From Cellulomonas sp. PhB143 (GTDB lineage: Bacteria > Actinomycetota > Actinomycetes > Actinomycetales > Cellulomonadaceae): a DNA stretch of 64,000 nucleotides. The DNA is taken from assembly GCF_003752595.1 (NCBI RefSeq), contig NZ_RKIJ01000012.1, positions 186,001 through 250,000 of the forward strand. Reading direction: 5' to 3'. The notes beneath the pieces were generated by a model. The model searched no databases. It worked only from the letters and a program-made list of their open reading frames with translations, and was not told the DNA's origin. Shown piece by piece: positions 1 through 64,000 of the stretch. Position 1 is the stretch's first letter; the number at the start of each line of letters is the position of its first letter. The translations under genes and the position numbers were made by a program.

Positions 1-640
1 GCACCGCCTGGCCGCGGCTCAGCCCGAGCGAGCGGGCGGCGGCCACCTGCGACGGGTGCACCGACTCGATCCCGGCGCGGAAGATCTCCGCCAGGAACGC
101 CGTGTACGTCAGGACGATCGCGAGCCCGCCGAGGACCGCCGCGCTGACGGGCAGCCACGGCAGCCGCAGCGCCGGCAGGCCGAACCCCACCAGGAGCAGC
201 ACGAGCAGCAGCGGCACCCCGCGGAACACGTCCACGTAGGCGACCGCGAGCATCCGCAGGGGGAACAGCGCCGGGATCCGGGAGGTGCGCACCACCGCGA
301 GCAGGAGCCCGACGACGAGCCCCACGGCGCTCGCCACGACCCACACCCGCAGGTTCAGCCACAGCCCCTGCGCGACCTCGGGCAGCACCTCGACCGCGCG
401 CCCCGGGGAGAAGAACGCCTCGCGCGCCCGCTCCCAGCCCGGGGCGGTGGTCACGACGTAGACCACCGCGGCGAGGACGACGACGGTCGCCACCCCCGCG
501 ACGAGCAGCGCCCGGCGCCGCTGGGCCCGGCGGAACGCCGTGCGGGCGGCGGCGCGCTCCGACGGGACCCACGCGCCGCCCTGCCGACCCGGCGGCGCGC
601 CGCCCTGCCGACCCGGCGGCGCGCCGCCCTGCTCGCTCAC
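1..640 (-). CDS. Amino-acid ABC transporter permease (partial, runs off the left edge)
   Basis: Inner-membrane permease of a polar amino-acid ABC importer (HisM/GlnP type). The visible N-terminal 213 codons start at a GTG (640) 16 bases after the stop of the upstream binding-protein gene. They show a cytoplasmic head, a first membrane segment (LLVAGVATVVVLAAVVYVV), further hydrophobic helices, and the EAA-type loop region reading GIESVHPSQVAAARSLGLS, which contacts the ATPase in this family. The N-terminus carries a tandem GGAPPGRQ repeat, probably disordered. The C-terminus and the ATPase gene lie outside the window. Family assignment is firm; the substrate cannot be told. Confidence 0.88.
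   Translation of the reverse strand, partial: MSEQGGAPPGRQGGAPPGRQGGAWVPSERAAARTAFRRAQRRRALLVAGVATVVVLAAVVYVVTTAPGWERAREAFFSPGRAVEVLPEVAQGLWLNLRVWVVASAVGLVVGLLLAVVRTSRIPALFPLRMLAVAYVDVFRGVPLLLVLLLVGFGLPALRLPWLPVSAAVLGGLAIVLTYTAFLAEIFRAGIESVHPSQVAAARSLGLSRGQAV
574..631. repeat. 24-bp tandem repeat inside the permease N-terminus
   Basis: A 24-bp unit is present about 2.4 times. On the minus strand it encodes the octapeptide GGAPPGRQ just after the permease start. The length is a multiple of three, so copy-number change would keep the frame. Confidence 0.8.
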
Positions 641-656
641 CGCCCGGCCCGCCCGT

Positions 657-1526
657 TCAGGAGAGCTCGGGGACGTCGTCGGAGTGCAGCCACGTCGTGC
701 GCAGGTCGTCGAGCGTGCCGTTCTCGTCGAGGGTGTCCACGGCCTGCGAGACGCACGCCGTCAGGTCCGAGTCCTTGTCGAGCACGAGGCCGAGCTGCTC
801 CGGCTCGCCCACCCGCGGCAGCGTGCCGATCACGGCGGTGCCCGGGAAGTACACGGTCGAGGCGGCGACGCCCTGGTCGACGTCCATCACCATCGCGTCG
901 ACCGTGCCGGAGCTGAGCGCCGTCATCCCGTCGCCCGCGGCGTTGAACGGCACCACGTCGACGTCGTCCCCCCACGCCGCCTTCGCCGCGTCGAGCGACG
1001 TCTGCGACGCCGTCACCCCGACCTTGGCGCCCTTGAGGTCGGCGAGCGTCGTCGCGTCGGCGTACGTCCCGTCGTCGGCCACGATGACGCCCTGCCGGGT
1101 GGTCAGGTAGGGGCTGGAGAAGTCGACGGCCTTCTTGCGGTCGTCGGTGATGGTGGTCTGGTAGGCCGCGAGGTCGAACGGTTTGATCGCGGGGCTGACG
1201 ATCTGCTCGAACGTCACCGACGTCCACCTCACGTCGTCCTTCGCGTACCCGAGCTCGTCCGCGACCGCGTAGACGAGGGCGGACTCGAAGCCCTTGCCGC
1301 TGCTCGGGTCGCCCACGTACCAGGGCTCGTAGGGGTCGCTCGCGCCGACGGTCAGGGTGCCGCCCGTCAGCGTCGGCAGGTCGCCCGGGGCGCAGCTCGC
1401 GCTCGCGGTGCCCGACGACGTGGCGGCGGCACCCGTGCCGTCGTCCGACGAGCATCCGGCCAGCAGGAGGGCGACGACCGCCGCGGCGGGCACGACGGCG
1501 GTGGACAGGAGACGGGAGGTGCGCAC
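657..1526 (-). CDS. Amino-acid ABC transporter substrate-binding lipoprotein
   Basis: Extracellular solute-binding protein of family 3 (289 aa, GTG start). It has a lipoprotein signal peptide ending in the lipobox LAGC with lipidated Cys25, then a Gly/Ser-rich linker. The fold motifs of the family follow: a DPYEPWY binding region, an IKPFDLAAYQTTITDDRKKAVDFS stretch split here only for length (KPFDLAAYQTT then DDRKKAVDFS), and a C-terminal VSQAVDTLDENGTLDDL helix. It delivers a polar amino acid to the permease encoded directly downstream. Binding protein first, permease second is the usual operon order. The specific ligand is unknown. Confidence 0.92.
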   Translation of the reverse strand: MRTSRLLSTAVVPAAAVVALLLAGCSSDDGTGAAATSSGTASASCAPGDLPTLTGGTLTVGASDPYEPWYVGDPSSGKGFESALVYAVADELGYAKDDVRWTSVTFEQIVSPAIKPFDLAAYQTTITDDRKKAVDFSSPYLTTRQGVIVADDGTYADATTLADLKGAKVGVTASQTSLDAAKAAWGDDVDVVPFNAAGDGMTALSSGTVDAMVMDVDQGVAASTVYFPGTAVIGTLPRVGEPEQLGLVLDKDSDLTACVSQAVDTLDENGTLDDLRTTWLHSDDVPELS

Positions 1527-1624
1527 GGCGGGGCCTTCCGGGGACGGAGCGGGACGACGCCGAGCCTAGCCGTGCGGGCGGCTGCTCGAACGCCCCGGCC
1601 CCTCGGCCGGCGTCGCGCAAGGTC

Positions 1625-2086
1625 TCACGCGAGGGGCAGGACCAGGCACGTCTCGTTCGCCGCCGGGTCGCCGCCGGGGACCGGCTGGGTCAGGTAGATC
1701 TCGGTGAGGTCCCCGCGCCGCGTCTCGGAGCGCGCGGCCGCCCAGCCGATCACGGTCTCCCAGGCGGCACCGAGGCCCTCGTACGGCCCGACGTACGTGG
1801 CCATCGCGGCGCGCCCGCCCGCGATCTCGATGACCTCCACGCCGTCGGCGAGGGGGCCCGGGGCCAGGCCCGACACGGGAAAGCCTCCCGCGAGCTCGAC
1901 GGTCTCGGCGGGCATGCGGGCGTGCCAGGACAGCGCAGGGCCGGCGATCTGCCCGTCGCTGCTGCCGACCGCCGCGGCCACGGCCCCGAACGCGGAGTCG
2001 AAGAACCCCCGGAGCTGGTCCATCGGCAGGGTCGCGCGGCGCACGGCGACCGCCAGGGTGGGCTCGTCCACGATCTCGATGTCCAT
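1625..2086 (-). CDS. GyrI-like / effector-binding domain protein
   Basis: Stand-alone GyrI-like small-molecule-binding protein (153 aa from the ATG at 2086; a GTG three codons upstream is possible). It has the alternating pattern of this fold: an N-terminal VDEPTLAVAVRRATLPM strand-turn, a central VIEIAGGRAAMATYVGPYEGL segment where the family reads 'GGxxAxxxHxGpYegL', and a C-terminal DLTEIYLTQPV strand. Such proteins bind drugs or metabolites and lack a DNA-binding domain. It is divergent from the PadR gene with about 90 bases between them. Ligand unknown. Confidence 0.75.
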   Translation of the reverse strand: MDIEIVDEPTLAVAVRRATLPMDQLRGFFDSAFGAVAAAVGSSDGQIAGPALSWHARMPAETVELAGGFPVSGLAPGPLADGVEVIEIAGGRAAMATYVGPYEGLGAAWETVIGWAAARSETRRGDLTEIYLTQPVPGGDPAANETCLVLPLA

Positions 2087-2111
2087 GCGGCTCACGATAG
2101 GCCGCAGTACC

Positions 2112-2141
2112 TTGAGGCGCTATGCCTTGTTGTGCTATGTA
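2112..2141 (+). promoter_or_regulatory. Sigma-70-type promoter of the PadR operon
   Basis: TTGAGG (2112-2117) and TATGTA (2136-2141) are separated by 18 bases. The AT-rich -10 stands out from the surrounding GC. A GCTATG direct repeat (about 2119-2124 and 2134-2139) overlaps the promoter and could be an autoregulatory PadR site. A GGAGG Shine-Dalgarno (2168-2172) precedes the GTG start at 2178. Confidence 0.6.
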
Positions 2142-2177
2142 TAGATCCCCCGCAAGACCGCACCTCCGGAGGCCCCC

Positions 2178-2567
2178 GTGCACGTCGACAAGGACCTGGT
2201 CGCAGCGTCCGCCACCCCCCTGGTCCTCGCGATCCTCGCGGAGGGCGAGTCCTACGGCTACGCGATCCTGCGCCGGGTCGAGGAGCTCTCCGCCGGCCGC
2301 ATGACCTGGACGGACGGGATGCTCTACCCCCTCCTGCACCGCCTCGACCGTCTCGGCTACGTGACGTCGTCGTGGGGCGCGGCGCCCACCGGCCGCCGCC
2401 GCAAGCACTACGCCGTCACGCCCGCGGGCCTCGAGGCGCTCGCCGAGCGCCGCCGCCAGTGGGAGGTCGTCTCCGCCGCGCTGGGCCGGGTCTGGCAGGA
2501 GCTGGCCTCCCCGGCCGACGGCGCGGGCGGCACCCTCGCGGGCCCGGCGCCGGCGGGGGCGCTCTGA
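2178..2567 (+). CDS. PadR-family transcriptional regulator
   Basis: Winged-helix repressor of the PadR family (129 aa, GTG start with GGAGG five bases upstream). Family signatures are clear: LVLAILAEGESYGYAILRRVEEL (helices 1-2), then GMLYPLLHRLDRLGYV recognition helix and wing, and RRRKHYAVTPAGLEAL. The C-terminal tail is Ala/Gly-rich. Its stop overlaps the start of the next gene by one base (TGATG), so the two are translationally coupled. PadR proteins often repress an adjacent membrane-protein gene, which fits here. Confidence 0.92.
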   Translation: MHVDKDLVAASATPLVLAILAEGESYGYAILRRVEELSAGRMTWTDGMLYPLLHRLDRLGYVTSSWGAAPTGRRRKHYAVTPAGLEALAERRRQWEVVSAALGRVWQELASPADGAGGTLAGPAPAGAL

Positions 2568-3946
2568 TGGGCGCCGCCGAGGAGCGCACGGCCGGACCCG
2601 TCGACCTCGACGGGCAGATCGCCCGCTGGCGCCGCTACGTCGAGCGCCGCAGCGCGATCGGCGACGCCGACGTCGACGAGCTCGAGGACCACCTGCGGGG
2701 CCTGGTCGACGGCCTCGAGGCGTCCGGGCTCTCGGACGACGAGGCGTTCCTCGTCGCCGTGCGGCGCATGGGGCGGCTCGACGACGTCTCCCGGGAGTTC
2801 GCCCGCGAGCACGCCGACCGGCTGTGGAAGCAGCTCGTCCTCGTGCGCGACGAGCCGTCCGGCCCCCAGGGGCGCCGCGGCCTCGGGGTCGCCCTCGTCC
2901 TGGCGGTGCTCGCCGGCCTCGCCGTGAAGCTGCCGTCCCTGCTCCCCCTCGACGGCGACACCCTGGCCGGCTTCTACCTGCGCAACACCTCGCTGCTCGT
3001 GTGGCCGTTCCTCGCCGGGTGGTTCGCCTGGAGCCGCGGGCTCGGCGTCGCGCGCGGGCTGCGGCTGCTCGCGCCGCCGTTCGTGCTCGCCGCGGTGCTC
3101 GTCAACGCCTACCCGATGGCGTCCGACAGCGCGACCCTCGTGCTGGTCGCGATCCACCTGCCCGTCGCCTTGTGGTTCGCGGTCGGCCTCGCCTACGTGG
3201 GCGGCGAGTGGCGCTCGGACCGGCGACGCATGGACTTCGTCCGGTTCACCGGCGAGTGGGTCGTCTACCTCACGCTCATCGCGCTGGGTGGCGGACTGCT
3301 CGTCGGCCTCACCGGCGCAGGGTTCGAGGCGATGGGCATGGACGCGTTCCCCGTGCTGGCCGAGTGGGTGGTGCCCTGCGGCGCGGCGGGCGCCGTCCTC
3401 GTCGCGGCCTGGCTCGTGGAGGCCAAGCAGAGCGTCGTCGAGAACATCGCGCCGGTCCTCACCCGCGTCTTCACCCCGCTGACGACGCTCATGCTGCTCG
3501 TCTTCCTCGTCACCGTCGTGGTCGTGCGGCCGGGGGTCGACGTCGAGCGCCAGCTCCTCATCCTCGTCGACGTGATGCTCGTGCTCGTGCTCGGGCTGGT
3601 CCTCTACGCGCTCTCGGCGCGCGAGCCGGCCGACCCGCCGGGGGCGTTCGACCGGCTCCAGCTCGCGCTGGTCGTCGGCGCCCTGGCGGTCGACGTCCTC
3701 ATGCTCGCGTCCATGGCGGGCCGCATCGCCGAGTTCGGGCCGAGCCCCAACAAGGTCGCGGCGATCGGGCTCAACGTGGTGCTGCTGGTGAACCTCGCCC
3801 GGGCCGCCCGGCTCGCGCTCGGGTTCGTCCGCGGACGGCGGGCGTTCGCCGCGCTCGAGCGGTGGCAGACCGACTACCTGCCGGTGCTCGCCGCCTGGGC
3901 CGCCGTGGTCGTCGTCGTGCTCCCGCCCGCATTCTCCTGGGAGTGA
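2567..3946 (+). CDS. Multi-pass membrane protein with permease-prefix-type N-terminus
   Basis: 459-aa protein. Residues 1-90 form a soluble helical region (LDGQIARWRRYVERRSAIGDADVDELEDHLRG..., given here in parts: RWRRYV, DELEDHLRG, SDDEAFLVAVRRMG) that matches the permease-prefix domain found with PadR regulators. About ten hydrophobic segments follow, between loops rich in Arg. No transporter signature motif is seen. It is coupled to PadR upstream. Its 3' end overlaps the convergent cupin-regulator gene by 73 bases. Role inferred: a PadR-controlled membrane-stress or permease-like protein. Confidence 0.75.
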   Translation: MGAAEERTAGPVDLDGQIARWRRYVERRSAIGDADVDELEDHLRGLVDGLEASGLSDDEAFLVAVRRMGRLDDVSREFAREHADRLWKQLVLVRDEPSGPQGRRGLGVALVLAVLAGLAVKLPSLLPLDGDTLAGFYLRNTSLLVWPFLAGWFAWSRGLGVARGLRLLAPPFVLAAVLVNAYPMASDSATLVLVAIHLPVALWFAVGLAYVGGEWRSDRRRMDFVRFTGEWVVYLTLIALGGGLLVGLTGAGFEAMGMDAFPVLAEWVVPCGAAGAVLVAAWLVEAKQSVVENIAPVLTRVFTPLTTLMLLVFLVTVVVVRPGVDVERQLLILVDVMLVLVLGLVLYALSAREPADPPGAFDRLQLALVVGALAVDVLMLASMAGRIAEFGPSPNKVAAIGLNVVLLVNLARAARLALGFVRGRRAFAALERWQTDYLPVLAAWAAVVVVVLPPAFSWE

Positions 3947-4530
3947 GCGGGCGCCTCGCCCTTGACGCCCCGCAGGTGGGCGCGCTCGCCGTCGTGGTCG
4001 AAGATCGTGAGGATCTCCACCGGGCCCTCGTGGGCGTCGATGGCGTGCGGCACCATCGTGGAGAACTCCGCGGCCTGCCCCTCGCGGACCAGCAGCACCC
4101 GCTCCCCCAGCTGCAGGCGCGCGACGCCGGACAGCACGGTGAACCACTCGTGCCCCGGGTGCACGCCGAGCGCGTCGGGGCGCGGGCGCGTGGTGGTGAT
4201 CCGCATCTTGGCCACGGTCACGCCCTGCACGGCGCGCTCGCGCGAGAGCAGCCACGTCGTCATCCCGGGCGTGTGCTCCGCCTCGGGACGGATGACGACG
4301 TCCTCGTCCTCCGTGGACTCGACGAGCTGGTCGAGGGTGGTGCCGAGCGCCCGCGCGATCGGGACGAGCTGGTCGAGGGCGATGCGGCGCCCGCCCGTCT
4401 CGATCCGGCTGAGGCTCGACGGGCTGAGGAAGCAGCGGGACGCGAGCGCCTCCAGCGACCAGCCGCGGGCCTGGCGGAGACCGCGGATGCGCTGGCGGAT
4501 CACGGCGTCGAGGTCCATCTCTTGCGTCAT
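3874..4530 (-). CDS. XRE-type HTH regulator with C-terminal cupin
   Basis: 218-aa regulator. Residues about 8-62 form an XRE helix-turn-helix (LRQARGWSLEALASRC, then SPSSLSRIETGGRRIALDQL). Residues about 110-180 form a cupin sensor domain (HPGHEWFTVLSGVARLQLGERV, written here past a split: HPGHEWFTVLSG and RLQLGERVLLV). The C-terminal tail is Thr/Ala-rich. The ATG at 4530 is preferred over an in-frame TTG six bases upstream. The start codon lies inside a perfect palindrome (4521-4537), suggesting autorepression. It is divergent from the flavoprotein gene, a common arrangement for this regulator type. Confidence 0.88.
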   Translation of the reverse strand: MTQEMDLDAVIRQRIRGLRQARGWSLEALASRCFLSPSSLSRIETGGRRIALDQLVPIARALGTTLDQLVESTEDEDVVIRPEAEHTPGMTTWLLSRERAVQGVTVAKMRITTTRPRPDALGVHPGHEWFTVLSGVARLQLGERVLLVREGQAAEFSTMVPHAIDAHEGPVEILTIFDHDGERAHLRGVKGEAPAHSQENAGGSTTTTTAAQAASTGR

Positions 4531-4537
4531 ACGCAAG
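4521..4537. promoter_or_regulatory. Palindromic operator over the cupin-regulator start codon
   Basis: CTTGCGT-cat-ACGCAAG is a perfect 7-3-7 inverted repeat whose centre is the start codon of the regulator. A further half-site ACGCAA lies at 4552-4557 toward the divergent gene. A TAGCGT -10-like hexamer sits just before that gene's start at 4578. One protein bound here could control both genes. Confidence 0.6.
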
Positions 4538-4577
4538 AGTCTATGTCATGTACGCAATACCGGTCTAGCGTGGAGCC

Positions 4578-5621
4578 ATGACCATGAACCGCGGACCTCT
4601 GACCACGCCCTCCCCCGCCGACGCTGTCCCTGGCCCGACGGCGCCCCCCGACCGCTACGACGTCGTCGTCGTCGGGGGCGGCCCCGCCGGTCTCGCGGCC
4701 GCCGTCACGCTGGCCCGCTCGCTGCGGTCCGTCGTCGTGGTCGACGCCGGCGAGCCGCGCAACGCACCCGCCGAGGGCGCGCACAACGTGCTGGGGCACG
4801 AGGGCGTCGCGCCCCGGGACCTGCTCGCGGCCGGCCGCCGCGAGGCGGAGGCCTACGGCGTCGAGGTCCGCGCCGGGGAGGTCGTCGACGCGCGCCGCGG
4901 CGCCGACGGCACCTTCGAGGCGCAGCTCGCGGACGGCGCCGTCCTGCGCGCCCGGCGCCTGCTCCTCGCGACCGGACTGGTCGACGAGCTGCCCGACGTC
5001 CCGGGGCTGGCCCAGCACTGGGGGCACGACGTGCTGCACTGCCCGTACTGCCACGGCTGGGAGGTGCGCGGCCGGCGCATCGGCGTGCTCGGCGCCGGGC
5101 CGGCGAGCGTCCACCAGACGCTCCTGTTCCGCCAGCTCAGCGACGACGTGACGCTGTTCCTCGACGGCATGGACGACCCGGAGCCCGAGACCTGGGAGCA
5201 GCTCGCCGCGCTGGGCGTGCGGGTCGTCGACGGGCGGGTCGAGCAGGTCGGCTCGGCCGGCGAGGGGGACGGCGCCGGGCTGAGCGTCCGGCTCGCCGCG
5301 GAGGACTTCGCGGTCGACGCGCTCGTCGTCGCACCGCGGTTCGTCGTGCGCGGCGAGCTCTACGGGCGCCTCGGTGGGCAGCTCACCGAGCACCCCATGG
5401 GCCGGATGATCCCGACGGACCCGACGGGTCGCACCGACGTGCCCGGCGTGTGGGCCGCGGGCAACGCGCGCGACCTGAGCGCGATGGTCGTCGTCTCCGC
5501 CGGCGAAGGGCTCATGGCGGGCGCCGGGCTCAACGCCGACCTCGTGGCCGAGGATGCGCGCACGACGGTCGAGGCGCGCCGCGCCGTAGCGAGCCGCGCT
5601 CAGCAGCCCGCCGGGGCGTAG
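4578..5621 (+). CDS. Thioredoxin-reductase-like FAD/NAD(P)H oxidoreductase
   Basis: 347-aa flavoprotein of the two-dinucleotide-binding fold. The FAD site is VVVGGGPAGLAAAVTLAR (about residues 27-44), the redox pair sits in CPYCHGWEVRG (about 155), a second GxGxxS-like NADPH site is GVLGAGPASVHQ, and the FAD-closing motif is GVWAAGNARDLSAMV. The CPYC motif indicates dithiol/disulfide chemistry. It is not necessarily the housekeeping thioredoxin reductase, because no thioredoxin gene is adjacent. It is divergent from the cupin regulator. Its stop overlaps the 3' end of the convergent GH92 gene by 22 bases. Confidence 0.88.
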   Translation: MTMNRGPLTTPSPADAVPGPTAPPDRYDVVVVGGGPAGLAAAVTLARSLRSVVVVDAGEPRNAPAEGAHNVLGHEGVAPRDLLAAGRREAEAYGVEVRAGEVVDARRGADGTFEAQLADGAVLRARRLLLATGLVDELPDVPGLAQHWGHDVLHCPYCHGWEVRGRRIGVLGAGPASVHQTLLFRQLSDDVTLFLDGMDDPEPETWEQLAALGVRVVDGRVEQVGSAGEGDGAGLSVRLAAEDFAVDALVVAPRFVVRGELYGRLGGQLTEHPMGRMIPTDPTGRTDVPGVWAAGNARDLSAMVVVSAGEGLMAGAGLNADLVAEDARTTVEARRAVASRAQQPAGA

Positions 5622-8600
5622 GTGGCCTGCTGGGTTCCCGTGCCGACCGACGAGGCGGTCACCGTGACAGTGGCCGTACCCCCCTCGAGCGTGCCGGTGC
5701 GGGTGTTGAACGACTGGTAGGCGCTCGTTCCAGGCTTCACGCCCGCGACCGTCTTCGTGCCGAACGGCGTGCTCAGCACGACGTCGACCGGCGTCGAGCC
5801 GCCGTTGCTCGCGCGGACCGCCACGTAGGCGTTGGCACCCACGCACCGGCTCACCGCGGTGACCTCGACCTGCTTGACGACCTTCCACCGCAGCTGGTCG
5901 GCCGACAGGGTCAGCCGGCGCAGCGCCGTCGAGACCCGCTCCGCCGTGGCGGACGGGTCCGCGGCGACCGCCTGAGCAGCGGAGAACGCCCGGGTGAAGA
6001 CCGCGAAGTCCGTCGCGAGGTACAGGTCGCCGTCGGAGGTGCGGTCGCTGTACTCGGCGATCGCCGCCCGGAGCGCCGTCTTGTCGACGGCGTAGCCCAG
6101 CGCGAACCAGTCCAGGTTGCCGACGTACGGCTGGCTCGCCGTCGGCGTGCTCTGCAGGTCGACGTAGATCGTGTGGCGGCCGGTGAGCTCCGCCGGGAGC
6201 GCGACGGTGGTCGTGCCGTACGTGCCCCAGCCCGAACCGGTGGACGGGAGGGGGACGACGACGAGCGGGTCGCCCGACCGCGAGTCCACGTGGACGGCGA
6301 GCCGGCCGTCGACCACCTTCGTCGTCGGGGCGTCGTAGCGCACGCTGAGCGACGTGGCGTCCCGCGAACCGAGGTCCACGTCCCGGTACCGGACCCATGC
6401 GCCGTCCTTCGTGCCGGCGAGCTGACCGCCCACGCTCCCGGCCTCGGTCTTGAGGTCCGCACCCGAGTAGTCGGTACCGGGGACGAGGCCGGAGCCGGCG
6501 GCGTTCAGCATGCCGTAGCCGGTGCGGATCGACTCGAACTGGACGGTCTTCGAGGTCTCGGCAGTGTCCGCCTCCGCCTGGAACTGCACCCAGTCCACGT
6601 TCGCCACCCAGCTCTGGCCCGCGGCGAGCCTGCCGGTGAACACGAGGTAGACGTCGTTGCTGCCCGCGAGCGCGGCGACCTCGTCGGCGGTGAAGTCATG
6701 GGTGAGCGCGGTGTAGCTCGACCAGCCGCCGGTCGTCGGCAGCGAGATCGTGGTGACCAGCGGGCCCGTCGGTGAGCCGGTGCGGATCTCGACGGCGGAG
6801 CTCGCCGACGCGGTGCCGGGGTTGTGCGCGTAGTCGATCACGAACGACGCGAGCGTCGACCGGGAGAAGTCGAGCCCGCGGTAGGCGAGCCACGACCCGG
6901 GAGCGACGCCGCCGACGTCGGTCCCGCTGCCACCGCTCTCGGTCTTCAGCGTGCCACCGGACCACTGGTCGTGGTCCTCGGCCTCCAGACGCCGGTAGCC
7001 GTCGCCGCCGATCTCGAGACCGTCGCTCGCGGCCTGCAGGACCGCGAGCGCCGTGGAGAGCTCGTACTCCGACGAGGCGACGTCGGCAAGGACCGCCTGC
7101 GCGGCCTCGACCGCGGACTCGAGGACCGCGAACGATGCCGCCGAGTAGTGGTCCGCCGTCACCAGACGCGCATCGTCGTACAGCGCCTGGAGGTCTGCGC
7201 GCGACGTGGACGCGGGCGACAGGACGAACGGGACGAGCGCCGTCGTGCCGGCGCCCGTCACCTGGGCTGCCGTGGCGCCGGCCAGCGCAGCGTCGGCGAG
7301 CCGGAGCGTGAAGTGCGTCCTCGACGTGCTCTCGAGAGTCCCCTGGAAGGTGACCGCGGCGGTGGTCGGCCCGGTCGTCTTCACCTGCGCGGTGACACCG
7401 GGGTCGAGCCCGGGGAAGGCGACCGCGCTCGCGCCGAGCACCGAGCCCGTCGCGCCGGCGAACGTGACACCACCGCTGAGGGTGAGGTCGACGGTGCTGC
7501 GCACCGCCCCGTCCGACCCCGCCGTGACGTCGGTCGTGCTCGGCGTGATGTCGTAGCCGGCGAAGCGCACCTTGAGCGCGAGCGCGCGGTCGTCGGCGCT
7601 CGGGGCGCTGCCGGAGAAGGCGCCCGCACCGAGCGTGACCTCGAGGTCGTCGGTCGAGTCGTCCACGAGGTGCCGCTCGGCCCTGCCGGCGAGCGTGAGG
7701 TCGAGGGTGCTCGCGCCGGTCTTGGTCGCCTCGAGCGCGAGGCCCTCGGGCACGCCTGTGGCCGTGACCTGCGAGGTCAGGTCGGAGCCGACCGCCCCGG
7801 CGACCGTCGCCCCGGTCACGGACACGGAGACCGGGTCGTCGATCGAACCGTCGTTCGCGGCGGCCTCGTCGAACACCTGCGTGCTCGTCGCGACGTCGTC
7901 CGACGGGTGGTAGAGCGCGCTGGAGACGTGGTCGTTCACCGAGTCGGCGTCGATGCCGTCGGCGCCCCACGACGAGGGGCTCGAACCCATCGTGAAGTGC
8001 AGCACGCCGCCCGCGTTCATCTCGGCGGCGGTGAGCCACGTGCGGTTCAGCGGCCGACCGTCGAGCGTCGCGTCCTGGATGTAGTGGTTCTCCGCGCTGA
8101 CGCCGGGCGCCTCGACGGCAAGGTCCTTGCCACCGGGGTAGTGGATCGTCGTCCTGTCGAAGATCGGCGTGGTGATCTGGAACGAGTCGCCGCCCGCCAT
8201 CACGGGGTACAGGCCGATCGCGCTGGACACGAAGTACCCGGACATCGTGCCGGCGTCGTTGTCCATCGTCTCGAGCATCCCGTCGGGGGCGTTCTGGAAG
8301 ACGCTGCGCTTCGCCGGGCTCGTCTCGCCGTTGCCGTCCGCCTTGTAGCGCACGCACACCGGCTCGGTGACCGTGCGGTACGTCCAGTCCTGGGTCTGCG
8401 CGGGCTGTCCGACGACGTTGAAGAGGAACGGCGCGTGCACGGAGATCTCGTTCGCGTACAGGTGCAGGTTGCGCGAGCAGTCGTCCGGGGCCTGGTTGCC
8501 GAAGAAGAAGTTCACGGCCTTCGCGGCGTTCTCCTGGCCGCCCATCAGGTCGACCATGCCGCCGAGGTCCTGGGCGTCGTACCAGTTGTACTGCCAGGGC

Positions 8601-10360
8601 GTGCCCTGGTAGAGCCCGCTGTTCGGGTAGTTCTCCGGGTCCTTCGTCGTGAAGCTCGCCGTGTCGCTGTTGCTCGAGCGCGGCATGAGCATGCCGACGT
8701 CGTCGACGCCGGCGGCGACCCCGGTGGCCGCGGTCGCGTGGGGGTCGTCCTTCAGGGCGTCCGCGTCGAAGTCCTTCGCCCAGCGGGCGGCCTCGTCGCG
8801 GTAGTGCACGGCCTCGCCCTTCTTGCCGATCGCGCCGGCGATGACCGACAGGCCGTACGCGTCGTAGGAGTAGCCGAGGAGACCGCCGTCGACGGAGTCG
8901 AGGTTCGTCAGGCTCGCCGGGCTTCCGGTCTGCGCGACGAGCGCGGGATACGCCTTCTCGAGGCCCTGCAGCCGGACCCCCTTCGAGACCGCGTCCGCCA
9001 CGACGACCGGGGCACGCTCCCAGCGGACCGTCGGCACCGACTGCAGCAGGCTCGCGACGGAGCCCTTGCCGCTCGTCGTGACCTCCGCGTACAGGTCGAC
9101 GAGCGACTGCACGACGTCGCGGTAGACGTCCGGGTAGACGGACGCGACGGCCGCGTACTTGTGGAAGTCGTCCCACAGCGACCACGAGTCGTAGTGCGTG
9201 TACCCGTCCGCCCGATAGACGGCGCCGTCCGCGCCGCGGTACGTCCCGTCGGTCGACGTGGCGTTCATCGGCGAGTCGGCGAGCCGGTAGAGGTGCGAGT
9301 AGAGCTGGGTCTTGAGGTCACCCGTCGGGTCGTTCGTCGTGGTCGCGTCGACGTCCACCTTGCCCAGCCGGTCGTTCCACTCCGCCTTCGTCGCCGCGCG
9401 GACCTGGTCGAACGACTTCCCGCCGACCTCGACGGCCGCGTCGCGTCGCGCCTGCCGGGTGCTGATGGGCGAGAGCGTCACGCGGAGGCCGACGTGCTCG
9501 TCCGCCGCGGCGTCGAAGTTGAGCACGGCACCGATGTCCGTGCCGTCCTGCGTGGTCGCGGTGGAGCTGAGGCCGCCCGCGCCCCAGGTCTGCACCGACG
9601 AGGCAGGGGCCGTCGTCTCCGCGTAGTAGTAGAGCTTGTACGACGACCGGTAGAAGTACCCGGTGAAGGAACCCGAGAGCGTCGTGTTGCCGTCCGGGCT
9701 CGTCCCGACCTCGAGGTCGGTCGCCTTGCGCCCGTTCCCCGTGTGCTGGAGGTCGACGACGAGGGCGGCGTGGCCCGCGGATCCGAAGGTGTAGTCGTGG
9801 ACGCCTGTCCGCGTCGCTGCGGTCACCTGCGCGTCGATGTCCTTGCCGGACTCGTCGAGGCCGACCTGGTAGTAGCCCGCCGTGGCCGACTCGTCCTTGG
9901 CACCCCCGCTGGTCCGGATGGTCTTGCCGTAGCTGCTGGTCGAGGGGCGCGCGGTGTAGCTCTGGTACGTCGGTACGACGAGGACGTCGCCGGCGCCACC
10001 CCCGCCGCCGACGCCGTCGAGGGCGAGGTTGGTGAAGCCCTGGAGGTCGCTCGCGGTGTACTCGTACCCCACGTGGTTGCCGGGCGTCGTCGTCGGCGTG
10101 ACGGTGGCGAGCCCGTACGGAGCGAAGGCGCCCGGCCCGTCCTGCCCGTGGTCGCCGTCCGTCCCGATGAACGGGTTGACGTACTGCGTGTAGTCGCTGG
10201 GAGCGGCGGCCTCGGCAGCGCTCGCCGGCGCGGCGAGCGGCACCACGACGGCCGACACCAGCATCGCGAGCACCGTGGGCAGAGCCGCGCGGCGGAACCG
10301 GGCGGCACGGGCGGGTCGGAGAGACCTGGGGGCGTCAGCCTGGGGCGACAACGCTGTCAT
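5600..10360 (-). CDS. Secreted GH92 alpha-mannosidase with CBM6-like domains and C-terminal SAYQSF module
   Basis: 1586-aa secreted glycosidase. Signal peptide about residues 1-48 (ending APASA-AEA). The GH92 domain spans about 55-780: it begins YVNPFIGTDGDHGQDGPGAF, contains YTHYDSWSLWDDFHKYAA and, near its end, DNDAGTMSGYFVSSAIGLYP, which is the conserved family block. GH92 enzymes are Ca-dependent exo-alpha-mannosidases acting on N-glycans and yeast mannan. Then come beta-sandwich regions, a FIVAR-like helical segment (about 1135-1195), two CBM6-like modules (starting YRRLEAEDHDQW and VQFESIRTGYG), and a roughly 90-aa terminal module with GTSAYQSFNTRTG and a final Cys. The ATG at 10360 is chosen because the signal peptide follows it; no Shine-Dalgarno is evident. 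Probably partners the GH2 enzyme downstream. Confidence 0.93.
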   Translation of the reverse strand: MTALSPQADAPRSLRPARAARFRRAALPTVLAMLVSAVVVPLAAPASAAEAAAPSDYTQYVNPFIGTDGDHGQDGPGAFAPYGLATVTPTTTPGNHVGYEYTASDLQGFTNLALDGVGGGGGAGDVLVVPTYQSYTARPSTSSYGKTIRTSGGAKDESATAGYYQVGLDESGKDIDAQVTAATRTGVHDYTFGSAGHAALVVDLQHTGNGRKATDLEVGTSPDGNTTLSGSFTGYFYRSSYKLYYYAETTAPASSVQTWGAGGLSSTATTQDGTDIGAVLNFDAAADEHVGLRVTLSPISTRQARRDAAVEVGGKSFDQVRAATKAEWNDRLGKVDVDATTTNDPTGDLKTQLYSHLYRLADSPMNATSTDGTYRGADGAVYRADGYTHYDSWSLWDDFHKYAAVASVYPDVYRDVVQSLVDLYAEVTTSGKGSVASLLQSVPTVRWERAPVVVADAVSKGVRLQGLEKAYPALVAQTGSPASLTNLDSVDGGLLGYSYDAYGLSVIAGAIGKKGEAVHYRDEAARWAKDFDADALKDDPHATAATGVAAGVDDVGMLMPRSSNSDTASFTTKDPENYPNSGLYQGTPWQYNWYDAQDLGGMVDLMGGQENAAKAVNFFFGNQAPDDCSRNLHLYANEISVHAPFLFNVVGQPAQTQDWTYRTVTEPVCVRYKADGNGETSPAKRSVFQNAPDGMLETMDNDAGTMSGYFVSSAIGLYPVMAGGDSFQITTPIFDRTTIHYPGGKDLAVEAPGVSAENHYIQDATLDGRPLNRTWLTAAEMNAGGVLHFTMGSSPSSWGADGIDADSVNDHVSSALYHPSDDVATSTQVFDEAAANDGSIDDPVSVSVTGATVAGAVGSDLTSQVTATGVPEGLALEATKTGASTLDLTLAGRAERHLVDDSTDDLEVTLGAGAFSGSAPSADDRALALKVRFAGYDITPSTTDVTAGSDGAVRSTVDLTLSGGVTFAGATGSVLGASAVAFPGLDPGVTAQVKTTGPTTAAVTFQGTLESTSRTHFTLRLADAALAGATAAQVTGAGTTALVPFVLSPASTSRADLQALYDDARLVTADHYSAASFAVLESAVEAAQAVLADVASSEYELSTALAVLQAASDGLEIGGDGYRRLEAEDHDQWSGGTLKTESGGSGTDVGGVAPGSWLAYRGLDFSRSTLASFVIDYAHNPGTASASSAVEIRTGSPTGPLVTTISLPTTGGWSSYTALTHDFTADEVAALAGSNDVYLVFTGRLAAGQSWVANVDWVQFQAEADTAETSKTVQFESIRTGYGMLNAAGSGLVPGTDYSGADLKTEAGSVGGQLAGTKDGAWVRYRDVDLGSRDATSLSVRYDAPTTKVVDGRLAVHVDSRSGDPLVVVPLPSTGSGWGTYGTTTVALPAELTGRHTIYVDLQSTPTASQPYVGNLDWFALGYAVDKTALRAAIAEYSDRTSDGDLYLATDFAVFTRAFSAAQAVAADPSATAERVSTALRRLTLSADQLRWKVVKQVEVTAVSRCVGANAYVAVRASNGGSTPVDVVLSTPFGTKTVAGVKPGTSAYQSFNTRTGTLEGGTATVTVTASSVGTGTQQATYAPAGC

Positions 10361-10462
10361 ATCGAGGAGCGTAGGGACCGCGGGCAGACCCGTCAAGAAG
10401 CTCCTGCGCCAGCACCGCGGCATGTCCGGACGCCGCCGCTGCGCCACGCCCACCACGCAGCG

Positions 10463-11428
10463 CTACATCGTGACCACCACGCGACGGGCACCCTCGGCGG
10501 GCGCCGTGAACGCGGCCTCCACGTGCTCCAGCGGCACGGGCTCCGCCTCGACCGTCAGCGCGCCGGCGACGAGCGCGTCGACCAGGGCGGGGAGCTCCGC
10601 GACGATCCCGGCGGCGGTGACCGAGCCCTGGCCGCTGCCCAAGATCCGCAGGTTCGCGGCGCGCAGGACGTACGACGGGAGCGTGATGTCGGCGCCGGCC
10701 GTCGACCCGATCTGGATCCAGTCCAGGGGCGCGCCGCGGTCGGTGCGGTGGGTCAGGACGGCGGGCAGCGCCGCCTCCGTCGGGGCGCCCCACGTGTAGT
10801 CGAGGACGACGTCGACGTCGCCGGCGGCCGCGCCGAGGCGCTCGGCGACCTCCGCGGGGTCACCGACGAGCGAGACGACCTCCGTGGCGCCGAGGCCCGG
10901 CAGGAGCGCGAGGCGCTCCGCGTCGCGGCCGGCGGCCACGACGCGCGCCGCGCCGAGGTGGCGGGCGACCTGCACGGCCATCCGGCCCGCGCTGCCGGTC
11001 GCGCCCAGGACCAGCACGCTCTGCCCGGCCCGGAAGCCGGCGCGACGGCGCAGCGCCACCCACGACGACATCGCGGGGTTCATCGCCGCGGCGACCACGA
11101 CGGGGTCCGCCTCGTCGGGCAGCGGGACCGAGCGGCGCAGGTCCACGACGGCCTGCTCGGCCATCGTGCCGCCCGCCGAGTCGTCCGCGACGAAGTAGAC
11201 GTGCCGCCCGTCCGCGAGGCGACCGACGCCGTCGACCCCCGGGACCATCGGCAGCGCGCCGCGGCTCGTGTAGTGGCTGCCGTCGGCGCCGGAGCGCACG
11301 CGCGGGTGCAGACCGGCCGCGAGCATCGTGACGAGCTCCTCACCGTCGCCCGGCACGGGCGCGGGGTGCTCCTCGTAGCGCGGCGGGCGGTCGAACGAGC
11401 TGACGACGGCGGCGTGCATGGTGGTCAC
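10463..11428 (-). CDS. Medium-chain dehydrogenase/reductase (quinone-oxidoreductase type)
   Basis: 321-aa MDR-superfamily NADPH oxidoreductase. It has an N-terminal GroES-like part (VPGVDGVGRLADG) and a Rossmann part with SVLVLGATGSAGRMAVQVAR, the AxxGxxG-type NADP site, followed by LGAARVVAAGR. No zinc-ligand Cys cluster is seen, so a zinc-free quinone-reductase-like enzyme is likely. The GTG at 11428 sits six bases after GGAG within GAGGAGAGG; an ATG at 11419 is the alternative. It is divergent from a MarR gene with a perfect palindrome between them, so it is likely the regulated target. Confidence 0.88.
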   Translation of the reverse strand: MTTMHAAVVSSFDRPPRYEEHPAPVPGDGEELVTMLAAGLHPRVRSGADGSHYTSRGALPMVPGVDGVGRLADGRHVYFVADDSAGGTMAEQAVVDLRRSVPLPDEADPVVVAAAMNPAMSSWVALRRRAGFRAGQSVLVLGATGSAGRMAVQVARHLGAARVVAAGRDAERLALLPGLGATEVVSLVGDPAEVAERLGAAAGDVDVVLDYTWGAPTEAALPAVLTHRTDRGAPLDWIQIGSTAGADITLPSYVLRAANLRILGSGQGSVTAAGIVAELPALVDALVAGALTVEAEPVPLEHVEAAFTAPAEGARRVVVTM

Positions 11429-11461
11429 GGGCCTCTCCTCGGAGACGAAGTAGTACGCGAT

Positions 11462-11480
11462 ACGAACTACTATAGTTCGT
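11462..11480. promoter_or_regulatory. MarR-type operator between the dehydrogenase and MarR genes
   Basis: ACGAACTA-cta-TAGTTCGT is a perfect 8-3-8 inverted repeat. A second, weaker inverted repeat GTACT-agatca-AGTAC lies at 11486-11501, close to the MarR start. The size and AT-rich centre fit MarR dimers. Repression of both divergent genes is inferred. Confidence 0.65.
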
Positions 11481-11511
11481 GCCACGTACTAGATCAAGTA
11501 CCCTGGGTGTC

Positions 11512-12048
11512 ATGACCGACGCGACCGACCCGACCGGCCTGGTGGACGGGCTCGTGCAGCTCTCCTTCCGCGTGCAGGCTGAGCTGGCGGACGTCGCCGC
11601 GGAGCACGGCCTGTCCGTCGTCCAGACCCGGATGCTCGGCATCCTGCGCGACCGCGAGCCCCTCATGCGCGAGCTCGCCGAGCACCTCGGCCTCGACCGG
11701 TCGAGCACGTCCGGGCTGGTCGACCGCGCCGAGCGCCGCGGTCTCGTGCGGCGCTCCCCCTCCACCCGCGACGGACGGGCGGTCCAGGTCGCGCTCACCG
11801 ACGCCGGTCGCGAGATCGCGCGTGCCGGCGAGGCCGAGATCGAGCGGCGGGTCCGCGCGCTGACCACCGCGCTGGACGACGACGGTCGCGCCGAGCTCGC
11901 GCGGCTCGCGGCGGCGGTCGTCGACGAGGACGCGCCGCCCGAGACGCACCCGCCGAGACGTCGAGCTCGGCCCCTGGATTCGAAGAATCAGGGGCCGAGT
12001 TCGACGTCTCGGCGGACGGGTGCCGGTCAGGCGTCGGACGCCGGGTAG
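11512..12048 (+). CDS. MarR-family transcriptional regulator
   Basis: 178-aa winged-helix regulator. The recognition region is LMRELAEHLGLDRSSTSGLVDRAE (split: LMRELAEHLG, LDRSSTSGLVDRAE) followed by the wing RRSPSTRDGRAVQVALTDAG. The conserved core ends near residue 145. The last 30 or so codons are read straight through a long palindrome (11950-12015) and give a low-complexity Arg/Pro/Ser tail, which is unusual. The ATG at 11512 fits the domain start. The stop overlaps the 3' end of the convergent GH2 gene by 22 bases. It is likely a redox or electrophile sensor controlling the divergent dehydrogenase. Confidence 0.9.
   Translation: MTDATDPTGLVDGLVQLSFRVQAELADVAAEHGLSVVQTRMLGILRDREPLMRELAEHLGLDRSSTSGLVDRAERRGLVRRSPSTRDGRAVQVALTDAGREIARAGEAEIERRVRALTTALDDDGRAELARLAAAVVDEDAPPETHPPRRRARPLDSKNQGPSSTSRRTGAGQASDAG
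11950..12015. repeat. Family A extragenic palindrome, copy 1
   Basis: Outer arms CCGCCGAGACGTCGA (11950-11964) and TCGACGTCTCGGCGG (12001-12015). Inner arms CTCGGCCCCTG (11966-11976) and CAGGGGCCGAG (11989-11999), with a G-U-type pair between them and apex ATTC-gaa-GAAT. It lies at the convergent ends of the MarR and GH2 genes and could terminate both. There is no U-tract. Confidence 0.85.
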
Positions 12049-15000
12049 GCGACCTGCTCGGTGATCGAGGCGGCCGCTCCGGAGGCGACCTTCGTGGTCA
12101 CGGTGACGCTGCCGGCCTCGAACGAGCCCCCGCGCGTGTTGAACGACTGGTAGGCGCTCTTGCCCGGCGCGACGGAGGAGAAGGACTTCTTCCCGAAGGG
12201 CGTCGTCACCGTCACGTCGACGGGGGCGTCGCCCCCGTTGAGCACGCGCACCGCGAGGTAGGCGAGGGCGCCGACCTTGCGCGGGTCGACGTCGACCGTG
12301 ACGACCGGTGTCGTCGTCGTGGCCAGGTTGTAGCCCTCCACGACGACGTCCATCGCCCCGCCGCGACCGGTCCAGGCGGCGTGCTCGAGCGTGAGCGTGC
12401 GCTCCTCGCCCGGCAGCAGCCAGACGTAGTTGTCGCTCGCGAACGCCGGCAGGGCGCGCTCGCCGGACGCACGGTCGCGCAGCGACACGCGCACCATCGA
12501 GGCGATCCTGGCACCCGTGTTGCGGACCGTGACCGCCCCGGTCCCGTCCGCGCGGTCCCAGGTCGCCTCCGCGGATACCGTCGTGCGGCCCACGTCGTTG
12601 AGCGACTGCATGTCCGTGTCCTTGCGGTAGCGCCAGTACACGTTCTCGGAGAGCAGGGTGCCGTCGGCGTCGTGCAGGCGCAGGCGCAGCAGGTGGGCGG
12701 CCGGCAGGCTCGCGCCGAACGCGACCTTCGCCAGGGCGGTGAAGGACGACGGGGCGACGTCGACGCCGTCGTCCGTCCGGGGGTCGGCGAGGCGCGTGCC
12801 GTCGAACCCGAACAGCTCGGTGGTCACCGAGGCGCCCTCCAGCGCGGTGCTCGTCTGGTTCACGGCGCGCACCGTCCAGTCCGTCGCGTCCGCCTGGACG
12901 TGCAGCAGCTCGCAGGCCTTGCGTGCCCCGTGGTAGCTGCCGTTGACGTCGAGGTCGTAGTCGTACGTCTGCCAGACCGTGCTGTGCCAGGCCGGGCTGG
13001 ACATCCACAGCAGCAGGCCCGACGACGGGTTCCACATCTTCGAGTTCCACGCCTCGAACAGGGCGCGCATGCTCTCGTAGTTGACGAACTGCGCCTTGGC
13101 GCAGAAGTCGTCCAGGCTCGTCCCGGCGCCGAGGCGCCTCTCGATGGCGTCCTTGTACCCGTTCGGGTTGGCCGCGCCCTTGGTGCTCCAGTCGTGCAGC
13201 CACCACGCGTCACCGGGGGGCCACTCCTGGCCCGTGCCGACAAGGTTGCGCATGCTCGCCGCCACGGAGACCGTCGGCAGCCCGACCTCGGTGTGGAAGC
13301 CGAAGCTGTTCCACGACCCGGCGCCGGTGTAGTAGCCCTCGGGCGAGGTGTACCAGTACGCCCCGCCGCCCGAGACGATGCCCTCGCGCGAGTTCGGGTG
13401 GTACAGCAGCGGCGTCAGATCGGTCACGGCCTTGCGCAGCCCGTCGTCGACCTCCTTGGGCGGCGTGCCCTCGTTGGCGCCGCACCACACCGCGAGGCAC
13501 GGGTGCGAGCGGTAGCGCAGGACGGTGTCGCGCGACTGCTCGACGAACACCGCGTGGTCCGGCGGGTCGAGGGTCCAGGCGAGCGGGAAGTCGTTCCACA
13601 CGAGGATCCCGTAGCGGTCGCAGGCGTCGTAGAACTCCTCGCGGTCGCTCGTGCCGAGCCACACCCGGATCATCGTGAAGTTCATGTCGCGGTGCATGCG
13701 CACCATCGCGTCGATGCGGCCGTCCGCACCGCGCTTGAGGAGCTCGTCCCAGCCCCAGTTCCCGCCGCGGCACAGGACGCGCACGCCGTTGACGCTGATC
13801 TGCAGCGGCGTCGCCCCGTTGTCGACGCTCGTGACGTCCGTCCAGGACTTCCCGTCGCTCGAGACCTGCACCCGGAACTGCGACGCGAGCGCCGACTCCC
13901 AGGCGATCTCGACCCGGTCGAACGTCGTCGCCGCGCCCAGGTCGAGCTGGATCCACTCCCCGTCCTTGTAGGCGGAGGACCAGCGGGTCTTCGGGTCGCC
14001 GTCGACCGCGAGCGGCGCCTCGTGCCCCGGCTGGTCGACGGACGACGCCGTCGCCGTCGCCCCCCGCGCCAGGTCCGTCGCCGCGTCCGCGCTGTCGCGG
14101 ACCGCGAGGCTCCACATCGAGATGCCCCAGCTGGACGAGCGCTTGTCGCCCACGATTCGCAGGTACCGCGCCGTCTGCCGGTCGAGCTCGACGGTCTGCT
14201 CGGCGCGGTCCTTGCCGTTCTCGACCGCGAAGGGAGGGTCGTAGTCGTAGTCGATCTGGCGCATGCCGAACCGCACCGTGCGCTCGTCGCTCGTGGTGCC
14301 GCCGACGCGCAGCGTCACGTCGAGATCGTGCAGCGCCGCCTCGCCGTAGCCGTGGGGCCACCACAGCTCGGGGTCCTGCAGGCGCAGGGCGGCGAAGTCC
14401 GCCGGGGCGAACGTCGCGTCCGCGGTCCCGCCGCCCGGGACCGTGACGGTCCGCTTCGCGGTCGCGCCGCCGACGGCGATCTGCACCTCGACCTGGCGGC
14501 TCCCGCTCTCCGCGTTGTGCACGGGAACGGTCACCGTCAGCTCGGCGGTGGACGTCGCCGGCAGGTCGGGCAGCGCGGTGTCGATGCGGGTGTCGCCGAT
14601 CCGCGCCGCGCCGGTGGACCGCAGGCGGACGTGGTTCCAGATGCCGCTCGCGCGGTCGCGGACGGCGGGCATCCAGTCCCAGCCGGTGACCGAGAGCCAC
14701 GTCGGCGAGGCCTGGTTGACCGTGCCCGAGCCGGCGTCGGTGTACGAGGCGCCGTCCTCCCCCTTGTCCCCGGGGCTCCCGGGCTTCGGCATGGGGCTGA
14801 TCTTCGCGGCGAGCGCCTGCGGGCCGGCGGCCGCGAGCGCCTGAGTGACGTCGTAGGCCGCGCGCGAGAACGGGTGAACCAGGGTGCCGAGGCTGGTGCC
14901 GTTCAGCCAGACGTCGGCCTGGTGGTTGATCCCGTCGAGCTCCAGCCAGACGTGGCGCCCGCTGCTGCGGTCCAGCGCGGCCGGGACCTCGAGCTCGCGC

Positions 15001-15944
15001 CGGTACCACCAGGCGTGCCGGGAGAGCGCCTCGGGCACGTTGAGGTTGTCCAGACCGAACACCGGGTCGGGCAGGTGACCCTGCTCGACCAGCGAGGCGA
15101 GCACCGTCCCCGGGACGGTCGCGGGCAGCCACGCGCTGGTGTCGACGCCGACGGTGGCGAGGGCCGCGCCGTCGTCCGGCCCGGCCCAGTCGTCGAGCGT
15201 GAGCCGCCACCCGGACTCCACGGGGACGGTGCCGTCGTCGGCCACCTCGAGGGCCGGGGCGGGGGTGTCGTCGCTGCCCCAGCGGGTCCAGCCGGTCGCG
15301 TCGGGGCGCTCGGCGCCGCTCGTGCCGAAGACCTGGAAGCCGTTGAGGCCGAGGGGGTTGGTCGTCGAGAGCTGCAGGCTGGTCAGCCGGACGTGCCGGG
15401 CGGTCACCGCGGCGTCGAGCGTGACGTCGACCGCGCCGCCCGTCGACGAGGTGGTGCTGTACACCGGCGTCCAGGCCTTCCCGTCCGTCGAGGTCTCGAT
15501 CCGGAAGGAGCTGGCGTAGCTGGAGAGGATCTCCGAGCCGTCGGTCCCCGCGCGCGGGTTGTCCCCCGAGGCGCCGACGAAGGCCTTGTCGCCCTCCTTG
15601 GCCTCGAAGACCAGGCGGACGCCGGTGATCGTGCATGACCCTTCGAGGTCGACGGCGATCCACTGCTCGGCGCCGTCGGCGGCGCGCCAGCCGGATCCGC
15701 GCACGCCCACCTCGGCGAGCCCGTCGACGGCGAACTGCGCCGGCGTCGGGGCGTGCGCCGTCGAGGAGACGCTGACCGGGCGGTCGGCGGCGAGGTCGAG
15801 CGCGCCCTCGGCGCGCGGCGCGCGGACCAGGGCCTGCGCGGCCCCCGGCACCGCGGTCGCGATCGCGACGCTCGCCAGCACCGTGGCGTTGACCTCGAGG
15901 AAGTGCCGGCGCGTGAGCCCGGTCTTCGCAGGTGAGTCCGACAT
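12027..15944 (-). CDS. Secreted (Tat) GH2 beta-mannosidase-like glycosidase with F5/8C domains and SAYQSF module
   Basis: 1305-aa exported enzyme. The N-terminus has a Tat signal (LTRRHFLEV at about 10-18). Then come an F5/8C (discoidin-like) module at about 48-210, and a GH2 sugar-binding domain from about 240. A second F5/8C module lies inside the GH2 architecture at about 615-740, between the immunoglobulin-like domain and the barrel. The catalytic barrel carries AVWCGANEGTPP (acid/base Glu after Asn) and FGFHTEVGLPTV (nucleophile Glu). The barrel resembles mannosylglycoprotein endo-beta-mannosidase and exo-glucosaminidase relatives. The C-terminal 90 aa carry GKSAYQSFNTRGG. Beside GH92, a role in N-glycan or mannan breakdown is inferred; exact specificity is not. 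Confidence 0.92.
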   Translation of the reverse strand: MSDSPAKTGLTRRHFLEVNATVLASVAIATAVPGAAQALVRAPRAEGALDLAADRPVSVSSTAHAPTPAQFAVDGLAEVGVRGSGWRAADGAEQWIAVDLEGSCTITGVRLVFEAKEGDKAFVGASGDNPRAGTDGSEILSSYASSFRIETSTDGKAWTPVYSTTSSTGGAVDVTLDAAVTARHVRLTSLQLSTTNPLGLNGFQVFGTSGAERPDATGWTRWGSDDTPAPALEVADDGTVPVESGWRLTLDDWAGPDDGAALATVGVDTSAWLPATVPGTVLASLVEQGHLPDPVFGLDNLNVPEALSRHAWWYRRELEVPAALDRSSGRHVWLELDGINHQADVWLNGTSLGTLVHPFSRAAYDVTQALAAAGPQALAAKISPMPKPGSPGDKGEDGASYTDAGSGTVNQASPTWLSVTGWDWMPAVRDRASGIWNHVRLRSTGAARIGDTRIDTALPDLPATSTAELTVTVPVHNAESGSRQVEVQIAVGGATAKRTVTVPGGGTADATFAPADFAALRLQDPELWWPHGYGEAALHDLDVTLRVGGTTSDERTVRFGMRQIDYDYDPPFAVENGKDRAEQTVELDRQTARYLRIVGDKRSSSWGISMWSLAVRDSADAATDLARGATATASSVDQPGHEAPLAVDGDPKTRWSSAYKDGEWIQLDLGAATTFDRVEIAWESALASQFRVQVSSDGKSWTDVTSVDNGATPLQISVNGVRVLCRGGNWGWDELLKRGADGRIDAMVRMHRDMNFTMIRVWLGTSDREEFYDACDRYGILVWNDFPLAWTLDPPDHAVFVEQSRDTVLRYRSHPCLAVWCGANEGTPPKEVDDGLRKAVTDLTPLLYHPNSREGIVSGGGAYWYTSPEGYYTGAGSWNSFGFHTEVGLPTVSVAASMRNLVGTGQEWPPGDAWWLHDWSTKGAANPNGYKDAIERRLGAGTSLDDFCAKAQFVNYESMRALFEAWNSKMWNPSSGLLLWMSSPAWHSTVWQTYDYDLDVNGSYHGARKACELLHVQADATDWTVRAVNQTSTALEGASVTTELFGFDGTRLADPRTDDGVDVAPSSFTALAKVAFGASLPAAHLLRLRLHDADGTLLSENVYWRYRKDTDMQSLNDVGRTTVSAEATWDRADGTGAVTVRNTGARIASMVRVSLRDRASGERALPAFASDNYVWLLPGEERTLTLEHAAWTGRGGAMDVVVEGYNLATTTTPVVTVDVDPRKVGALAYLAVRVLNGGDAPVDVTVTTPFGKKSFSSVAPGKSAYQSFNTRGGSFEAGSVTVTTKVASGAAASITEQVAYPASDA

Positions 15945-16125
15945 CGTCGTGGTACCCCTTCGTCCTCGCCCCGCTGTGCGATCCCGCCTCCGTCACCCTC
16001 GGGGTGGGCGTCGGCGGGCCCCGCGTCGGTGCGGGGCACCCGTCCGGATGCGGCGCTGCGGTGCGCGGCATCCGGGCGGGGTTCGGCGTGGTGCGGTCGA
16101 TCGATAGCGAAAGTGTGGGCCGCGA

Positions 16126-16140
16126 TGACACCGCTGTCAA
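16126..16140 (-). promoter_or_regulatory. LacI-type operator overlapping the GH2 -35 element
   Basis: TGACACCGCTGTCA (16126-16139) is a near-perfect palindrome with a central CG, typical of LacI-family operators. On the minus strand, bases 16140-16135 read TTGACA, a consensus -35, so repressor binding would block the promoter. It is about 180 bases upstream of the GH2 start. A sister site lies upstream of the SGNH hydrolase gene (38929-38942). Confidence 0.65.
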
Positions 16141-16188
16141 CTGGTTGCGCAAGATGGTGGATTAATCACTTCGCGGCAGGAACTCCCT

Positions 16189-16252
16189 CGCCGAGACGTC
16201 GAATTCCGCCCCTGGGTTCGAAGAATCAGGGGCGGAATTCGACGTCTCGGCG
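16189..16252. repeat. Family A extragenic palindrome, copy 2
   Basis: Two perfect 26-bp arms (16189-16214 and 16227-16252) with a 12-base apex containing TTCGAA. The inner arm core is AATTCCGCCCC/GGGGCGGAATT. It sits past the 3' end of the EF-G-binding-like gene on the minus strand and may terminate it before the GH2 promoter. Confidence 0.85.
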
Positions 16253-16319
16253 GACGGGCGGGACGGGCGGGGCGGGCGGGGCGGGGCGTGCCCGGGCGGA
16301 CCTGGGCCGGCCCGCCCGG

Positions 16320-16823
16320 TCAGCGCGTGCGCAGCACCTCGGCCACGAACCGCGCGGAGCGCTCGCGCAGCCCGGCGATGCGCCGCTCGACGATCTCCTC
16401 CGCCGCCGTGGCGTTGCCCGCCTCGGTGCGCGTCGGCGTGCGCCGGACGTTCGCCGAGCACACGAACTGCGTGCAGACCAGCGTGCCGATCGTGTTGCCG
16501 CGCTTGCCCGACGCCCCGCCGCGGCGCGCGACGTAGAGCGAGACGTCGTCGGTCACGACGACGTCCTCGCACCACGCGCACACGGCCTTGCGGCGGCGCC
16601 CGTCCGGGCTGGGGTCGCCGGCGCGCAGCAGGACGCCGGTGGGCGCGCCGTCCAGCTCGAGCACCGCGTACGCCGCGAGCGGCGCCTTCCGGTCGCGCCA
16701 GCCGAGGTAGTCGAGGCTCTCCCAGTCGATCGCGTCGAGGTCGGGGAGGGTGGCCTGCGCCGCCTCGCGCTTGGACGCGTTGACGAAGGACGCGCGGATC
16801 TGCTTCTCGTTCAGGGGGTTCAT
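16320..16823 (-). CDS. FBP/EF-G-binding-type treble-clef zinc-finger protein
   Basis: 167-aa protein. N-terminal half: MNPLNEKQIRASFVNASKRE and DWESLDYLGWRDRKAPLAAY, the pattern of FBP-domain proteins. C-terminal half: a four-Cys zinc knuckle (VCAWCEDVV ... CTQFVCSANVRR). The family is related to FusB-type elongation-factor-G-binding proteins that rescue ribosomes from fusidic acid. A translation-factor role is inferred from the family. It stands alone and is followed by a family A palindrome. Confidence 0.8.
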   Translation of the reverse strand: MNPLNEKQIRASFVNASKREAAQATLPDLDAIDWESLDYLGWRDRKAPLAAYAVLELDGAPTGVLLRAGDPSPDGRRRKAVCAWCEDVVVTDDVSLYVARRGGASGKRGNTIGTLVCTQFVCSANVRRTPTRTEAGNATAAEEIVERRIAGLRERSARFVAEVLRTR

Positions 16824-17092
16824 CGGGGTTCGGTCTCCAGGTCGGGGGGTGGGGTCGCCGGCGACCCACGACCGCCCCGTCGCCCTGGCGCGCGCGCACC
16901 GTGCCGACCGCCGCGGAGGCGGTGCACAGGTACGGGATGTCCAGGGTCAGAGAGCGGCGCGGGCCAGGGCAGGGCCCGAGCAGGCCGTGAAGGCCACCCC
17001 GCAACCCGCGACGACGCCGTGCATCCGCCCGCCCCTCGATCGTTCCCGTGCTGAAGACCCGTCCATGCTACGCCGGACGTATCGTCGCCCGC

Positions 17093-18328
17093 ATGGACGA
17101 GACCCGACCGACCCCCACCCCAGCCGACTCCGCCGACGACCGGGTCCGCGCGGTCCTTGCCGCGCACCCCGTCTGGGACGGGCACAACGACCTGCCCTGG
17201 GCCGCGCGCGAGCTCGGGGCGTACGCCCTCGACGGGCCGCGCGCCCTGGACCTGGCCGGCGGCACCGCCGGGCGCACCCACACGGACCTGCCGCGCCTGC
17301 GCGCGGGCGGCGTCGGGGCGCAGTTCTGGTCGGTGTACGTGCCCGCGCGGCTCGCCGGCGGGCAGGCGGTGACCGCGACCCTCGAGCAGGTCGACTTCGT
17401 GCACCGCCTCGTCGCACGCCACCCGGGCGAGCTCGCGCTCGCGACCACGGCCGACGACGTCGTCGCCGCCTGGGCGGAGGGCCGGGTCGCGAGCCTCATG
17501 GGCGCCGAGGGCGGTCACTCGATCGACTGCTCGCTCGGCGCCCTGCGCGCGCTGTACCGGCTCGGCGTGCGGTACCTGACCCTGACCCACAACGACAACG
17601 TGCCGTGGGCGGACTCCGCGACCGACGCGCCGTCGGCGCACGGCGGGCTGTCCGCGTTCGGTCGCGAGGTGGTCCGCGAGATGAACCGGCTCGGGATGCT
17701 CGTCGACCTCTCGCACGTCTCCGCCGGGACGATGCGGGCGGCGCTCGACGTCAGCGAGGCGCCGGTGATCTTCTCCCACAGCTCCGCCCGCGCCGTCTGC
17801 GACGTCCCGCGCGACGTGCCCGACGACGTCCTCGCGCGCCTCGCCGCCAACGGCGGCGTGTGCATGGTGACGTTCGTCCCCAAGTTCGTCACGCCCGCCG
17901 TCGCGCAGTGGCACACCGAGGCCGCGGAGGCGGCGGCAGCCGAGGGCGTGCGGTTCACGGACCTCGGGGAGTTCGAGCCGTGGATGGAGCGGTGGACGGC
18001 GCGCCACCCGCAGCCGACCACGACGCTGGCCGACGTCGTCGCGCACGTCGAGCACGTGCGGGAGGTCGCCGGCGTCGAGCACGTCGGCCTGGGCGGCGAC
18101 TACGACGGGGCGTCGGGCTTCGCGCCCGAGCTGGCGGACGTGTCCGGGTACCCGGCGCTGCTCGCGGCGCTGGCGGAGCGCGGCTGGTCCGACGAAGACC
18201 TGGGCCGCCTCACCAGCGGGAACGTGCTGCGCGCGCTCCGCGGGGCCGAGGACGTCGCGGCCCGGCTGCGGGACGAGCGCGCGCCGAGCGTCGCCACGTT
18301 CGAGGAGCTCGACGGGCCGGTCGCCTGA
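17093..18328 (+). CDS. Membrane-dipeptidase-type (M19) zinc dipeptidase
   Basis: 411-aa amidohydrolase-fold peptidase of family M19 (renal dipeptidase). Zinc-site motifs are in place: DGHNDLPW (His31, Asp33), [10 protein letters not shown] (bridging Glu139), then the two His regions ([11 protein letters not shown] and [11 protein letters not shown]), and [11 protein letters not shown] near the end. Length is normal for the family. The ATG at 17093 is chosen because the first zinc motif starts 30 residues in; an upstream GTG would add 15 residues with no match. No signal peptide is visible, so it is probably cytosolic. It hydrolyses dipeptides, including D-containing ones in some relatives. 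Confidence 0.93.
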
Positions 18329-18336
18329 CCGCCTGA

Positions 18337-18603
<267 letters not shown>

Positions 18604-18621
18604 AAGGGGTGCGCGGGTCGG

Positions 18622-21204
18622 TCAGCCCGCGCGCCCCGCGGTCTCCACGTTCCCCGCGGGCTCCTCCGCGTGCGGGTGCTTGCGCTCGAGCTTGGCGCCC
18701 TCCACGTCGACGTCCGGCAGGATCCGGTCGAGCCAGCGCGGGATCCACCACGCGCCCCGGCCCAGCAGGTGCATGAGCGCGGGGATCACGAGCATGCGCA
18801 CCACGAACGCGTCGACGAGCACGCCGAAGGCCAGCGCGAAGCCGATCGGCTGGATCATCGCGTCGTCCGAGAAGATGAACCCGCCGAACACCGAGATCAT
18901 GATGATCGCGGCGGCCGTCACGACGGACCGCCCGGCGCGGAACCCCTGCACGACGGCGACCCTGGCAGGTGCCCCGTGCGCGTACGCCTCGCGCATGCCG
19001 GAGCCGAGGAAGAGCTGGTAGTCCATCGCCAGCCCGAACAGGATGCCGACGAGGATCGTGGGCAGGAAGTTCAGGATCGGGCCCGGGTGGTCCACCCCGA
19101 ACACGCCTGCGAGCCAGCCCCACTGGTAGATCGCGACGACGCCGCCGAGCGCGGCGTAGTACGACAGCACGAACCCGGCGGTCGCGATGACCGGGACCAG
19201 GATCGAGCGGAACACGATGATCAGGATGATCAGCGACAGCCCGACGACGACGCCCAGGTACAGCGGCAGCGCGTCCGACAGCTTCTCGGAGATGTCGATG
19301 TTGCCGCTGGCCGCTCCCGCGACCCCGAGCGTCACGTCGCCGTCGACCCCGTCCACGTCGAGCGGCGACATGTCGCGCAGGGTGTGCACGAGGTCCTCCG
19401 TCGACTGGTCCGTGGGGCCGCCCGAGGGGAGGACCTGGAACGCGATCACCGAGCCGTCGTCGGACGTCCCGGCGGGGGCGACGGCCTCGACGTCGTCCTG
19501 CGCGCCGAGCTGCTCGGCGATGCCGAGCTCGACGGCCGTCGTGTCGTCGTCGGACACCGGGGCGGGCAGGTCGGCGACGACGAGCAGCGGGCCGTTGGTG
19601 CCGGGCCCGAACTTGTCGGCGACCGTCGTGTAGGCCTGGAAGGACGTGGAGTCCGGCGGCTGCGACGACCCGTCGGGCAGGTTGATCCGCAGGCTGAACG
19701 ACGGGATCGCGACGACCGCCAGCAGGACGATCCCGACGACCACGCGCCCGACGGCGACGATCGTGCGCATGGGCTTGACGGGTGCCGTGCCGGGGCCGGA
19801 CGGCACCGTCCCCGCCAGGTGCGCGGGGTGCGGGTGGTCGTCGGCGTGGGCGGGGTGCGGGTGGGCGGGCTGAAGCGCCGCCCGTTCCTTGCGCGAGAGG
19901 ATCCGCATCCCGATCGCGGACAGCAGCGCCGGAGTCAGGCTGATCGCGACGAGCACCGCGATGGCGACGCTCGCGGCGCCGACCGAGCCCATGAGGCCGA
20001 GGAACGGGATCCCGGTGACGTTGAGCGCGAGCAGGGCGATGACGACCGTCGTGCCCGCGAAGACGACGGCGTTGCCCGAGGTGCCGTTCGCGAGGCCGAT
20101 GGACTCGACGACGTCGTAGCCCTCCTTGAGCTGGCGCCGATGCCGGTTGACGATGAACAGCGCGTAGTCGATCCCGACGGCGAGGCCGAGCATCAGGCCG
20201 AGCACCGGCGTCACGGACGACATCTGCACGATCCCGGAGAGCGCGAGCGCGCCCATCGCGCCGATCCCGACGCCGACGAGCGCCGTCAGCAGAGGCAGGC
20301 CGGCTCCGATCAGGGTGCCGAGCATGACGAGCAGCACGACGGCGGCCACGACCAGGCCGGTGACCTCACCGGGTCCGATGAACGCCGGCGTCTCCTGGGC
20401 GATGTCCGAGCCGAAGTCCACACCCACGCCGTCGATCGAGGCGACGTCGTCCGTGAACGTGTCGATCACGTCGTCCTTGGTGGCCTGCGGGATGTCGAGC
20501 TGGGCGTCGGAGAAGACCACCGTCGCCACGGCCGCCGATCCGTCCTCCGAGACGGTGCGGATCCCCGAGGACAGGTCGAGGAGCTTCTCGCCCTGCTCGA
20601 GCTGCGTCTTCTGCGCGTCGAGGTCGGCGGCGTTCTTCTCGAGGGTCTTCGACTGCTCGTCCAGGGCGTCCTGCTGCGCGTCGAGCTGCGCGGCCCCTTC
20701 CTCCGCCTGCGCGGCGGGGGCGGCGGCGAGCGACTCCCGGGCGTCGTCGATCTGCTGCTGGCCCTGCTCGACCTGCGCACGGCCGTCGGCGATCTTGTCC
20801 TCGCCGTCCGCGATCTGCGACTTGCCGTCGTCGAGCTTGGCGGCCTGCTGCTCGCGCTGCGCCTGCGTCTGGAACGGGTCGACGACGTCCTCGACGCCGT
20901 CGATCTTCCCGACCTCCGTGACGGCGTCCGAGATCTGCTTCTGCTCTGAGTCGGTGAACGCCTTGCCGTCGTCGGTGGTCAGGACGACGGTCCCGGTCCC
21001 GCCCGCGGCCGCGGGCATCTCCTTCGCGAGCTGGTCGGTCACCTCCTGGGTGGGGGTGCCGGGGATGCTGAAGCTGTCGCTCAGCGTGCCGTGGCCGACG
21101 ACGTAGCCGACGCCGGCGAGCACGAGCACGGCCAGCCATGCGGCGATGACCACCCGCAGGTGGCGGGCCGCGCCGCGGCCGAGGCGGTAGAGGAGCTCTG
21201 CCAT
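18622..21204 (-). CDS. MMPL/RND-type membrane exporter
   Basis: 860-aa transporter of the MMPL (RND-like) family. It has a first membrane helix at about 18-38, then an extracytoplasmic loop with a long heptad-like Gln/Asp-rich region (about 125-215, e.g. QIADGEDKIADGRAQVEQGQ), a block of five helices with the family motif GLAVGIDYALFIVNRHR, a His-rich cytoplasmic stretch (AHPHPAHADDHPHPAHLAG), a second loop, and the second helix block with GLAMDYQLFLGSGMREAY. It exports lipids or hydrophobic compounds by proton motive force. The TetR gene 13 bases upstream is co-directional and likely controls it. Confidence 0.93.
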   Translation of the reverse strand: MAELLYRLGRGAARHLRVVIAAWLAVLVLAGVGYVVGHGTLSDSFSIPGTPTQEVTDQLAKEMPAAAGGTGTVVLTTDDGKAFTDSEQKQISDAVTEVGKIDGVEDVVDPFQTQAQREQQAAKLDDGKSQIADGEDKIADGRAQVEQGQQQIDDARESLAAAPAAQAEEGAAQLDAQQDALDEQSKTLEKNAADLDAQKTQLEQGEKLLDLSSGIRTVSEDGSAAVATVVFSDAQLDIPQATKDDVIDTFTDDVASIDGVGVDFGSDIAQETPAFIGPGEVTGLVVAAVVLLVMLGTLIGAGLPLLTALVGVGIGAMGALALSGIVQMSSVTPVLGLMLGLAVGIDYALFIVNRHRRQLKEGYDVVESIGLANGTSGNAVVFAGTTVVIALLALNVTGIPFLGLMGSVGAASVAIAVLVAISLTPALLSAIGMRILSRKERAALQPAHPHPAHADDHPHPAHLAGTVPSGPGTAPVKPMRTIVAVGRVVVGIVLLAVVAIPSFSLRINLPDGSSQPPDSTSFQAYTTVADKFGPGTNGPLLVVADLPAPVSDDDTTAVELGIAEQLGAQDDVEAVAPAGTSDDGSVIAFQVLPSGGPTDQSTEDLVHTLRDMSPLDVDGVDGDVTLGVAGAASGNIDISEKLSDALPLYLGVVVGLSLIILIIVFRSILVPVIATAGFVLSYYAALGGVVAIYQWGWLAGVFGVDHPGPILNFLPTILVGILFGLAMDYQLFLGSGMREAYAHGAPARVAVVQGFRAGRSVVTAAAIIMISVFGGFIFSDDAMIQPIGFALAFGVLVDAFVVRMLVIPALMHLLGRGAWWIPRWLDRILPDVDVEGAKLERKHPHAEEPAGNVETAGRAG

Positions 21205-21217
21205 GGGAGCCTTCCGA

Positions 21218-21940
21218 TCAGGACCCGCCGTGGGGGCGGGGTCGAGGAGTCGAGGAGTCAGGAGTCGAGGAGTCAGGGGTCGACGGAGGAGCGGTGCGGG
21301 GACGGAGCCGGTCCAGGAGCGCGGACCACGTCGCGCGGGACGCCGCGTCCGTGGCCCCGGCGGTCGCGGCGAGCCAGTACCGGTGCAGGACGACGAGGTC
21401 GCTCAGCAGGGCGGCGACCGCGAGGTCGGCGTCGAGGCGCTCCCGGCCGGGGTGGCGCAGCAGGAGCTCGTCGACGAACCGGTCGTTGAGCTCGGCGAGC
21501 GAGCGCAGGAGGAGCATCGCGGCCCGCGGCGGGACGTCCGCCGTGTCGGCGACGCAGGTCGGCGCGCCCGTCGCGAGGTCCGGCTGCACGAGACCGAAGC
21601 CCCGGCTCAGCGCGGCCATGGGGCCGACGAGGTCCGCGCGCCGGACGGCGCCCGCGGCGTCGTCCTGCAGGCTCGCGCCGGGGTCCGGCTCGGACTGCAG
21701 GAGGGCGTCGACGATCGCCTCGAACGACCGTGCGCCGACGGCGGCGACGACGTCGTCGAGCGAGTCGAAGTGGTTGAAGACGGTCCGCCGGGCGACGTCG
21801 GCCCGCACGGCGAGCTCGTCGACGGAGAAGTCCGGGCCGTCGGCCGCCATGAGCGCGGCGGCGGCGTCGACGATCGCGAGGCGCGTGCGGGCCTTCAGGC
21901 GCGCGCGCCGGTCGGGCTCCGTGGGCTCGTCGGAGGACAT
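21218..21940 (-). CDS. TetR-family regulator of the MMPL exporter
   Basis: 240-aa regulator. The N-terminal HTH is VDELAVRADVARRTVFNHF (about 36-54). The ligand domain is helical and divergent. The C-terminal tail PDSSTPDSSTPRPRPHGGS comes from a 15-bp unit repeated twice in the DNA (21250-21279). The stop lies 13 bases from the MMPL start, so the two form an operon with the regulator first. The promoter region upstream (21941-22040) has short GTGCA repeats (TGCATCGGTGCACCGAGTGCA) that could be the operator; this is given at low certainty. Confidence 0.9.
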   Translation of the reverse strand: MSSDEPTEPDRRARLKARTRLAIVDAAAALMAADGPDFSVDELAVRADVARRTVFNHFDSLDDVVAAVGARSFEAIVDALLQSEPDPGASLQDDAAGAVRRADLVGPMAALSRGFGLVQPDLATGAPTCVADTADVPPRAAMLLLRSLAELNDRFVDELLLRHPGRERLDADLAVAALLSDLVVLHRYWLAATAGATDAASRATWSALLDRLRPRTAPPSTPDSSTPDSSTPRPRPHGGS

Positions 21941-22042
21941 GCGACGACACTAGGTGCATCGGTGCACCGAGTGCACCCACTGGGCCTGAGACCTTGCCCA
22001 CAGCGGCTCGCACGCCACCGCCACCGGCGCCACCCCGCCACC

Positions 22043-22102
22043 GCCGAACGCGTCATCAGTCGGCCCTTTGGGCCGTCTCGACCCACAGATGACGCGTTCG
22101 GC
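22043..22102. repeat. Family B extragenic palindrome, copy 1
   Basis: Outer arms GCCGAACGCGTCATC (22043-22057) and GATGACGCGTTCGGC (22088-22102). An inner hairpin CGGCCC-ttt-GGGCCG occupies 22061-22075. It lies immediately past the stop of the luciferase-like gene, in a terminator position. Confidence 0.8.
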
Positions 22103-22105
22103 CTG

Positions 22106-22981
22106 TCAGCCGAGCTCGGCGACCCGGCCCACCGCCGGCGCGACCTTGTCGCGGACCCACGCCGCGGGCGAGGTCTCCGGCGGGCGCAGGATCACGGTGT
22201 CCACGCCCCGCTCCGCGAACGGGCGCATCGCGTCCACGAAGGCGTCGACGTCGTCGCGCATCAGCTCCTCGCCCGCGGCGAGCGTGGTCACCCGGATCTC
22301 CGCGGGGTCGCGGCCGACGTCGTCGCAGTGCCGGTGCAGCACGTCGAGCTTGTGCGAGAGCTCGTCGGGCGTCTCGGCGAAGAGGTTGCAGGCGTCGGCG
22401 TACTGCGCGACCAGCCGCAGCGTCTTCTTCTCGCCCGACCCGCCGATCATGATCTCCGGGCGGCTCAGCGGCCCCGGCGAGCAGAGGGTCTGCGCGAGCC
22501 GGTAGTGGGCGCCCTCGAACGGGCCGTCGTTCTCCGGGTCGTACATCTGGCGCGCGATCTGCACGGTCTCCTCGAGCCGCTCGAAGCGCTCCTTGAGCGG
22601 CGGGAACGGCACGCCGAGCGCCTCGTGCTCCTCCTCGTACCAGGCCGCGCCGATGCCGTAGGTCGCCCGGCCGCCCGACAGCACGTCGAGCGTCGCGACG
22701 ATCTTCGCCAGCAGCCCCGGGTGGCGGTACGTCACGCCCGTGACGAGCACGCCGAGCTGCACGGTCTCCGTGCGCCCGGCCAGGTACCCGAGCGTCGTGT
22801 AGGCCTCGAGCATCGGGTCGGACGCCGGGAAGCCCGCCCGCACCATCTGGAAGTAGTGGTCCATGACCGACAGCCAGGACAGACCGGCCTCCTCGGCGGC
22901 GCCCGCCGTGTCGGCGAGCTCGTGGCGCAGGTCCTGCGGGGCGACCGCGTCATAGCGGTAGAGGTGTGCTCCGAGCTTCAT
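22106..22981 (-). CDS. Luciferase-like (F420-type) oxidoreductase
   Basis: 291-aa TIM-barrel oxidoreductase of the LLM superfamily. Motifs: MKLGAHLYRYDAVAP start strand, LSWLSVMDHYFQM (cofactor-side His), QLGVLVTGVTYRHPGLLAK, GRATYGIGAAWYEEEHEALG, RPEIMIGGSGEKKTLRL. These match the actinobacterial F420-dependent subgroup rather than FMN enzymes, so a hydride transfer from reduced F420 is inferred. Substrate unknown. It is monocistronic, flanked by family B palindromes on both sides (22043-22102 and 23030-23099). Confidence 0.88.
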   Translation of the reverse strand: MKLGAHLYRYDAVAPQDLRHELADTAGAAEEAGLSWLSVMDHYFQMVRAGFPASDPMLEAYTTLGYLAGRTETVQLGVLVTGVTYRHPGLLAKIVATLDVLSGGRATYGIGAAWYEEEHEALGVPFPPLKERFERLEETVQIARQMYDPENDGPFEGAHYRLAQTLCSPGPLSRPEIMIGGSGEKKTLRLVAQYADACNLFAETPDELSHKLDVLHRHCDDVGRDPAEIRVTTLAAGEELMRDDVDAFVDAMRPFAERGVDTVILRPPETSPAAWVRDKVAPAVGRVAELG

Positions 22982-23029
22982 GCACCCGATCCTTCACCTT
23001 CGAGCGCGCTCGAGGTCAACCGGTCGCTC

Positions 23030-23099
23030 CCACCGCCGAACGCGTCATCAGTCGGCCCGCGGAGCGGTTTCGACCCACAGGTGACGCGTTCGGCGGTGG
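23030..23099. repeat. Family B extragenic palindrome, copy 2
   Basis: Outer arms of 18 bp, CCACCGCCGAACGCGTCA (23030-23047) and TGACGCGTTCGGCGGTGG (23082-23099), perfectly paired. The centre shares the string GTTTCGACCCACAGGTGACG with small changes from copy 1. It lies between the luciferase-like gene start and the 3' end of the next minus-strand gene. Confidence 0.85.
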
Positions 23100-23141
23100 A
23101 TGGCCGACGGCGGTCGGGTCGCCGACGGCGGTCGGCGCGCC

Positions 23142-24041
23142 TCAGGCCTCGCGGAAGTACGAGCCGGAGGCGAGGTCCTCCAGCAGCGTCGGGTGCACGG
23201 GCTCCCAGCCGAGCAGCTCGCGCGTCTTCGCGTTCGACGCGGGGACGTCGAGCGAGAAGAAGGCGCCGAGCCAGCCGAAGTGCTCCGCCGCGTCGTCGGG
23301 CGTGACCGAGACGGTGGGAACGCCCAGCCCCCGGCCGATCGCCTCGGCGATGTCCCGCGTCGGCACGCCCTCCTCGGCCACGCCGTGCACGACGGCCCCG
23401 GCCGGTGCCTTCTCCAGGGCGAGCCGGACCATCGTCGCCGCGTCGAGCCGGTGCACCGCGGGCCAGCGGTGGGCGCCGTCGCCGACGTAGCCGGAGACAC
23501 CCTTCTTCCGGGCGACCGCGACGAGGGCGGAGACGAACCCGTGGTCGCCGTCACCGTGCACGGTCGGCGAGAACCGCAGCGCTACCGGGTGCACGCCCCG
23601 CTCGGCGAGACCCAGGGCCTGAGCCTCGGAGCCGCCGCGCATCGCGTCCGGTCCGACGAACGGCGAGGGGTCGTCCTCCGTCACCGGGCGCCCCAGACCG
23701 GGCAGGGCGACCCCGGAGGCGAGCAGGAGCGGGCGACCGGTACCGGCCAGCGCCTCGCCGATCGCGTCGACGGCGGCGCGCTCGGTGCGGCCGGCGGCGG
23801 CGTAGTCGGAGAAGTCGTGCTTGAAGGCCAGGTGGACGACGGCGTCGGCCGCCGCGGCCCCGGCCCCAAGCGAGCCCGGGTCCTCCAGGTCTCCGCGCGC
23901 GACCTGCGCGCCCTTCGCCTCCAGCGCCGCGGCGGACGCGTCCGAGCGCGCCAGGCCGAGGACCTCGTGGCCGTGGGCGAGCAGCTCGTCGACGACGGCC
24001 GAGCCGATCCAGCCGGATGCTCCGGTGACGAACACGCGCAT
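23142..24041 (-). CDS. NAD-dependent epimerase/dehydratase-like SDR
   Basis: 299-aa extended/atypical short-chain dehydrogenase. The nucleotide site is VFVTGASGWIGSAVVDELLAHG (split: VFVTGASGWIG, SAVVDELLAHG) at about residues 3-24, followed by LGLARSDASAAAL and ARGDLEDPGSL. Residues further on (ADAVVHLAFKHD) match the NAD-binding fold. A classical YxxxK pair is not obvious, as in many atypical members. It is divergent from a TetR gene with two tandem palindromes between them, so it is the likely target. Confidence 0.88.
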   Translation of the reverse strand: MRVFVTGASGWIGSAVVDELLAHGHEVLGLARSDASAAALEAKGAQVARGDLEDPGSLGAGAAAADAVVHLAFKHDFSDYAAAGRTERAAVDAIGEALAGTGRPLLLASGVALPGLGRPVTEDDPSPFVGPDAMRGGSEAQALGLAERGVHPVALRFSPTVHGDGDHGFVSALVAVARKKGVSGYVGDGAHRWPAVHRLDAATMVRLALEKAPAGAVVHGVAEEGVPTRDIAEAIGRGLGVPTVSVTPDDAAEHFGWLGAFFSLDVPASNAKTRELLGWEPVHPTLLEDLASGSYFREA

Positions 24042-24079
24042 GGTGGTCTCCTTCTCGTTCGTGAGGATGTCGCGCCGTT

Positions 24080-24128
24080 GATGTCAGCGCCTGTCATCAG
24101 GATAGACCCGATGTCAGCGTCTGTCATC
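24080..24128. promoter_or_regulatory. Tandem TetR operators
   Basis: Two almost identical 19-bp imperfect palindromes, GATGTCAGCGCCTGTCATC (24080-24098) and GATGTCAGCGTCTGTCATC (24110-24128), are 30 bases apart centre to centre. They differ at one base. They lie in the shared promoter region of the SDR and TetR genes and are the probable sites of that TetR protein. Confidence 0.75.
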
Positions 24129-24157
24129 AGGGTCCGGCGGATCGGTAGACTCGCGCC

Positions 24158-24751
24158 ATGGCACGCTGGGAACCGGACGCGGGCGGGCGCCTCGCGCGCG
24201 CCGCGCTCGACCTGTACATCGAGCACGGGTTCGAACGCACGACGGTGGCGGAGATCGCCGAGCGCGCTGGCCTGACCGAGCGCACCTTCTTCCGCTACTT
24301 CGCCGACAAGCGCGAGGTGCTCTTCGACGGCTCCTCGCTCCTCGAGCGAACGGTGGTCGAGTCGATCGGCGCCGCGCCCGACGACGCCGGTCCGCTCGAC
24401 GCCGTCGGCCCAGCGGTGGTGCGCGCCGGCGCGGTGCTCGACGAGCGGCGCGAGCACGCGCGCCGCCGAGCGACGGTGGTGGCGGCCAACCAGAGCCTGC
24501 AGGAGCGCGAGCTGCTCAAGATGGCCGCCCTCACCGAGGCCGCCGCCGAGGCGCTGCGCGGCCGTGGGGTCGACGATCTGCCCGCACGCCTGGCCGCCGC
24601 GACGGGGGTCGCGGCGTTCTCCGCGGCGTTCGCGCGCTGGGTCGCACAGGACGCCGCCGCGCCGACACCGATGGCCGAGCACGTCCGCGAGGCTCTGGCC
24701 GCGCTCGACGGGCTCACCGCCGCGTCAGCGAGGCGTGCCGCCGTCGTCTGA
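24158..24751 (+). CDS. TetR-family transcriptional regulator
   Basis: 197-aa regulator. HTH: TTVAEIAERAGLTERTFFRYFADKREVLF (about 28-56; split TTVAEIAERAGLTE, RTFFRYFADKREVLF). The ligand domain is helical and Ala-rich, with a QDAAAPTPMAEHVREAL end helix. It is divergent from the SDR gene and probably represses both through the tandem operators. Its 3' end overlaps the convergent PAP2 gene by 27 bases. Confidence 0.92.
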   Translation: MARWEPDAGGRLARAALDLYIEHGFERTTVAEIAERAGLTERTFFRYFADKREVLFDGSSLLERTVVESIGAAPDDAGPLDAVGPAVVRAGAVLDERREHARRRATVVAANQSLQERELLKMAALTEAAAEALRGRGVDDLPARLAAATGVAAFSAAFARWVAQDAAAPTPMAEHVREALAALDGLTAASARRAAVV

Positions 24752-25534
24752 CACGCGCTGCCGCGGACCGGGGACGATCCACGCGGCGACCGCGAGCAGC
24801 GCCACCGCGACGACGCCGTCGACCAGCCAGTGGTTGGCCGTGATGATCACGACGACTGTCGTGGTGGCCGCGTAGAGCGCGGCCAGCACCGCCATCAGGC
24901 GCGACGACGTCCGCGCCACGACGTAGGCGATCAGCACGGCCCAGCCGATGTGGAGGCTCGGCATGGCGGCGAACTGGTTGGCGATCGCGTCGTTCGCGCC
25001 GCCGTAGGCGGACGGGCCGTAGACCTGCATCGTGTCCACGAAGCCCCACTGCGGGAACATGCGCGGCGGCGCCAGCGGGAACACCACGTGGATCGCCAGG
25101 GCCGCGCCGGTCTGGACGGCGAGCAGGTTCCGCGCCCACCGGTACTCGTCGTTCGACCGGCGCAGGAACCCCCAGGCCACGAACGCGACCGCGACCGTGA
25201 AGTGCATCGAGACGTAGTAGTGGTTGGCCAGGCGGAAGACCTGGGCCGAGTGGATCGCGCCCTGGATCGCCGCCTCGGACGGCAGGTGCAGCATGCGCTC
25301 GAGGTGGTGGACGGCCGAGGCGTGCTCGAACGCCTCGGCCTGGCGCCCGCGGGCCAGCCGCCGGCCGAGCTCGTAGACGAGGAAGAACCCGACGACGAGC
25401 GCGACCTCGACCGCCGTGCGGACGAGGGGGTGGCTCAGGCGCACGGGCGAGGCCGGGTGGGCGAGGCGCCGGGGGTCGAGGGCACCGAGCGGACGCGGCT
25501 CCGCCGCAGGGCCGTGGCTGAGGGACGTCGTCAT
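24725..25534 (-). CDS. PAP2-family membrane phosphatase / inositolphosphotransferase-like
   Basis: 269-aa integral membrane protein with about six hydrophobic helices. The phosphatase signature is AAMPSLHIGWAVLIAYVVAR (motif with SxxH) and ITANHWLVDGVVAVALL (motif with the second catalytic His before Asp). The N-terminal Arg/Pro region is cytoplasmic. The best match is the PAP2_3 subgroup, which includes inositolphosphoryl transferases and lipid phosphatases. It stands alone. Its start faces the RidA gene across a region with a family B palindrome. Confidence 0.88.
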   Translation of the reverse strand: MTTSLSHGPAAEPRPLGALDPRRLAHPASPVRLSHPLVRTAVEVALVVGFFLVYELGRRLARGRQAEAFEHASAVHHLERMLHLPSEAAIQGAIHSAQVFRLANHYYVSMHFTVAVAFVAWGFLRRSNDEYRWARNLLAVQTGAALAIHVVFPLAPPRMFPQWGFVDTMQVYGPSAYGGANDAIANQFAAMPSLHIGWAVLIAYVVARTSSRLMAVLAALYAATTTVVVIITANHWLVDGVVAVALLAVAAWIVPGPRQRVSDDGGTPR

Positions 25535-25846
25535 ACGCGGTGCGGCTCGATCCGGTGGTGTGCTCGGTCACGCGGAGTCCGGGCCGATGACGGTCCTGCG
25601 CGACCTGTCGATGCTACCCGCGGGCCGGGGCGACCCCGGCGCCGGGGACCGTGAGAGAGACCACCCGGTCCACCGCCGAACGCGTCATGAGTCGGCCCGC
25701 CGGGCGGTTTGGGCCGACTCATGACGCGTTCGGCGGTGGGAAGGGGGCCGCTCCGCGGCGGATGGTGGGGTGGCGGGCCCGGTGGGACGATCGGAGCGGC
25801 AGGCACGTCGCGCAGGCGTGCCGCGCACCCAGGGACGGAGACAGCC
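25535..25846. other. 312-base divergent intergenic region with a palindrome
   Basis: No gene. It separates the PAP2 and RidA starts and contains family B palindrome 3 (25670-25739). The left part may hold the PAP2 promoter; no good -35/-10 pair is visible. The right part leads into RidA without a strong Shine-Dalgarno (GGACGGAGACAGCC precedes the ATG). Confidence 0.6.
25670..25739. repeat. Family B extragenic palindrome, copy 3
   Basis: The most complete copy: 29-bp perfect arms (25670-25698 and 25711-25739), beginning CCACCGCCGAACGCGTCATG, with a 12-base centre GCCGGGCGGTTT. Unlike the other two copies it sits between divergent gene starts, so termination alone does not explain its position. 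Confidence 0.88.
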
Positions 25847-26257
25847 ATGGACGTTCGCCCGACGCCGGTCGACCCGCCGGCGCTCTACCGCAGCCCCGCC
25901 TTCACGCAGGGGATGCTCGCGCCCGCCGCGCGGACCCTCTACGTGGGCGGGCAGAACGGGGTGGACGCCGACGGCGCCCTCGTCGAGGGCCTCGGTCCGC
26001 AGACCGAGCTCGCGCTGCGCAACCTGCTCACCGTGCTCGAGGCGGCGGGCACCGACGCCGACCACGTCGTGCGCATGACGATCTACCTCGACCCCGGCGT
26101 CGACCCCACGGACGGCTACGCCGCGACGGCGACCGTGTGGGGCGGGCGCCGCACCGCCGTGACCGTGCTGGGCGTCGCGCCGGCACGGGAGGGCGCGCTC
26201 GTCGAGATCGACGCGATCGCCACCGTGCCCGACGACGGGACGACCGGTGCCGCCTGA
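25847..26257 (+). CDS. RidA-family (YjgF/UK114) protein
   Basis: 136-aa protein of the Rid superfamily. It has TLYVGGQNGVDADGALVEG, the family strand with GQ and G-x-D/L pattern, QTELALRNLLTVLEAAG, DHVVRMTIYLDPGVD, and a C-terminal AREGALVEIDAIATVP, where the family has Glu for imine contact. The Arg normally found near 'NPxRx' is not obvious, so it may belong to a divergent subgroup rather than RidA proper. The role is inferred as enamine/imine deamination. It overlaps the next gene start by 11 bases. Confidence 0.85.
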   Translation: MDVRPTPVDPPALYRSPAFTQGMLAPAARTLYVGGQNGVDADGALVEGLGPQTELALRNLLTVLEAAGTDADHVVRMTIYLDPGVDPTDGYAATATVWGGRRTAVTVLGVAPAREGALVEIDAIATVPDDGTTGAA

Positions 26258-26666
26258 GGAGTCACGGCACGAGGAGTCACGGCACGTCAGCGTCTTTGTA
26301 CAATGCTCCCCTGCCGAGGTGTACACGTACGTCGTCGACCCCGCGCACCTGCCCGAGTGGGCCGCCGGGCTCGCGGCGGGCGTCGTGCAGGAGGGCGGCC
26401 GCTGGTTCGCCGACTCGCCGATGGGCCGCGTGGAGATCGCGTTCGCACCCGGGAACGATCTCGGCGTGCTCGACCACGACGTGACGATGCCGGACGGGCG
26501 CGTCACGTCGAACCCGCTGCGGGCCGTCGCGGCGCCCGGGGGCTCCGAGGTGATCTTCACCGTCCGGCGGGCCGGCGCGAGCGACGAGGACTTCGCGCGG
26601 GACGTCGCCGCGGTCCGAGCCGACCTCGAGACGCTGCGCCGCGTCCTCGATGCCCGCCGCCCCTGA
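26247..26666 (+). CDS. SRPBCC-fold protein
   Basis: 139-aa START/SRPBCC-fold protein: VSVFVQCSPAEVYTYVVDPAHLPEWAAGL is the classic opening helix-grip strand (split: VSVFVQCSPAEVYTYV, DPAHLPEWAAGL), followed by a strand series and a C-terminal helix VRADLETLRRVLDA. The only in-frame start is a GTG overlapping the RidA stop. The first codons come from a perfect 15-bp tandem duplication (26256-26285), so the true N-terminus is uncertain. The stop is followed at once by a family A palindrome. Ligand unknown; likely co-transcribed with RidA. Confidence 0.8.
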   Translation: MPPEESRHEESRHVSVFVQCSPAEVYTYVVDPAHLPEWAAGLAAGVVQEGGRWFADSPMGRVEIAFAPGNDLGVLDHDVTMPDGRVTSNPLRAVAAPGGSEVIFTVRRAGASDEDFARDVAAVRADLETLRRVLDARRP

Positions 26667-26732
26667 CCGCCGAGACGTCGAACTCTGCCCCTGGATCCGA
26701 AGGATCAGGGGCAGAGTTCGACATCTCGGCGG
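26667..26732. repeat. Family A extragenic palindrome, copy 3
   Basis: Arms 26667-26693 and 26706-26732, 27 bp with one mismatch. The inner core is AACTCTGCCCC/GGGGCAGAGTT and the apex GATCC-gaa-GGATC, where both sides changed relative to copy 1, a compensatory change. It begins directly after the SRPBCC stop codon and lies between convergent genes, so it is a strong terminator candidate. Confidence 0.88.
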
Positions 26733-26771
26733 ACGGGGCAGGGGTGCGCGGGGCGAGCCGCGCAGCGGGCG

Positions 26772-27305
26772 TCAGAACCCCGCGAGCCGGCGGTAGCCCC
26801 GGTCGTGGAACACGAGCGGGGCCCGCCCGGGCCAGCTCTCGCAGCCGACGACGCGCACGACGACGAGCCGGCTCGACCCGGCCGCGACCCGGTCGACGAC
26901 GTCGGCGTGCAGCCAGGCCGCAGCGCCGTCGATCACCGGCTCCCCGCTCGCCAGAGGCCGCCACCCGCCCGCCGCGAACCGGTCGATGCCGCTCGTCGCG
27001 AACCGGGTGGAGATCTCCTCCTGCCCCTCGGCGAGGAGGCTGATCGCCACCGTGCTCGCCCGCGCGACCAGCGGCCACGAGCTCGAGCCCCGGGCGAGGG
27101 AGAACGCCACCAGCGGCGGCTCGGCGGAGACCGAGATCACCGACGTCGCCGTGAAGCCCGCGACCTGCCCGCCGACCCGCGTCGTGACCACGGCGACGCC
27201 CGCGGGATGGCCGCGGAACACGTCGCGGAACCGGTCCGGCGCGACGCCCGCGGGAGCGGGCACGGGCACCCCCACCAGGACCTCCCGGACGTCGACGGCG
27301 GTCAT
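26772..27305 (-). CDS. Flavin reductase (FMN-binding split-barrel)
   Basis: 177-aa flavin:NAD(P)H reductase-like protein. Motifs: FRDVFRGHPAGVAVVTTRVG, GFTATSVISVSAEPPLVAFS (flavin phosphate region), and a C-terminal GRAPLVFHDRGYRRLAGF. These partner two-component monooxygenases by supplying reduced FMN. It is the last gene of the operon running from 32116 down to here. Its start overlaps the stop of the FMN-reductase gene by four bases (ATGA). Confidence 0.9.
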   Translation of the reverse strand: MTAVDVREVLVGVPVPAPAGVAPDRFRDVFRGHPAGVAVVTTRVGGQVAGFTATSVISVSAEPPLVAFSLARGSSSWPLVARASTVAISLLAEGQEEISTRFATSGIDRFAAGGWRPLASGEPVIDGAAAWLHADVVDRVAAGSSRLVVVRVVGCESWPGRAPLVFHDRGYRRLAGF

Positions 27306-27808
27306 CGCACGAGCTCCCGCCGCGCGAGCGCCCCGGACGCCAGCCAGCCCTCGATGATGTAGCCGGAGGCGGGCAGGTCCGCCTCGAGGACCGTCAGGGC
27401 CGGCGCCACGCTCGCCCCGAGCTCCTCGAGCACGGGGGCGAGGAACCGGTCCCCCGCGGTGAGGTGCCCGTGGCCGGCGGCGACGACCACCGGGACGGCC
27501 CGGACGCCGTCGAGCGCCGCGGGTCCGAACCCGTCGAGAAAGACCTTGAGCAGTCCGGTGTACGCGCCCTTGTAGACGGGCGTCGCGACGACCAGCAGCT
27601 CGGCCGACGCGGCGACGCGGCGAGCGTCGTCGGCAGCCCTGCTCGGCCCGGGCAGCAGCCCGGCCGCGAGGTCCGCGAGCTCGACGACCGTGACCTCGCC
27701 CCCGATCTCGTCGTGGCGGGCGATGCGCCGCGCCGCGTCGAGGGCGAGGGCGGCGGTCCGCGACGGCCGCCGCGGGTTCCCGACCAGCACGACCACGCCC
27801 CCACTCAT
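27302..27808 (-). CDS. NADPH-dependent FMN reductase (flavodoxin fold)
   Basis: 168-aa flavodoxin-fold reductase similar to SsuE/MsuE. Nucleotide region VVVLVGNPRRPSRTAALAL, then ELLVVATPVYKGAYTGLLKV (flavin-contact loop), and a C-terminal DLPASGYIIEGWLASG. It likely provides reduced FMN to the adjacent monooxygenase. The start at 27808 overlaps the monooxygenase stop by four bases, and its own stop overlaps the flavin-reductase start by four bases. Having two distinct reductases in one operon is unusual. Confidence 0.88.
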   Translation of the reverse strand: MSGGVVVLVGNPRRPSRTAALALDAARRIARHDEIGGEVTVVELADLAAGLLPGPSRAADDARRVAASAELLVVATPVYKGAYTGLLKVFLDGFGPAALDGVRAVPVVVAAGHGHLTAGDRFLAPVLEELGASVAPALTVLEADLPASGYIIEGWLASGALARRELVR

Positions 27809-29187
27809 CGGACGTCCTCCGGCGTCGGGCGCCCGGCGGGCGCAGCGCTCTCGGCCCGCTCGGCGCGCTCGGCCCGCGCGTCCGGGACCTCCAGCCCGAG
27901 GTGCTCGCGCAGCGTCGAGCCCTCGTACTCGGTGCGGAACAGCCCGCGCCGCTGCAGGATCGGCACGACCTCGTCGGCGAACACCTCGAACCCGCTCGGC
28001 AGCAGCGGGGGCATGACGTTGAACCCGTCGGCAGCGCCCGAGCGGAACCACTCCTCGATGGTGTCGGCCACCTGCACCGGGGTCCCGACCACGACGCGGT
28101 GCCCGCGCGCCCCGGCGAGGCGGCGCAGCAGCTCGCGCACCGTCGGACGCTCCCGCCGGACGATGTCCGCGACGACCTGGAGCCGGCTCGCCCGGTTGTC
28201 CGTGACCGTGCCGGCGTCCGCGAACGCCTCGAGGGGCACGGGGTCGTCGAGGTCGAGGGAACCGAGGTCGACGTGGAACGACCCGAGCTGGGCCGCGGCC
28301 GCGCCGAGCACGACGAGATCGTCGATCTCCTTCTCGAGCGACCTCGCCTCCTCCTCCGTCGAGCCGATCACGGGGCTGATGCCCGGCAGGATCGCGACGC
28401 GCGCCGGGTCGCGCCCCTCGCGCAGCACGCTGCGCTTGACGTCGGCGTAGAACGCCTGGGCGTCCTCGATCCGCTGGTGCGCGGTGAAGATCGCCTCCGC
28501 CCAGCGCGCGGCGAACGCCCGCCCGGTGTTGGACGCGCCGGCCTGCACGAGCACGGGCCGGCCCTGCGGGGTGCGGGGAACCGTCAGCGCGCCCGCGACC
28601 CGGACGTGCTCGCCGACGAACGCGGCCGGGTGGATCCGTGCCGGGTCGGCGTAGCGGCCGGACTCACGGTCGAGCAGGATCGCGTCCTCGTCCCACGAGT
28701 CCCACAGCCGCGTCACGGCGGTGAGCACCTCGTCCGCGCGTGCGTAGCGGACCTCCGGGTCGGGGTGGGCCGCGAGCCCGAAGTTCCCCGCGGCGTCGGG
28801 CGCCGACGTCGTCACCACGTTCCAGCCCGCGCGACCGTTGCTGAGGTGGTCCAGCGAGGCGAACGACCGGGCGAGCGTGTACGGGTCGCCGTAGGTGGTC
28901 GACGCGGTCGCCACGAGCCCGACCCGCTCGGTGCGCGAGGCGATGGCGGCGAGCGTGAGGATCGGGTCGAGCGTGCCCGCCGAGGTGTGCTCGGGGCTGC
29001 CCAGGGCGGGCCAGTCCGCGAAGAACACGGAGTCGAACCGGGCGGCCTCGGCCCGCTGCGCGAGCTCGACGTAGTACTCGGCGTCGAACAGGCGCTCGGG
29101 CCGGGTCGAGGGGTGGCGCCACGCGGCCGCGTGGTGGCCGGACGGGTAGATGAAGAGGTTCAGGTGCAGGGAGGGCTGGACGGTCAT
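27805..29187 (-). CDS. FMN-dependent LLM-class monooxygenase (NtaA/SnaA/DszA type)
   Basis: 460-aa monooxygenase. Motifs of the group: HLNLFIYPSGHHAAAWRHP, FDSVFFADWPALG, HLSNGRAGWNVVTTSAPDAA, and VLVQAGASNTGRAFAARWAE. The long C-terminal part with VVGTPVQVADTIEEWFRSG is typical. These enzymes use FMNH2 and O2 on substrates such as chelators, sulfones and sulfonates. With the sulfonate-type transporter and two reductases, organosulfur desulfonation is inferred; the actual substrate is unknown. Confidence 0.9.
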   Translation of the reverse strand: MTVQPSLHLNLFIYPSGHHAAAWRHPSTRPERLFDAEYYVELAQRAEAARFDSVFFADWPALGSPEHTSAGTLDPILTLAAIASRTERVGLVATASTTYGDPYTLARSFASLDHLSNGRAGWNVVTTSAPDAAGNFGLAAHPDPEVRYARADEVLTAVTRLWDSWDEDAILLDRESGRYADPARIHPAAFVGEHVRVAGALTVPRTPQGRPVLVQAGASNTGRAFAARWAEAIFTAHQRIEDAQAFYADVKRSVLREGRDPARVAILPGISPVIGSTEEEARSLEKEIDDLVVLGAAAAQLGSFHVDLGSLDLDDPVPLEAFADAGTVTDNRASRLQVVADIVRRERPTVRELLRRLAGARGHRVVVGTPVQVADTIEEWFRSGAADGFNVMPPLLPSGFEVFADEVVPILQRRGLFRTEYEGSTLREHLGLEVPDARAERAERAESAAPAGRPTPEDVR

Positions 29188-29243
29188 GGTGGCCTCTCGG
29201 GCTCGGGACGGACGACGACGGTCGGCAGGTCGGGCGGCGGCGC

Positions 29244-29262
29244 GGCGGCCTTCAGGGCCGCC
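29244..29262 (-). terminator. Hairpin over the permease stop codon
   Basis: GGCGGCC (29244-29250) and GGCCGCC (29256-29262) form a 7-bp stem with a 5-base loop that contains the permease stop codon. No U-tract. It could cause partial termination or mark an RNA-processing point between transporter and enzyme genes. Confidence 0.4.
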
Positions 29263-30133
29263 AGCGCATGAGGCGGCGCTCGACGAGCACGAGGCCGCCG
29301 TTGATGGCGACGCCGACGATCGCGATGGCGAGGATCCCCGCGTACATCTGGGAGATCTGGAAGTTGAACTGCATCGCGGTGATGTAGTAGCCGAGCCCGC
29401 TGCGCGCCCCGACCATCTCCGCGGCGATGAGCACGAGGATCGAGCCCGTGGCCGCCATCCGGATGCCGGTGAACATGGTCGGGACGGCCGCGGGCAGGAC
29501 GACCTTGCGGAAGAGCTGGGTGCCGCGCAGCCCGAGCGACCGGGCCGAGCGGACGAGGAGCCCGTCCACCGACCGCACGCCGGCGATGGTGCTGAGCAGG
29601 ACGGGGAAGGTGCAGGCGAAGGCGACGATCGCGATCTTCGACGACTCCCCGATCCCGAGGATCAGGATGAACACGGGCAGCAGCGCGAGCGCGGCCGTGT
29701 TGCGGAACACCTCGAAGAACGGGCTGAGGTACTGCGCCGCGCGGCTCGACCAGCCGATGACCAGGCCGAGCGGGATGCCGACCGCGAGCGCGATCGAGAA
29801 CCCCGCGCCAGCCCGCACCAGGCTGGCGCCGGCGTTCGTCGCGAGCGTCCCGTCGGCCACGAGACCGGCGAAGGTCTGCGCGACCTGGGTGAACGGCGGG
29901 AGGAACACGGGGTCGACCCACCCGAGGCGGGGCGCGAGCTCCCACAGGACCAGGAACGCGAGGAGCGCGACGGAGGCGCGTGCCGCCCGCGCCGCCCCGG
30001 AGCGCAGCCGCCGGCCGGCCGGGGCCAGCCGCGCCACGTCGTGCACCGAGCGCCGCCCCAGCGTGGGCGGGTCGGCGAAGGCGGGGGCATCGGGCGGCGC
30101 GACGGCCGGGCGGGTCTCGAGGGCGCTAGACAT
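29252..30133 (-). CDS. ABC transporter permease (SsuC/TauC type)
   Basis: 293-aa permease of the nitrate/sulfonate/taurine class. About six hydrophobic helices follow an Arg/Pro-rich cytoplasmic head. The EAA-type loop is RSARSLGLRGTQLFRKVVLPAAVPTMF (split: RSARSLGLRGTQLF, KVVLPAAVPTMF). The start overlaps the ATPase stop by 8 bases. It ends 64 bases before the monooxygenase gene, with a hairpin over its stop codon. Confidence 0.92.
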   Translation of the reverse strand: MSSALETRPAVAPPDAPAFADPPTLGRRSVHDVARLAPAGRRLRSGAARAARASVALLAFLVLWELAPRLGWVDPVFLPPFTQVAQTFAGLVADGTLATNAGASLVRAGAGFSIALAVGIPLGLVIGWSSRAAQYLSPFFEVFRNTAALALLPVFILILGIGESSKIAIVAFACTFPVLLSTIAGVRSVDGLLVRSARSLGLRGTQLFRKVVLPAAVPTMFTGIRMAATGSILVLIAAEMVGARSGLGYYITAMQFNFQISQMYAGILAIAIVGVAINGGLVLVERRLMRWRP

Positions 30134-30986
30134 GGGCCACCTCCAGGGTGCGGGTCGGTGCGGCCGGGCCGGCGGGAGCGGGGTCCGGGACCTGGTCCGC
30201 CGGGTCCGCGGCGTGCAGCGCCTCCCACACGCGGTGGCGCAGCGCGACGAACTCGGGCGTCGAGCGCAGGTCCGTGACGCCGTCGGGCGCCGGGAGGTCC
30301 GCGTCGACGACGGCGCGGATCCGGCCCGGCCGCGGGGTGAGCACGACGACGCGCTGACCGAGGTAGACGGCCTCGTCGATGCCGTGCGTGATGAAGACGA
30401 TCGTCTTGTCGGTCGCGCGCCAGATGCGCAGGAGCTCGTCCTGCAGCGACTCGCGGGTCTGGGCGTCGAGCGCGGCGAACGGCTCGTCCATCAGCAGGAC
30501 CTCCGGGTCGTACGCGAGGCTGCGGGCGATCGCGACCCGCTGCTTCATGCCGCCCGAGAGCTCGTGGGGGTAGCGGCTCTCGAAGCCGGTCAGGCCGACC
30601 AGGTCCAGGTGCTCCCGGGCGATCGCGCCCCGCCGCCTGCGCGGGACGCCCTTGGCCTCCAGCCCGAGCTCGACGTTCGCCTGCGCGGTGCGCCACGGCA
30701 GGAGCGCGTACTGCTGGAAGACGATGCCGCGATCGAGACCGGGGCCGCGGATCTCGCGCCCGTGCACCTCGATCGTGCCGCTGGTCGGGGTGCTGAGTCC
30801 CGCGACCATGTCGAGCAGGGTCGACTTGCCGCACCCCGAGGGCCCGACGACGGTCAGCAGCTCTCCGGCACCGACGTCGAGGTCCAGCTCGCTCAGCGCG
30901 GTCAGCGTTCCCCCGCCCCGGACGGGGAACTCCTTGGTGACCGAGGCGAACCGGAGCCCGGACGTGGTGGGCGCGAGCGCGCTCAC
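30126..30986 (-). CDS. ABC transporter ATP-binding protein (SsuB/TauB type)
   Basis: 286-aa ATPase. Walker A GPSGCGKSTLL, Q-loop FQQYALLPWRT, signature LSGGMKQRVAIARSLA, Walker B VLLMDEPFAALD, H-loop VFITHGIDEAV. The C-terminal extension is Pro/Ala-rich. The GTG start at 30986 overlaps the stop of the binding-protein gene (GTGA). It energises uptake with the neighbouring permease. Confidence 0.94.
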   Translation of the reverse strand: MSALAPTTSGLRFASVTKEFPVRGGGTLTALSELDLDVGAGELLTVVGPSGCGKSTLLDMVAGLSTPTSGTIEVHGREIRGPGLDRGIVFQQYALLPWRTAQANVELGLEAKGVPRRRRGAIAREHLDLVGLTGFESRYPHELSGGMKQRVAIARSLAYDPEVLLMDEPFAALDAQTRESLQDELLRIWRATDKTIVFITHGIDEAVYLGQRVVVLTPRPGRIRAVVDADLPAPDGVTDLRSTPEFVALRHRVWEALHAADPADQVPDPAPAGPAAPTRTLEVAHV

Positions 30987-32116
30987 GAGGCGACCTTCTC
31001 GCCGTCGGGCCCGGAGTCCGCCGGATAGGTGCCGTTCGCGTACGGGTTGAAGTCGTTCGTGAAGAGGTCGTCCGGGTCGATCTGCCCCTTCGTGAGCTGG
31101 CCGTCCTTGACGAGCCAGTCGACCCAGATGCTGATCTCGTCCGGGTCGATGACACCACCCGCGGCGGGGATCGAGGAGGACTTCCAGTAGTCGACGTACG
31201 TGGTCGGCTCGCCGCGACCGCGCTCGGTGAGGATCGTGCGGAAGCGGTCCTGGACCTCGTCGACCGGTGTGGTCTGGGCCCAGCGGATCGCGCGCGCCGT
31301 GCCTTGCACGAAGTCGCGCACCGCGTCCTCGTGCTCCGCGACGAAGTCGTCCCGGAAGACGATCGAGCCGAGAGCGAACGAGTCGAAGAGCTCGTCCTCC
31401 GTGAACAGCGGGGTCACGCCACCGTGGTCGACGGCGATGTCCTGCAGGACGTTGGGCAGCGCGGCCACGTCGATCTGCTTCTGGCGCAGCGCCTGCTCGG
31501 TGTTGGCGGGCGGGACGACGACGAGCTGGACCTTGTCGATCTCGTCGCGGGTCAGGCCGCCGCGGGCGAGCCACTCGCGCAGGACGAACTCGTACTCCCC
31601 GCCGAGGGTGTTGACGCCGACCTTCGTGCCGATGAGGTCCTTCGGCTCCGTGATCGGGCTGCCGGCGAGCGTGTAGTAGCCGGTCGCCGTCTTGTCGTCG
31701 GCGCCGTAGTAGGAGACGACGGACGTGATCTTGGCGCCCGAGGCCGCGAGGTTGGCGATCGCGCCGTTGAACGCGTTGCCGTAGTCGGTGTCCCCCGTGA
31801 CGGCGGCCTGGATGGACGCCGGCCCGCTCGTCGAGTCCCCGACCCATTCGAGGTCGACGTCGGTGAAGTAGCCGAGGTCCTGGGCGAGCTCGGGGTAGGT
31901 CACGGAGCCGGCGGAGCCCTGGTAGCGCAGGGTGGTGGTCCCGTCGGCGCCGGAGCCGGAGGTGGTCGCGGCGTCGGCCGTCCCGCAGGCGGAGAGGCCG
32001 GCGGCGAGGGCGACGGCGGCCGCGGAGGCCGCGACGGCGCGCAGGGTGCGGACGCCGGCGGCGGGCGCCGTGCGGGGGGTCCGGGAGGTCGGCGAGGTGT
32101 CCGTGATCGGTGTCAT
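30983..32116 (-). CDS. Sulfonate/nitrate-type ABC substrate-binding lipoprotein
   Basis: 377-aa binding protein of the SsuA/TauA type. The lipobox LSAC places the lipidated Cys at residue 44 after an unusually long, Thr/Pro-rich N-region. The mature part has TTLRYQGSAGSVTYPELAQD, YGNAFNGAIANLAASGAKI, IGTKVGVNTLGGEYEFVL, and ALRQKQIDVAALPNVLQ, all usual for the family. First gene of the operon. The promoter region upstream has a palindrome (32135-32151). Confidence 0.9.
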   Translation of the reverse strand: MTPITDTSPTSRTPRTAPAAGVRTLRAVAASAAAVALAAGLSACGTADAATTSGSGADGTTTLRYQGSAGSVTYPELAQDLGYFTDVDLEWVGDSTSGPASIQAAVTGDTDYGNAFNGAIANLAASGAKITSVVSYYGADDKTATGYYTLAGSPITEPKDLIGTKVGVNTLGGEYEFVLREWLARGGLTRDEIDKVQLVVVPPANTEQALRQKQIDVAALPNVLQDIAVDHGGVTPLFTEDELFDSFALGSIVFRDDFVAEHEDAVRDFVQGTARAIRWAQTTPVDEVQDRFRTILTERGRGEPTTYVDYWKSSSIPAAGGVIDPDEISIWVDWLVKDGQLTKGQIDPDDLFTNDFNPYANGTYPADSGPDGEKVAS

Positions 32117-32134
32117 GGCTCGACTGTAGGTTTG

Positions 32135-32151
32135 TTGAGTGCTTTGCTCAA
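32135..32151. promoter_or_regulatory. Palindrome upstream of the organosulfur operon
   Basis: TTGAG-tgctttg-CTCAA, extended by matched G/C in the spacer (TTGAGTGCTTTGCTCAA). It lies 19 bases upstream of the binding-protein start and 80 bases past the end of the Rrf2 gene. It is a plausible Rrf2 or CysB-like site in this operon's promoter. Confidence 0.5.
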
Positions 32152-32232
32152 GAAGCGTTCCGTCCAGCGACCCGATGTAACGCGTGAGGTGTCAGCGGGG
32201 GGTCAGCGGGGGCTAGCGGGGCGCCGGCGAGG

Positions 32233-32736
32233 TCAGGAGGGGCGGCGCACGCCCGCCCGCTCCGTGTCGCGCCCGTGCGGCCGGGTGGCCCACGCGCCGT
32301 CGTCCGCCAGGAGCGACGCGGCGGGCTCGGGGAGCCGGCCGGACGCGACGTCCTCGAGGGTGACGGTGTCCAGGACGCTGCGCAGGGACGCGCGCAGCGC
32401 GACCCACACGTCCCGGACGGCGGTGGCGCGACCCTCGTACTCGACGGACTCCACCAGCCGGCCGCCGACCGTGGCGAGCGGCCCGTCGATCGCCCGGATC
32501 ACGTCCGCCACCACGATCTCGGACGCCGGGGCCGCGAGCCGGGTGCCGCCGTCGGCCCCGCGCCGGCTCTCCACGATGCCCGCCTGCTTGAGGGTGTTGA
32601 GGATGCCCAGCACGTACGCGAGGGAGACGCCCTGGGCGCTCGAGAGCTCGTCGGCCTTGACGTAGCCGCCCTCGCCGCGGGCGGCGAGCTCGACGCAGAG
32701 CCGGACGGCGTAGTCGACCTTCGCGGTGATGCGCAC
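32233..32736 (-). CDS. Rrf2-family transcriptional regulator
   Basis: 167-aa regulator. Motifs: MRITAKVDYAVRLCVELAA (helix 1), AQGVSLAYVLGILNTLKQAG (recognition region), VESRRGADGGTRLAAPASEI (wing). The three clustered Cys residues of iron-sulfur Rrf2 proteins are absent; only one Cys is present (residue 14). This points to a CymR-like, cluster-free member, a class known for sulfur control. Its place upstream of the sulfonate-type operon, in the same direction, supports that role. Promoter not resolved. Confidence 0.88.
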   Translation of the reverse strand: MRITAKVDYAVRLCVELAARGEGGYVKADELSSAQGVSLAYVLGILNTLKQAGIVESRRGADGGTRLAAPASEIVVADVIRAIDGPLATVGGRLVESVEYEGRATAVRDVWVALRASLRSVLDTVTLEDVASGRLPEPAASLLADDGAWATRPHGRDTERAGVRRPS

Positions 32737-32760
32737 GGCACCAGTCTCCCACCGGGAGAT

Positions 32761-32826
32761 CCGCCGAGACGTCGAGCTATGCCCCTGAACTGGCAGATCT
32801 CGGGGCGGAATTCGACGTCTCGGCGG
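32761..32826. repeat. Family A extragenic palindrome, copy 4 (degenerate centre)
   Basis: Perfect outer arms CCGCCGAGACGTCGA (32761-32775) and TCGACGTCTCGGCGG (32812-32826). The centre has diverged: only GCCCC (32781-32785) and GGGGC (32802-32806) still pair well. It lies between the Rrf2 start and the 3' end of the next MarR gene. Confidence 0.75.
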
Positions 32827-32859
32827 GCGAGCGCGGGCGAGGGCGGGCGAGGGCGGGCG

Positions 32860-33393
32860 TCAGGCGTCGGCCGACGACGCCGTCCCCGGCCGACGCTCCT
32901 GCACCGCCGCGCCGTAGGCCGTCACGAACCCCTCGAGGAGCTCGAGGAACTGCCCGGCGCCGTCGTCGCCCAGCGCCGCGAGGCCCTGCTCGAAGGCCCC
33001 GAGCGCGCTGACGATGTCCGTCTCGAAGGTGCGCAGCCCGTCGTCGGTGGGCTCGATCAGCCAGGCCGCGCGGCCCGGCTCCCGGTAGCGGCGCAGGATC
33101 CCCTCGGCCAGCGCGACGTGCACCTGCCGGTTCACGGTCGACTGCTCGAGCCGGAGCGTCTCGGAGATCTCGCGCAGCGTGCGGGGCCGGCGGTCGGCGA
33201 ACATCCACAGCAGCCGCAGGTCGGCCGTCCCGAGCGCGGCGTTCTGCTCGGAGACCCGCTGATGCTGGCCGAGGACCATGAGCATCCCCGCGACGGCGCG
33301 GTCCCTCCCGGTGCCCGGAGCGGTCCACGCCTCGTCCGCGCCCGTCCCGTCCGTGCCGGCCTCGCCCCTCGGCTGGGTGCTCGTCACCGTCAT
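32860..33393 (-). CDS. MarR-family regulator of the MFS pump
   Basis: MarR-type protein (177 aa from ATG 33393). HTH: RTLREISETLRLEQSTVNRQV (split RTLREISETLR, LEQSTVNRQVHVAL), wing RRYREPGRAAWLIEPTDDG. The ATG directly abuts an AGGAGG, so the GTG two codons later (33387), with a six-base spacer, may be the true start. It is divergent from the MFS gene and two perfect palindromes lie between them. Likely drug- or metabolite-responsive repressor. Confidence 0.88.
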   Translation of the reverse strand: MTVTSTQPRGEAGTDGTGADEAWTAPGTGRDRAVAGMLMVLGQHQRVSEQNAALGTADLRLLWMFADRRPRTLREISETLRLEQSTVNRQVHVALAEGILRRYREPGRAAWLIEPTDDGLRTFETDIVSALGAFEQGLAALGDDGAGQFLELLEGFVTAYGAAVQERRPGTASSADA

Positions 33394-33427
33394 CCTCCTC
33401 GTCGACCTGGACGCAGCCGTCCCCGAG

Positions 33428-33463
33428 TGTGTAGTATACACAGGTACTTGTGTAGGTTACACA
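33428..33463. promoter_or_regulatory. Twin MarR operators
   Basis: TGTGTA-gta-TACACA (33428-33442) and TGTGTA-ggt-TACACA (33449-33463) are perfect 6-3-6 palindromes 21 bases apart, two helical turns, so two dimers would bind the same DNA face. They sit between the MarR and MFS starts. The second site ends 22 bases before the MFS ATG. Confidence 0.8.
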
Positions 33464-33485
33464 TCTCCCACCGGACAGGACCACG

Positions 33486-34973
33486 ATGAACACCAGCCAG
33501 CCGACCCCGCCCTCGGGGGTCGTCGCCGCGACGCGGGCCGTGCCCGTCATCGCGGTGCTCTGCTTCGCGAGCCTCTGCGCCGCCCTCATGCAGTCCCTCG
33601 TCATCCCGATCCAGAGCGAGCTGCCCGAGCTGCTGAACACCTCGATCAGCACCGCCTCGTGGGTCGTCACGGCCACGCTGCTCGGCGGCGCGGTCGCGAT
33701 GCCGGTCACCGGCCGGCTCGCCGACGTGCTCGGCAAGAAGCCCGTGCTGGTCGCCTCCGCCGCGATCCTCCTCGTCGGCTCGCTGGTCTGCGCGGTCTCG
33801 GACACGGCGGGGCCGGTGCTCGTCGGCCGCGCGCTGCAGGGCGTCGCGATGGGCTACATCCCGGTCGCCATCAGCATGGTCCGCGAGATCGCGCCCGAGA
33901 ACATGCGCAACACGGCGGTCGCCGGGGTCAGCGCGACGCTCGGCGTGGGCGGCGCGCTCGGCCTGCCGCTCGCGGCCTGGCTCGCGCAGGACTTCGACTG
34001 GCACCTGCTCTTCTGGGTCTCCGTCGTCCTCGCCGCGGTCGTGACGGTCCTGTCCGCCACCGTGCTGCCGAACGTGCACGACGCCCACCCGGCACGCATC
34101 GACTGGCTCGGCGCCCTCGGGCTCGCCGTCGGGCTCGTCTCCCTGCTCGTCGGCGTCTCGAAGGGCAACGACTGGGGCTGGGGCGCGGCCTCGACGGTCG
34201 CGATGATCGCCGGCGGCGTCGTCGTGCTCCTGGTCTGGGGCTGGTACGAGCTGCGCCACCACGACCCCCTCGTCGACCTGCGCACGACGGCCCGCCGGCC
34301 CGTGCTGCTCACCAACCTCGCCGCCGTGCTCATCGGCTTCGGGATGATGGCGCAGTCGATCGTGGTCCCCCAGCTGCTGCAGCTGCCCGAGGCCACGGGC
34401 TACGGTCTGGGCCAGAGCATCCTCGCCGCAGGCCTGTGGATGGCGCCCGCCGGCCTCATGATGATGGCCTTCGCGCCGGTCTCCGCCCGTCTGCTCACCG
34501 GGTTCGGCGGCCGGGTCACCCTCGCGCTCGGCGCCTTCGTCATCTCGCTCGGCTACGTGGTGGCGCTGTTCATGATGAGCGCGCCCTGGCAGCTCATGGT
34601 CGCCTCGTGCGTCGCGTCCGCGGGCGTCGGGATCGGCTACGCCGCCATGCCCACGCTGATCCTCACGAACGTGCCCGCGCGCGAGGGCGCGTCGAGCGTC
34701 GGCGTGAACACCCTCATGCGGTCCGTCGGGACGACGGTCGCGGGGGCCGTGATGGCGGTCGTGCTCACGAGCCGCACCATGACCCTCGCGCCGGGCACGC
34801 CCGCCGTGCCGACGGAGGGCGCGTTCTCGCTCTGCTTCGTCATCGGGGCGGCCGCGGCCGCCGTCGGCGCGGTGATCGTGCTGCTCATCCCCCGCCGGGC
34901 GGGCAGCCAGGGCACCCCGGACCGGGCGCACGACGACGTGGCTTCCCTCGAGGAGGCCGCGCTCGCCGGCTGA
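33486..34973 (+). CDS. MFS drug-efflux transporter (14-helix DHA2 type)
   Basis: 495-aa major facilitator. About 14 hydrophobic helices; motif A reads GRLADVLGKKPVLVASA, and ALQGVAMGYIPVAISMVREI matches the helix 4 region. Length and helix number fit EmrB/QacA-like proton antiporters. The ATG follows GGACAGGACCACG. Divergent from its MarR regulator. A family A palindrome lies past the stop. Substrate unknown. Confidence 0.93.
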   Translation: MNTSQPTPPSGVVAATRAVPVIAVLCFASLCAALMQSLVIPIQSELPELLNTSISTASWVVTATLLGGAVAMPVTGRLADVLGKKPVLVASAAILLVGSLVCAVSDTAGPVLVGRALQGVAMGYIPVAISMVREIAPENMRNTAVAGVSATLGVGGALGLPLAAWLAQDFDWHLLFWVSVVLAAVVTVLSATVLPNVHDAHPARIDWLGALGLAVGLVSLLVGVSKGNDWGWGAASTVAMIAGGVVVLLVWGWYELRHHDPLVDLRTTARRPVLLTNLAAVLIGFGMMAQSIVVPQLLQLPEATGYGLGQSILAAGLWMAPAGLMMMAFAPVSARLLTGFGGRVTLALGAFVISLGYVVALFMMSAPWQLMVASCVASAGVGIGYAAMPTLILTNVPAREGASSVGVNTLMRSVGTTVAGAVMAVVLTSRTMTLAPGTPAVPTEGAFSLCFVIGAAAAAVGAVIVLLIPRRAGSQGTPDRAHDDVASLEEAALAG

Positions 34974-35004
34974 GTCCCCGGCGGTCCCCCGGCACCCGCC
35001 GCAC

Positions 35005-35070
35005 CCGCCGAGAAGTCGATTTCGGCCCCCAGATTCGAAGAATCGGGGGCCGAAATCGACTTCTCGGCGG
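35005..35070. repeat. Family A extragenic palindrome, copy 5
   Basis: Perfect 26-bp arms (35005-35030 and 35045-35070). The outer arm reads CCGCCGAGAAGTCGA, with A-T replacing the C-G of other copies on both sides. The apex is GATTC-gaa-GAATC. It is located between the convergent MFS and DUF1905 genes: bidirectional terminator candidate. Confidence 0.9.
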
Positions 35071-35088
35071 TCAGGATCGCCAGCGCGG

Positions 35089-35379
35089 TCAGGGGCCCGC
35101 GATCTCCAGGCGCAAGGTCACGACGTCGTCGAGCTCGATCCCCTCGGCGCGCCGCACCGCGGCCTTGAGCGGGACGGCATACCCACCGTCCTTCGGGAAC
35201 AGCGACGTGGTGAACGTCGCACCGCCGCACCGAGCGGTCACCGGGATCACGCCCCAGCCGTACGAGACCAGGCCGGCGACCTCGCCGATGCGCTCGGCCG
35301 CGTCGTCGGGCACCGTGACGAAGTGGTACGGGGACGGTCCGCGCCAGTACCAGACCGCCCCGGTGACCTCGAGCTCCAT
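35089..35379 (-). CDS. DUF1905-domain protein
   Basis: 96-aa protein matching DUF1905 in length and pattern: ELEVTGAVWYWRGPSPYHFV, then SYGWGVIPVTARCGGATFTTSLFPKDG and PLKAAVRRAEGIELDDVV (long stretch split: SYGWGVIPVTARCG, TFTTSLFPKDGGYAVPLK). The start at 35379 was chosen because the conserved region begins at the next residue. No function is established for this domain. Single gene, with a palindrome past its end. Confidence 0.85.
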   Translation of the reverse strand: MELEVTGAVWYWRGPSPYHFVTVPDDAAERIGEVAGLVSYGWGVIPVTARCGGATFTTSLFPKDGGYAVPLKAAVRRAEGIELDDVVTLRLEIAGP

Positions 35380-35469
35380 CGGGCCATCATGCGCCGGCGT
35401 GGCGCTGCGGGACAGCACGGGCGACAGGCGCAGGAGCGCCTGGTCCCGGCCGGCTCCCGGTGTCCGCCG

Positions 35470-35835
35470 CTAGACCGCCGTGCCCGTCCAGGCCGCCGCG
35501 GCGGCGAGCACGAGGAGCACCACGTTGAGCCAGACGTCCTGCCGCTCGCCGCGCGAGAGGTGCAGCGTCGCGGCGGCGACCTGCAGGAGCGCGAACCCGA
35601 CCGCGGCGGCGACCGCGAGCCGCGGCAGCACGCCGACGAGCGGCGGCAGCACGAGACCGATCGCGCCGAGCACCTCGAGGGCCCCGATCGTGCGCGTGAG
35701 CCCGAGCGGCAGGTCGTCGACCCAGCCCATCATCGGGCGCAGCCGGTCGCGGCTCTGGGTGAGCTTCTTCCCGCCGGCATACAGGTAGAACACGCAGAGC
35801 AGGACGGCAAGGATCCAGTACGCGACGATCATCAT
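35470..35835 (-). CDS. DoxX-family membrane protein
   Basis: 121-aa protein with four membrane helices: YWILAVLLCVFYLYAGGKKL, GLTRTIGALEVLGAIGLVLP, LPRLAVAAAVGFALLQVAAA, and a last helix VWLNVVLLVLAAAAAW. DoxX proteins associate with redox and thiol stress systems in actinobacteria, but function here is unassigned. No partner gene is adjacent. The ATG at 35835 is the first of two Met codons. Confidence 0.88.
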   Translation of the reverse strand: MMIVAYWILAVLLCVFYLYAGGKKLTQSRDRLRPMMGWVDDLPLGLTRTIGALEVLGAIGLVLPPLVGVLPRLAVAAAVGFALLQVAAATLHLSRGERQDVWLNVVLLVLAAAAAWTGTAV

Positions 35836-35925
35836 CTCTCCGGGTTCTCCAGGTGTGCGGCCAGCACATCATGGGGCATCGATGCCGGGTCCTCCGACCC
35901 GCGCCCGCCGCTCGCCGTCCCGCGT

Positions 35926-35991
35926 CCGCCGAGATGTCGAGTTCCGCCCCTGGAACCGGAAAAACCGGGGCGGAATTCGACGTCTCGGCGG
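35926..35991. repeat. Family A extragenic palindrome, copy 6
   Basis: Arms 35926-35950 and 35967-35991, 25 bp with two non-Watson-Crick positions. The inner core is TTCCGCCCC/GGGGCGGAA. The apex differs from other copies. It lies between divergent starts (DoxX and the ketosynthase), so it cannot be explained only as a 3' terminator. Confidence 0.82.
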
Positions 35992-36010
35992 GTAGCCGCC
36001 GTGCGCAGGA

Positions 36011-36044
36011 CAAAGCACCATCATTCGGGTGGGATGGTCCTTTG
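36011..36044. promoter_or_regulatory. Inverted repeat upstream of the lone ketosynthase
   Basis: CAAAGCACCATC (36011-36022) and GATGGTCCTTTG (36033-36044) pair at 11 of 12 positions with a 10-base spacer. It is about 47 bases before the ketosynthase ATG and stands out as AT-richer DNA. Likely an operator or a 5'-leader hairpin; no matching regulator gene is adjacent. Confidence 0.5.
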
Positions 36045-36090
36045 GCAGGTCTCCCGCGCACGACGGCGGGACCGATCGCGAGGGGTGCCC

Positions 36091-37299
36091 ATGACACGGG
36101 CGGTCGTGACGGGGTACGGCGCGGTGACGCCGACGGGGCTGACCGCAAGCGCGACCTGCCGGGCGCTCGTGCGCGGCGAGGGTGGCGGCCGCGGCATCGA
36201 GGACGCGTGGGCCCGCGACCTGCCGGTGCGCATCGCGGCGCGCGTCGACGACGCGTTCGCGGAGTCGCTGCCCGTGCGCGAGCTGCGCCGCACCGACCGC
36301 GCCGAGCAGCTGGCGCTCGTCGCCGGGCGCGAGGCGTGGCAGCACGCCGGCGCGCCCGACGTCGACCGGGACCGCCTCGCGGTCGCCGTCGGCTCCGCGA
36401 ACGCCGGCATCACCAGCACGCTCGCGCAGGCCCGCGCCCTCGACGAGGGCGGGCACCGCGGCGTCTCGCCGCACGCGGTGACCATGCTCATGGCCAACGG
36501 CCCCGCGGCCTGGCTGTCGATCGCCCTCGGCGCGCGGGCGGGCGCCCTCGCCCCGGTCAGCGCGTGCGCCGCCGGATCGGAGGCGATCGCGGCCGGGCGG
36601 GCGATGATCCTCGACGGGCGGGCGGACGTCGTCGTCTGCGGGGGCGCCGAGGCGGGCGTGGCGCGGTTCCCGCTCGCCGCGTTCGGTCAGGCGCGGGCGC
36701 TGTCGCGGCGCAACGCCGAGCCGCACCGCGCGTCGCGCCCGTTCGACGCCGGCCGCGACGGATTCGTCATGGGCGAGGGCGCGGCGCTCCTGGTGCTGGA
36801 GTCCGAGGAGCACGCCCGTGCGCGCGGGGCCACCGTCTACGGCGCGGTGGCGGGCGCGGCCGTCACGTCGGACGCCTTCGACATCGTCGCCGGGGACCCC
36901 GTGAACCAGGCGCGCACCATCGGCCTCGCCCTGCGCGACGCGGGACTCTCCCCCGCCGACGTCGGCCTCGTGCACGCGCACGCGACCTCGACCCCCGTGG
37001 GCGACCGCAACGAGGCGCTGGCCCTCCGGGCGGCGCTCGGCGACCCGCCGGCCGTCACCGCGACCAAGGGCGCCACCGGGCACCTGCTCGGCGCGTCCGG
37101 GGCGCTGGGCGTGCTCGTCGCCCTGCACGCGCTGCGCGAGGGCCTCGTCCCGCCGACGCTCAACCTCGACGCGCAGGACGCGGCGATCGACCTCGACGTC
37201 GTCACCGGGTCCGCGCGGCCGACGACGGCGCGGCACGCCCTCGTCGACGCGTTCGGGTTCGGCGGCCACAGCGCGAGCGTCGTCGTCTCGCGGGACTGA
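36091..37299 (+). CDS. Stand-alone beta-ketoacyl-ACP synthase (FabF-like)
   Basis: 402-aa KAS-II-type condensing enzyme. The catalytic triad is present: Cys159 in SACAAGSEA, His297 in VHAHATSTPVGD, His331 with Lys326 in KGATGHLLGASGA. MTRAVVTGYGAVTPTG is the usual start. No acyl-carrier protein, chain-length factor, ketoreductase or malonyl transferase lies nearby, so it is neither part of a complete fatty-acid cluster nor an obvious type II polyketide locus here. It may use the cell's shared ACP. The promoter region has an unusual inverted repeat. Confidence 0.92.
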   Translation: MTRAVVTGYGAVTPTGLTASATCRALVRGEGGGRGIEDAWARDLPVRIAARVDDAFAESLPVRELRRTDRAEQLALVAGREAWQHAGAPDVDRDRLAVAVGSANAGITSTLAQARALDEGGHRGVSPHAVTMLMANGPAAWLSIALGARAGALAPVSACAAGSEAIAAGRAMILDGRADVVVCGGAEAGVARFPLAAFGQARALSRRNAEPHRASRPFDAGRDGFVMGEGAALLVLESEEHARARGATVYGAVAGAAVTSDAFDIVAGDPVNQARTIGLALRDAGLSPADVGLVHAHATSTPVGDRNEALALRAALGDPPAVTATKGATGHLLGASGALGVLVALHALREGLVPPTLNLDAQDAAIDLDVVTGSARPTTARHALVDAFGFGGHSASVVVSRD

Positions 37300-37329
37300 C
37301 GCGGCGCCCGGTTGCGCGTCGACGCCTCC

Positions 37330-38868
37330 TCAGCAGTCGGGCGCCTCGTAGGGGAGCGTCGACGTCGCACCGTCGTGGACGTCGCCGGGCGCGCCGCTGC
37401 GGACCTGCACGGTGCCACCGACCGTCGTGCCACGGACGGCGAACGACTGGTAGGCGCTCGTGCCCGGCGCCACCGAGGAGAAGCTCTTCGACCCGTACGC
37501 GGTGACGATCTCGACGTCGCGCGGTCCGCCCGAGCCGTTCAGCGCCCGGACGGCGAGGTAGGGCCGGTCCCCGACGCAGCGCGGAACCACCTGCGCGGTG
37601 ATCGCGGGGTCCGCCGGCGCGCCCGCGGCGGCGAGCAGCTCCAGCGGGATCGAGTCGGCGATCGCCTGCTGGCCGGCGACGTTGGCGTGGATGCCGTCGC
37701 CGTTGTCGTACCGCGGGTCGATCGAGTCCGGGTTCGCCGGGTCCTGGAGCACGGCGTCGAGGTCGAGGACGCCGTCGCAGGTCCCGCTGCAGTCGCCGCC
37801 CGTCCGGACGAACGCGTTCACCGCGTCGCGGTAGTCGTTCATCCGGGCCGTGTACCCAGGACGCGGCGTGATCGGCGTGACGAAGACCTTGATGCCCGCG
37901 TCGTGCAGCCGCTGGAAGATCGTGCGGTAGCTGGCCAGGATCGTCGCGTCGGAGCAGCCGTTCGCGATGTCGTTGGTGCCGTAGTAGAAGATCACCCCGG
38001 TCACGCCGTGCAGCGCGAGGACGTCACGGTCGAGCCGGGAGACGCCGTCGAGCCCGTCACGGTTGCACTCCGGCGCGCTGGTCGTCCCGCTGATCCCCTC
38101 GTTCACGACGGCGACCTGCTGCGACGCGGGCAGCTCCGTGGCCACGCGCCGCGCGAGGTCGTCCGTCCAGCGCCGGTCCTTGCCGAACGCGTCGCAGCCG
38201 GGACCGCAGTTCTCGCTGCCGACGCCGTCGACCACCGAGCTGCCGTAGGCAACGATCGTGCCCGCGAGGTCGGCATTCATCACGTCGACGGCGCTGACGA
38301 AGTACGTCCACGGGAGCGCCTCCGTGAACGACGCGCCCGAGACCTCCGCGTTGCGGTTCCCCGAGCGGGCCGGCGCCCCGTAGTTGGTGCGCCCGGCCCG
38401 GTCGTGCAGGCTCGTGACCGTCGGCCTGGCCAGGTAGAAGGTGACCGCGACGTCGTCCTGCGCGCCGGTCGCCAGGGACGTCGGGTCGCTCCAGACCTCG
38501 CCGCCCACCGGGATCGTGACGCTCTCCTTGCCGCCGAAGGTCAGCACCCGGTCGGTCCCGGCGACGATCGCCGGACCCCCGGCGCTCCTGGCGAGCGACG
38601 TCTGGTCGATGATCACCGGGCCGGTCCCGAACTGGTTCTGCAGCCGGATCCGGACGGCGTCCCCGCCCTGGGTCAGGTGCGTGACCATCCGCATCGACTG
38701 GTCGTCGAAGCTCTTCGTCGAGACGCGCTGCTGCGACTGCGACCAGCTCGTGTGCCAGCCGTCGCGCTCGGGCGGGTCGCCAAGGGCGGCGGTCGCTCCG
38801 AGCCCCGCCACCAGGCACGCGGTGGTCAGGAGCGCGAGCAGCGCCCGGCGAGCATGATGCGGCGTCAT
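37330..38868 (-). CDS. Secreted SGNH/GDSL hydrolase with C-terminal SAYQSF module
   Basis: 512-aa exported esterase-type enzyme. Signal peptide about 1-30 (ARRALLALLTTACLVAGLGA). N-terminal beta-rich domain to about 185, then the SGNH domain: Ser in VAYGSSVVDGVGS, Gly block NEGISGTTSA, Asn in FYYGTNDIANG, and Asp/His in DGIHANVAGQQAIAD. The nucleophile block is GSSVVD rather than the usual GDS. The C-terminal 90 aa carry RCVGDRPYLAVRALNG and GTSAYQSFAVRG and end in Cys. Role inferred: carbohydrate deacetylation. The start has AGAGGTG five bases upstream; a LacI-type operator lies 61 bases upstream. Confidence 0.9.
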   Translation of the reverse strand: MTPHHARRALLALLTTACLVAGLGATAALGDPPERDGWHTSWSQSQQRVSTKSFDDQSMRMVTHLTQGGDAVRIRLQNQFGTGPVIIDQTSLARSAGGPAIVAGTDRVLTFGGKESVTIPVGGEVWSDPTSLATGAQDDVAVTFYLARPTVTSLHDRAGRTNYGAPARSGNRNAEVSGASFTEALPWTYFVSAVDVMNADLAGTIVAYGSSVVDGVGSENCGPGCDAFGKDRRWTDDLARRVATELPASQQVAVVNEGISGTTSAPECNRDGLDGVSRLDRDVLALHGVTGVIFYYGTNDIANGCSDATILASYRTIFQRLHDAGIKVFVTPITPRPGYTARMNDYRDAVNAFVRTGGDCSGTCDGVLDLDAVLQDPANPDSIDPRYDNGDGIHANVAGQQAIADSIPLELLAAAGAPADPAITAQVVPRCVGDRPYLAVRALNGSGGPRDVEIVTAYGSKSFSSVAPGTSAYQSFAVRGTTVGGTVQVRSGAPGDVHDGATSTLPYEAPDC

Positions 38869-38928
38869 CGGCACACCTCTGGTCCTCTCGTTCGCCGCGC
38901 CGACCAGGCCCGGGGCCGGTCGCGCGGC

Positions 38929-38975
38929 TGACAGCGTTGTCACGGCGACGGTAGCAGCGCACGGCCGGCGGGCAA
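38929..38975 (-). promoter_or_regulatory. LacI-type operator and promoter of the SGNH hydrolase
   Basis: TGACAGCGTTGTCA (38929-38942) is a CG-centred palindrome matching the site upstream of the GH2 gene. Just upstream on the minus strand lie TTGCCC (38975-38970) and TACCGT (38953-38948), spaced by 16 bases. The operator would therefore cover the transcription start. Confidence 0.6.
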
Positions 38976-39048
38976 CCGCTGGATCAGTGGTGCCGATCGA
39001 CGCCCCGACGTACTGGAGATCGAAGCCTTGACGTCCTACGGTGCGATC

Positions 39049-39261
39049 ATGGCGAACGCGCACCCTGCACCAGCGCTCGGCCGCGCAGTCGCGCACCAGG
39101 CGATGGTGCTCGGGTCCGTGGTGATCACTCTGGTGACCCCGGCCCCGCCGACCATCGTGCTGGTCCTGCTGATTCTGATCACTGTGGCGTTCCAGGTGCT
39201 CGCCGCTCGCGAATGGGCCCGGCTGGACCGACGACGGCGCGTGGCCCGCAGCAGGTCATAG
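39049..39261 (+). CDS. Small hypothetical membrane protein
   Basis: 70-aa protein with two hydrophobic stretches (MVLGSVVITLVTP and TIVLVLLILITVAFQVLAA) and a basic tail (RLDRRRRVARSRS), so it looks like a two-helix membrane protein with a cytoplasmic C-terminus. It is in a short gap between the SGNH and XRE genes. I do not recognise a family. No clear Shine-Dalgarno precedes the ATG, and a TTG seven codons upstream is possible. It overlaps the convergent regulator by six bases. Confidence 0.45.
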   Translation: MANAHPAPALGRAVAHQAMVLGSVVITLVTPAPPTIVLVLLILITVAFQVLAAREWARLDRRRRVARSRS

Positions 39262-40149
39262 CTCGAGCGCTTCGGCGGCCGCAGTCGCGGCCCAGGACGC
39301 GAGCACCTTCAGCCCGTCCTCCGACGGCGACCCGGGCACGGCCGTGTAGACGTTGAGCTGGAGCCCGGCGTCGGCAGGCAGGAGCAGCGCCTCGTAGTCG
39401 AGCTCGAGGGTGCCGACGACGGGATGGTGGAAGACCTTCGTCCCGGTGCGGTGGTAGCGCACGTCGTGCGACGCCCACAGCCGGCGGAAGTCCTCGCTGC
39501 GCGTGGACAGCTCGCCGACGAGGGCGGTGAGCTGCTTGTCGTACGGGTTCCTGCCCGCCTCGGCGCGCAGGATCGCGACGGCATCGTGTGCCAGGCGGTC
39601 CGTCTTCGCGCCCCAGAACGCCCGCGCCGCCGCCGGGTCGAGGAACTGGAACCGGGCCGTGTTCACCGGCTTCTTCGCTATCCGCTCGGGCGAGTCGTAC
39701 AGCGGCGCGTACAGGGCGTGGCCGAGCGCGTTCGCGCCGAGGACGTCGAGCCGGCCGTTGCGCACGAACGCCGGCATGGCGTCCATCGAGTCCCGGATCC
39801 GCTGGACCACCGGGCGCAGCGCCGGGGCGGCGGCGCGCCGGGCCCGGGACCGCGCGGCACCGGAGGCGTTCGCGGCGCGGGCCAGGTCGAACAGGTGGCC
39901 GCGCTCCGCCTCGTCGAGCTGCAGCGCCTCGGCCAGCGCCTCGAGCACCTCCTCGGACACCCCGCCGAGGTTCCCGCGCTCCAGGCGCGTGTAGTAGTCG
40001 ACGCTCACCCCCGCGAGCATCGCGACCTCCTCGCGACGCAGGCCCGGAACGCGGCCGTTGCCCCCGTAGGCGGGCAGACCCGCCTTGTCCGGCGTGATCC
40101 GGGCACGACGCGTGGCGAGGAACTCGCGGGTCTCGGCCTTCATGTCCAT
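39256..40149 (-). CDS. HTH regulator with MmyB-like ligand domain
   Basis: 297-aa regulator. An XRE-type HTH (VPGLRREEVAMLAGVSVDYY then TRLERGNLGGVSEEVLEAL) sits at about 38-80. A PAS-like MmyB ligand domain follows: MDAMPAFVRNGRLDVLGANA, FQFLDPAAARAFWGAKTDR, HHPVVGTLELDYEALLLPAD. This family often represses a divergent oxidoreductase gene, as here. The ATG at 40149 is preferred; MKAETR at 40143 is the alternative. Confidence 0.92.
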   Translation of the reverse strand: MDMKAETREFLATRRARITPDKAGLPAYGGNGRVPGLRREEVAMLAGVSVDYYTRLERGNLGGVSEEVLEALAEALQLDEAERGHLFDLARAANASGAARSRARRAAAPALRPVVQRIRDSMDAMPAFVRNGRLDVLGANALGHALYAPLYDSPERIAKKPVNTARFQFLDPAAARAFWGAKTDRLAHDAVAILRAEAGRNPYDKQLTALVGELSTRSEDFRRLWASHDVRYHRTGTKVFHHPVVGTLELDYEALLLPADAGLQLNVYTAVPGSPSEDGLKVLASWAATAAAEALEL

Positions 40150-40185
40150 GCCTGTGACGGTACGTCCGAGCCGGTCGCGGCGGGA

Positions 40186-40224
40186 GGTACTGGCGTTACC
40201 GCCCAGCGGGGTACCAGCAGAACC
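40186..40224. promoter_or_regulatory. Two opposed copies of the HTH/MmyB operator
   Basis: GGTACTGGCGTTACC (40186-40200, + strand) and GGTTCTGCTGGTACC (complement of 40210-40224) fit a shared motif GGT(A/T)CTG..G.TACC. They face each other in the divergent promoter region. A TAGCGT -10-like hexamer (40248-40253) serves the reductase, whose GGAGGG lies just before the ATG. Confidence 0.6.
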
Positions 40225-40260
40225 TCCCGAGTTCCGCGGACCGTGCCTAGCGTGGAGGGC

Positions 40261-41154
40261 ATGACCACACACGAGATCCCCTTCCTGACCCTGAACAACG
40301 GCGTCGAGCTGCCCGCCCTCGGGTACGGCGTCTTCCAGACGCCGCCGGACGAGACGGTGCCCGCCGTCGAGGCGGCGCTCGAGGCCGGCTACCGGCACAT
40401 CGACACGGCCGCCGCCTACGGCAACGAGGCCGGCGTCGGCGAGGCGCTGCGCCGCTCCGGGCTCGACCGCGACGACGTCTTCCTCGAGACCAAGGTGTGG
40501 ATCAGCGACTACGGCTTCGACGCGACCCGGCACGCCTTCGACAAGTCCGCCGCCAAGCTCGGCGTCGAGACGATCGACCTGCTCATCCTGCACCAGGCGC
40601 TGCCCAGCCGGTTCGACCTCACCATCGAGGCCTACCGGGCCCTGGAGACGCTCGTCGCCGACGGGAAGGTCCGCGCCATCGGCGTCAGCAACTTCATGCC
40701 CGACCACCTCGACCGCCTGCTCGAGTCCACCGCGACCGTCCCCGCGGTCAACCAGGTCGAGGTGCACCCCTACTTCCGCCAGCCCGACGTCCTCGCGGCG
40801 AACGAGCGCAACGGGATCCTGACGCAGGCCTGGTCGCCGATCGGCGGCATCACATTCTACCGCGACGGCGAGCACACCAGCACCCTGAAGGACCCGACGA
40901 TCGTCGCGATCGCCGAGGAGCACGGCAAGAGCGCGGCGCAGGTCATGCTCCGCTGGCACCTGCAGCAGGGGCGCTCCGCCATCCCCAAGTCCGTCACGCC
41001 GCACCGCATCGCGGAGAACTTCGACGTCTTCGACTTCGAGCTCACCGTCGCCGAGCTCGCCGCGATCGACGCACTGGACACCGGGGTGCGCGGCGGCCCC
41101 GAGCCCGAGGACGTCACCCTCGAGTCCTTCGGCCGCGACATCCCCGAGGCCTGA
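40261..41154 (+). CDS. Aldo/keto reductase
   Basis: 297-aa AKR, NADPH-dependent. The catalytic tetrad is visible: Asp48 (RHIDTA), Tyr53 (AAYGNE), Lys78 (LETKVW), His111 (LILHQALP). Then AIGVSNFMPDHLDRLL and VNQVEVHPYFRQ, and the C-terminal nucleotide-binding AIPKSVTPHRIAENFDVFDF. Length is typical. It is divergent from its likely repressor. It reduces small aldehydes or ketones; the specific substrate is unknown. Confidence 0.94.
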   Translation: MTTHEIPFLTLNNGVELPALGYGVFQTPPDETVPAVEAALEAGYRHIDTAAAYGNEAGVGEALRRSGLDRDDVFLETKVWISDYGFDATRHAFDKSAAKLGVETIDLLILHQALPSRFDLTIEAYRALETLVADGKVRAIGVSNFMPDHLDRLLESTATVPAVNQVEVHPYFRQPDVLAANERNGILTQAWSPIGGITFYRDGEHTSTLKDPTIVAIAEEHGKSAAQVMLRWHLQQGRSAIPKSVTPHRIAENFDVFDFELTVAELAAIDALDTGVRGGPEPEDVTLESFGRDIPEA

Positions 41155-41160
41155 CGGCCC

Positions 41161-41192
41161 CGGCCGGCGCGGGTGCGGGTCCCCGCCGGCCG
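41161..41192 (+). terminator. Hairpin after the aldo/keto reductase
   Basis: CGGCCGGCG (41161-41169) and CGCCGGCCG (41184-41192), a perfect 9-bp stem with a 14-base loop, seven bases past the stop. No U-tract, as is common in high-GC actinobacteria. Confidence 0.5.
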
Positions 41193-41237
41193 CGCGACGC
41201 TGGAACCACGACGCACCCGACCGATCGGAGCGGCACC

Positions 41238-41603
41238 ATGCCCACCTGGAACACTGACGACCTCGCCGCGATCGACGGCGTCGACGAGATCCACGTCGCC
41301 GCCCACCAGGACGACGGCACCCTGGCCGCGTCCCGCACCATCTGGTCCGTCGTGGTCGACGGCGTCCTGTACGTCCGGTCCGTGCGCGGGGTCTCGGGCG
41401 CCTGGTACCAGGACGTGCGGCGCACCGGGACCGGCCGCCTCGACGCCGGCGACGTGCAGGCGGACGTGACCTTCGGCCGCGACGACGAGCACGACCCGGC
41501 GATCGACGCGGCCTACCACGCGAAGTACGGCGACGGCCCGCACGTGCTCGCGATCACCAATCCGGAGGCGACGGCGACCACGCTGCGGGTCGAGCCCGCC
41601 TGA
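41238..41603 (+). CDS. DUF2255-family protein
   Basis: 121-aa protein of the DUF2255 type: WNTDDLAAIDGVDEIHVAAH, then TIWSVVVDGVLYVRSVRG, WYQDVRRTGTGRLDAGDV, and DAAYHAKYGDGPHVLAITNP. The fold resembles pyridoxamine-oxidase split barrels, but no activity is established. GATCGGAGCGGCACC precedes the ATG. It is separated from the reductase by a hairpin and is likely expressed alone. Confidence 0.85.
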   Translation: MPTWNTDDLAAIDGVDEIHVAAHQDDGTLAASRTIWSVVVDGVLYVRSVRGVSGAWYQDVRRTGTGRLDAGDVQADVTFGRDDEHDPAIDAAYHAKYGDGPHVLAITNPEATATTLRVEPA

Positions 41604-41625
41604 GGCGGGTGGAAGGGTGAGGGGT

Positions 41626-42882
41626 ATGGAGACGACGGACGCCCCCGTGCCCGCCGGAGGCCTCGACTACCACGCGGTGTTCACCGCGCTCGCCGCGCCG
41701 AAGATCGTGCTGTCGACGGACCTCGTGGTCCTCGACGCGAACGAGGCGTACCTGGAGATGACCGGCCTGCGGCTGGCGGCGATCGCCGGTCGCCCTTATC
41801 TGGAGATGCTCGGGAGCCTGCCGGGCCGTCGGCACCGGGCGCCCGTCGTCGCGGACGCGTGCCGGCGCGCGCTGCGCAGCCGACGCCCCGAGATCGGCGC
41901 GCCCACCCGCTGGGACCTGCCGGACCCGGCGACGGGCGACGAGCGCGAGCGGTACTGGTTCGCCATGGTCCTGCCGGTGCTCGGCCCCGTCGGCGACGTC
42001 GACGCCCTCCTGGTCCGGGTCGAGGAGGTCCGCGCGGACGACGACGCACCCGGCCCCCACCGCACGTATGCGGACGCCGTCGCGGGCTTCGACCGGGAGA
42101 ACCGAGAGATCGCGCTGCGCAGCACCGTGCAGCGCTATCGCGACACCGTCGCGCAGGAGCGGGTCGCGGCGCTCGAGCTGCAGGAGTCGGTCCTGACCCC
42201 GCCGCCCGCGACGCCCGGTCTCGCCGTGGACGTGCGGTACCGCCCCGCCACCCGCGAGATCCGGGTCGGCGGGGACTGGTACGACACGGTGGTGCAGCCG
42301 TCCGGCCGCACCGTCGTCGTCATCGGCGACGTCACGGGGCACGACGTGGGCGCCGCGGCGACGATGGCCCACCTCCGAGGGATCGTGCGGACCGTCGCCT
42401 ACGACTCGGACGGTTCGCCGGCACAGATCCTCGAGCGCGCGCAGCGCGTGGCCGCGGGGCTCGGGGTCGACGCGCTCGCGGCCGTGACGGTGGCCGCGCT
42501 GGGCACGCCCCGACCCGACGGGACCCGCGAGCTCACCTGGTCGAGAGCGGGGGCGCTGCCCCTCCTCGTGCGCCGGTACGACGGCCGCGCCGAGCTGCTC
42601 GACGTCCGCGGCGACCACCTCTTCGGGCTCGACCTCCCGCGGCCCCGGCACGACGACGTCACGCTGCTGCGACCGGGCGCCACGCTCCTGCTCTTCACGG
42701 ACGGGCTCGTGGAGCGCCACGGCGAGCCGCTGCCGCGGTCGCTGGACCGGATGCGGGCGACGGTCGACGCGATGCGCGACGTCTCCCCGGAACGCCTGTG
42801 CGACGTCGTGCTCGCCGCCCAGCTCCACTCGGTGGAGGACGACGACGTCGCGCTCCTCGCGGTCCACGTCGAGGACGCCTGA
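41626..42882 (+). CDS. PAS-PP2C (SpoIIE/RsbU-type) phosphatase
   Basis: 418-aa regulatory phosphatase. N-terminal PAS domain about 14-130 (VVLDANEAYLEMTGLRLAAI). A short coiled linker (YRDTVAQERVAALELQESVL) leads to a PP2C domain about 185-415: VGGDWYDTVVQPSG with metal-binding Asp, VIGDVTGHDVGAAATMAHLRG (split VIGDVTGHD, VGAAATMAHLR), and LLLFTDGLVERHGE. It dephosphorylates a STAS anti-anti-sigma factor in such systems. No STAS gene is adjacent; the closest is at 51104. The ATG at 41626 follows GAGGGG. Confidence 0.93.
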   Translation: METTDAPVPAGGLDYHAVFTALAAPKIVLSTDLVVLDANEAYLEMTGLRLAAIAGRPYLEMLGSLPGRRHRAPVVADACRRALRSRRPEIGAPTRWDLPDPATGDERERYWFAMVLPVLGPVGDVDALLVRVEEVRADDDAPGPHRTYADAVAGFDRENREIALRSTVQRYRDTVAQERVAALELQESVLTPPPATPGLAVDVRYRPATREIRVGGDWYDTVVQPSGRTVVVIGDVTGHDVGAAATMAHLRGIVRTVAYDSDGSPAQILERAQRVAAGLGVDALAAVTVAALGTPRPDGTRELTWSRAGALPLLVRRYDGRAELLDVRGDHLFGLDLPRPRHDDVTLLRPGATLLLFTDGLVERHGEPLPRSLDRMRATVDAMRDVSPERLCDVVLAAQLHSVEDDDVALLAVHVEDA

Positions 42883-42886
42883 GGCC

Positions 42887-42906
42887 GGCCCGGGACGAGC
42901 CGGGCC
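42887..42906. terminator. Bidirectional hairpin between convergent genes
   Basis: GGCCCGG (42887-42893) and CCGGGCC (42900-42906), 7-bp stem, loop GACGAG, in the 28 bases between the PAS-PP2C and the 361-aa gene stops. Confidence 0.5.
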
Positions 42907-42910
42907 CCGG

Positions 42911-43996
42911 TCACGGCGGCGGGCACGTGCGACCCGGCGCGTACACGGAGTACCGCCGCTTCTCGGCGTCGGACGCGAGCCCGAGGTAGTTCCGGTAGAA
43001 GCGGAGGTGCGCCGCGAACCCCGCGTGCACGTTCATCAGCCGGTCCCCGCCGGTGTCGTACTCGGCGTAGGTGCCCAGCGGCGCCGCGTGCACGTGGACG
43101 TTCCCCGCGTCGGCGAGCGCCTGCGCGTACCCGGCACCGTTCGCCCGGCACATCAGGTGGGTCAGGTGCTTGAACCGCACCACGATCCGCGTGGCCGTCG
43201 ACGACGGGTCGAGCGCCGCGCCGAGGTTGCTCACCAGCCAGGCTCGGTCGTCCGCCTCGAGGGGGCTCGTGAGGGTCAGCACGGTCTCCGGGTCCGTGCC
43301 GCTGTCGCGAAAGCCCGGCGCCCGCTCGATCGCGGTCAGCGCGCGGTGCAGGACGCGCGGGAAGGCGCACCCCCAGAGCCAGGCGACGGCGTCGGGCGCG
43401 AAGGCCGCGCGGAACAGGCCGAGCCCGGCCGCGTCCATCTGCGGGGCGACGAAGTCCAGCCGCGGTCGCGCGTCCCGGTCGTCGGGGTCGCGCGCCGTGG
43501 AGGGGACGACGAGGTCGACGGTGACGGGGGTGCCGGACCCGACCACCGGGAAGGTGAACGACCACGAGCGGTCGTCGAAGGAGTTCACGAGGATCGGTCC
43601 GCCCATCCAGCCGTGGCTGAAGAAGCTCAGCTCGGCCAGGGTGCCGGGCGCTGCCGCACCGATCTGCCGGACCGTGGCGTAGACGTCGTCGACCCCCAGG
43701 ACCCGCCACTGGCCCGGCCGGAACCGCGGGTGCCCGCCGGCCGGCGCGGCGTAGCTCGCCCGCGTGACGGGGTCGTGGCTCCTGGTCACGGAGACCGCCT
43801 CGGTGCGTCGCCCGCCCGGGAACGTGACGTCGCGGATCTCGGTCTCGCCCGTGCGCACGTCCATCGTGACGAACCGGAGGTCCTCGCGGGCGGTGTTGCG
43901 CCGCTCGAGGAACCGGCGGCGGTTCGTCGTGAAGACGCGGAAGTCCACCCCCGCGAACTCGTAGTCGACTCCCGCGACGAGGACGACCTGCTGCAT
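42911..43996 (-). CDS. Unknown protein with clan-CD-like His-Gly and Gly-Cys motifs
   Basis: 361-aa protein with no family that I recognise. No signal peptide or membrane helix. Two hydrophobic strands end in motifs resembling clan CD cysteine peptidases (caspases, metacaspases, CHAT): LAELSFFSHGWMGG with His128-Gly129, and DAVAWLWGCAFP with Gly209-Cys210. The His-to-Cys distance, 82 residues, is longer than in caspases but within the looser range of the clan. The C-terminal half has VVRFKHLTHLMCRANGAGY and ends YAPGRTCPPP. It lies 12 bases after the 937-aa gene, and the two form an operon. Peptidase activity is an inference from motif layout only. Confidence 0.7.
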   Translation of the reverse strand: MQQVVLVAGVDYEFAGVDFRVFTTNRRRFLERRNTAREDLRFVTMDVRTGETEIRDVTFPGGRRTEAVSVTRSHDPVTRASYAAPAGGHPRFRPGQWRVLGVDDVYATVRQIGAAAPGTLAELSFFSHGWMGGPILVNSFDDRSWSFTFPVVGSGTPVTVDLVVPSTARDPDDRDARPRLDFVAPQMDAAGLGLFRAAFAPDAVAWLWGCAFPRVLHRALTAIERAPGFRDSGTDPETVLTLTSPLEADDRAWLVSNLGAALDPSSTATRIVVRFKHLTHLMCRANGAGYAQALADAGNVHVHAAPLGTYAEYDTGGDRLMNVHAGFAAHLRFYRNYLGLASDAEKRRYSVYAPGRTCPPP

Positions 43997-44008
43997 GGCC
44001 CCGGCTCC

Positions 44009-46822
44009 TCAGGCGACCGGCTGCCAGTCCTCGCCGACCTTCGTCCAGGACGGCAGCGCGTCGTCCTGGCGAAGCGCGACGAGGGTCGTCGGCAGGCGCA
44101 CGAGCCACGGCTCGCCGTGCGGGGTCTCGGCGCCCGGCGCGCCCTGCGCCTCCTGGATCTCCTTGAGGATCGGCACGTACAGCGGGTCCGAGACGTCGGG
44201 CGCCTGTCCGCCGTCCCAGATCTCGCCCGTCTCCAGGTAGTGCGCGACGGCGGCCTCGAACCCCGGGCGCACGGGGAACACCACGCGCGCGGCACCGGCC
44301 CGCAGGAAGTCCGCGAACTCGGGATCGACGTCGTCGAGCAGCATCCGCCGTCCCCAGGCGGGCTTCCAGCCCCAGAAGTAGGGGTAGTAGAAGTACGCCA
44401 GGTGCTCCCACTCGAAGGCCTGCTCGAAGAACCGCACGTACGGCATCTGCGCCTGGGCACGGGCGAGGCTCGGCTGCGGGTAGCCCTGCGGGGAGAGCTC
44501 GAGCGCGCCGAACGCGTCGAAGTGCTGCGCGGTCAGCAGGGTCAGGGCCTGCTTGCGCAGCTCCGTGGTCGCGATCCGCCGGTTCCATCCGGGGTTGCGT
44601 CCCGTGACGACGACGCCGGCCTGCGCGGCCGCCTCGGCGAGCGCCGACTCGTACGCCTGCTGCTTGGCGAGGTATCCCTGGACGATGGCGGCGTGCGCCT
44701 TGAGCTGCCACGTCTGCATCGCCCGCTCGGTGCGCTCGCAGAAGATCTGCACGGTCGCCGCCAGCTGCCGCACCTGGCGGGAGTAGAAGGAGATCGAGAC
44801 GGTGCCCACCTCGCCGTCCATGTCGACGTAGCTGCCCGTCAGCACGTCGACGACCGTGGAGCCGACGACGGCCGCCCACACCGCGCCGCCGTAGAAGTAG
44901 TAGGCGGAGGACACGTACGCGAACCTGGCGCGGTAGCCGTCGTCGATCGACAGCTGTTCCGACGTCGACTGCTCGTGCGGGTCCTCGGGGAGCACACCGT
45001 CGTACGGCTTGGAGAGGGTGCGGAACGGCTCGGGGGGCGCCTCGAGGCCCGTGACGTCGTACCGCTGGGCATACAGGCGGTAGTTGCCCTCGTTGATCTG
45101 GTCCGCGCGCAGCGTGAAGGGCGCGGGCTCGACCAGGTGCTGACCGTCGTCGGCCGCGTCCGTGCTCTGCGCGACGACGAACGCCGTGCCCGGCTCGGGC
45201 AGCGTCAGGTCGAACAGCATCCGCTTGCCGTAGTCGTAGACCTGAGCCTGGAGCACCTTGTCGACCCACTGGTAGACGCCGCTGATGTTCGCGTCCCCCG
45301 CGGTGTTGTCGAGCCCGTGGCTGTACCGCTCCTCGAACTCGCTCGTCGTGGTGGTGCTGCGCCTCTGCAGCACGCGATCGGTGACCCTGCTGACCGACCG
45401 GGCCACGACGTCCTTGCTCAGCTCGGACGCCTGCTTCGTCGCCTCGTCGCTCGAGCTCTTGGTCGCGAAGTCCGCGTTGGCCTTGACCTCGACGAACGGC
45501 CCGTACTTCGCCGTCACCGCCACGCCGGCCTTGAGCTCGCTCTCCTCGTGGAGGGTCTGCTCGGTCTCGCGCTTGAGCGAGAACCGGTCGGTGGTCTGGG
45601 TGTCCCGCTCCTGCTCGGTCGTCGTCTCCGACTCCTCCAGGACCGTGGTCTCCGTCCGGTCGAGGCGCCGCGTCTCGCGCGAGAGGTGCTCCGAGCGCAG
45701 CACGTTCTCCACGTGCGCGATCTCGCCGCCCTCGTACCGCAGCACGTGCTGCTTGACGAGCAGCAGGTCCCCGATCCCGACCGGGTGCACGGCGCCGTGG
45801 CCCGTGGGGATCGCGGTCCCCGGGGTTCCCACGTAGCCGGAGACCGGTGCGTTCGCGAGGAACGAGCTGCCGATCTTCGTCACGCGCCGTGCGGCGGAGT
45901 CGGCCAGCCGGACACGCTCCACCTCGCCGAGCAGCTCCTCGCGCCGCGCCGCGAGCGTCTGCAGCGCGACCGGGAGGCCGGCGCTCTCGAGGGAGACGTC
46001 CAGCCGGGAGAGCGTCGAGCGGGCCGGGGCCCGGAGCCGCTCGACCGCCCGGGCCTCGAGCCGCCAGGTCGCCACGGTGCCCGCGGTCGTCGGCGCGGCG
46101 CGCTCGCCGCGCGATGCCGCCGGCCCGCTCTCGTCCCCCTGCACGCCGGCGGGCGCGGGCGCCCGGAAGTCCGCCGCCCGCAGGCGCCGCAGGTCGGCGA
46201 TGGTCGCCTCGACCTGCGCGAGCTCGCGCTCGGCCTCCGTCTCCTGGCGGTCCGGGAGGGACGACGGCGCCCCGCCGCGCTCCGTCGGCGGCACGTGCCG
46301 GGTCGGGAAGGACGGGTCCGGGGCGGGCTTCTCACCGAACGTCGGCATCGCGAGGGGGCGCAGCCCGACCGGGCTCCCGTCGGCGGCCTCCGCCGCACGG
46401 CGGAGCGCGTCGAAGCCCTGGGCGACCGCGGCGAGCCCGCGCGCGTCCGACCCTGCCGACGCCGAGACGAGCTTGGTGGCGACCAGGGTGTCCGCGAGCG
46501 CCCCCTCCTCGGTGCCGAACGACTCCGTGCCCAGGAGATCGTGCAGCGAGCCCCCGGTGCGCTCGTCGACCAGCTCCTCGACGTCGGCGCGCGGCCGCGG
46601 ACCGGTGGCGAGCAGGGCCCGCACCGCGAGCGCGAGCGCGCCGTGCTCGAGCTCGTCGCTGCGGCGCACCGCGTGACCGGAGGCCAGATAGGTCCCCGCC
46701 TGTCGGCGCGCCGCGCCGGCGCCCTGGGCCCGGTCGAGCTCGACCGGCGCGAGCACCGCGACCTCGGCCTCGTCGGGGCGGTCGGCCGGCCGCATCAGCA
46801 TGAACCGGAAGATCTCGTCCAT
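44009..46822 (-). CDS. Large uncharacterised protein, partner of the clan-CD-like protein
   Basis: 937-aa protein; I do not recognise a family. No signal peptide. Visible: Ala/Arg-rich helical N-terminus; a heptad-like segment at about 195-215; residues 285-310 helical; then a Gly-rich strand patch (320-352, YVGTPGTAIPTGHG). A highly charged, predicted coiled region follows at 366-500 with ETTVLEESETTTEQERDTQT and a repeat of S/T and E/K, interrupted by GVAVTAKYGPFVEVKANADF. The second half contains an aromatic region (AYYFYGGAVWAAVVG) and HLAYFYYPYFWGWKPAWGRR. AGGAGG lies six bases before the ATG at 46822. First gene of a two-gene operon. A structural or scaffold role is guessed, not shown. 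Confidence 0.75.
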   Translation of the reverse strand: MDEIFRFMLMRPADRPDEAEVAVLAPVELDRAQGAGAARRQAGTYLASGHAVRRSDELEHGALALAVRALLATGPRPRADVEELVDERTGGSLHDLLGTESFGTEEGALADTLVATKLVSASAGSDARGLAAVAQGFDALRRAAEAADGSPVGLRPLAMPTFGEKPAPDPSFPTRHVPPTERGGAPSSLPDRQETEAERELAQVEATIADLRRLRAADFRAPAPAGVQGDESGPAASRGERAAPTTAGTVATWRLEARAVERLRAPARSTLSRLDVSLESAGLPVALQTLAARREELLGEVERVRLADSAARRVTKIGSSFLANAPVSGYVGTPGTAIPTGHGAVHPVGIGDLLLVKQHVLRYEGGEIAHVENVLRSEHLSRETRRLDRTETTVLEESETTTEQERDTQTTDRFSLKRETEQTLHEESELKAGVAVTAKYGPFVEVKANADFATKSSSDEATKQASELSKDVVARSVSRVTDRVLQRRSTTTTSEFEERYSHGLDNTAGDANISGVYQWVDKVLQAQVYDYGKRMLFDLTLPEPGTAFVVAQSTDAADDGQHLVEPAPFTLRADQINEGNYRLYAQRYDVTGLEAPPEPFRTLSKPYDGVLPEDPHEQSTSEQLSIDDGYRARFAYVSSAYYFYGGAVWAAVVGSTVVDVLTGSYVDMDGEVGTVSISFYSRQVRQLAATVQIFCERTERAMQTWQLKAHAAIVQGYLAKQQAYESALAEAAAQAGVVVTGRNPGWNRRIATTELRKQALTLLTAQHFDAFGALELSPQGYPQPSLARAQAQMPYVRFFEQAFEWEHLAYFYYPYFWGWKPAWGRRMLLDDVDPEFADFLRAGAARVVFPVRPGFEAAVAHYLETGEIWDGGQAPDVSDPLYVPILKEIQEAQGAPGAETPHGEPWLVRLPTTLVALRQDDALPSWTKVGEDWQPVA

Positions 46823-47001
46823 CACGCGCCTCCTGGTGGTCACGGGCCCACCGTGGGGCGGCGGGCCCGGGACGGCCGCGCCGTCGTCGGCCGTGCCCAC
46901 CTGGAGAGAGCGGGTCTGCCCGTCCGCTGATGCGCGCGCGCCGGGTGAAGCCCGGCCGTGCCGCAGCGCAGCGGGAGGCACTGGAGGCGCCCGCGCCCCC
47001 G

Positions 47002-47634
47002 TCAGCGCGCGGCGAGCACGCGACCCGCGTCGGCGGCGGCGCTCTCGGCGGCCTTGAGCGCCATCGCGCCCTCCTCGCGGAGCCCGTCCATCGCCGGGTT
47101 GACGCCCACGAGGGTGAGGTCGCGCTCGACGACGGTCAGGTCGGCGCCCCAGACGTCCACGAGGATGCGGCGCAGGTAGCCGATGCTGTGCTCCCACTCC
47201 TCCTTGGGCATGCCCGGCCCGTAGGCGCCGCCGCGGGTGGTGATCAGCACGGTGGGGGTGCCGTCGAGCAGGCGGTCGCCGAGCTCCCCGCCCGCGATCG
47301 CGAGGTCGATCCAGGCCTTCGCGTGCTGCGAGACGCCCCAGTTGTACAGCGGGAAGGCGAGGACGACGGCGTCGGCCTCACGCAGCTCACCGGTCACGGT
47401 GGCGGCGAGGCCGAGCGCCTCGACCTGCTCCGGGGTGCGCGCCTCCTCGGGGGTCCAGGCGCCGCCGACCGCCGCGCCCAGGGCGGTGGCGGGCAGCGGG
47501 TCGGCGCCGAGGTGGCGGGTGACCAGGGTCTCCTCGGGCCGGGCGGCGGTGATCTCGGCGGTGACGAGGTCGGCGAGCGCGCTGCTCGCGGACTGCGGGC
47601 CCTGGATGCTGGCGTCGACGCGAAGGACGGTCAT
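47002..47634 (-). CDS. FMN-dependent NADH azoreductase-type oxidoreductase
   Basis: 210-aa flavodoxin-fold quinone/azo reductase. Motifs: VLRVDASIQGPQSASSALAD (FMN phosphate loop), AVVLAFPLYNWGVSQHAKAW (flavin ring loop), TVLITTRGGAYGPGMPKEEW. The family detoxifies quinones and azo compounds with NADH. It is divergent from a MarR gene with matching palindromes between them, the usual YodB/HypR-like arrangement, and so is probably quinone-inducible. Confidence 0.92.
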   Translation of the reverse strand: MTVLRVDASIQGPQSASSALADLVTAEITAARPEETLVTRHLGADPLPATALGAAVGGAWTPEEARTPEQVEALGLAATVTGELREADAVVLAFPLYNWGVSQHAKAWIDLAIAGGELGDRLLDGTPTVLITTRGGAYGPGMPKEEWEHSIGYLRRILVDVWGADLTVVERDLTLVGVNPAMDGLREEGAMALKAAESAAADAGRVLAAR

Positions 47635-47669
47635 GGGGTGCTCCTCGGGACAGGCGCCGGGGCGCCGGT

Positions 47670-47715
47670 GTGAATGTTCAACATCACCCTAGGCCGAGTC
47701 GTGTTGAATGTTCAA
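47670..47715. promoter_or_regulatory. MarR operators of the azoreductase pair
   Basis: TTGAATGTTCAA (47704-47715) is a perfect 5-2-5 palindrome; GTGAATGTTCAA (47670-47681) is its near copy 34 bases away. They occupy the divergent promoter region between the azoreductase and MarR genes. Confidence 0.7.
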
Positions 47716-47735
47716 ATAGCGCTAGGATGGACCGC

Positions 47736-48275
47736 ATGACCCCGGCAGCAGGCACGCACACGGGCACCGAGGCGGGCACCGCGACCCCGTGGCTCACCAG
47801 CGAGCAGGTCGAGGACTGGAAGTCCCTCATCGCGCTCGTGATGACGCTCCCCGCCGCGCTCGACGCGCAGCTGCGCCGCGACGCCGGCATGAACACCTTC
47901 GAGTACCAGGTGCTCGTCAGCCTGGAGGCGTCCGAGCGCGGGATGCTGCCGATGACGGACCTCGCGGTGATGACACAGAGCTCCCCGTCGCGCCTCTCGC
48001 ACGGGGTCTCGCGGCTGGAGCGGGCCGGCTGGGTCGAGCGCGTCGAGTGCCACGAGGCGGGACGCCGCACGAGCGCGCACCTCACGGACGCGGGCCTGGC
48101 GAAGCTGCGCGAGACCGCGCCGGGCCACGTCCGCGAGGCGCGGCGCCTCGTCGTCGACGCCCTCGGCGACGGCCAGCTCGCGGCGCTCGGCGAGGCCGCC
48201 CGCGTCATCGTCTCGCGCACCTCCCCGGAGATGGCCGCCGCCCTGGGCGTCCAGCCGCGCGCGTCCGCGCGCTGA
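47736..48275 (+). CDS. MarR-family transcriptional regulator
   Basis: 179-aa regulator from the ATG at 47736, which has GGATGG six bases upstream; the ATG at 47727 is an alternative. HTH: LPMTDLAVMTQSSPSRLSHG with following VSRLERAGWVERVEC and wing HEAGRRTSAHLTDAGLAKL. N-terminus is Thr/Gly-rich. Cys residues are few (one at the wing), so a thiol-sensing mechanism is possible but unproven. Likely represses the azoreductase gene. Confidence 0.92.
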   Translation: MTPAAGTHTGTEAGTATPWLTSEQVEDWKSLIALVMTLPAALDAQLRRDAGMNTFEYQVLVSLEASERGMLPMTDLAVMTQSSPSRLSHGVSRLERAGWVERVECHEAGRRTSAHLTDAGLAKLRETAPGHVREARRLVVDALGDGQLAALGEAARVIVSRTSPEMAAALGVQPRASAR

Positions 48276-48339
48276 GGGCGTCGCGGCTCTCCCCGCCGCG
48301 CCTCGTATCCTGGGCCGCACCGAGAGACCGGAGGACCCG

Positions 48340-50601
48340 ATGGCCGAGAGCGGCTTCCTCGCGCCCGGCGAGGCCGTCGACCTGGACAACTGCGCCCGCG
48401 AGCCCATCCACGTCCCCGGGCGGATCCAGCCGCGCGGGGTCCTGCTCGCCCTGCGCACCGACGACGCCGTCGTCACCCAGTGCTCCGCGAACGTCGCCGA
48501 CCTGCTCGGCGTCGGCGTCGAGCAGGTGCTCGGCGCACCCCTCGCCGCGGCGATCGGGCCGGACGCCGCCCAGGTGCTCCTGGACCACGTGGCGAACGTC
48601 GAGGACCCCCGCCTGCACAACCCGCTCGAGGTCCAGATCACGGTGGACGGCGTCGCCGAGCGGTTCGAGGCGATGCTGCACCGCACGCCCGGATCGGCCA
48701 CCGGGGCCCGGCCCCCCGTGCTGGTGCTCGAGCTCGAGCCGTTCTCCAGCCACGCCTCCCTGACGTACACGAGCACGTTCGAGCCGGTGCGCGACGCCCT
48801 GGCGGAGCTCGACCGCGCGGCGTCGCTCGAGGAGCTGTACGACGTCGCGGTGCGCCGCGTGCGCGAGCTCACGGGCTTCGACCGGGTGATGCTCTACCGC
48901 TTCGATGCGGAGTACAACGGCGAGGTCGCCGCGGAGGCGCGGCGCGCGGACCTCAACGCGTTCCTCGGGCTGCACTACCCGGCGTCGGACATCCCGGCGC
49001 AGGCCCGGGCGCTGTACGAGAAGAACTGGATCCGCCTCATCTCGGACGTGCGCTACGCGCCGGCGCCCGTCGTGCCCACGGACGACCCCGTGACCGGGCA
49101 GCCGCTCGACCTCACCTACGGCACGCTGCGCAGCGTCTCCCCGATCCACGTCGAGTACCTGCAGAACATGGGCGTCGGCGCCTCGATGTCGATCTCGCTG
49201 CTGCGCGACGGGCGCCTGTGGGGCCTGATCGCCTGCCACCACTACTCCGGGGCGCACGCCCCCTCCTACGCCGCGCGCGCCGCCGCGGAGTTCCTCGGCT
49301 CCGTGCTGTCCGTCCGGCTCGTGACCCAGGCGGAGGACGACCGCGCGGCCGCCGCCCGCCTCTCCGCCGGCGTCCTCGCGCGCCTGGTCGCCGTCACGCG
49401 GGACGACGACGTCTCGCTCGCCGCCGCGCTCACCGGCACCCCCGGCCTGCTGGACCTCGTCCCGGCCGACGGCGCGTTCGTCGTCGCCGAGGGGCGCGTG
49501 GGCCGCCTGGGCGACGTGCCCGACGACGCCACCGGCGAGCGGCTCGCGCGAGCGCTGGCGGACCGCGGCGACGAGGTGCTGGCCACGAACGAGCTCGGCC
49601 GCACCGCCCCGGAGATCGCCGCGATCGTGCCCGGGGCCGCGGGCCTGCTGGCGCTCGTCGTCCCCGGCGGCGCGGTCGCCGTGTGGCTGCGCGGGGAGGT
49701 CGAGCAGAGCGTCGACTGGGGCGGCGACCCGCACAACAAGGCCATCGCCCGCCGCGAGGGCGAGACGGTGCGCCTGTCCCCGCGCAAGTCGTTCGCGCTG
49801 TGGCGCGAGGTCGTGCGCGGGCGCAGCGAGCCGTGGGCGGAGGACCAGGTCGACGTCGCGACGTCGCTGCGCGGCTACCTCGGCGAGGGCCTGCTGCTGC
49901 GCGGGCGCCGGGACATCCGGGCGGCCGCGACCCTCCAGCGGTCGCTGCTGCCCACACAGCTGCCGGAGGTCGAGGGCTGGACGCTCGACGCGCTGTACGC
50001 GCCGTCGGGCGGCGGGCACGCGGGCGGCGACTGGTACGACGCGCTGCGGCTGGAGGACGGGCGGCTCGTGGTCGTCGTCGGCGACGTCTCCGGCCACGGG
50101 CTTCCCGCGGCGGCCACGATGGGCCAGCTCCGCAACGCGCTGCGCGCGCTGCTCGTCACCGGCAGCCCCGCCGTGGTCGCGGTCGAGCAGGTCGACCGGC
50201 TGGTGCGCCTGACGCTCCCCGGGCAGGTGGCGACCCTCGTCGTCGCGGTCGTGTCCCCCGCGTCCGGCGAGGTCGAGTACGTCACCGCCGGCCACCTGCC
50301 GCCGATCGTCACGTCGCCCGGGACGGACGCCCCCGCGACGGTCTCCGACGTCCTGGGCACGCCGCCGCTCGGGGTGGGTCAGCGCGAGAACCGCACCGGC
50401 ACGGCGCAGGTGCCGCCCGGCGGCGCGCTGCTGCTCTACAGCGACGGCCTCGTGGAGCGCCGCGACGAGTCGATCCTCGAGTCGCTGGAGCGGCTGCGGT
50501 CCGCGGCCGGGCGGACGACGGAACCGCGAGCGCTCCTGACGCTCGTCCGGGACCCGACCTCGGACGACGACGCGACGGTCGTGGTGGTCCGGCGCGACTG
50601 A
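48340..50601 (+). CDS. Bacteriophytochrome fused to a PP2C phosphatase
   Basis: 753-aa red/far-red light photoreceptor. PAS domain with the biliverdin-linking Cys18 (DNCAREPIHVPGRIQPRG); GAF domain with PASDIPAQAR (214-223) and His residues at SPIHVEYL (270) and IACHHY (300); PHY domain with the tongue motifs WGGDPHN (460-466) and PRKSF (481-485). All key chromophore residues are present. The output is not a histidine kinase but a PP2C/SpoIIE phosphatase at about 535-750: AGGDWYDALR, GDVSGHGLPA, LLLYSDGLVERRDE. It is inferred to dephosphorylate a STAS protein in a light-dependent way. The kinase and STAS genes lie just downstream on the opposite strand. Confidence 0.95.
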   Translation: MAESGFLAPGEAVDLDNCAREPIHVPGRIQPRGVLLALRTDDAVVTQCSANVADLLGVGVEQVLGAPLAAAIGPDAAQVLLDHVANVEDPRLHNPLEVQITVDGVAERFEAMLHRTPGSATGARPPVLVLELEPFSSHASLTYTSTFEPVRDALAELDRAASLEELYDVAVRRVRELTGFDRVMLYRFDAEYNGEVAAEARRADLNAFLGLHYPASDIPAQARALYEKNWIRLISDVRYAPAPVVPTDDPVTGQPLDLTYGTLRSVSPIHVEYLQNMGVGASMSISLLRDGRLWGLIACHHYSGAHAPSYAARAAAEFLGSVLSVRLVTQAEDDRAAAARLSAGVLARLVAVTRDDDVSLAAALTGTPGLLDLVPADGAFVVAEGRVGRLGDVPDDATGERLARALADRGDEVLATNELGRTAPEIAAIVPGAAGLLALVVPGGAVAVWLRGEVEQSVDWGGDPHNKAIARREGETVRLSPRKSFALWREVVRGRSEPWAEDQVDVATSLRGYLGEGLLLRGRRDIRAAATLQRSLLPTQLPEVEGWTLDALYAPSGGGHAGGDWYDALRLEDGRLVVVVGDVSGHGLPAAATMGQLRNALRALLVTGSPAVVAVEQVDRLVRLTLPGQVATLVVAVVSPASGEVEYVTAGHLPPIVTSPGTDAPATVSDVLGTPPLGVGQRENRTGTAQVPPGGALLLYSDGLVERRDESILESLERLRSAAGRTTEPRALLTLVRDPTSDDDATVVVVRRD

Positions 50602-50641
50602 GCGCTCCGGGCCTGGCGCCCTCCGGTCAGGCGCTGTCCGG

Positions 50642-51088
50642 TCAGGCGCTGACGCTGCGCGCGCCGACGCGCACGGTGAACCGCGCCCACACGTGCTTGG
50701 CGTGAGGGGTGCGGTACCAGCCCACCTCGTCGGCGAGCCGCGCCGCGAGCCGCAGCCCGAAGCCGCCCTGGCCCGTCGGCCGCCCCGAGGCGATCTCCGG
50801 CGCGCGGTCGGGTGCGCGGTCGACGACGTCGAGCAGGATCTCCCCGTCGCACTCGCACAGCCGGACGGTCGCCGGGCCGCGCCCGTGGCTGAGGGCGTTC
50901 GTCGCGAGCTCGCTCGCGACCAGCACCACCGACTCGGGCACGTCCTCGATGCTGACCCGCGGGCCGCCCGGCAGCGTGCTGCCCAGCTCGACGCGCAGCG
51001 CCGTGAGCTCGTCGACGGTGAAGAGCGGCCACGAGCGCACCTCGCGGAAGCCCTCGGGCGCGCGCGCCGCGGTGAAGCTCGTGTCCAC
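50642..51088 (-). CDS. Anti-sigma-factor-type serine kinase (RsbW-like HATPase)
   Basis: 148-aa GHKL ATPase. N box ASELATNALSHG (Asn64), G1 DVVDRAPDRAP, G2 GQGGFGLRLAARL. Short length and single ATPase domain match RsbW-type anti-sigma factors that phosphorylate STAS proteins. The STAS gene lies 15 bases upstream in the same operon. The C-terminus overlaps a perfect 15-bp tandem duplication (50622-50651) that also duplicates the stop codon. Its target sigma factor is not in the window. Confidence 0.9.
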   Translation of the reverse strand: MDTSFTAARAPEGFREVRSWPLFTVDELTALRVELGSTLPGGPRVSIEDVPESVVLVASELATNALSHGRGPATVRLCECDGEILLDVVDRAPDRAPEIASGRPTGQGGFGLRLAARLADEVGWYRTPHAKHVWARFTVRVGARSVSA

Positions 51089-51103
51089 GATCGTCCGCCT
51101 CCC

Positions 51104-51433
51104 TCAGTCCGTCAGGACGAACAGGCCGTCCACGCCGCTGATCCGCAGCAGGTCGACCACCCGGTCCGGTGCGCCGACCAGCACGGGCGGCGTCGGCTTC
51201 GTCTCCGCCGCCGTGTAGAGCAGGCGCAGGCCGCCGGAGTCGATGAACGTCACCCGGCTCATCTCCACGGTAAGCGTCTCGTCGCCCGTCCGCCGGAGAT
51301 GGTCCCCCAGCAGGTCCGTGACGCGCCGCTGCACGGCGGCGTCGACCTCGCCCCACATCTCCCACCGGACACCGTCCGGGGCGACCCGGACCCCACCGGC
51401 GGGCGCGTTCTCGTCGTCCACTGTCACCTTCAT
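51104..51433 (-). CDS. STAS-domain anti-anti-sigma factor (RsbV-like)
   Basis: 109-aa STAS protein. The phosphorylation site is VTFIDSGGLRLLYTA with Ser66 in the usual DS.G context. Upstream lies GCAC-atata-GTGC (51469-51481), a possible promoter/operator with a TATA-like centre. Together with the HATPase downstream it forms a partner-switch pair. The phytochrome-PP2C and PAS-PP2C proteins are candidate phosphatases for Ser66. Confidence 0.9.
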   Translation of the reverse strand: MKVTVDDENAPAGGVRVAPDGVRWEMWGEVDAAVQRRVTDLLGDHLRRTGDETLTVEMSRVTFIDSGGLRLLYTAAETKPTPPVLVGAPDRVVDLLRISGVDGLFVLTD

Positions 51434-51551
51434 CGCGAGCTCTCGCGACCGCGTGCGTCTACACGGCCGCACATATAGTGCCCGACGCCTGATCGTCGCG
51501 CCGAATCCGGGACCGCGAGCGCGCCGGGCGCTCCCGTGCTTCGCTTCGGCC

Positions 51552-52571
51552 ATGACGTCGACCCCGGGCCCGCGCGCGGCCGTGCGGCCGGCGATCGCCT
51601 GGTCGTGGCGGGGCGCCGCCCTCGGTCTCGCCTACGCCGTCCCCGGCGCCGTCGCGACGGCGCTGGACCCCGCCACCGGGCTCGCGCTCGCCGTCGGCGT
51701 CCTGCCCGCCGCCGCGCTCGGGCTGCGCGGCCCGCGGCGACGCCGCGCGCTCGTGGTGCTCGTGGGCGCGCTGGCGGGCCTGTCGATGATCCTGGGGTCC
51801 CTCGTCGCGGGGACCCCCGTCCTCGCGGTGGCGACGATCTTCGTTCTCTGCGTCCTGGCCGCGCTGGCCACCGCCCGCCCGGCCCGGCGGCTCGCCCCGC
51901 TCGTGCTCGCCCTGGGCCTGCCCCTGGTGGGCGCGGGGCTGAGCGAGACGCCGTCGGCCGCCGTCGGCGCCGCCCTCCTGCTGCTCGCAGGATCCGTCTA
52001 CGCGTGGCTGGTCTCGCTGCTGTGGCCCGAGAGCGCCGCGCCGCCGCGCGCGCCGCGGCCCGTGCCGTCGCGCGCGCTGATGCTCCGCTACGGGATCCAG
52101 ATCGGGGCCGCCGGCGCGGCGGCCGCCGCCCTCGGCCTCGCCGCGGGGATCGACCACCCCGGCTGGGCCTGCACGGCGGCGCTCCTGGTCAGCCGCCCCC
52201 GGGTCGACCTGCTGCGCTCGCGGGGCGTCGGCCGCGCGGCGTCGGTCCTCGTGGGCGCCCTGGTCGCCTGCACGGTCGGCGCCCTCGACCCCGGTCCGCT
52301 CGTGGTCGCGCTCGTCGCGACGGCGGCGATCGTGTGCGCGACGGCGACGTCGGGCAGCCGGTGGTACGTCCTGCCCGCCTTCACCACGGCCGTCGTCCTG
52401 TCCATGCTCGTCGCCCGGGACGAGGCCGGGGTCCAGCACTGGTTCGTCGAGCGCGTCGGGGAGACGCTCGTGGGCGTCGCGCTCGCCCTCGCGGCCGCAT
52501 GGGTCGCGGGCCGGGTGGGGCGCGCGGACGCTCCGTCCGCGCCCGGGGCGCGCGGCGCCGTCGGGCGCTGA
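51552..52571 (+). CDS. FUSC-type membrane protein
   Basis: 339-aa protein with two blocks of hydrophobic helices (about 20-160 and 190-320) separated by the cytoplasmic PESAAPPRAPRPVPSRALML linker. The pattern resembles the FUSC/aromatic-acid-exporter membrane domain, including AGIDHPGWACTAALLVSRPR. It has no periplasmic-fusion partner here. The ATG at 51552 lies only 118 bases from the STAS start, so the two promoters are close. Export role inferred from the family. Confidence 0.78.
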   Translation: MTSTPGPRAAVRPAIAWSWRGAALGLAYAVPGAVATALDPATGLALAVGVLPAAALGLRGPRRRRALVVLVGALAGLSMILGSLVAGTPVLAVATIFVLCVLAALATARPARRLAPLVLALGLPLVGAGLSETPSAAVGAALLLLAGSVYAWLVSLLWPESAAPPRAPRPVPSRALMLRYGIQIGAAGAAAAALGLAAGIDHPGWACTAALLVSRPRVDLLRSRGVGRAASVLVGALVACTVGALDPGPLVVALVATAAIVCATATSGSRWYVLPAFTTAVVLSMLVARDEAGVQHWFVERVGETLVGVALALAAAWVAGRVGRADAPSAPGARGAVGR

Positions 52572-52618
52572 GGAGCGCTCACCGCGTCGCGTCCGCAGAC
52601 GGCGCCTGAGCCTCCGCG

Positions 52619-53167
52619 TCACCCCGCCCAGGGCGCGCGGATCTCCTTCCAGTCCACGACCGTGAGCGGCACGGTGAGCACGGGACGGTGCTGGTGGTGC
52701 GCGAGGTGCGCGGCGACCGAGCCCTCCATCGCCTCCCGGAACCGGTTCCCCGCACCCGGGGCCCGGGTCCCGACGACGATCACCGCGGCGTCGACCGCCC
52801 GCGCGAGGTGGGTCAGCGCCCGGTCCGGGCGGCCCGCGAGGTAGTGCAGGTCCCAGCCGACGGCGTCGTCGCGCAGGAGCTTGCCCAGCGCGGACCGCAG
52901 CCCGCGCTCGGTGTCCTGCCAGGCGTCGTCGGGCGCGTCCGGGTCGACCGCGGCGTGCAGGACGGAACCGTCCGGGCGCTCCTCGACCGTGTACCGGCTG
53001 GTGTCCACGTAGGCCAGGTGCAGCGGGGCCCCGGTCGCGCGGGCGAGGGACACCGCGGTGCGCACCACGAGCGGGTCCTGGTCGGGGACGACGCCGACGA
53101 CGACCGGGTGGGCGCCGAACGCCACCATCCGCTCGAGCGCGGGCTGCGGGACGGACCTGGGACCCAT
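52619..53167 (-). CDS. Universal stress protein (UspA type)
   Basis: 182-aa UspA-fold protein. ATP-site motif: VGTRAPGAGNRFREAMEGSV, matching G-2x-G-9x-G(S/T). The Rossmann-like opening HPVVVGVVPDQDPLVV is clear. The ATG at 53167 has GAGGGGG at good spacing; a GTG two codons upstream is also possible. It lies convergent to the FUSC gene, 47 bases apart. Stress or dormancy role inferred. Confidence 0.88.
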   Translation of the reverse strand: MGPRSVPQPALERMVAFGAHPVVVGVVPDQDPLVVRTAVSLARATGAPLHLAYVDTSRYTVEERPDGSVLHAAVDPDAPDDAWQDTERGLRSALGKLLRDDAVGWDLHYLAGRPDRALTHLARAVDAAVIVVGTRAPGAGNRFREAMEGSVAAHLAHHQHRPVLTVPLTVVDWKEIRAPWAG

Positions 53168-53253
53168 AGCCACCCCCTCGTCTGTGCTGCGCTGCCTCGA
53201 CCCCCAGTAAACGCCCCATCCCTCGTCCAGGCAGCGGACGTACCGTGGGAGGC

Positions 53254-54021
53254 ATGACCACGACGATCGCCCTGATCACGGGCGCCAACAAGGGGATCGG
53301 GCTCGAGACGGCCCGTCAGCTCGCCGCGCAGGGCCTCACCGTGCTGATCGGCGCACGCGACGAGGCCCGCGGAGAGGATGCCGCCCGCGTGCTGCGCGAG
53401 GGCGGGGCCGACGCCCGCGCCGTCCAGCTCGACGTGACGGACGAGCGGTCGGTGGCCCGGGCCGCAGCGGCGATCGAGGCGGAGCACGGGCACCTGGACG
53501 TGCTCGTCAACAACGCGGGCACCGCCACGATCTCGCGCCGGCGCGCGCAGCCCAGCGAGACGTCGCTCGAGGACATGCGGGCGGTGTACGAGGTCAACGT
53601 GCTCGGCCTCGTCCGGGTGACCAACGCGATGCTCCCGCTCCTGCGCCGCGCGCCGGCCGCGCGGATCGTCAACGTCTCCAGCGAGGTCGGCTCGATCGGC
53701 TCGCAGACGTCCGAGACCAGCCCCCTGTTCGCGATGCCGGCCTCCGCGCAGTACCCGTCGTCCAAGGCCGCGGTCAACATGCTCACCGCGATGTACGCCA
53801 AGGAGCTCAAGGACACCCCGATCAAGGTCAACGCCGCCAACCCCGGCTTCACCTCGACGGACTTCAACGACCACCGCGGCATACGCACCGTCGAGCAGGG
53901 CGCGGAGGCCAGCGTCCACCTCGCCACCCTGCCCGACGACGGGCCGTCCGGGATCCTGTGGGGTCACCTGTGGACGACCGAGGGCGACGGCGACGGCGGG
54001 TACGGCGTGCTGCCCTGGTAG
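53254..54021 (+). CDS. Short-chain dehydrogenase/reductase (classical SDR)
   Basis: 255-aa classical SDR. Cofactor site ALITGANKGIGLETARQLAA, NNAG motif VLVNNAGTATIS, catalytic Ser and YxxxK in IVNVSSEVGS and QYPSSKAAVNML. TGANKGIG is typical of carbonyl-reductase-like members. GGGAGG lies just one base before the ATG; start otherwise unsupported. It ends 18 bases before a convergent oxidoreductase gene. Substrate unknown. Confidence 0.93.
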   Translation: MTTTIALITGANKGIGLETARQLAAQGLTVLIGARDEARGEDAARVLREGGADARAVQLDVTDERSVARAAAAIEAEHGHLDVLVNNAGTATISRRRAQPSETSLEDMRAVYEVNVLGLVRVTNAMLPLLRRAPAARIVNVSSEVGSIGSQTSETSPLFAMPASAQYPSSKAAVNMLTAMYAKELKDTPIKVNAANPGFTSTDFNDHRGIRTVEQGAEASVHLATLPDDGPSGILWGHLWTTEGDGDGGYGVLPW

Positions 54022-54039
54022 GCGCGGGTCTCGGCCTCG

Positions 54040-54984
54040 TCAGACCGCCGGCGGAAGGTCGACCCGGCCGCCCGAGGTCCACGAGCGTTCCGCAGCGTCG
54101 ACCAGCGCCGCGACCTGGACGGCCCGGTGCACGTCGACCGTGACCGGTGCGCCGTGGCGCACCGCCGCGGCGAACTCGGCGCGTACCGTCGCCCAGCACT
54201 CGCCGTGGTCCATGCCGGCGGTCGAGTAGCGGGCGACCCCCGCCGAGGAGTACACGTCGACGTCGGTCAGGACCGCGTCCGTGCCCACGTGGCCCGAGAG
54301 GGACGTCTGGGCGACGGGCCCCTCGTCGTGCCACGTCGTGAGCGTCGTGAAGGCGTCGCCGCTCTGGTCGACCCGGACGGAGGCGATCCGGCCGACGGCG
54401 AGGTCGAGCAGGTCGAGCACGTGCGGCCCGAGGTCGCGCAGCGCGCCCAACGGCCCTGAGCGCCACGTCGTCCCGTCGCCCGCGGCGAACGACCCCTGCA
54501 GGAACCCGCCGTGCAGGTAGCGCGAGGACGCACCGAGGACGGGCCCGTGGCCGCGGAGCGCCGCGGCCTCCTCGAGGAACGCCCTCGTGCGGTGGTGGTA
54601 CCGCTTGGTCAGGACGACGAGGTTCGCGACACCCGCGGCCTCCACGGCGCCGGCGACGTCCCGGGCCTCGGTGAGGCTGAGACCGAGAGGCTTCTCGAGC
54701 AGGACGGCGCGGCCTCGACCGGCCGCGACCGGTGCGAGCTCGGCCTGCACGGCCGGCGGGACGGCGAAGTCGACGGCCTCGCAGGACTCGAGGAGCTCGT
54801 CGAAGGTCCCGAAGGCCGGCACCTGGTGCTCGGCCGCGATCGCGGCCGTCCTGCGCGGGTCGCGACCCCACACCCCGGCGAGCCGCGTGGGCCCGTCCCC
54901 GGCGTGCATCGGCGCGTGCATCGTGCGGGCCCAGTGCCCGGTCCCGACGAGGCCCACGGAGACCGGCCGGTCGACGTCCTTCAT
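54040..54984 (-). CDS. Gfo/Idh/MocA-family oxidoreductase
   Basis: 314-aa NAD(P)-dependent sugar dehydrogenase-like enzyme. Opening SVGLVGTGHWARTMHAPMHA (nucleotide site), then the family motif AVLLEKPLGLSLTEA (Lys in EKP) and DLGPHVLDLLDLAVG, with the catalytic-type DLGPH pattern. Last gene of the minus-strand operon, overlapping the ROK stop by four bases. Role inferred: oxidation or epimerisation of an imported sugar. Confidence 0.92.
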   Translation of the reverse strand: MKDVDRPVSVGLVGTGHWARTMHAPMHAGDGPTRLAGVWGRDPRRTAAIAAEHQVPAFGTFDELLESCEAVDFAVPPAVQAELAPVAAGRGRAVLLEKPLGLSLTEARDVAGAVEAAGVANLVVLTKRYHHRTRAFLEEAAALRGHGPVLGASSRYLHGGFLQGSFAAGDGTTWRSGPLGALRDLGPHVLDLLDLAVGRIASVRVDQSGDAFTTLTTWHDEGPVAQTSLSGHVGTDAVLTDVDVYSSAGVARYSTAGMDHGECWATVRAEFAAAVRHGAPVTVDVHRAVQVAALVDAAERSWTSGGRVDLPPAV

Positions 54985-56132
54985 GCGAGCCTCTCGTTGA
55001 CGGACTGCGGGGAGAGCTCCTGCTGGACCACCTGCCCGGCGATGCCCACCAGGCTCCCGTCGCCCCCGAGGTGACCGAGGTGGACTCCCAGGTGCCGGGT
55101 GGCCCGGGGCAGCGTCGCCGGGTAGAGCGACTCCCGCACGCCGCTCAGCAGGGCAGGCGACGCGAGGTCGCCGCTGAGCAGCAGGAGGCCGGGGTTGACC
55201 AGGGTGATCGCGGTCGCGACCACCCCCCCGATCGTGCGACCGGCCTCACGGGTCAGGCGCACGGCATCGGGGTCGCCCTGGGCGAGGAGCGCCTGGACGT
55301 CACGGCCCGAGTGCACCGCGTGGCCACGGTCGCGCAGCTGGCGCGCCACCGCTCGTCCGGAGGCGACGGCCGCGAGACAGCCGGTCGCGCCGCACTGGCA
55401 CCGCACGCCCTCGGCCTGCGGAACCCTGACGTGGCCGATGTCGCCGGCCGCGCCGTCGTCGCCCTGGAAGATCCTCCCGTCGAACACCATGCCGGCGCCG
55501 ATGCCCGTCGAGACCTTGAGGAGGAAGAGCGACCGGGGTCGTTCGGCGAGCCGCGAGAACTCCCCGTACGCCATCACGTCGGCGTCGTTGCGGACCACGA
55601 CGGGGACCTCGGGGCGCCCCAGCTGTTCCGCGACGTGCCCCGCGACGGGGAAGGCGTCCCAGCCGGGGAGGATCGGAGGTTCGCTCGGGCGGGAGCTGCA
55701 CGGGTCGATCGGGCTCGGCAGGCTCACACCGACGCCCAGGAGGGGCCGGTCCGCGTCCCGGCCGAGCAGCGCCGCGAGCGCGACGGACACCCTCCGCAAC
55801 GTCACCTCGGGCCCGTCCGCGACGTCGACGTCGAGGAGCTCGCGTCCCCGGATCGTGCCAGCCAGGTCGGTCACCGCGACCTCGGCGTGCGCCGTCTCCA
55901 CGACCGCGACCCCCGTGCGCCCGGCGTCCGCGTTGAAGGCCAGGCGCACCGGCCGCCGGCCGCCCGTGGCGTCCCCGGTGCCGATCCCCTCCACGAGGCG
56001 TGCCTCGAGCAGGGCGTCGACCCGCTGTGCGACGGTCACCCGGGAGAGCCCGGTGATCTGGGCTATCTCGCCACGCGTCGTCGCCCGCCCGTCGCGCACG
56101 AGGTCCAGCACGTCTCCCGGTCCGAAGATCAC
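54981..56132 (-). CDS. ROK-family transcriptional regulator
   Basis: 383-aa repressor of the NagC/XylR type. HTH at the N-terminus: TTRGEIAQITGLSRVTVAQR (about 18-37). ROK body: LLKVSTGIGAGMVFDGRIF, GDIGHVRVP, and the zinc motif CQCGATGCLAAVASG, where the usual Glu after GC is Leu-Ala, a deviation. It follows the permease genes by 15 bases, so is in the transporter operon and probably autoregulates it together with the divergent operon. Inducer unknown. Confidence 0.92.
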   Translation of the reverse strand: MIFGPGDVLDLVRDGRATTRGEIAQITGLSRVTVAQRVDALLEARLVEGIGTGDATGGRRPVRLAFNADAGRTGVAVVETAHAEVAVTDLAGTIRGRELLDVDVADGPEVTLRRVSVALAALLGRDADRPLLGVGVSLPSPIDPCSSRPSEPPILPGWDAFPVAGHVAEQLGRPEVPVVVRNDADVMAYGEFSRLAERPRSLFLLKVSTGIGAGMVFDGRIFQGDDGAAGDIGHVRVPQAEGVRCQCGATGCLAAVASGRAVARQLRDRGHAVHSGRDVQALLAQGDPDAVRLTREAGRTIGGVVATAITLVNPGLLLLSGDLASPALLSGVRESLYPATLPRATRHLGVHLGHLGGDGSLVGIAGQVVQQELSPQSVNERLA

Positions 56133-56147
56133 GACCCTTCCCGCCCC

Positions 56148-57014
56148 TCAGCCCTTGTCCGCGCCGGCCGTGAGGCCCTCCGTCAGTGCACGCTCCGCCA
56201 GACCATAGAGCAGCACGACCGGGACGGTGAGCAGGACCGACCCCGCCATGAGCACGGTCTTCGACACCTCGATGCCGTTGGCGAGCTGCGTCAGCCCCAG
56301 GGAGACCGTCCAGCTGTCGCGGTCCGTGACCAGGAACAGCAGGGCGAACAGCAGCTCGTTCCACGCGATCATGAAGATGTACAGCGCCGTCGACATGATC
56401 GTCGGCATGGCGAGGGGGACCGTGATCCGGCGCAGGATCATCCACCGGCTCGCGCCGTCGATCTTGGCCGCCTCGTCGATCGACTCGGGGATCGTCTCGA
56501 AGTACGAGCGCAGCATGTGGACGGACACCGGCAGGGTGAGCGCGATGTACACCAGGACGAGCCCGACCAGCGAGGCGCCGAGACCCACCTTGGTGAAACC
56601 GACGAACAGCGGGATCGCGATCACGATCGCCGGAAACATGTACACGGCCAGGAACATCGCCCCGATCGTGTCGCGGCCGCGGAACCGCAGCCGGGACACC
56701 GCGTACGCCGCCGGGATCACGGCGACGAGCGTCAGGACGGTGCACGACAACGAGACGATCGCCGAGTTGCGCATGAAGTGGGCGAATCCCTGACCGCCGT
56801 CGTCCTCGCTCCGCAGGACCTCCGCGTACGTGTCGGCGGTGAAGCTCTGGACCGGGACCCACAGCCGGCCGGGGTGGGTGAGCAGCTGCTCGATCGGGAC
56901 GAAGCTGAGCATCACCATGTAGTAGAAGGGGAAGACCGTGATGACGATCAGGAAGACGATCAACGCCCATCGCAGGACGGGCCAGAGCCTGAGCTCGAAG
57001 GCGAGCCGATTCAT
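56148..57014 (-). CDS. Sugar ABC transporter permease (MalG type)
   Basis: 288-aa CUT1 permease. Six helices; EAA loop EAAKIDGASRWMILRRITVP. LRWALIVFLIVITVFPFYYM is the first helix. Four-base overlap with the upstream permease. Last transporter gene before the ROK regulator. Confidence 0.94.
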   Translation of the reverse strand: MNRLAFELRLWPVLRWALIVFLIVITVFPFYYMVMLSFVPIEQLLTHPGRLWVPVQSFTADTYAEVLRSEDDGGQGFAHFMRNSAIVSLSCTVLTLVAVIPAAYAVSRLRFRGRDTIGAMFLAVYMFPAIVIAIPLFVGFTKVGLGASLVGLVLVYIALTLPVSVHMLRSYFETIPESIDEAAKIDGASRWMILRRITVPLAMPTIMSTALYIFMIAWNELLFALLFLVTDRDSWTVSLGLTQLANGIEVSKTVLMAGSVLLTVPVVLLYGLAERALTEGLTAGADKG

Positions 57015-57937
57015 GCGTCCTGCCCCTTCCGACCGAAAAAGCGCATGTAGACGGTGAGGAACACCGCGAGGATGACGGCGAGCACGAGGGCGTTGGCCGC
57101 CGCGCCGCCGATGTCCAGGTTGCCCGTGAGCTGGTCATAGACCCTCACCGGTGCGATCTCCGTCCCGGCGGTGCCGCCGGTGAGGAGATAGACGTCGTCG
57201 AACTTGTTGAAGGTCATGATCAGGCGCAGCAGGCACAGCAGGGCGATCGTTGTCACGAGCTGCGGAAAGACGATGTGCCGGAACGCCTGCGACGGCGTCG
57301 CGCCGTCGACACGAGCGGCCTCTTCGATCTCGTTGGGCATCGCGAGGATCCGGGCCGTGAAGAACATGAAGGCGAACGGGAAGTAGCGCCAGATGTCGAA
57401 GAAGATCACCGTCATCAGTGCGAGCGGGCGCTGACCGAGGAAGTCGATCGGTGCATTCCATCCGAGGAACGACGTCCCCCAGGCATTGAGCAGGCCGTAC
57501 TGAGGATTGAGCAGCACCTTCCAGACGAACGCGACAGCGACCACCGGCGCCACATAGGGCAGCAGCATGAACGTGCGTACGAGCCCACGGCCACGGAACG
57601 GCCGACGGAAGGCCAGCGCTGCCGCGAGGCCGAGGGCCACCGAGCCGGCCGTCGCGCCGACCGAATAGATGATCGTGGTCCACAGCGACGACCAGAAGCT
57701 GGGAGCGGTGACCACGGCGAGGACGTTGTCGAGGGTTGGCGAGCCGGTCACCCCGTGCTCCGCGATGGTCTTCAGGGACGTGTCCTGGAACGCCAGCACC
57801 ACGTTCCAGATGATCGGGACGACGATGATGACGACGACGATGAGCGCGGTGGGCGCGATCATCACCAGGCCATCACGGCCCTCGCGACGCGCGCTGAGAG
57901 ACCGCCGGGGCTTCACGGGCGATGCCGTCGTGGTCAT
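57011..57937 (-). CDS. Sugar ABC transporter permease (MalF/UgpA type)
   Basis: 308-aa CUT1 permease. Six helices after a basic head (KPRRSLSARREGRDG). EAA loop EAARVDGATPSQAFRHIVFP. DDVYLLTGGTAGTEIAPVRV follows, which is usual for this subunit. Four-base overlaps at both ends. The base composition is slightly lower in GC than the flanking genes, but not clearly foreign. No ATPase gene is in this operon; CUT1 systems in actinobacteria often share MsiK. Confidence 0.93.
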   Translation of the reverse strand: MTTTASPVKPRRSLSARREGRDGLVMIAPTALIVVVIIVVPIIWNVVLAFQDTSLKTIAEHGVTGSPTLDNVLAVVTAPSFWSSLWTTIIYSVGATAGSVALGLAAALAFRRPFRGRGLVRTFMLLPYVAPVVAVAFVWKVLLNPQYGLLNAWGTSFLGWNAPIDFLGQRPLALMTVIFFDIWRYFPFAFMFFTARILAMPNEIEEAARVDGATPSQAFRHIVFPQLVTTIALLCLLRLIMTFNKFDDVYLLTGGTAGTEIAPVRVYDQLTGNLDIGGAAANALVLAVILAVFLTVYMRFFGRKGQDA

Positions 57938-59343
57938 CGGTCGCTCTCCTTCTGGATGTCCTCTACCTCACGCTGTGCTTGCTGCGCGGCTTCGCGGGAC
58001 GTCAGCTGCCCCGAGGCGAGCTCGCTCGCGGTCTTGGCGATCGGAAGCTGGGCGGCCACGGGGCCGAGGAGCTGCCCCTGCCCCTGCGGGATCGCCCAGC
58101 TGTCGATCTTCCCGGGCGCCACCGTGAGCTGTTGCATGGTCTTGCTGTCGTAGATGTCCGACAGCGGCTTCTTCGTGTCGACGCCCGCCTCGAGCTTCTC
58201 CCACGCGTTGATGAACCGGTGCGGATCTTCTGCGTCCCCCGTGCGGACCGGCACCTTGCCCTCCGGAGCCATCCCGAGCCAGTCCGGGTAGCCGTCGGAC
58301 ATCATGTACTTCACGAGCCTGGAAGCTCGCCCAGGATCGGCGCCCTGCAGAACCGTCCACGAGGTGATCTCCCCGTAGGTGGAGCCCTGAGGATTGTCAG
58401 GGCCCGACATACCGGTGACGATCCCCGAGTGCTCGGCGAGCCACTGGGGGTCGTCGGCACACTCGCGACACGCCGGCGCCGCGTCGTTACGCAGACCGGC
58501 GAGCTCGTCGAGCAGGAACGTCGACCACACCACCATCGCCGCCCCGCCGTCGAAGTACGTCGCGCGGGTCGAGTCGACGGACTGCGTCCCCCGCGGTGAC
58601 CCCTTGGTGGCGAGGTCGCCGTAGAGGTCCCAGGTCTTCTGGCACTGCGGGCTGTCCAGGGTGACGTTCCCGGAGCTGTCGACGAGCTGGCAGCCGTTGC
58701 TCAGTGCAAGTGCCTCGAACGTCTGCGTCGTGAACTGATCGGTGGGATCGGTCGCCAGCGTGATGCCGAAGCGGCCGTCGGCCGTGAGCTTGTGAGCGGC
58801 CTTCGCGATGGCCTCGTAGGTCGTCGGGGGCTCGAGCCCCGCCTGGGCGAAGAGATCCTTGCGATAGACCACGATCTGGCTCCACGCGTCGGAGGGCACC
58901 GAGAGGTGCCGGTCACCGTCCGAGGTCAACGTCATCGCCGAAGCATCGAAGGTCTTGGCGCCGAGGTCCTTGACGATCCCGTCGGTGGTCGCCGTGTCGA
59001 TCAGGTCGAGATCGTCGATCTCACGCACGTACGCCAACGGGAGCGCGCCGATGACATCCGGGAGGTCGCCGGACAGGACCGCGGACTGGAGCAGCTGAGG
59101 GATCTGCGTCTCGTCGACCGCCACGAGCTTGACGTGGATCCCGGTCTCCTTCGTGAACCGGTCCAGGTTTGCCCGGGTCGCCGCCACGCGGTCCGGCAGG
59201 TTCTCCAGGGACCAGACCGTCAGGGTGTCGTCGTCGTGGTCCTGCGCGGCGGGCGTGCAGCCCACGGTCCCGACCGCGACGGCGGTCGCCATCACGGCGC
59301 ACGTGACCGCCCTGAGCCCGCGCCGACTCTTCGGTGCGCTCAT
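57934..59343 (-). CDS. Sugar ABC transporter substrate-binding lipoprotein
   Basis: 469-aa extracellular binding protein of family 1. Signal peptide with lipobox TVGC (about residue 29, followed by TPAAQDHDDD). Family features: TLTVWSLENLPDRVAATRAN, DVIGALPLAYVREIDDLDLI, YFDGGAAMVVWSTFLLDELA. First gene of the operon, with GGAGAGGAGAAGCG before the ATG. Ligand unknown; a plant or microbial glycoside is inferred from the divergent hydrolases. Confidence 0.93.
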   Translation of the reverse strand: MSAPKSRRGLRAVTCAVMATAVAVGTVGCTPAAQDHDDDTLTVWSLENLPDRVAATRANLDRFTKETGIHVKLVAVDETQIPQLLQSAVLSGDLPDVIGALPLAYVREIDDLDLIDTATTDGIVKDLGAKTFDASAMTLTSDGDRHLSVPSDAWSQIVVYRKDLFAQAGLEPPTTYEAIAKAAHKLTADGRFGITLATDPTDQFTTQTFEALALSNGCQLVDSSGNVTLDSPQCQKTWDLYGDLATKGSPRGTQSVDSTRATYFDGGAAMVVWSTFLLDELAGLRNDAAPACRECADDPQWLAEHSGIVTGMSGPDNPQGSTYGEITSWTVLQGADPGRASRLVKYMMSDGYPDWLGMAPEGKVPVRTGDAEDPHRFINAWEKLEAGVDTKKPLSDIYDSKTMQQLTVAPGKIDSWAIPQGQGQLLGPVAAQLPIAKTASELASGQLTSREAAQQAQREVEDIQKESDR

Positions 59344-59365
59344 CGCTTCTCCTCTCCGGTGCGGC

Positions 59366-59429
59366 GCTCACCGCTGAGCACCGAGGTAGCAGGCTAGCAC
59401 TTCTGATCATCCGCTATGCTGAACTAGCA
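59366..59429. promoter_or_regulatory. Divergent promoter region of the glycoside operons
   Basis: GCTCACCGCTGAGC (59366-59379) is a palindrome with the same central geometry as the LacI-type sites elsewhere. CTAGCA occurs twice, 30 bases apart (59394-59399 and 59424-59429), and TATGCT (59415-59420) is a possible -10 for the plus-strand operon. One of these is a candidate ROK site; which one is not clear. Confidence 0.45.
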
Positions 59430-59478
59430 AGGACGCCTTCGATATGTGGCCCCGGACGGGGCAGGAACGGACTGCTAC

Positions 59479-60534
59479 GTGACACAGGTCGTGCGCTTCG
59501 CGGCACCCCACCGCGTCGAGATCATCGAGACGAGCCCGCAGCCGCTGACCCCCGGCCAGGTGCGGGTACGCACCGTCGCGACCGGGATCTCCGCCGGTAC
59601 CGAGCTCACCGCCTACCGCGGGACGAACCCCTACCTGACCTCGACCTGGGACCCGGACCAGCGGGTGTTCCAGGACGCCGCCACCGCCACGCCGCCGGGC
59701 TACCCGCTCGACGGCTGGGGCTACTCCGAGGTGGGCGAGGTCGTCGAGGTCGCCGCCGACCCGGCCCGGACGCCCCAGGACGACGACGTCGCCGTCGGGG
59801 ACGTCGTGTGGGGCATCTGGGGCCACCGCTCCGAGGGCGTCCTCAGCCAGGACGCCCTGCGGGGGCACCGGCTGCCCGACGGGCTCGACCCGGTCGCCGG
59901 CTGCTTCGTCCGCGTCGGTGCGATCGCGCTCAACGCGGTGCTGGCCGCGGACCTGAACCCGGGCAGCACCGTCGTCGTCCTCGGCCAGGGCGTCATCGGC
60001 CTGCTCGCGACCCGCTTCGCGACGCTCGCCGGGGCACGGGTGATCGCCGTCGACGGCATCGCGAACCGTCGCGAGGTGGCCCGCTCCTTCGGCGCGGACG
60101 ACGTCCTCTCCCCGGGGCCCGAGCTCCCGTACCAGGTCCGCGAGATCACCTCGAGCACGGGCGTCGACGTGGCGATCGAGCTCTCGGGGAGCTACGCGGC
60201 TCTCCAGTCCGCGACCCGCGTCGTCGGCCCCGACGGCACCGTCGTCGCCTCGGGCTTCTACCAAGGCGAGGCGAACGGCCTGCGGCTCGGTGACGAGTTC
60301 CACCACAACCGGGTCAGGATCGTCGCGTCCCAGATCGGCGGGGTGCCGCCCCGCCTGACGGCACGCTGGGACGTGCCGCGCCTCCAGCGGACCGTCGTCG
60401 ACCTGCTCCACCGGGGCACGCCCGACGTCCGGGAGCTGATCTCGCACCGGTTCCCGATCACGGACGCGGCGGCGGCCTACGAGCTGCTCGACACCGACGG
60501 CGCCGCGGCGCTCCAGGTGGTGCTGGACGCATGA
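59479..60534 (+). CDS. Medium-chain sugar/polyol dehydrogenase
   Basis: 351-aa MDR enzyme from the GTG at 59479 (a GTG at 59446 would add 11 residues). GroES-like half: TGISAGTELTAYRGTNPYL and DGWGYSEVGEVVEVA. Nucleotide half: TVVVLGQGVIGLLATRFATL, then VDGIANRREVARSFGADDVL. The classical catalytic zinc Cys pair is not obvious, as in GatD-related and other sugar-dehydrogenase relatives. First gene of the plus-strand operon; a four-base overlap joins it to the isomerase. Role inferred: oxidising an imported sugar. Confidence 0.86.
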   Translation: MTQVVRFAAPHRVEIIETSPQPLTPGQVRVRTVATGISAGTELTAYRGTNPYLTSTWDPDQRVFQDAATATPPGYPLDGWGYSEVGEVVEVAADPARTPQDDDVAVGDVVWGIWGHRSEGVLSQDALRGHRLPDGLDPVAGCFVRVGAIALNAVLAADLNPGSTVVVLGQGVIGLLATRFATLAGARVIAVDGIANRREVARSFGADDVLSPGPELPYQVREITSSTGVDVAIELSGSYAALQSATRVVGPDGTVVASGFYQGEANGLRLGDEFHHNRVRIVASQIGGVPPRLTARWDVPRLQRTVVDLLHRGTPDVRELISHRFPITDAAAAYELLDTDGAAALQVVLDA

Positions 60535-61355
60535 GCGCCGAGCAGCGGACCACGACCCACCCGATCCTCGTCCAGGAGCAGCACGTCCCCGGCCGCGACG
60601 TCGAGGAGAAGTTCGGCGTCGCACGCTCGTGGGGGTTCGACGGCCTCGAGCTGCGCGGCCAGGGCGACTACGCCCTCGAGGCTCGCCTGCCCGAGCTGCG
60701 CCGCGCGTACGCGAACGGCGTCCTCATGCCGACCGTGTGCGTCGAGATGTCGCACTTCGTCGGCGCGTTCGACCGCGACCTCGCCGAGGACGCCGTGCGC
60801 CAGATGACGTCCCAGCTCACCGTGATGGCCGAGCTCGGCGGCGTCGGCGCGATGACGCCGGCCTCGTACGGGATGTTCTCGCGACGGCTCCCCCCGTTCG
60901 AGCCGCCGCGCTCCCCGGAGGACGACACCGCCCAGCTCGTCGACGCCTTCGGCCGCCTGGCCGAGCATGCGGCGTCCGTCGGGACCCGCATCCTGCTGGA
61001 GCCGCTGAACCGGTACGAGGACCACATGGTCAACACCATCGCGCAGGGCGTGGCGCTCTGCCGGGAGGTGGGGAACGACGCCTTCCGGCTGGCGCCGGAC
61101 ACGTACCACATGAACATCGAGGAGGCCGATCCCGCGCGCTCCCTCGCGGACGCCGTCGAGTACGTCGCGCACGTCCAGGCGTCGGACTCCAACCGGCTCG
61201 AGCCGGGCGCCGGGCACGTCGACTGGGCGCTGGAGATGTCGACGCTGCGGTCCTCCGGCTACGTCGGTCCCGTCGCGGTCGAGTCGCGGCTGTCGGGACC
61301 GGCCGAGGTCGTCCTGCCCCGCGTCCCGTCGCTCCTGCGCCGGCATCTCGCGTGA
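60531..61355 (+). CDS. Sugar phosphate isomerase/epimerase-type TIM barrel
   Basis: 274-aa xylose-isomerase-like (AP-endonuclease 2-fold) protein. Motifs: SWGFDGLELRGQGDYALEAR, TRILLEPLNRYEDHMVNTIA (metal-binding Glu), DTYHMNIEEADPARSL (Asp/His metal site), VQASDSNRLEPGAGHVDW, and a last Glu in VAVESRL. All four metal ligand positions seem present. It probably isomerises or dehydrates a keto-sugar made by the neighbouring oxidoreductases. ATGA overlap upstream, GTGA overlap downstream. Confidence 0.88.
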   Translation: MSAEQRTTTHPILVQEQHVPGRDVEEKFGVARSWGFDGLELRGQGDYALEARLPELRRAYANGVLMPTVCVEMSHFVGAFDRDLAEDAVRQMTSQLTVMAELGGVGAMTPASYGMFSRRLPPFEPPRSPEDDTAQLVDAFGRLAEHAASVGTRILLEPLNRYEDHMVNTIAQGVALCREVGNDAFRLAPDTYHMNIEEADPARSLADAVEYVAHVQASDSNRLEPGAGHVDWALEMSTLRSSGYVGPVAVESRLSGPAEVVLPRVPSLLRRHLA

Positions 61356-62683
61356 GCACCGCCCTCGCGCCCGCGAGCGCCACCAGCGAGGCTGCCCGGG
61401 CGGCTGCCGGGATCCTGCAGGACAACTGGGGCGGCGCGTACACGGTGCCCGCGACGGGGCTGTACCCGCACCAGTGGAGCTGGGACTCGGCGTTCATCGC
61501 CGTCGGCCTCCGCCACCTCTCCGCCCGTCGGGCCCAGGTCGAGCTGGACAGCCTGCTCTCCGGCCAGTGGTCCGACGGACGGCTCCCGCAGATCGTCTAC
61601 GACACGCGCCGGGACGACGACTACGCGCCCAGCGCGACGTTCTGGCGGTCGGCGGACCTGCCCGGCAGCCCTGCCGTGCCGACGACGGGGCTCGTCCAGC
61701 CCCCGGTGCACGCCTGGGCGGCCTGGCTCGTGCACAGCCAGGACCCCGACGAGTCGGCGCGCCGCCGCTTCCTCGAGCGCGCCTACCCGCGGCTCGTCGC
61801 GTGGCACCGGTACCTGGAGGACAGGAGGGCGTCCGACGACGGCCTGGTCGCCGTCGTCCACCCCTGGGAGTCCGGCACCGACAACTCGCCGCTGTGGGAC
61901 GAGGTCCTCGCGGGCGTCCCCGACGAGCCGCGGGCGGCGATGCACCGTCCCGACCTGAAGCACGCGTCAGAGGGCGAGCGGCCCAGCGGCAAGGAGTACG
62001 GCAAGTACTTCTGGCTCGCCGAGCGCTATCGCGACCACGCGTGCGACGACGCCGATCCCGGGCACCCCTTCGTCGTCGACGACCCGACGACCAACGCGCT
62101 CTGGGCGCGGTCCGAGCTCGCCCTCGGGGACATCGCCGAAGTCCTGGGCCTCGACGGGGCGCCTCACCGGTCGCGGGCCGCGCGGATCGCCGAGGCGCTC
62201 GAGGGGCTGTGGGACCCCGACCTCGAGATCTACGTCGCCCTGGACCGTCGCTCCGGCGATCAGGTGCGCAAGGCCACGGTCGGCGGGCTCCTCCCCCTCC
62301 TCGCCCCGGGCATCCTTCCTCCCGGGCGCAGCGACGCGCTGCTCCGGACGGCGCTGGGACCGCGCTTCCTCGACGTGGCCTCGACCTCACGACCGCTCAT
62401 GGCGCCGAGCTACGATGCCACCGCGCCCGACATGGACCCTGAGCTCTACTGGCGCGGGCCGGCGTGGTTCAACATGATGTGGCTCCTCCTGGAGGGGCTG
62501 CGCGCGCACGGCCTGGACGACCTCGCCGACCGGTACGTCGAGCCGATGGCCCGGGTCGCCTCGCGGGAGGGCTTCCCCGAGTACGTGGACCCGTGGACCG
62601 GCGCGGGACACGGCACCCGGGCGTTCAGCTGGACCGCGGCGCTCGTCCTGGACCTGGTGGCAGGGAGGGAGGGCCGGCCGTGA
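61352..62683 (+). CDS. GH63/MGH1-like (alpha/alpha)6 glycoside hydrolase
   Basis: 443-aa enzyme, GTG start overlapping the isomerase stop. Motifs: YPHQWSWDSAFIAVGLRHLS, the MGH1/GH63 opening with the first acid, VVHPWESGTDNSPLWDEVL, DPTTNALWARSELALGDIA, ELYWRGPAWFNMMWLLLEGL. These fit glucosyl- or mannosylglycerate hydrolases and related GH63 members. No signal peptide, so it acts in the cytoplasm on an imported glycoside. Exact sugar bond unknown; it lies beside a debranching-type protein, which may act on the same material. Confidence 0.86.
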   Translation: MSTALAPASATSEAARAAAGILQDNWGGAYTVPATGLYPHQWSWDSAFIAVGLRHLSARRAQVELDSLLSGQWSDGRLPQIVYDTRRDDDYAPSATFWRSADLPGSPAVPTTGLVQPPVHAWAAWLVHSQDPDESARRRFLERAYPRLVAWHRYLEDRRASDDGLVAVVHPWESGTDNSPLWDEVLAGVPDEPRAAMHRPDLKHASEGERPSGKEYGKYFWLAERYRDHACDDADPGHPFVVDDPTTNALWARSELALGDIAEVLGLDGAPHRSRAARIAEALEGLWDPDLEIYVALDRRSGDQVRKATVGGLLPLLAPGILPPGRSDALLRTALGPRFLDVASTSRPLMAPSYDATAPDMDPELYWRGPAWFNMMWLLLEGLRAHGLDDLADRYVEPMARVASREGFPEYVDPWTGAGHGTRAFSWTAALVLDLVAGREGRP

Positions 62684-64000
62684 CCTCCGACTCGATCCTC
62701 GTCCGCGCCGGGACCATGCTGCTCACCGACGGGTCCGGCGACGTCCGGCCCTCTGCCGGTGCCACGCACGGCCTCTATCTGGACGACGTCCGCCATGTCA
62801 GCACGTGGCACCTGGCGGGCGGCGTGCCCGACGGTGCGTCCTCGCTCGTCGTGGCGGGGGCGACGGCCGGGTCGTCGCGGCGCTCGACCGCGCTGGTGCC
62901 GCCCACGACCCGCAACCAGCCGACCGACGTGCTGGTCGTGCGCAACCAGGAGGTCAGCCACGAGGGGCTGGTCGAGCGGTGGCGCGTCACGCGGACCGCA
63001 CCCGGACCCGCCCGCGTGCGCCTCCTCCTGACCGTCGGCGCGGACTTCGTCGACCAGTTCGCCGTGCGCTCGGACGGACGGACCTACCCGGTGACCTGTG
63101 CGCGCACGGCGGTCCCTCGACGCGACGGGGTCGTGCTCGCCGCGACCGTCTCGTACGGCGCGACGTCGCTCGAGCACACGACCGTCGTCTCTGCCCGGCC
63201 CGCCCCCTCGCACGTCCGGGCCGGGGACGAGTCGGTCCTCGAGTGGGACCTGAGCCTCGAGACGGGCGACTCGGTCACCATCGACGTCACCGCGTCGGTG
63301 CCAGGACGGGCGGGCGAGCCCCCGGCCGCCGCCGGCGCCCCCTCAGGCGCGGCTGCGGCGCCCGGTGCGGCGTCCCGCGCGCTCGACGACCTCGACGCCC
63401 TGGTGATGCCCTGCCCCGGCGTGGACGGGCTCGCCGTCCCCGCCGCGGGAGCGCCCTGGTTCATGACGCTCTTCGGACGCGACTCGATCATCGCCTCGCT
63501 GCTCGCCCACGACGAGCGGCCTCAGCTGCTGCGGGACGTGGTGCGCGCGCTGGCCGCGACCCAGGCGTCGTCGGACGAGCCCGAGCGGCTCGCGCAGCCC
63601 GGGAAGATCGTGCACGAGGTGCGGGTCGGAGACCTCGCGCGCCTCGGCCTCGTGCCCTACGCGCGCTACTACGGCACGGTCGACGCGACGGCGCTGTTCC
63701 TCGTCGCCCTGGGCGCCCTGGACCCGGAGAGCGCCCGCACGGACGGGCTCCAGAATGCTGCCCGGTCAGCCGTGGCCTGGCTCCGCGGCCCGGGCGGCCT
63801 CGACGGCGGCGGCTTCGTCACGTACCGGCCGGATCCCGAGGGTCTGATCAACCAGGGCTGGAAGGACTCCCACGACGCCGTCGTCTTCCGCGACGGCACG
63901 CTCGCGGACGGCCCGATCGCCCTCTGCGAGGTGCAGGGCTACGCGTGGCGGGGCCTGACCGACACCGCGCGCCTCGCCCGGACGGTCTGGGGCGACGCCG
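62680..64000 (+). CDS. Glycogen-debranching-type (GDE N-terminal domain) protein, partial
   Basis: Runs off the right edge after 440 codons. The GTG start overlaps the previous stop (GTGA). The N-terminal 215 residues form the beta-sandwich GDE N-domain (GATHGLYLDDVRHVSTWHLA, LVERWRVTRTAPGPARVRLL). An Ala/Pro linker follows, then the catalytic (alpha/alpha)6 start: WFMTLFGRDSIIASLLAHD, KIVHEVRVGDLARLG, LINQGWKDSHDAVVF, CEVQGYAWRGL. The family includes amylo-alpha-1,6-glucosidases and other alpha-glycosidases. It is the fourth gene of a tightly overlapped operon. Confidence 0.92.
   Translation, partial: MTSDSILVRAGTMLLTDGSGDVRPSAGATHGLYLDDVRHVSTWHLAGGVPDGASSLVVAGATAGSSRRSTALVPPTTRNQPTDVLVVRNQEVSHEGLVERWRVTRTAPGPARVRLLLTVGADFVDQFAVRSDGRTYPVTCARTAVPRRDGVVLAATVSYGATSLEHTTVVSARPAPSHVRAGDESVLEWDLSLETGDSVTIDVTASVPGRAGEPPAAAGAPSGAAAAPGAASRALDDLDALVMPCPGVDGLAVPAAGAPWFMTLFGRDSIIASLLAHDERPQLLRDVVRALAATQASSDEPERLAQPGKIVHEVRVGDLARLGLVPYARYYGTVDATALFLVALGALDPESARTDGLQNAARSAVAWLRGPGGLDGGGFVTYRPDPEGLINQGWKDSHDAVVFRDGTLADGPIALCEVQGYAWRGLTDTARLARTVWGDA

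What the first reader, a model, noticed from the sequence alone, without database searches (positions are those of the whole stretch)
11950..35991. Family A: seven extragenic palindromes with compensatory changes
Copies at 11950, 16189, 18337, 26667, 32761, 35005 and 35926 share the outer arm CCGCCGAGA(C/A)GTCGA or a close form. The inner stems differ between copies, yet each stays paired (CTCGGCCCC/GGGGCCGAG, TTCCGCCCC/GGGGCGGAA, CTCTGCCCC/GGGGCAGAG, TTTCGGCCCC/GGGGCCGAAA). The apex also covaries (GATTC/GAATC versus GATCC/GGATC). That implies selection for the folded form. Several are at convergent gene ends, but copy 6 lies between divergent starts.
Basis: seen in the sequence. Interest (0 to 1): 0.75.

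Follow-up and report, generated by a model that had tools for sequence, protein, structure and literature searches.

The report
Mobile 66-base palindromes at gene ends
This bacterium carries about 80 copies of a 66-letter DNA palindrome, mostly just after the ends of genes and a few spliced in frame into protein genes; related bacteria keep their own copies in place while the DNA around them changes, so it looks like a spreading DNA element that has been put to use at gene ends.

Summary
The palindromes are real. Six of seven listed copies are intact, exactly 66 bp; the one at 18337 is broken by a mostly poly-G/poly-C stretch, probably an assembly artefact. At least 80 copies were collected from this 3.2-Mb genome, 79 of 66 bp, with strong covariation. 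By my gene searches are convergent, 29 tandem, 7 divergent and 8 in ORFs; seven of the eight share one phase and a similar peptide, in genes including ABC-F, UreF, P-type ATPase and AMP-ligase. Three such insertions are missing from congeners.

The family reaches Oerskovia, Cellulosimicrobium and Microbacteriaceae. Oerskovia species share copies at the same sites (core 90% identical, flanks 67%), with 100 double against 70 single stem changes.

In one-way-transcribed copies G·T mismatches do not exceed A·C (14:18), and no T-run of 3 follows any copy. So covariation alone does not prove RNA selection; template switching fits as well.

Best reading: a mobile palindromic repeat partly co-opted as a bidirectional 3'-end hairpin. 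How it moves is unknown.

The parts
11950..12015 (.). Family A palindrome, 66 bp (25 of 25 outer pairs if G.T counts); in the 3' end of the predicted MarR ORF 11512-12048 (+), facing the end of ORF 12027-15944 (-)
16188..16253 (.). Family A palindrome, 66 bp; tandem context, 66 nt after the stop of ORF 16320-16823 (-); right flank a 9-bp tandem array
18337..18603 (.). Broken copy: outer-arm remnants (18337-18348, 18593-18603) around mostly poly-G then poly-C, probable assembly artefact; between convergent ORFs 17093-18328 (+) and 18622-21204 (-)
26667..26732 (.). Family A palindrome, 66 bp; starts directly after the stop of ORF 26319-26666 (+), convergent with ORF 26772-27305 (-)
32761..32826 (.). 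Family A palindrome, 66 bp, the least perfect of the six; tandem (-) ORFs; right flank a 10-bp tandem array
35005..35070 (.). Family A palindrome, 66 bp; between convergent ORFs 33486-34973 (+) and 35089-35379 (-)
35926..35991 (.). Family A palindrome, 66 bp; between divergent ORFs 35470-35835 (-) and 36091-37299 (+)

Best explanation
Family A is a dispersed palindromic repeat, mobile in origin and of nearly fixed length: 66 bp in 79 of 80 own copies, 66 bp in 59 of 61 pattern-found copies from Oerskovia, Cellulosimicrobium and one doubtful record, 64-65 bp in 12 of 12 from Microbacteriaceae. Its arms carry the blocks CGAGA-N-GT and GCCCC separated by 8 bp that vary in sequence but stay complementary. 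SHOWN: copies exist in this genome that congeners lack, some in frame inside conserved genes; most copies sit just downstream of stop codons, above all between convergent genes; in Oerskovia, copies are kept at orthologous sites while flanks diverge. INFERRED: hosts keep them because, transcribed from either side, they make a roughly 30-bp hairpin that ends or protects transcripts, a bidirectional 3'-end element without a U-tract. INFERRED: arm complementarity is restored largely at DNA level, by template switching between arms, with selection removing broken copies. The agent that copies the element to new sites is not identified.
For: At least 80 copies, 79 exactly 66 bp (model hits are also 66 bp but one). 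Of 72 intergenic copies 59 lie within 60 nt of an upstream stop; orientation 36 convergent, 29 tandem, 7 divergent against 15.9/41.9/14.2 expected from the gene pairs of the same loci (chi-square p about 7e-8; that null includes the element-bearing pairs); tandem copies nearer the stop than the start in 21 of 29, p 0.02. In 73 copies from other genera: 40 convergent, 25 tandem, 4 divergent, 1 inside, 3 at an edge. In-ORF copies: 7 of 8 in one phase with a similar peptide. Congeners lack the insert in the P-type ATPase (3 of 3), AMP-ligase (3 of 3) and ABC-F (2 of 3; the third has an unrelated long linker). Oerskovia, 16 usable ortholog groups, 82 pairs: core 89.7% identical, flanks 66.7%, unrelated flanks 53.7%; element more conserved than flank in 79 of 82; nearby DNA matches of 200 nt or more median 92%. 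The G003 counterpart of ORF 26772-27305 has a different 39-nt hairpin after its stop (one case, neighbours differ).
Against: No U-tract: longest T-run 2 in the 20 nt after the element, 80 copies, both strands. No wobble bias. No RNA data. 7 of 80 own copies and 10 of 77 in the Oerskovia set lie between divergent genes, where a transcript-end role makes little sense. Orthologous retention was measured only on copies that the model or pattern found, so lost copies are not counted, and the 82 pairs are not independent. The one in-ORF copy outside this genome, in Cellulosimicrobium sp. CUA-896, is in another phase. No mobiliser identified: no Y1 (RAYT-type) gene; other transposase families were not searched.
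Confidence: 0.5

Rival explanations
1. Purely selfish palindromic repeat (MITE/RPE-like) without host function. It collects after stop codons because insertion there does least harm; its palindromy is copied from palindromic parents and repaired by template switching.
For: In-frame copies in conserved genes. No wobble bias. For pneumococcal repeats, convergent enrichment was read as possible evidence of parasitic mobility (PMC3049150, passages).
Against: In Oerskovia, copies and their palindromy persist at the same sites while the flanks diverge. Near-constant length and shared blocks across genera (the blocks and a length of 64-68 were required by the search pattern).
Confidence: 0.27
2. Classical RNA terminator family under RNA-level selection: copies are hairpin terminators and compensatory changes came through G.U intermediates.
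For: 3'-end position, very stable folds, compensatory changes at orthologous sites.
Against: No U-tract; G.T 14 against A.C 18 in oriented copies; shared length and family consensus; palindromic copies in frame inside coding genes.
Confidence: 0.1
3. DNA-level site: the palindrome is bound as DNA (dimeric protein, nucleoid or roadblock factor) or extruded as a cruciform and acts as a barrier between neighbouring transcription units.
For: Blocks CGAGA.GT and GCCCC at fixed spacing on both arms, conserved in own copies found without that pattern as well as in pattern-found ones; fixed length; no wobble bias; some copies in divergent gaps.
Against: A duplex binding site would not need complementarity in the free 8 bp, yet most of the covariation is there. 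No candidate protein was sought.
Confidence: 0.12

Closest known systems
Rickettsia palindromic elements (RPE)
   Same: Palindromic repeats found between genes and fused in frame into conserved protein genes (PMC2229807 section 9; PMC10969869 passages).
   Different: RPE are 105-146 bp and described from Rickettsia (same sources); here 66 bp in Actinobacteria, mostly intergenic at 3' ends. No sequence comparison with RPE was made.
SPRITE of Streptococcus pneumoniae
   Same: Small interspersed repeat enriched between convergent genes and near 3' ends; co-option as terminator suggested (PMC3049150 passages).
   Different: SPRITE has an 18-bp duplex followed by a U-rich tract (same passages); here a near-perfect palindrome of 25 or more pairs without U-tract, with copies inside genes.
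REP/BIME with RAYT (TnpA-REP)
   Same: Short extragenic palindromes in many copies (recalled).
   Different: No Y1_Tnp gene in this genome; longer than typical REP (recalled).
Neisseria DUS inverted pairs acting as terminators
   Same: Repeats that form hairpins predicted to terminate transcription (mentioned in PMC3049150).
   Different: The arms listed here come almost always as pairs 51 bp apart, not as solitary short sites.
Coding palindromes in Nematomorpha mitochondrial genes
   Same: Inverted repeats inside translated genes (PMC6649704, abstract and outline).
   Different: There both arms encode conserved protein regions; here a dispersed repeat inserted into variable loops or tails.

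Membership tests
Miniature inverted-repeat transposable element (MITE) | Short, terminal inverted repeats, many copies | tested here: met
   66 bp, inverted repeat nearly throughout, at least 80 copies
Miniature inverted-repeat transposable element (MITE) | Target-site duplication | tested here: inconclusive
   None obvious by eye in the printed flanks of 80 copies; no formal test; congener empty sites too diverged to define junctions
Miniature inverted-repeat transposable element (MITE) | Autonomous relative with matching ends | not tested
   Only Y1_Tnp was searched
Rickettsia palindromic element (RPE) | In-frame insertion in conserved ORFs | tested here: met
   7 of 8 in-ORF copies in one phase; 7 of the 8 host ORFs scanned and all 7 have Pfam domains
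Rickettsia palindromic element (RPE) | Length 105-146 bp, Rickettsia | tested here: not met
   66 bp, Actinobacteria; RPE length from PMC2229807
REP with RAYT | Y1 transposase (PF01797) in the genome | tested here: not met
   0 matches in own genome; 5 of 14 control genomes rang
Rho-independent terminator / SPRITE | Hairpin just downstream of a stop codon | tested here: met
   59 of 72 intergenic copies within 60 nt of a stop
Rho-independent terminator / SPRITE | U-rich tract after the hairpin | tested here: not met
   Longest T-run 2 in 20 nt, 80 copies, both strands
Rho-independent terminator / SPRITE | Transcript 3' ends at the hairpin | not testable with these tools
   No RNA data
Rfam families | Match at gathering score | tested here: not met
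   0 in the window; on one copy 19 matches at E up to 1, all below gathering score, mostly miRNA hairpin families

The most novel reading that the evidence does not exclude
A palindrome family of Actinobacteria, not found described in my searches, copies itself to gene 3' ends and even in frame into proteins, and keeps both arms alike by DNA-level arm-to-arm copying rather than by RNA selection. Hosts have turned it into a bidirectional transcript-end device of fixed length that can stand in for unrelated hairpins at orthologous gene ends (one such case seen).
Probability: 0.3. Interest if true: 0.75.

Novelty: new variant of a known kind. Interest (0 to 1): 0.58.

Why it matters
Compensatory change is commonly taken as the best proof of a functional RNA stem. 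Here is a large natural set (tens of copies in a genome, orthologous copies across species, copies inside coding genes) in which arm complementarity can be tested against wobble tolerance, context and direction of transcription; the first such test shows no wobble bias. It also gives Actinobacteria a candidate parallel to Rickettsia palindromic elements, and a candidate for how convergent genes in a high-GC genome might end transcription without U-tracts.

Tried and rejected
Rfam: no match at gathering score; the sub-threshold hits on one copy look like generic long hairpins. RAYT as mobiliser: not found in this genome. Insertion into the loop of older C-rich/G-rich hairpins: flanks are C-rich left and G-rich right in each context class, but joined flanks do not pair better than shuffles (mean z -0.15; 7 of 80 below -2), so not supported. 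Uptake-sequence idea: listed arms come almost always in pairs (only the first 100 places listed). Gene contexts rest on my own codon-usage gene finder, not on annotation. Copies were collected from loci and stretches, not from the whole genome, so 80 is a lower bound. One search tried lengths 65-67 only (tried 55-79); 106 of its 186 loose candidates were dropped (fewer than 17 of 25 pairs, or more than 7 arm mismatches), all of them with 7 or more arm mismatches. The 67-bp copy was left out of alignment A3. Three of 19 Oerskovia groups that hold two members of one species were left out of the pair counts. In one search one of five measures, pairs with a double change (13 v 11.9), did not exceed shuffles (140 of 500). 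Literature: searches listed nothing that I recognised as this family; only listings were seen there (searches listed none), and most subscription papers are not held.

Full report
What is there. The window is G000:C4:186001-250000 of an unnamed 3.21-Mb genome; the window is 74% GC. Six of the seven reported palindromes are intact and exactly 66 bp. The seventh, at 18337, has outer-arm remnants around 244 bp of mostly poly-G then poly-C; I infer failed sequencing through the hairpin.

Genome-wide. From loci and stretches I collected 80 distinct copies, 79 of 66 bp and one of 67 bp. On 79 aligned copies with 25 outer pairs, 96.7% of cells pair (shuffled 91.0%), 9 pairs show double changes (shuffled 4.8), 118 cells do (shuffled 44.9), and the covariation score is 0.152 (shuffled 0.052); 0 of 500 shuffles reach any of these, and sliding the partner by 1-3 columns destroys the signal.

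Position. With my own gene caller, 36 copies are convergent, 29 tandem, 7 divergent and 8 inside predicted ORFs. Of 72 intergenic copies, 59 lie within 60 nt of an upstream stop. Tandem copies are a median 27 nt from that stop and 73 nt from the next start, nearer the stop in 21 of 29 (p 0.02). Orientation differs from the gene-pair expectation of the same loci (p about 7e-8). No copy is followed within 20 nt by a run of 3 or more T on either strand.

Copies inside genes. Five lie mid-gene: a protein with two ABC_tran domains (ABC-F by my reading), UreF, an FHA-domain protein, a P-type ATPase and an AMP-binding ligase. The others form an MFS C-tail, a MarR C-tail (window 11950) and an uncertain N-terminus (L058, not scanned against Pfam). 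Seven of the eight share one phase and read (S/P/T)AE..(S/N)SAP......GAE(F/L)..SA(D/E); the MarR tail is in another phase. The chance of 7 of 8 in any one phase is about 0.008. The one in-ORF copy found outside this genome, in Cellulosimicrobium sp. CUA-896, is in a different phase. 66 is a multiple of three. In congeners the P-ATPase and ligase orthologs lack the insert in 3 of 3; the ABC-F ortholog lacks it in 2 of 3, the third having an unrelated long linker; for UreF one ortholog was compared, poorly aligned and without the insert; the FHA gene was not resolved. So these are most simply derived insertions, in variable loops; junctions cannot be defined at this distance. For an intergenic copy, the G003 gap matching window 32737-32859 on one side is 36 bp and holds no palindrome.

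Relatives. That pattern fixed CGAGA.GT, GCCCC and a total length of 64-68, so only the other columns are informative: in 55 of the sequences (20 of them own copies, not pattern-found) the 8 free positions pair in 424 of 440 cells, and there are 230 double-change cells in all (shuffled 83.9); one measure, the number of pairs with a double change, does not exceed shuffles (13 v 11.9). With model R2, 46 of 150 family genomes match at 1e-5, 7 of 7 Oerskovia genomes at 1e-3 and 23 of 396 order genomes at 1e-7; searches used strict filters. The three congeners have 1-3 weaker places each, against at least 80 here. So: an old family, patchily amplified. Among 73 copies from other genera 40 are convergent, 25 tandem, 4 divergent, 1 inside and 3 at an edge.

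Orthologous sites. 77 Oerskovia copies from six species form 19 flank-defined groups. In 16 usable groups, 82 pairs, core identity is 89.7% against 66.7% for 40-nt flanks (unrelated flanks 53.7%), higher than the flank in 79 of 82; BLAST matches of 200 nt or more in the surrounding DNA have a median of 92%. Changed stem pairs (positions 5-25): 100 double Watson-Crick, 70 single, 2 double with a non-pair; 34 of 82 comparisons carry two or more compensated pairs. These pairs are not independent, and sites where the element was lost are not counted. In this Oerskovia set 46 are convergent, 21 tandem and 10 divergent.

RNA or DNA? If RNA pairing were selected, G.U should outlive A.C on the transcribed strand. 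In 62 tandem copies the counts are 14 G.T and 18 A.C (own 7/11, Oerskovia 1/2, Cellulosimicrobium 6/5). That is no bias (p 0.60) and far from 80% (p 7e-6; the 80% is my assumption). Over all 25 pairs in 37 own tandem or in-ORF copies it was 8 v 14. Palindromy is also kept in in-ORF copies (161 of 168 pairs). Template switching is described as able to produce multibase compensatory changes and to homogenise inverted-repeat arms (PMC8794818, PMC8604942; abstracts). I therefore separate two claims: constraint on the site (supported in Oerskovia) and the origin of arm matching (likely in good part DNA-level).

Mechanism. Most likely: a mobile palindrome without a known mobiliser (no Y1_Tnp; others not searched), tolerated or favoured after stop codons, retained as a bidirectional 3'-end hairpin. 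In congener G003 the counterpart of ORF 26772-27305 (73% DNA match) has another, 39-nt hairpin after its stop (L131:2967-3005): one case consistent with interchangeable 3'-end hairpins, with other neighbours. In Streptomyces, convergent 3' overlaps and RNase III effects on some pairs are reported (PMC3765725 passages); RNase III processing of this stem is conceivable but untested.

Known kinds. It works like SPRITE in position (PMC3049150 passages) but lacks the U-tract; like RPE in in-frame insertion (PMC2229807 section 9) but differs in length and host; it fails the RAYT test for REP. I file it as a new variant of small palindromic mobile repeats.

Side result. In this genome 24 of 80 copies abut short tandem arrays: 25 of 160 flanks, against 3 of 74 control 3' flanks, 7 of 154 Oerskovia flanks and 1 of 160 shuffled flanks (Fisher p 0.01 and 0.001). 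Within 60 nt CCGCC is abundant on the left (126 v 16 GGCGG) and GGCGG on the right (101 v 23 CCGCC), as if the element's ends had been reiterated outward, perhaps by replication slippage at the hairpin base (inference).

Noticed in passing
window 18337-18603: Outer-arm remnants of a family A copy enclose 244 bp of mostly poly-G then poly-C, probably a sequencing/assembly artefact at the hairpin; worth correcting before annotation.
   Followed up: partly
window 22038-22107, 23030-23099, 25670-25739: A second palindrome family (B, 70 bp, arm CCACCGCCGAACGCGTCAT..GTCGGCCC) with 56 arm matches genome-wide at up to 3 mismatches, control 0, some 73 bp apart in an array (C1:344389-344596); a copy also in congener G003 (L134:1306-1375). 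Its arm contains CCGCCGA, the tip of family A.
   Followed up: partly
flanks of own-genome copies, e.g. window 16254-16300 and 32827-32860, L113 right of 2487, L118 left of 2001: Tandem arrays with periods of 7-17 bp abut 24 of 80 elements; CCGCC is enriched to the left and GGCGG to the right in all context classes; rarer arrays and no base skew in Oerskovia.
   Followed up: partly
L065:1501-1568 (G041), L269:1501-1566 (G003), L276:1501-1565, L277:1501-1564: Other members of the order carry palindromes of about 64-68 bp with different stems but a similar plan; possibly a wider superfamily.
   Followed up: no
Oerskovia loci such as L154, L175, L201: The arm ..GAGAAGTGAG.. seems to supply the stop codon (TGA) of a neighbouring gene: gene calls end 14 nt inside the element.
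   Followed up: no
L156, L171 (record QAPD01, labelled Sphaerisporangium cinnabarinum ATCC 31213): Elements like those of Cellulosimicrobium in a record labelled Sphaerisporangium; possibly mislabelled or contaminated, not checked.
   Followed up: no
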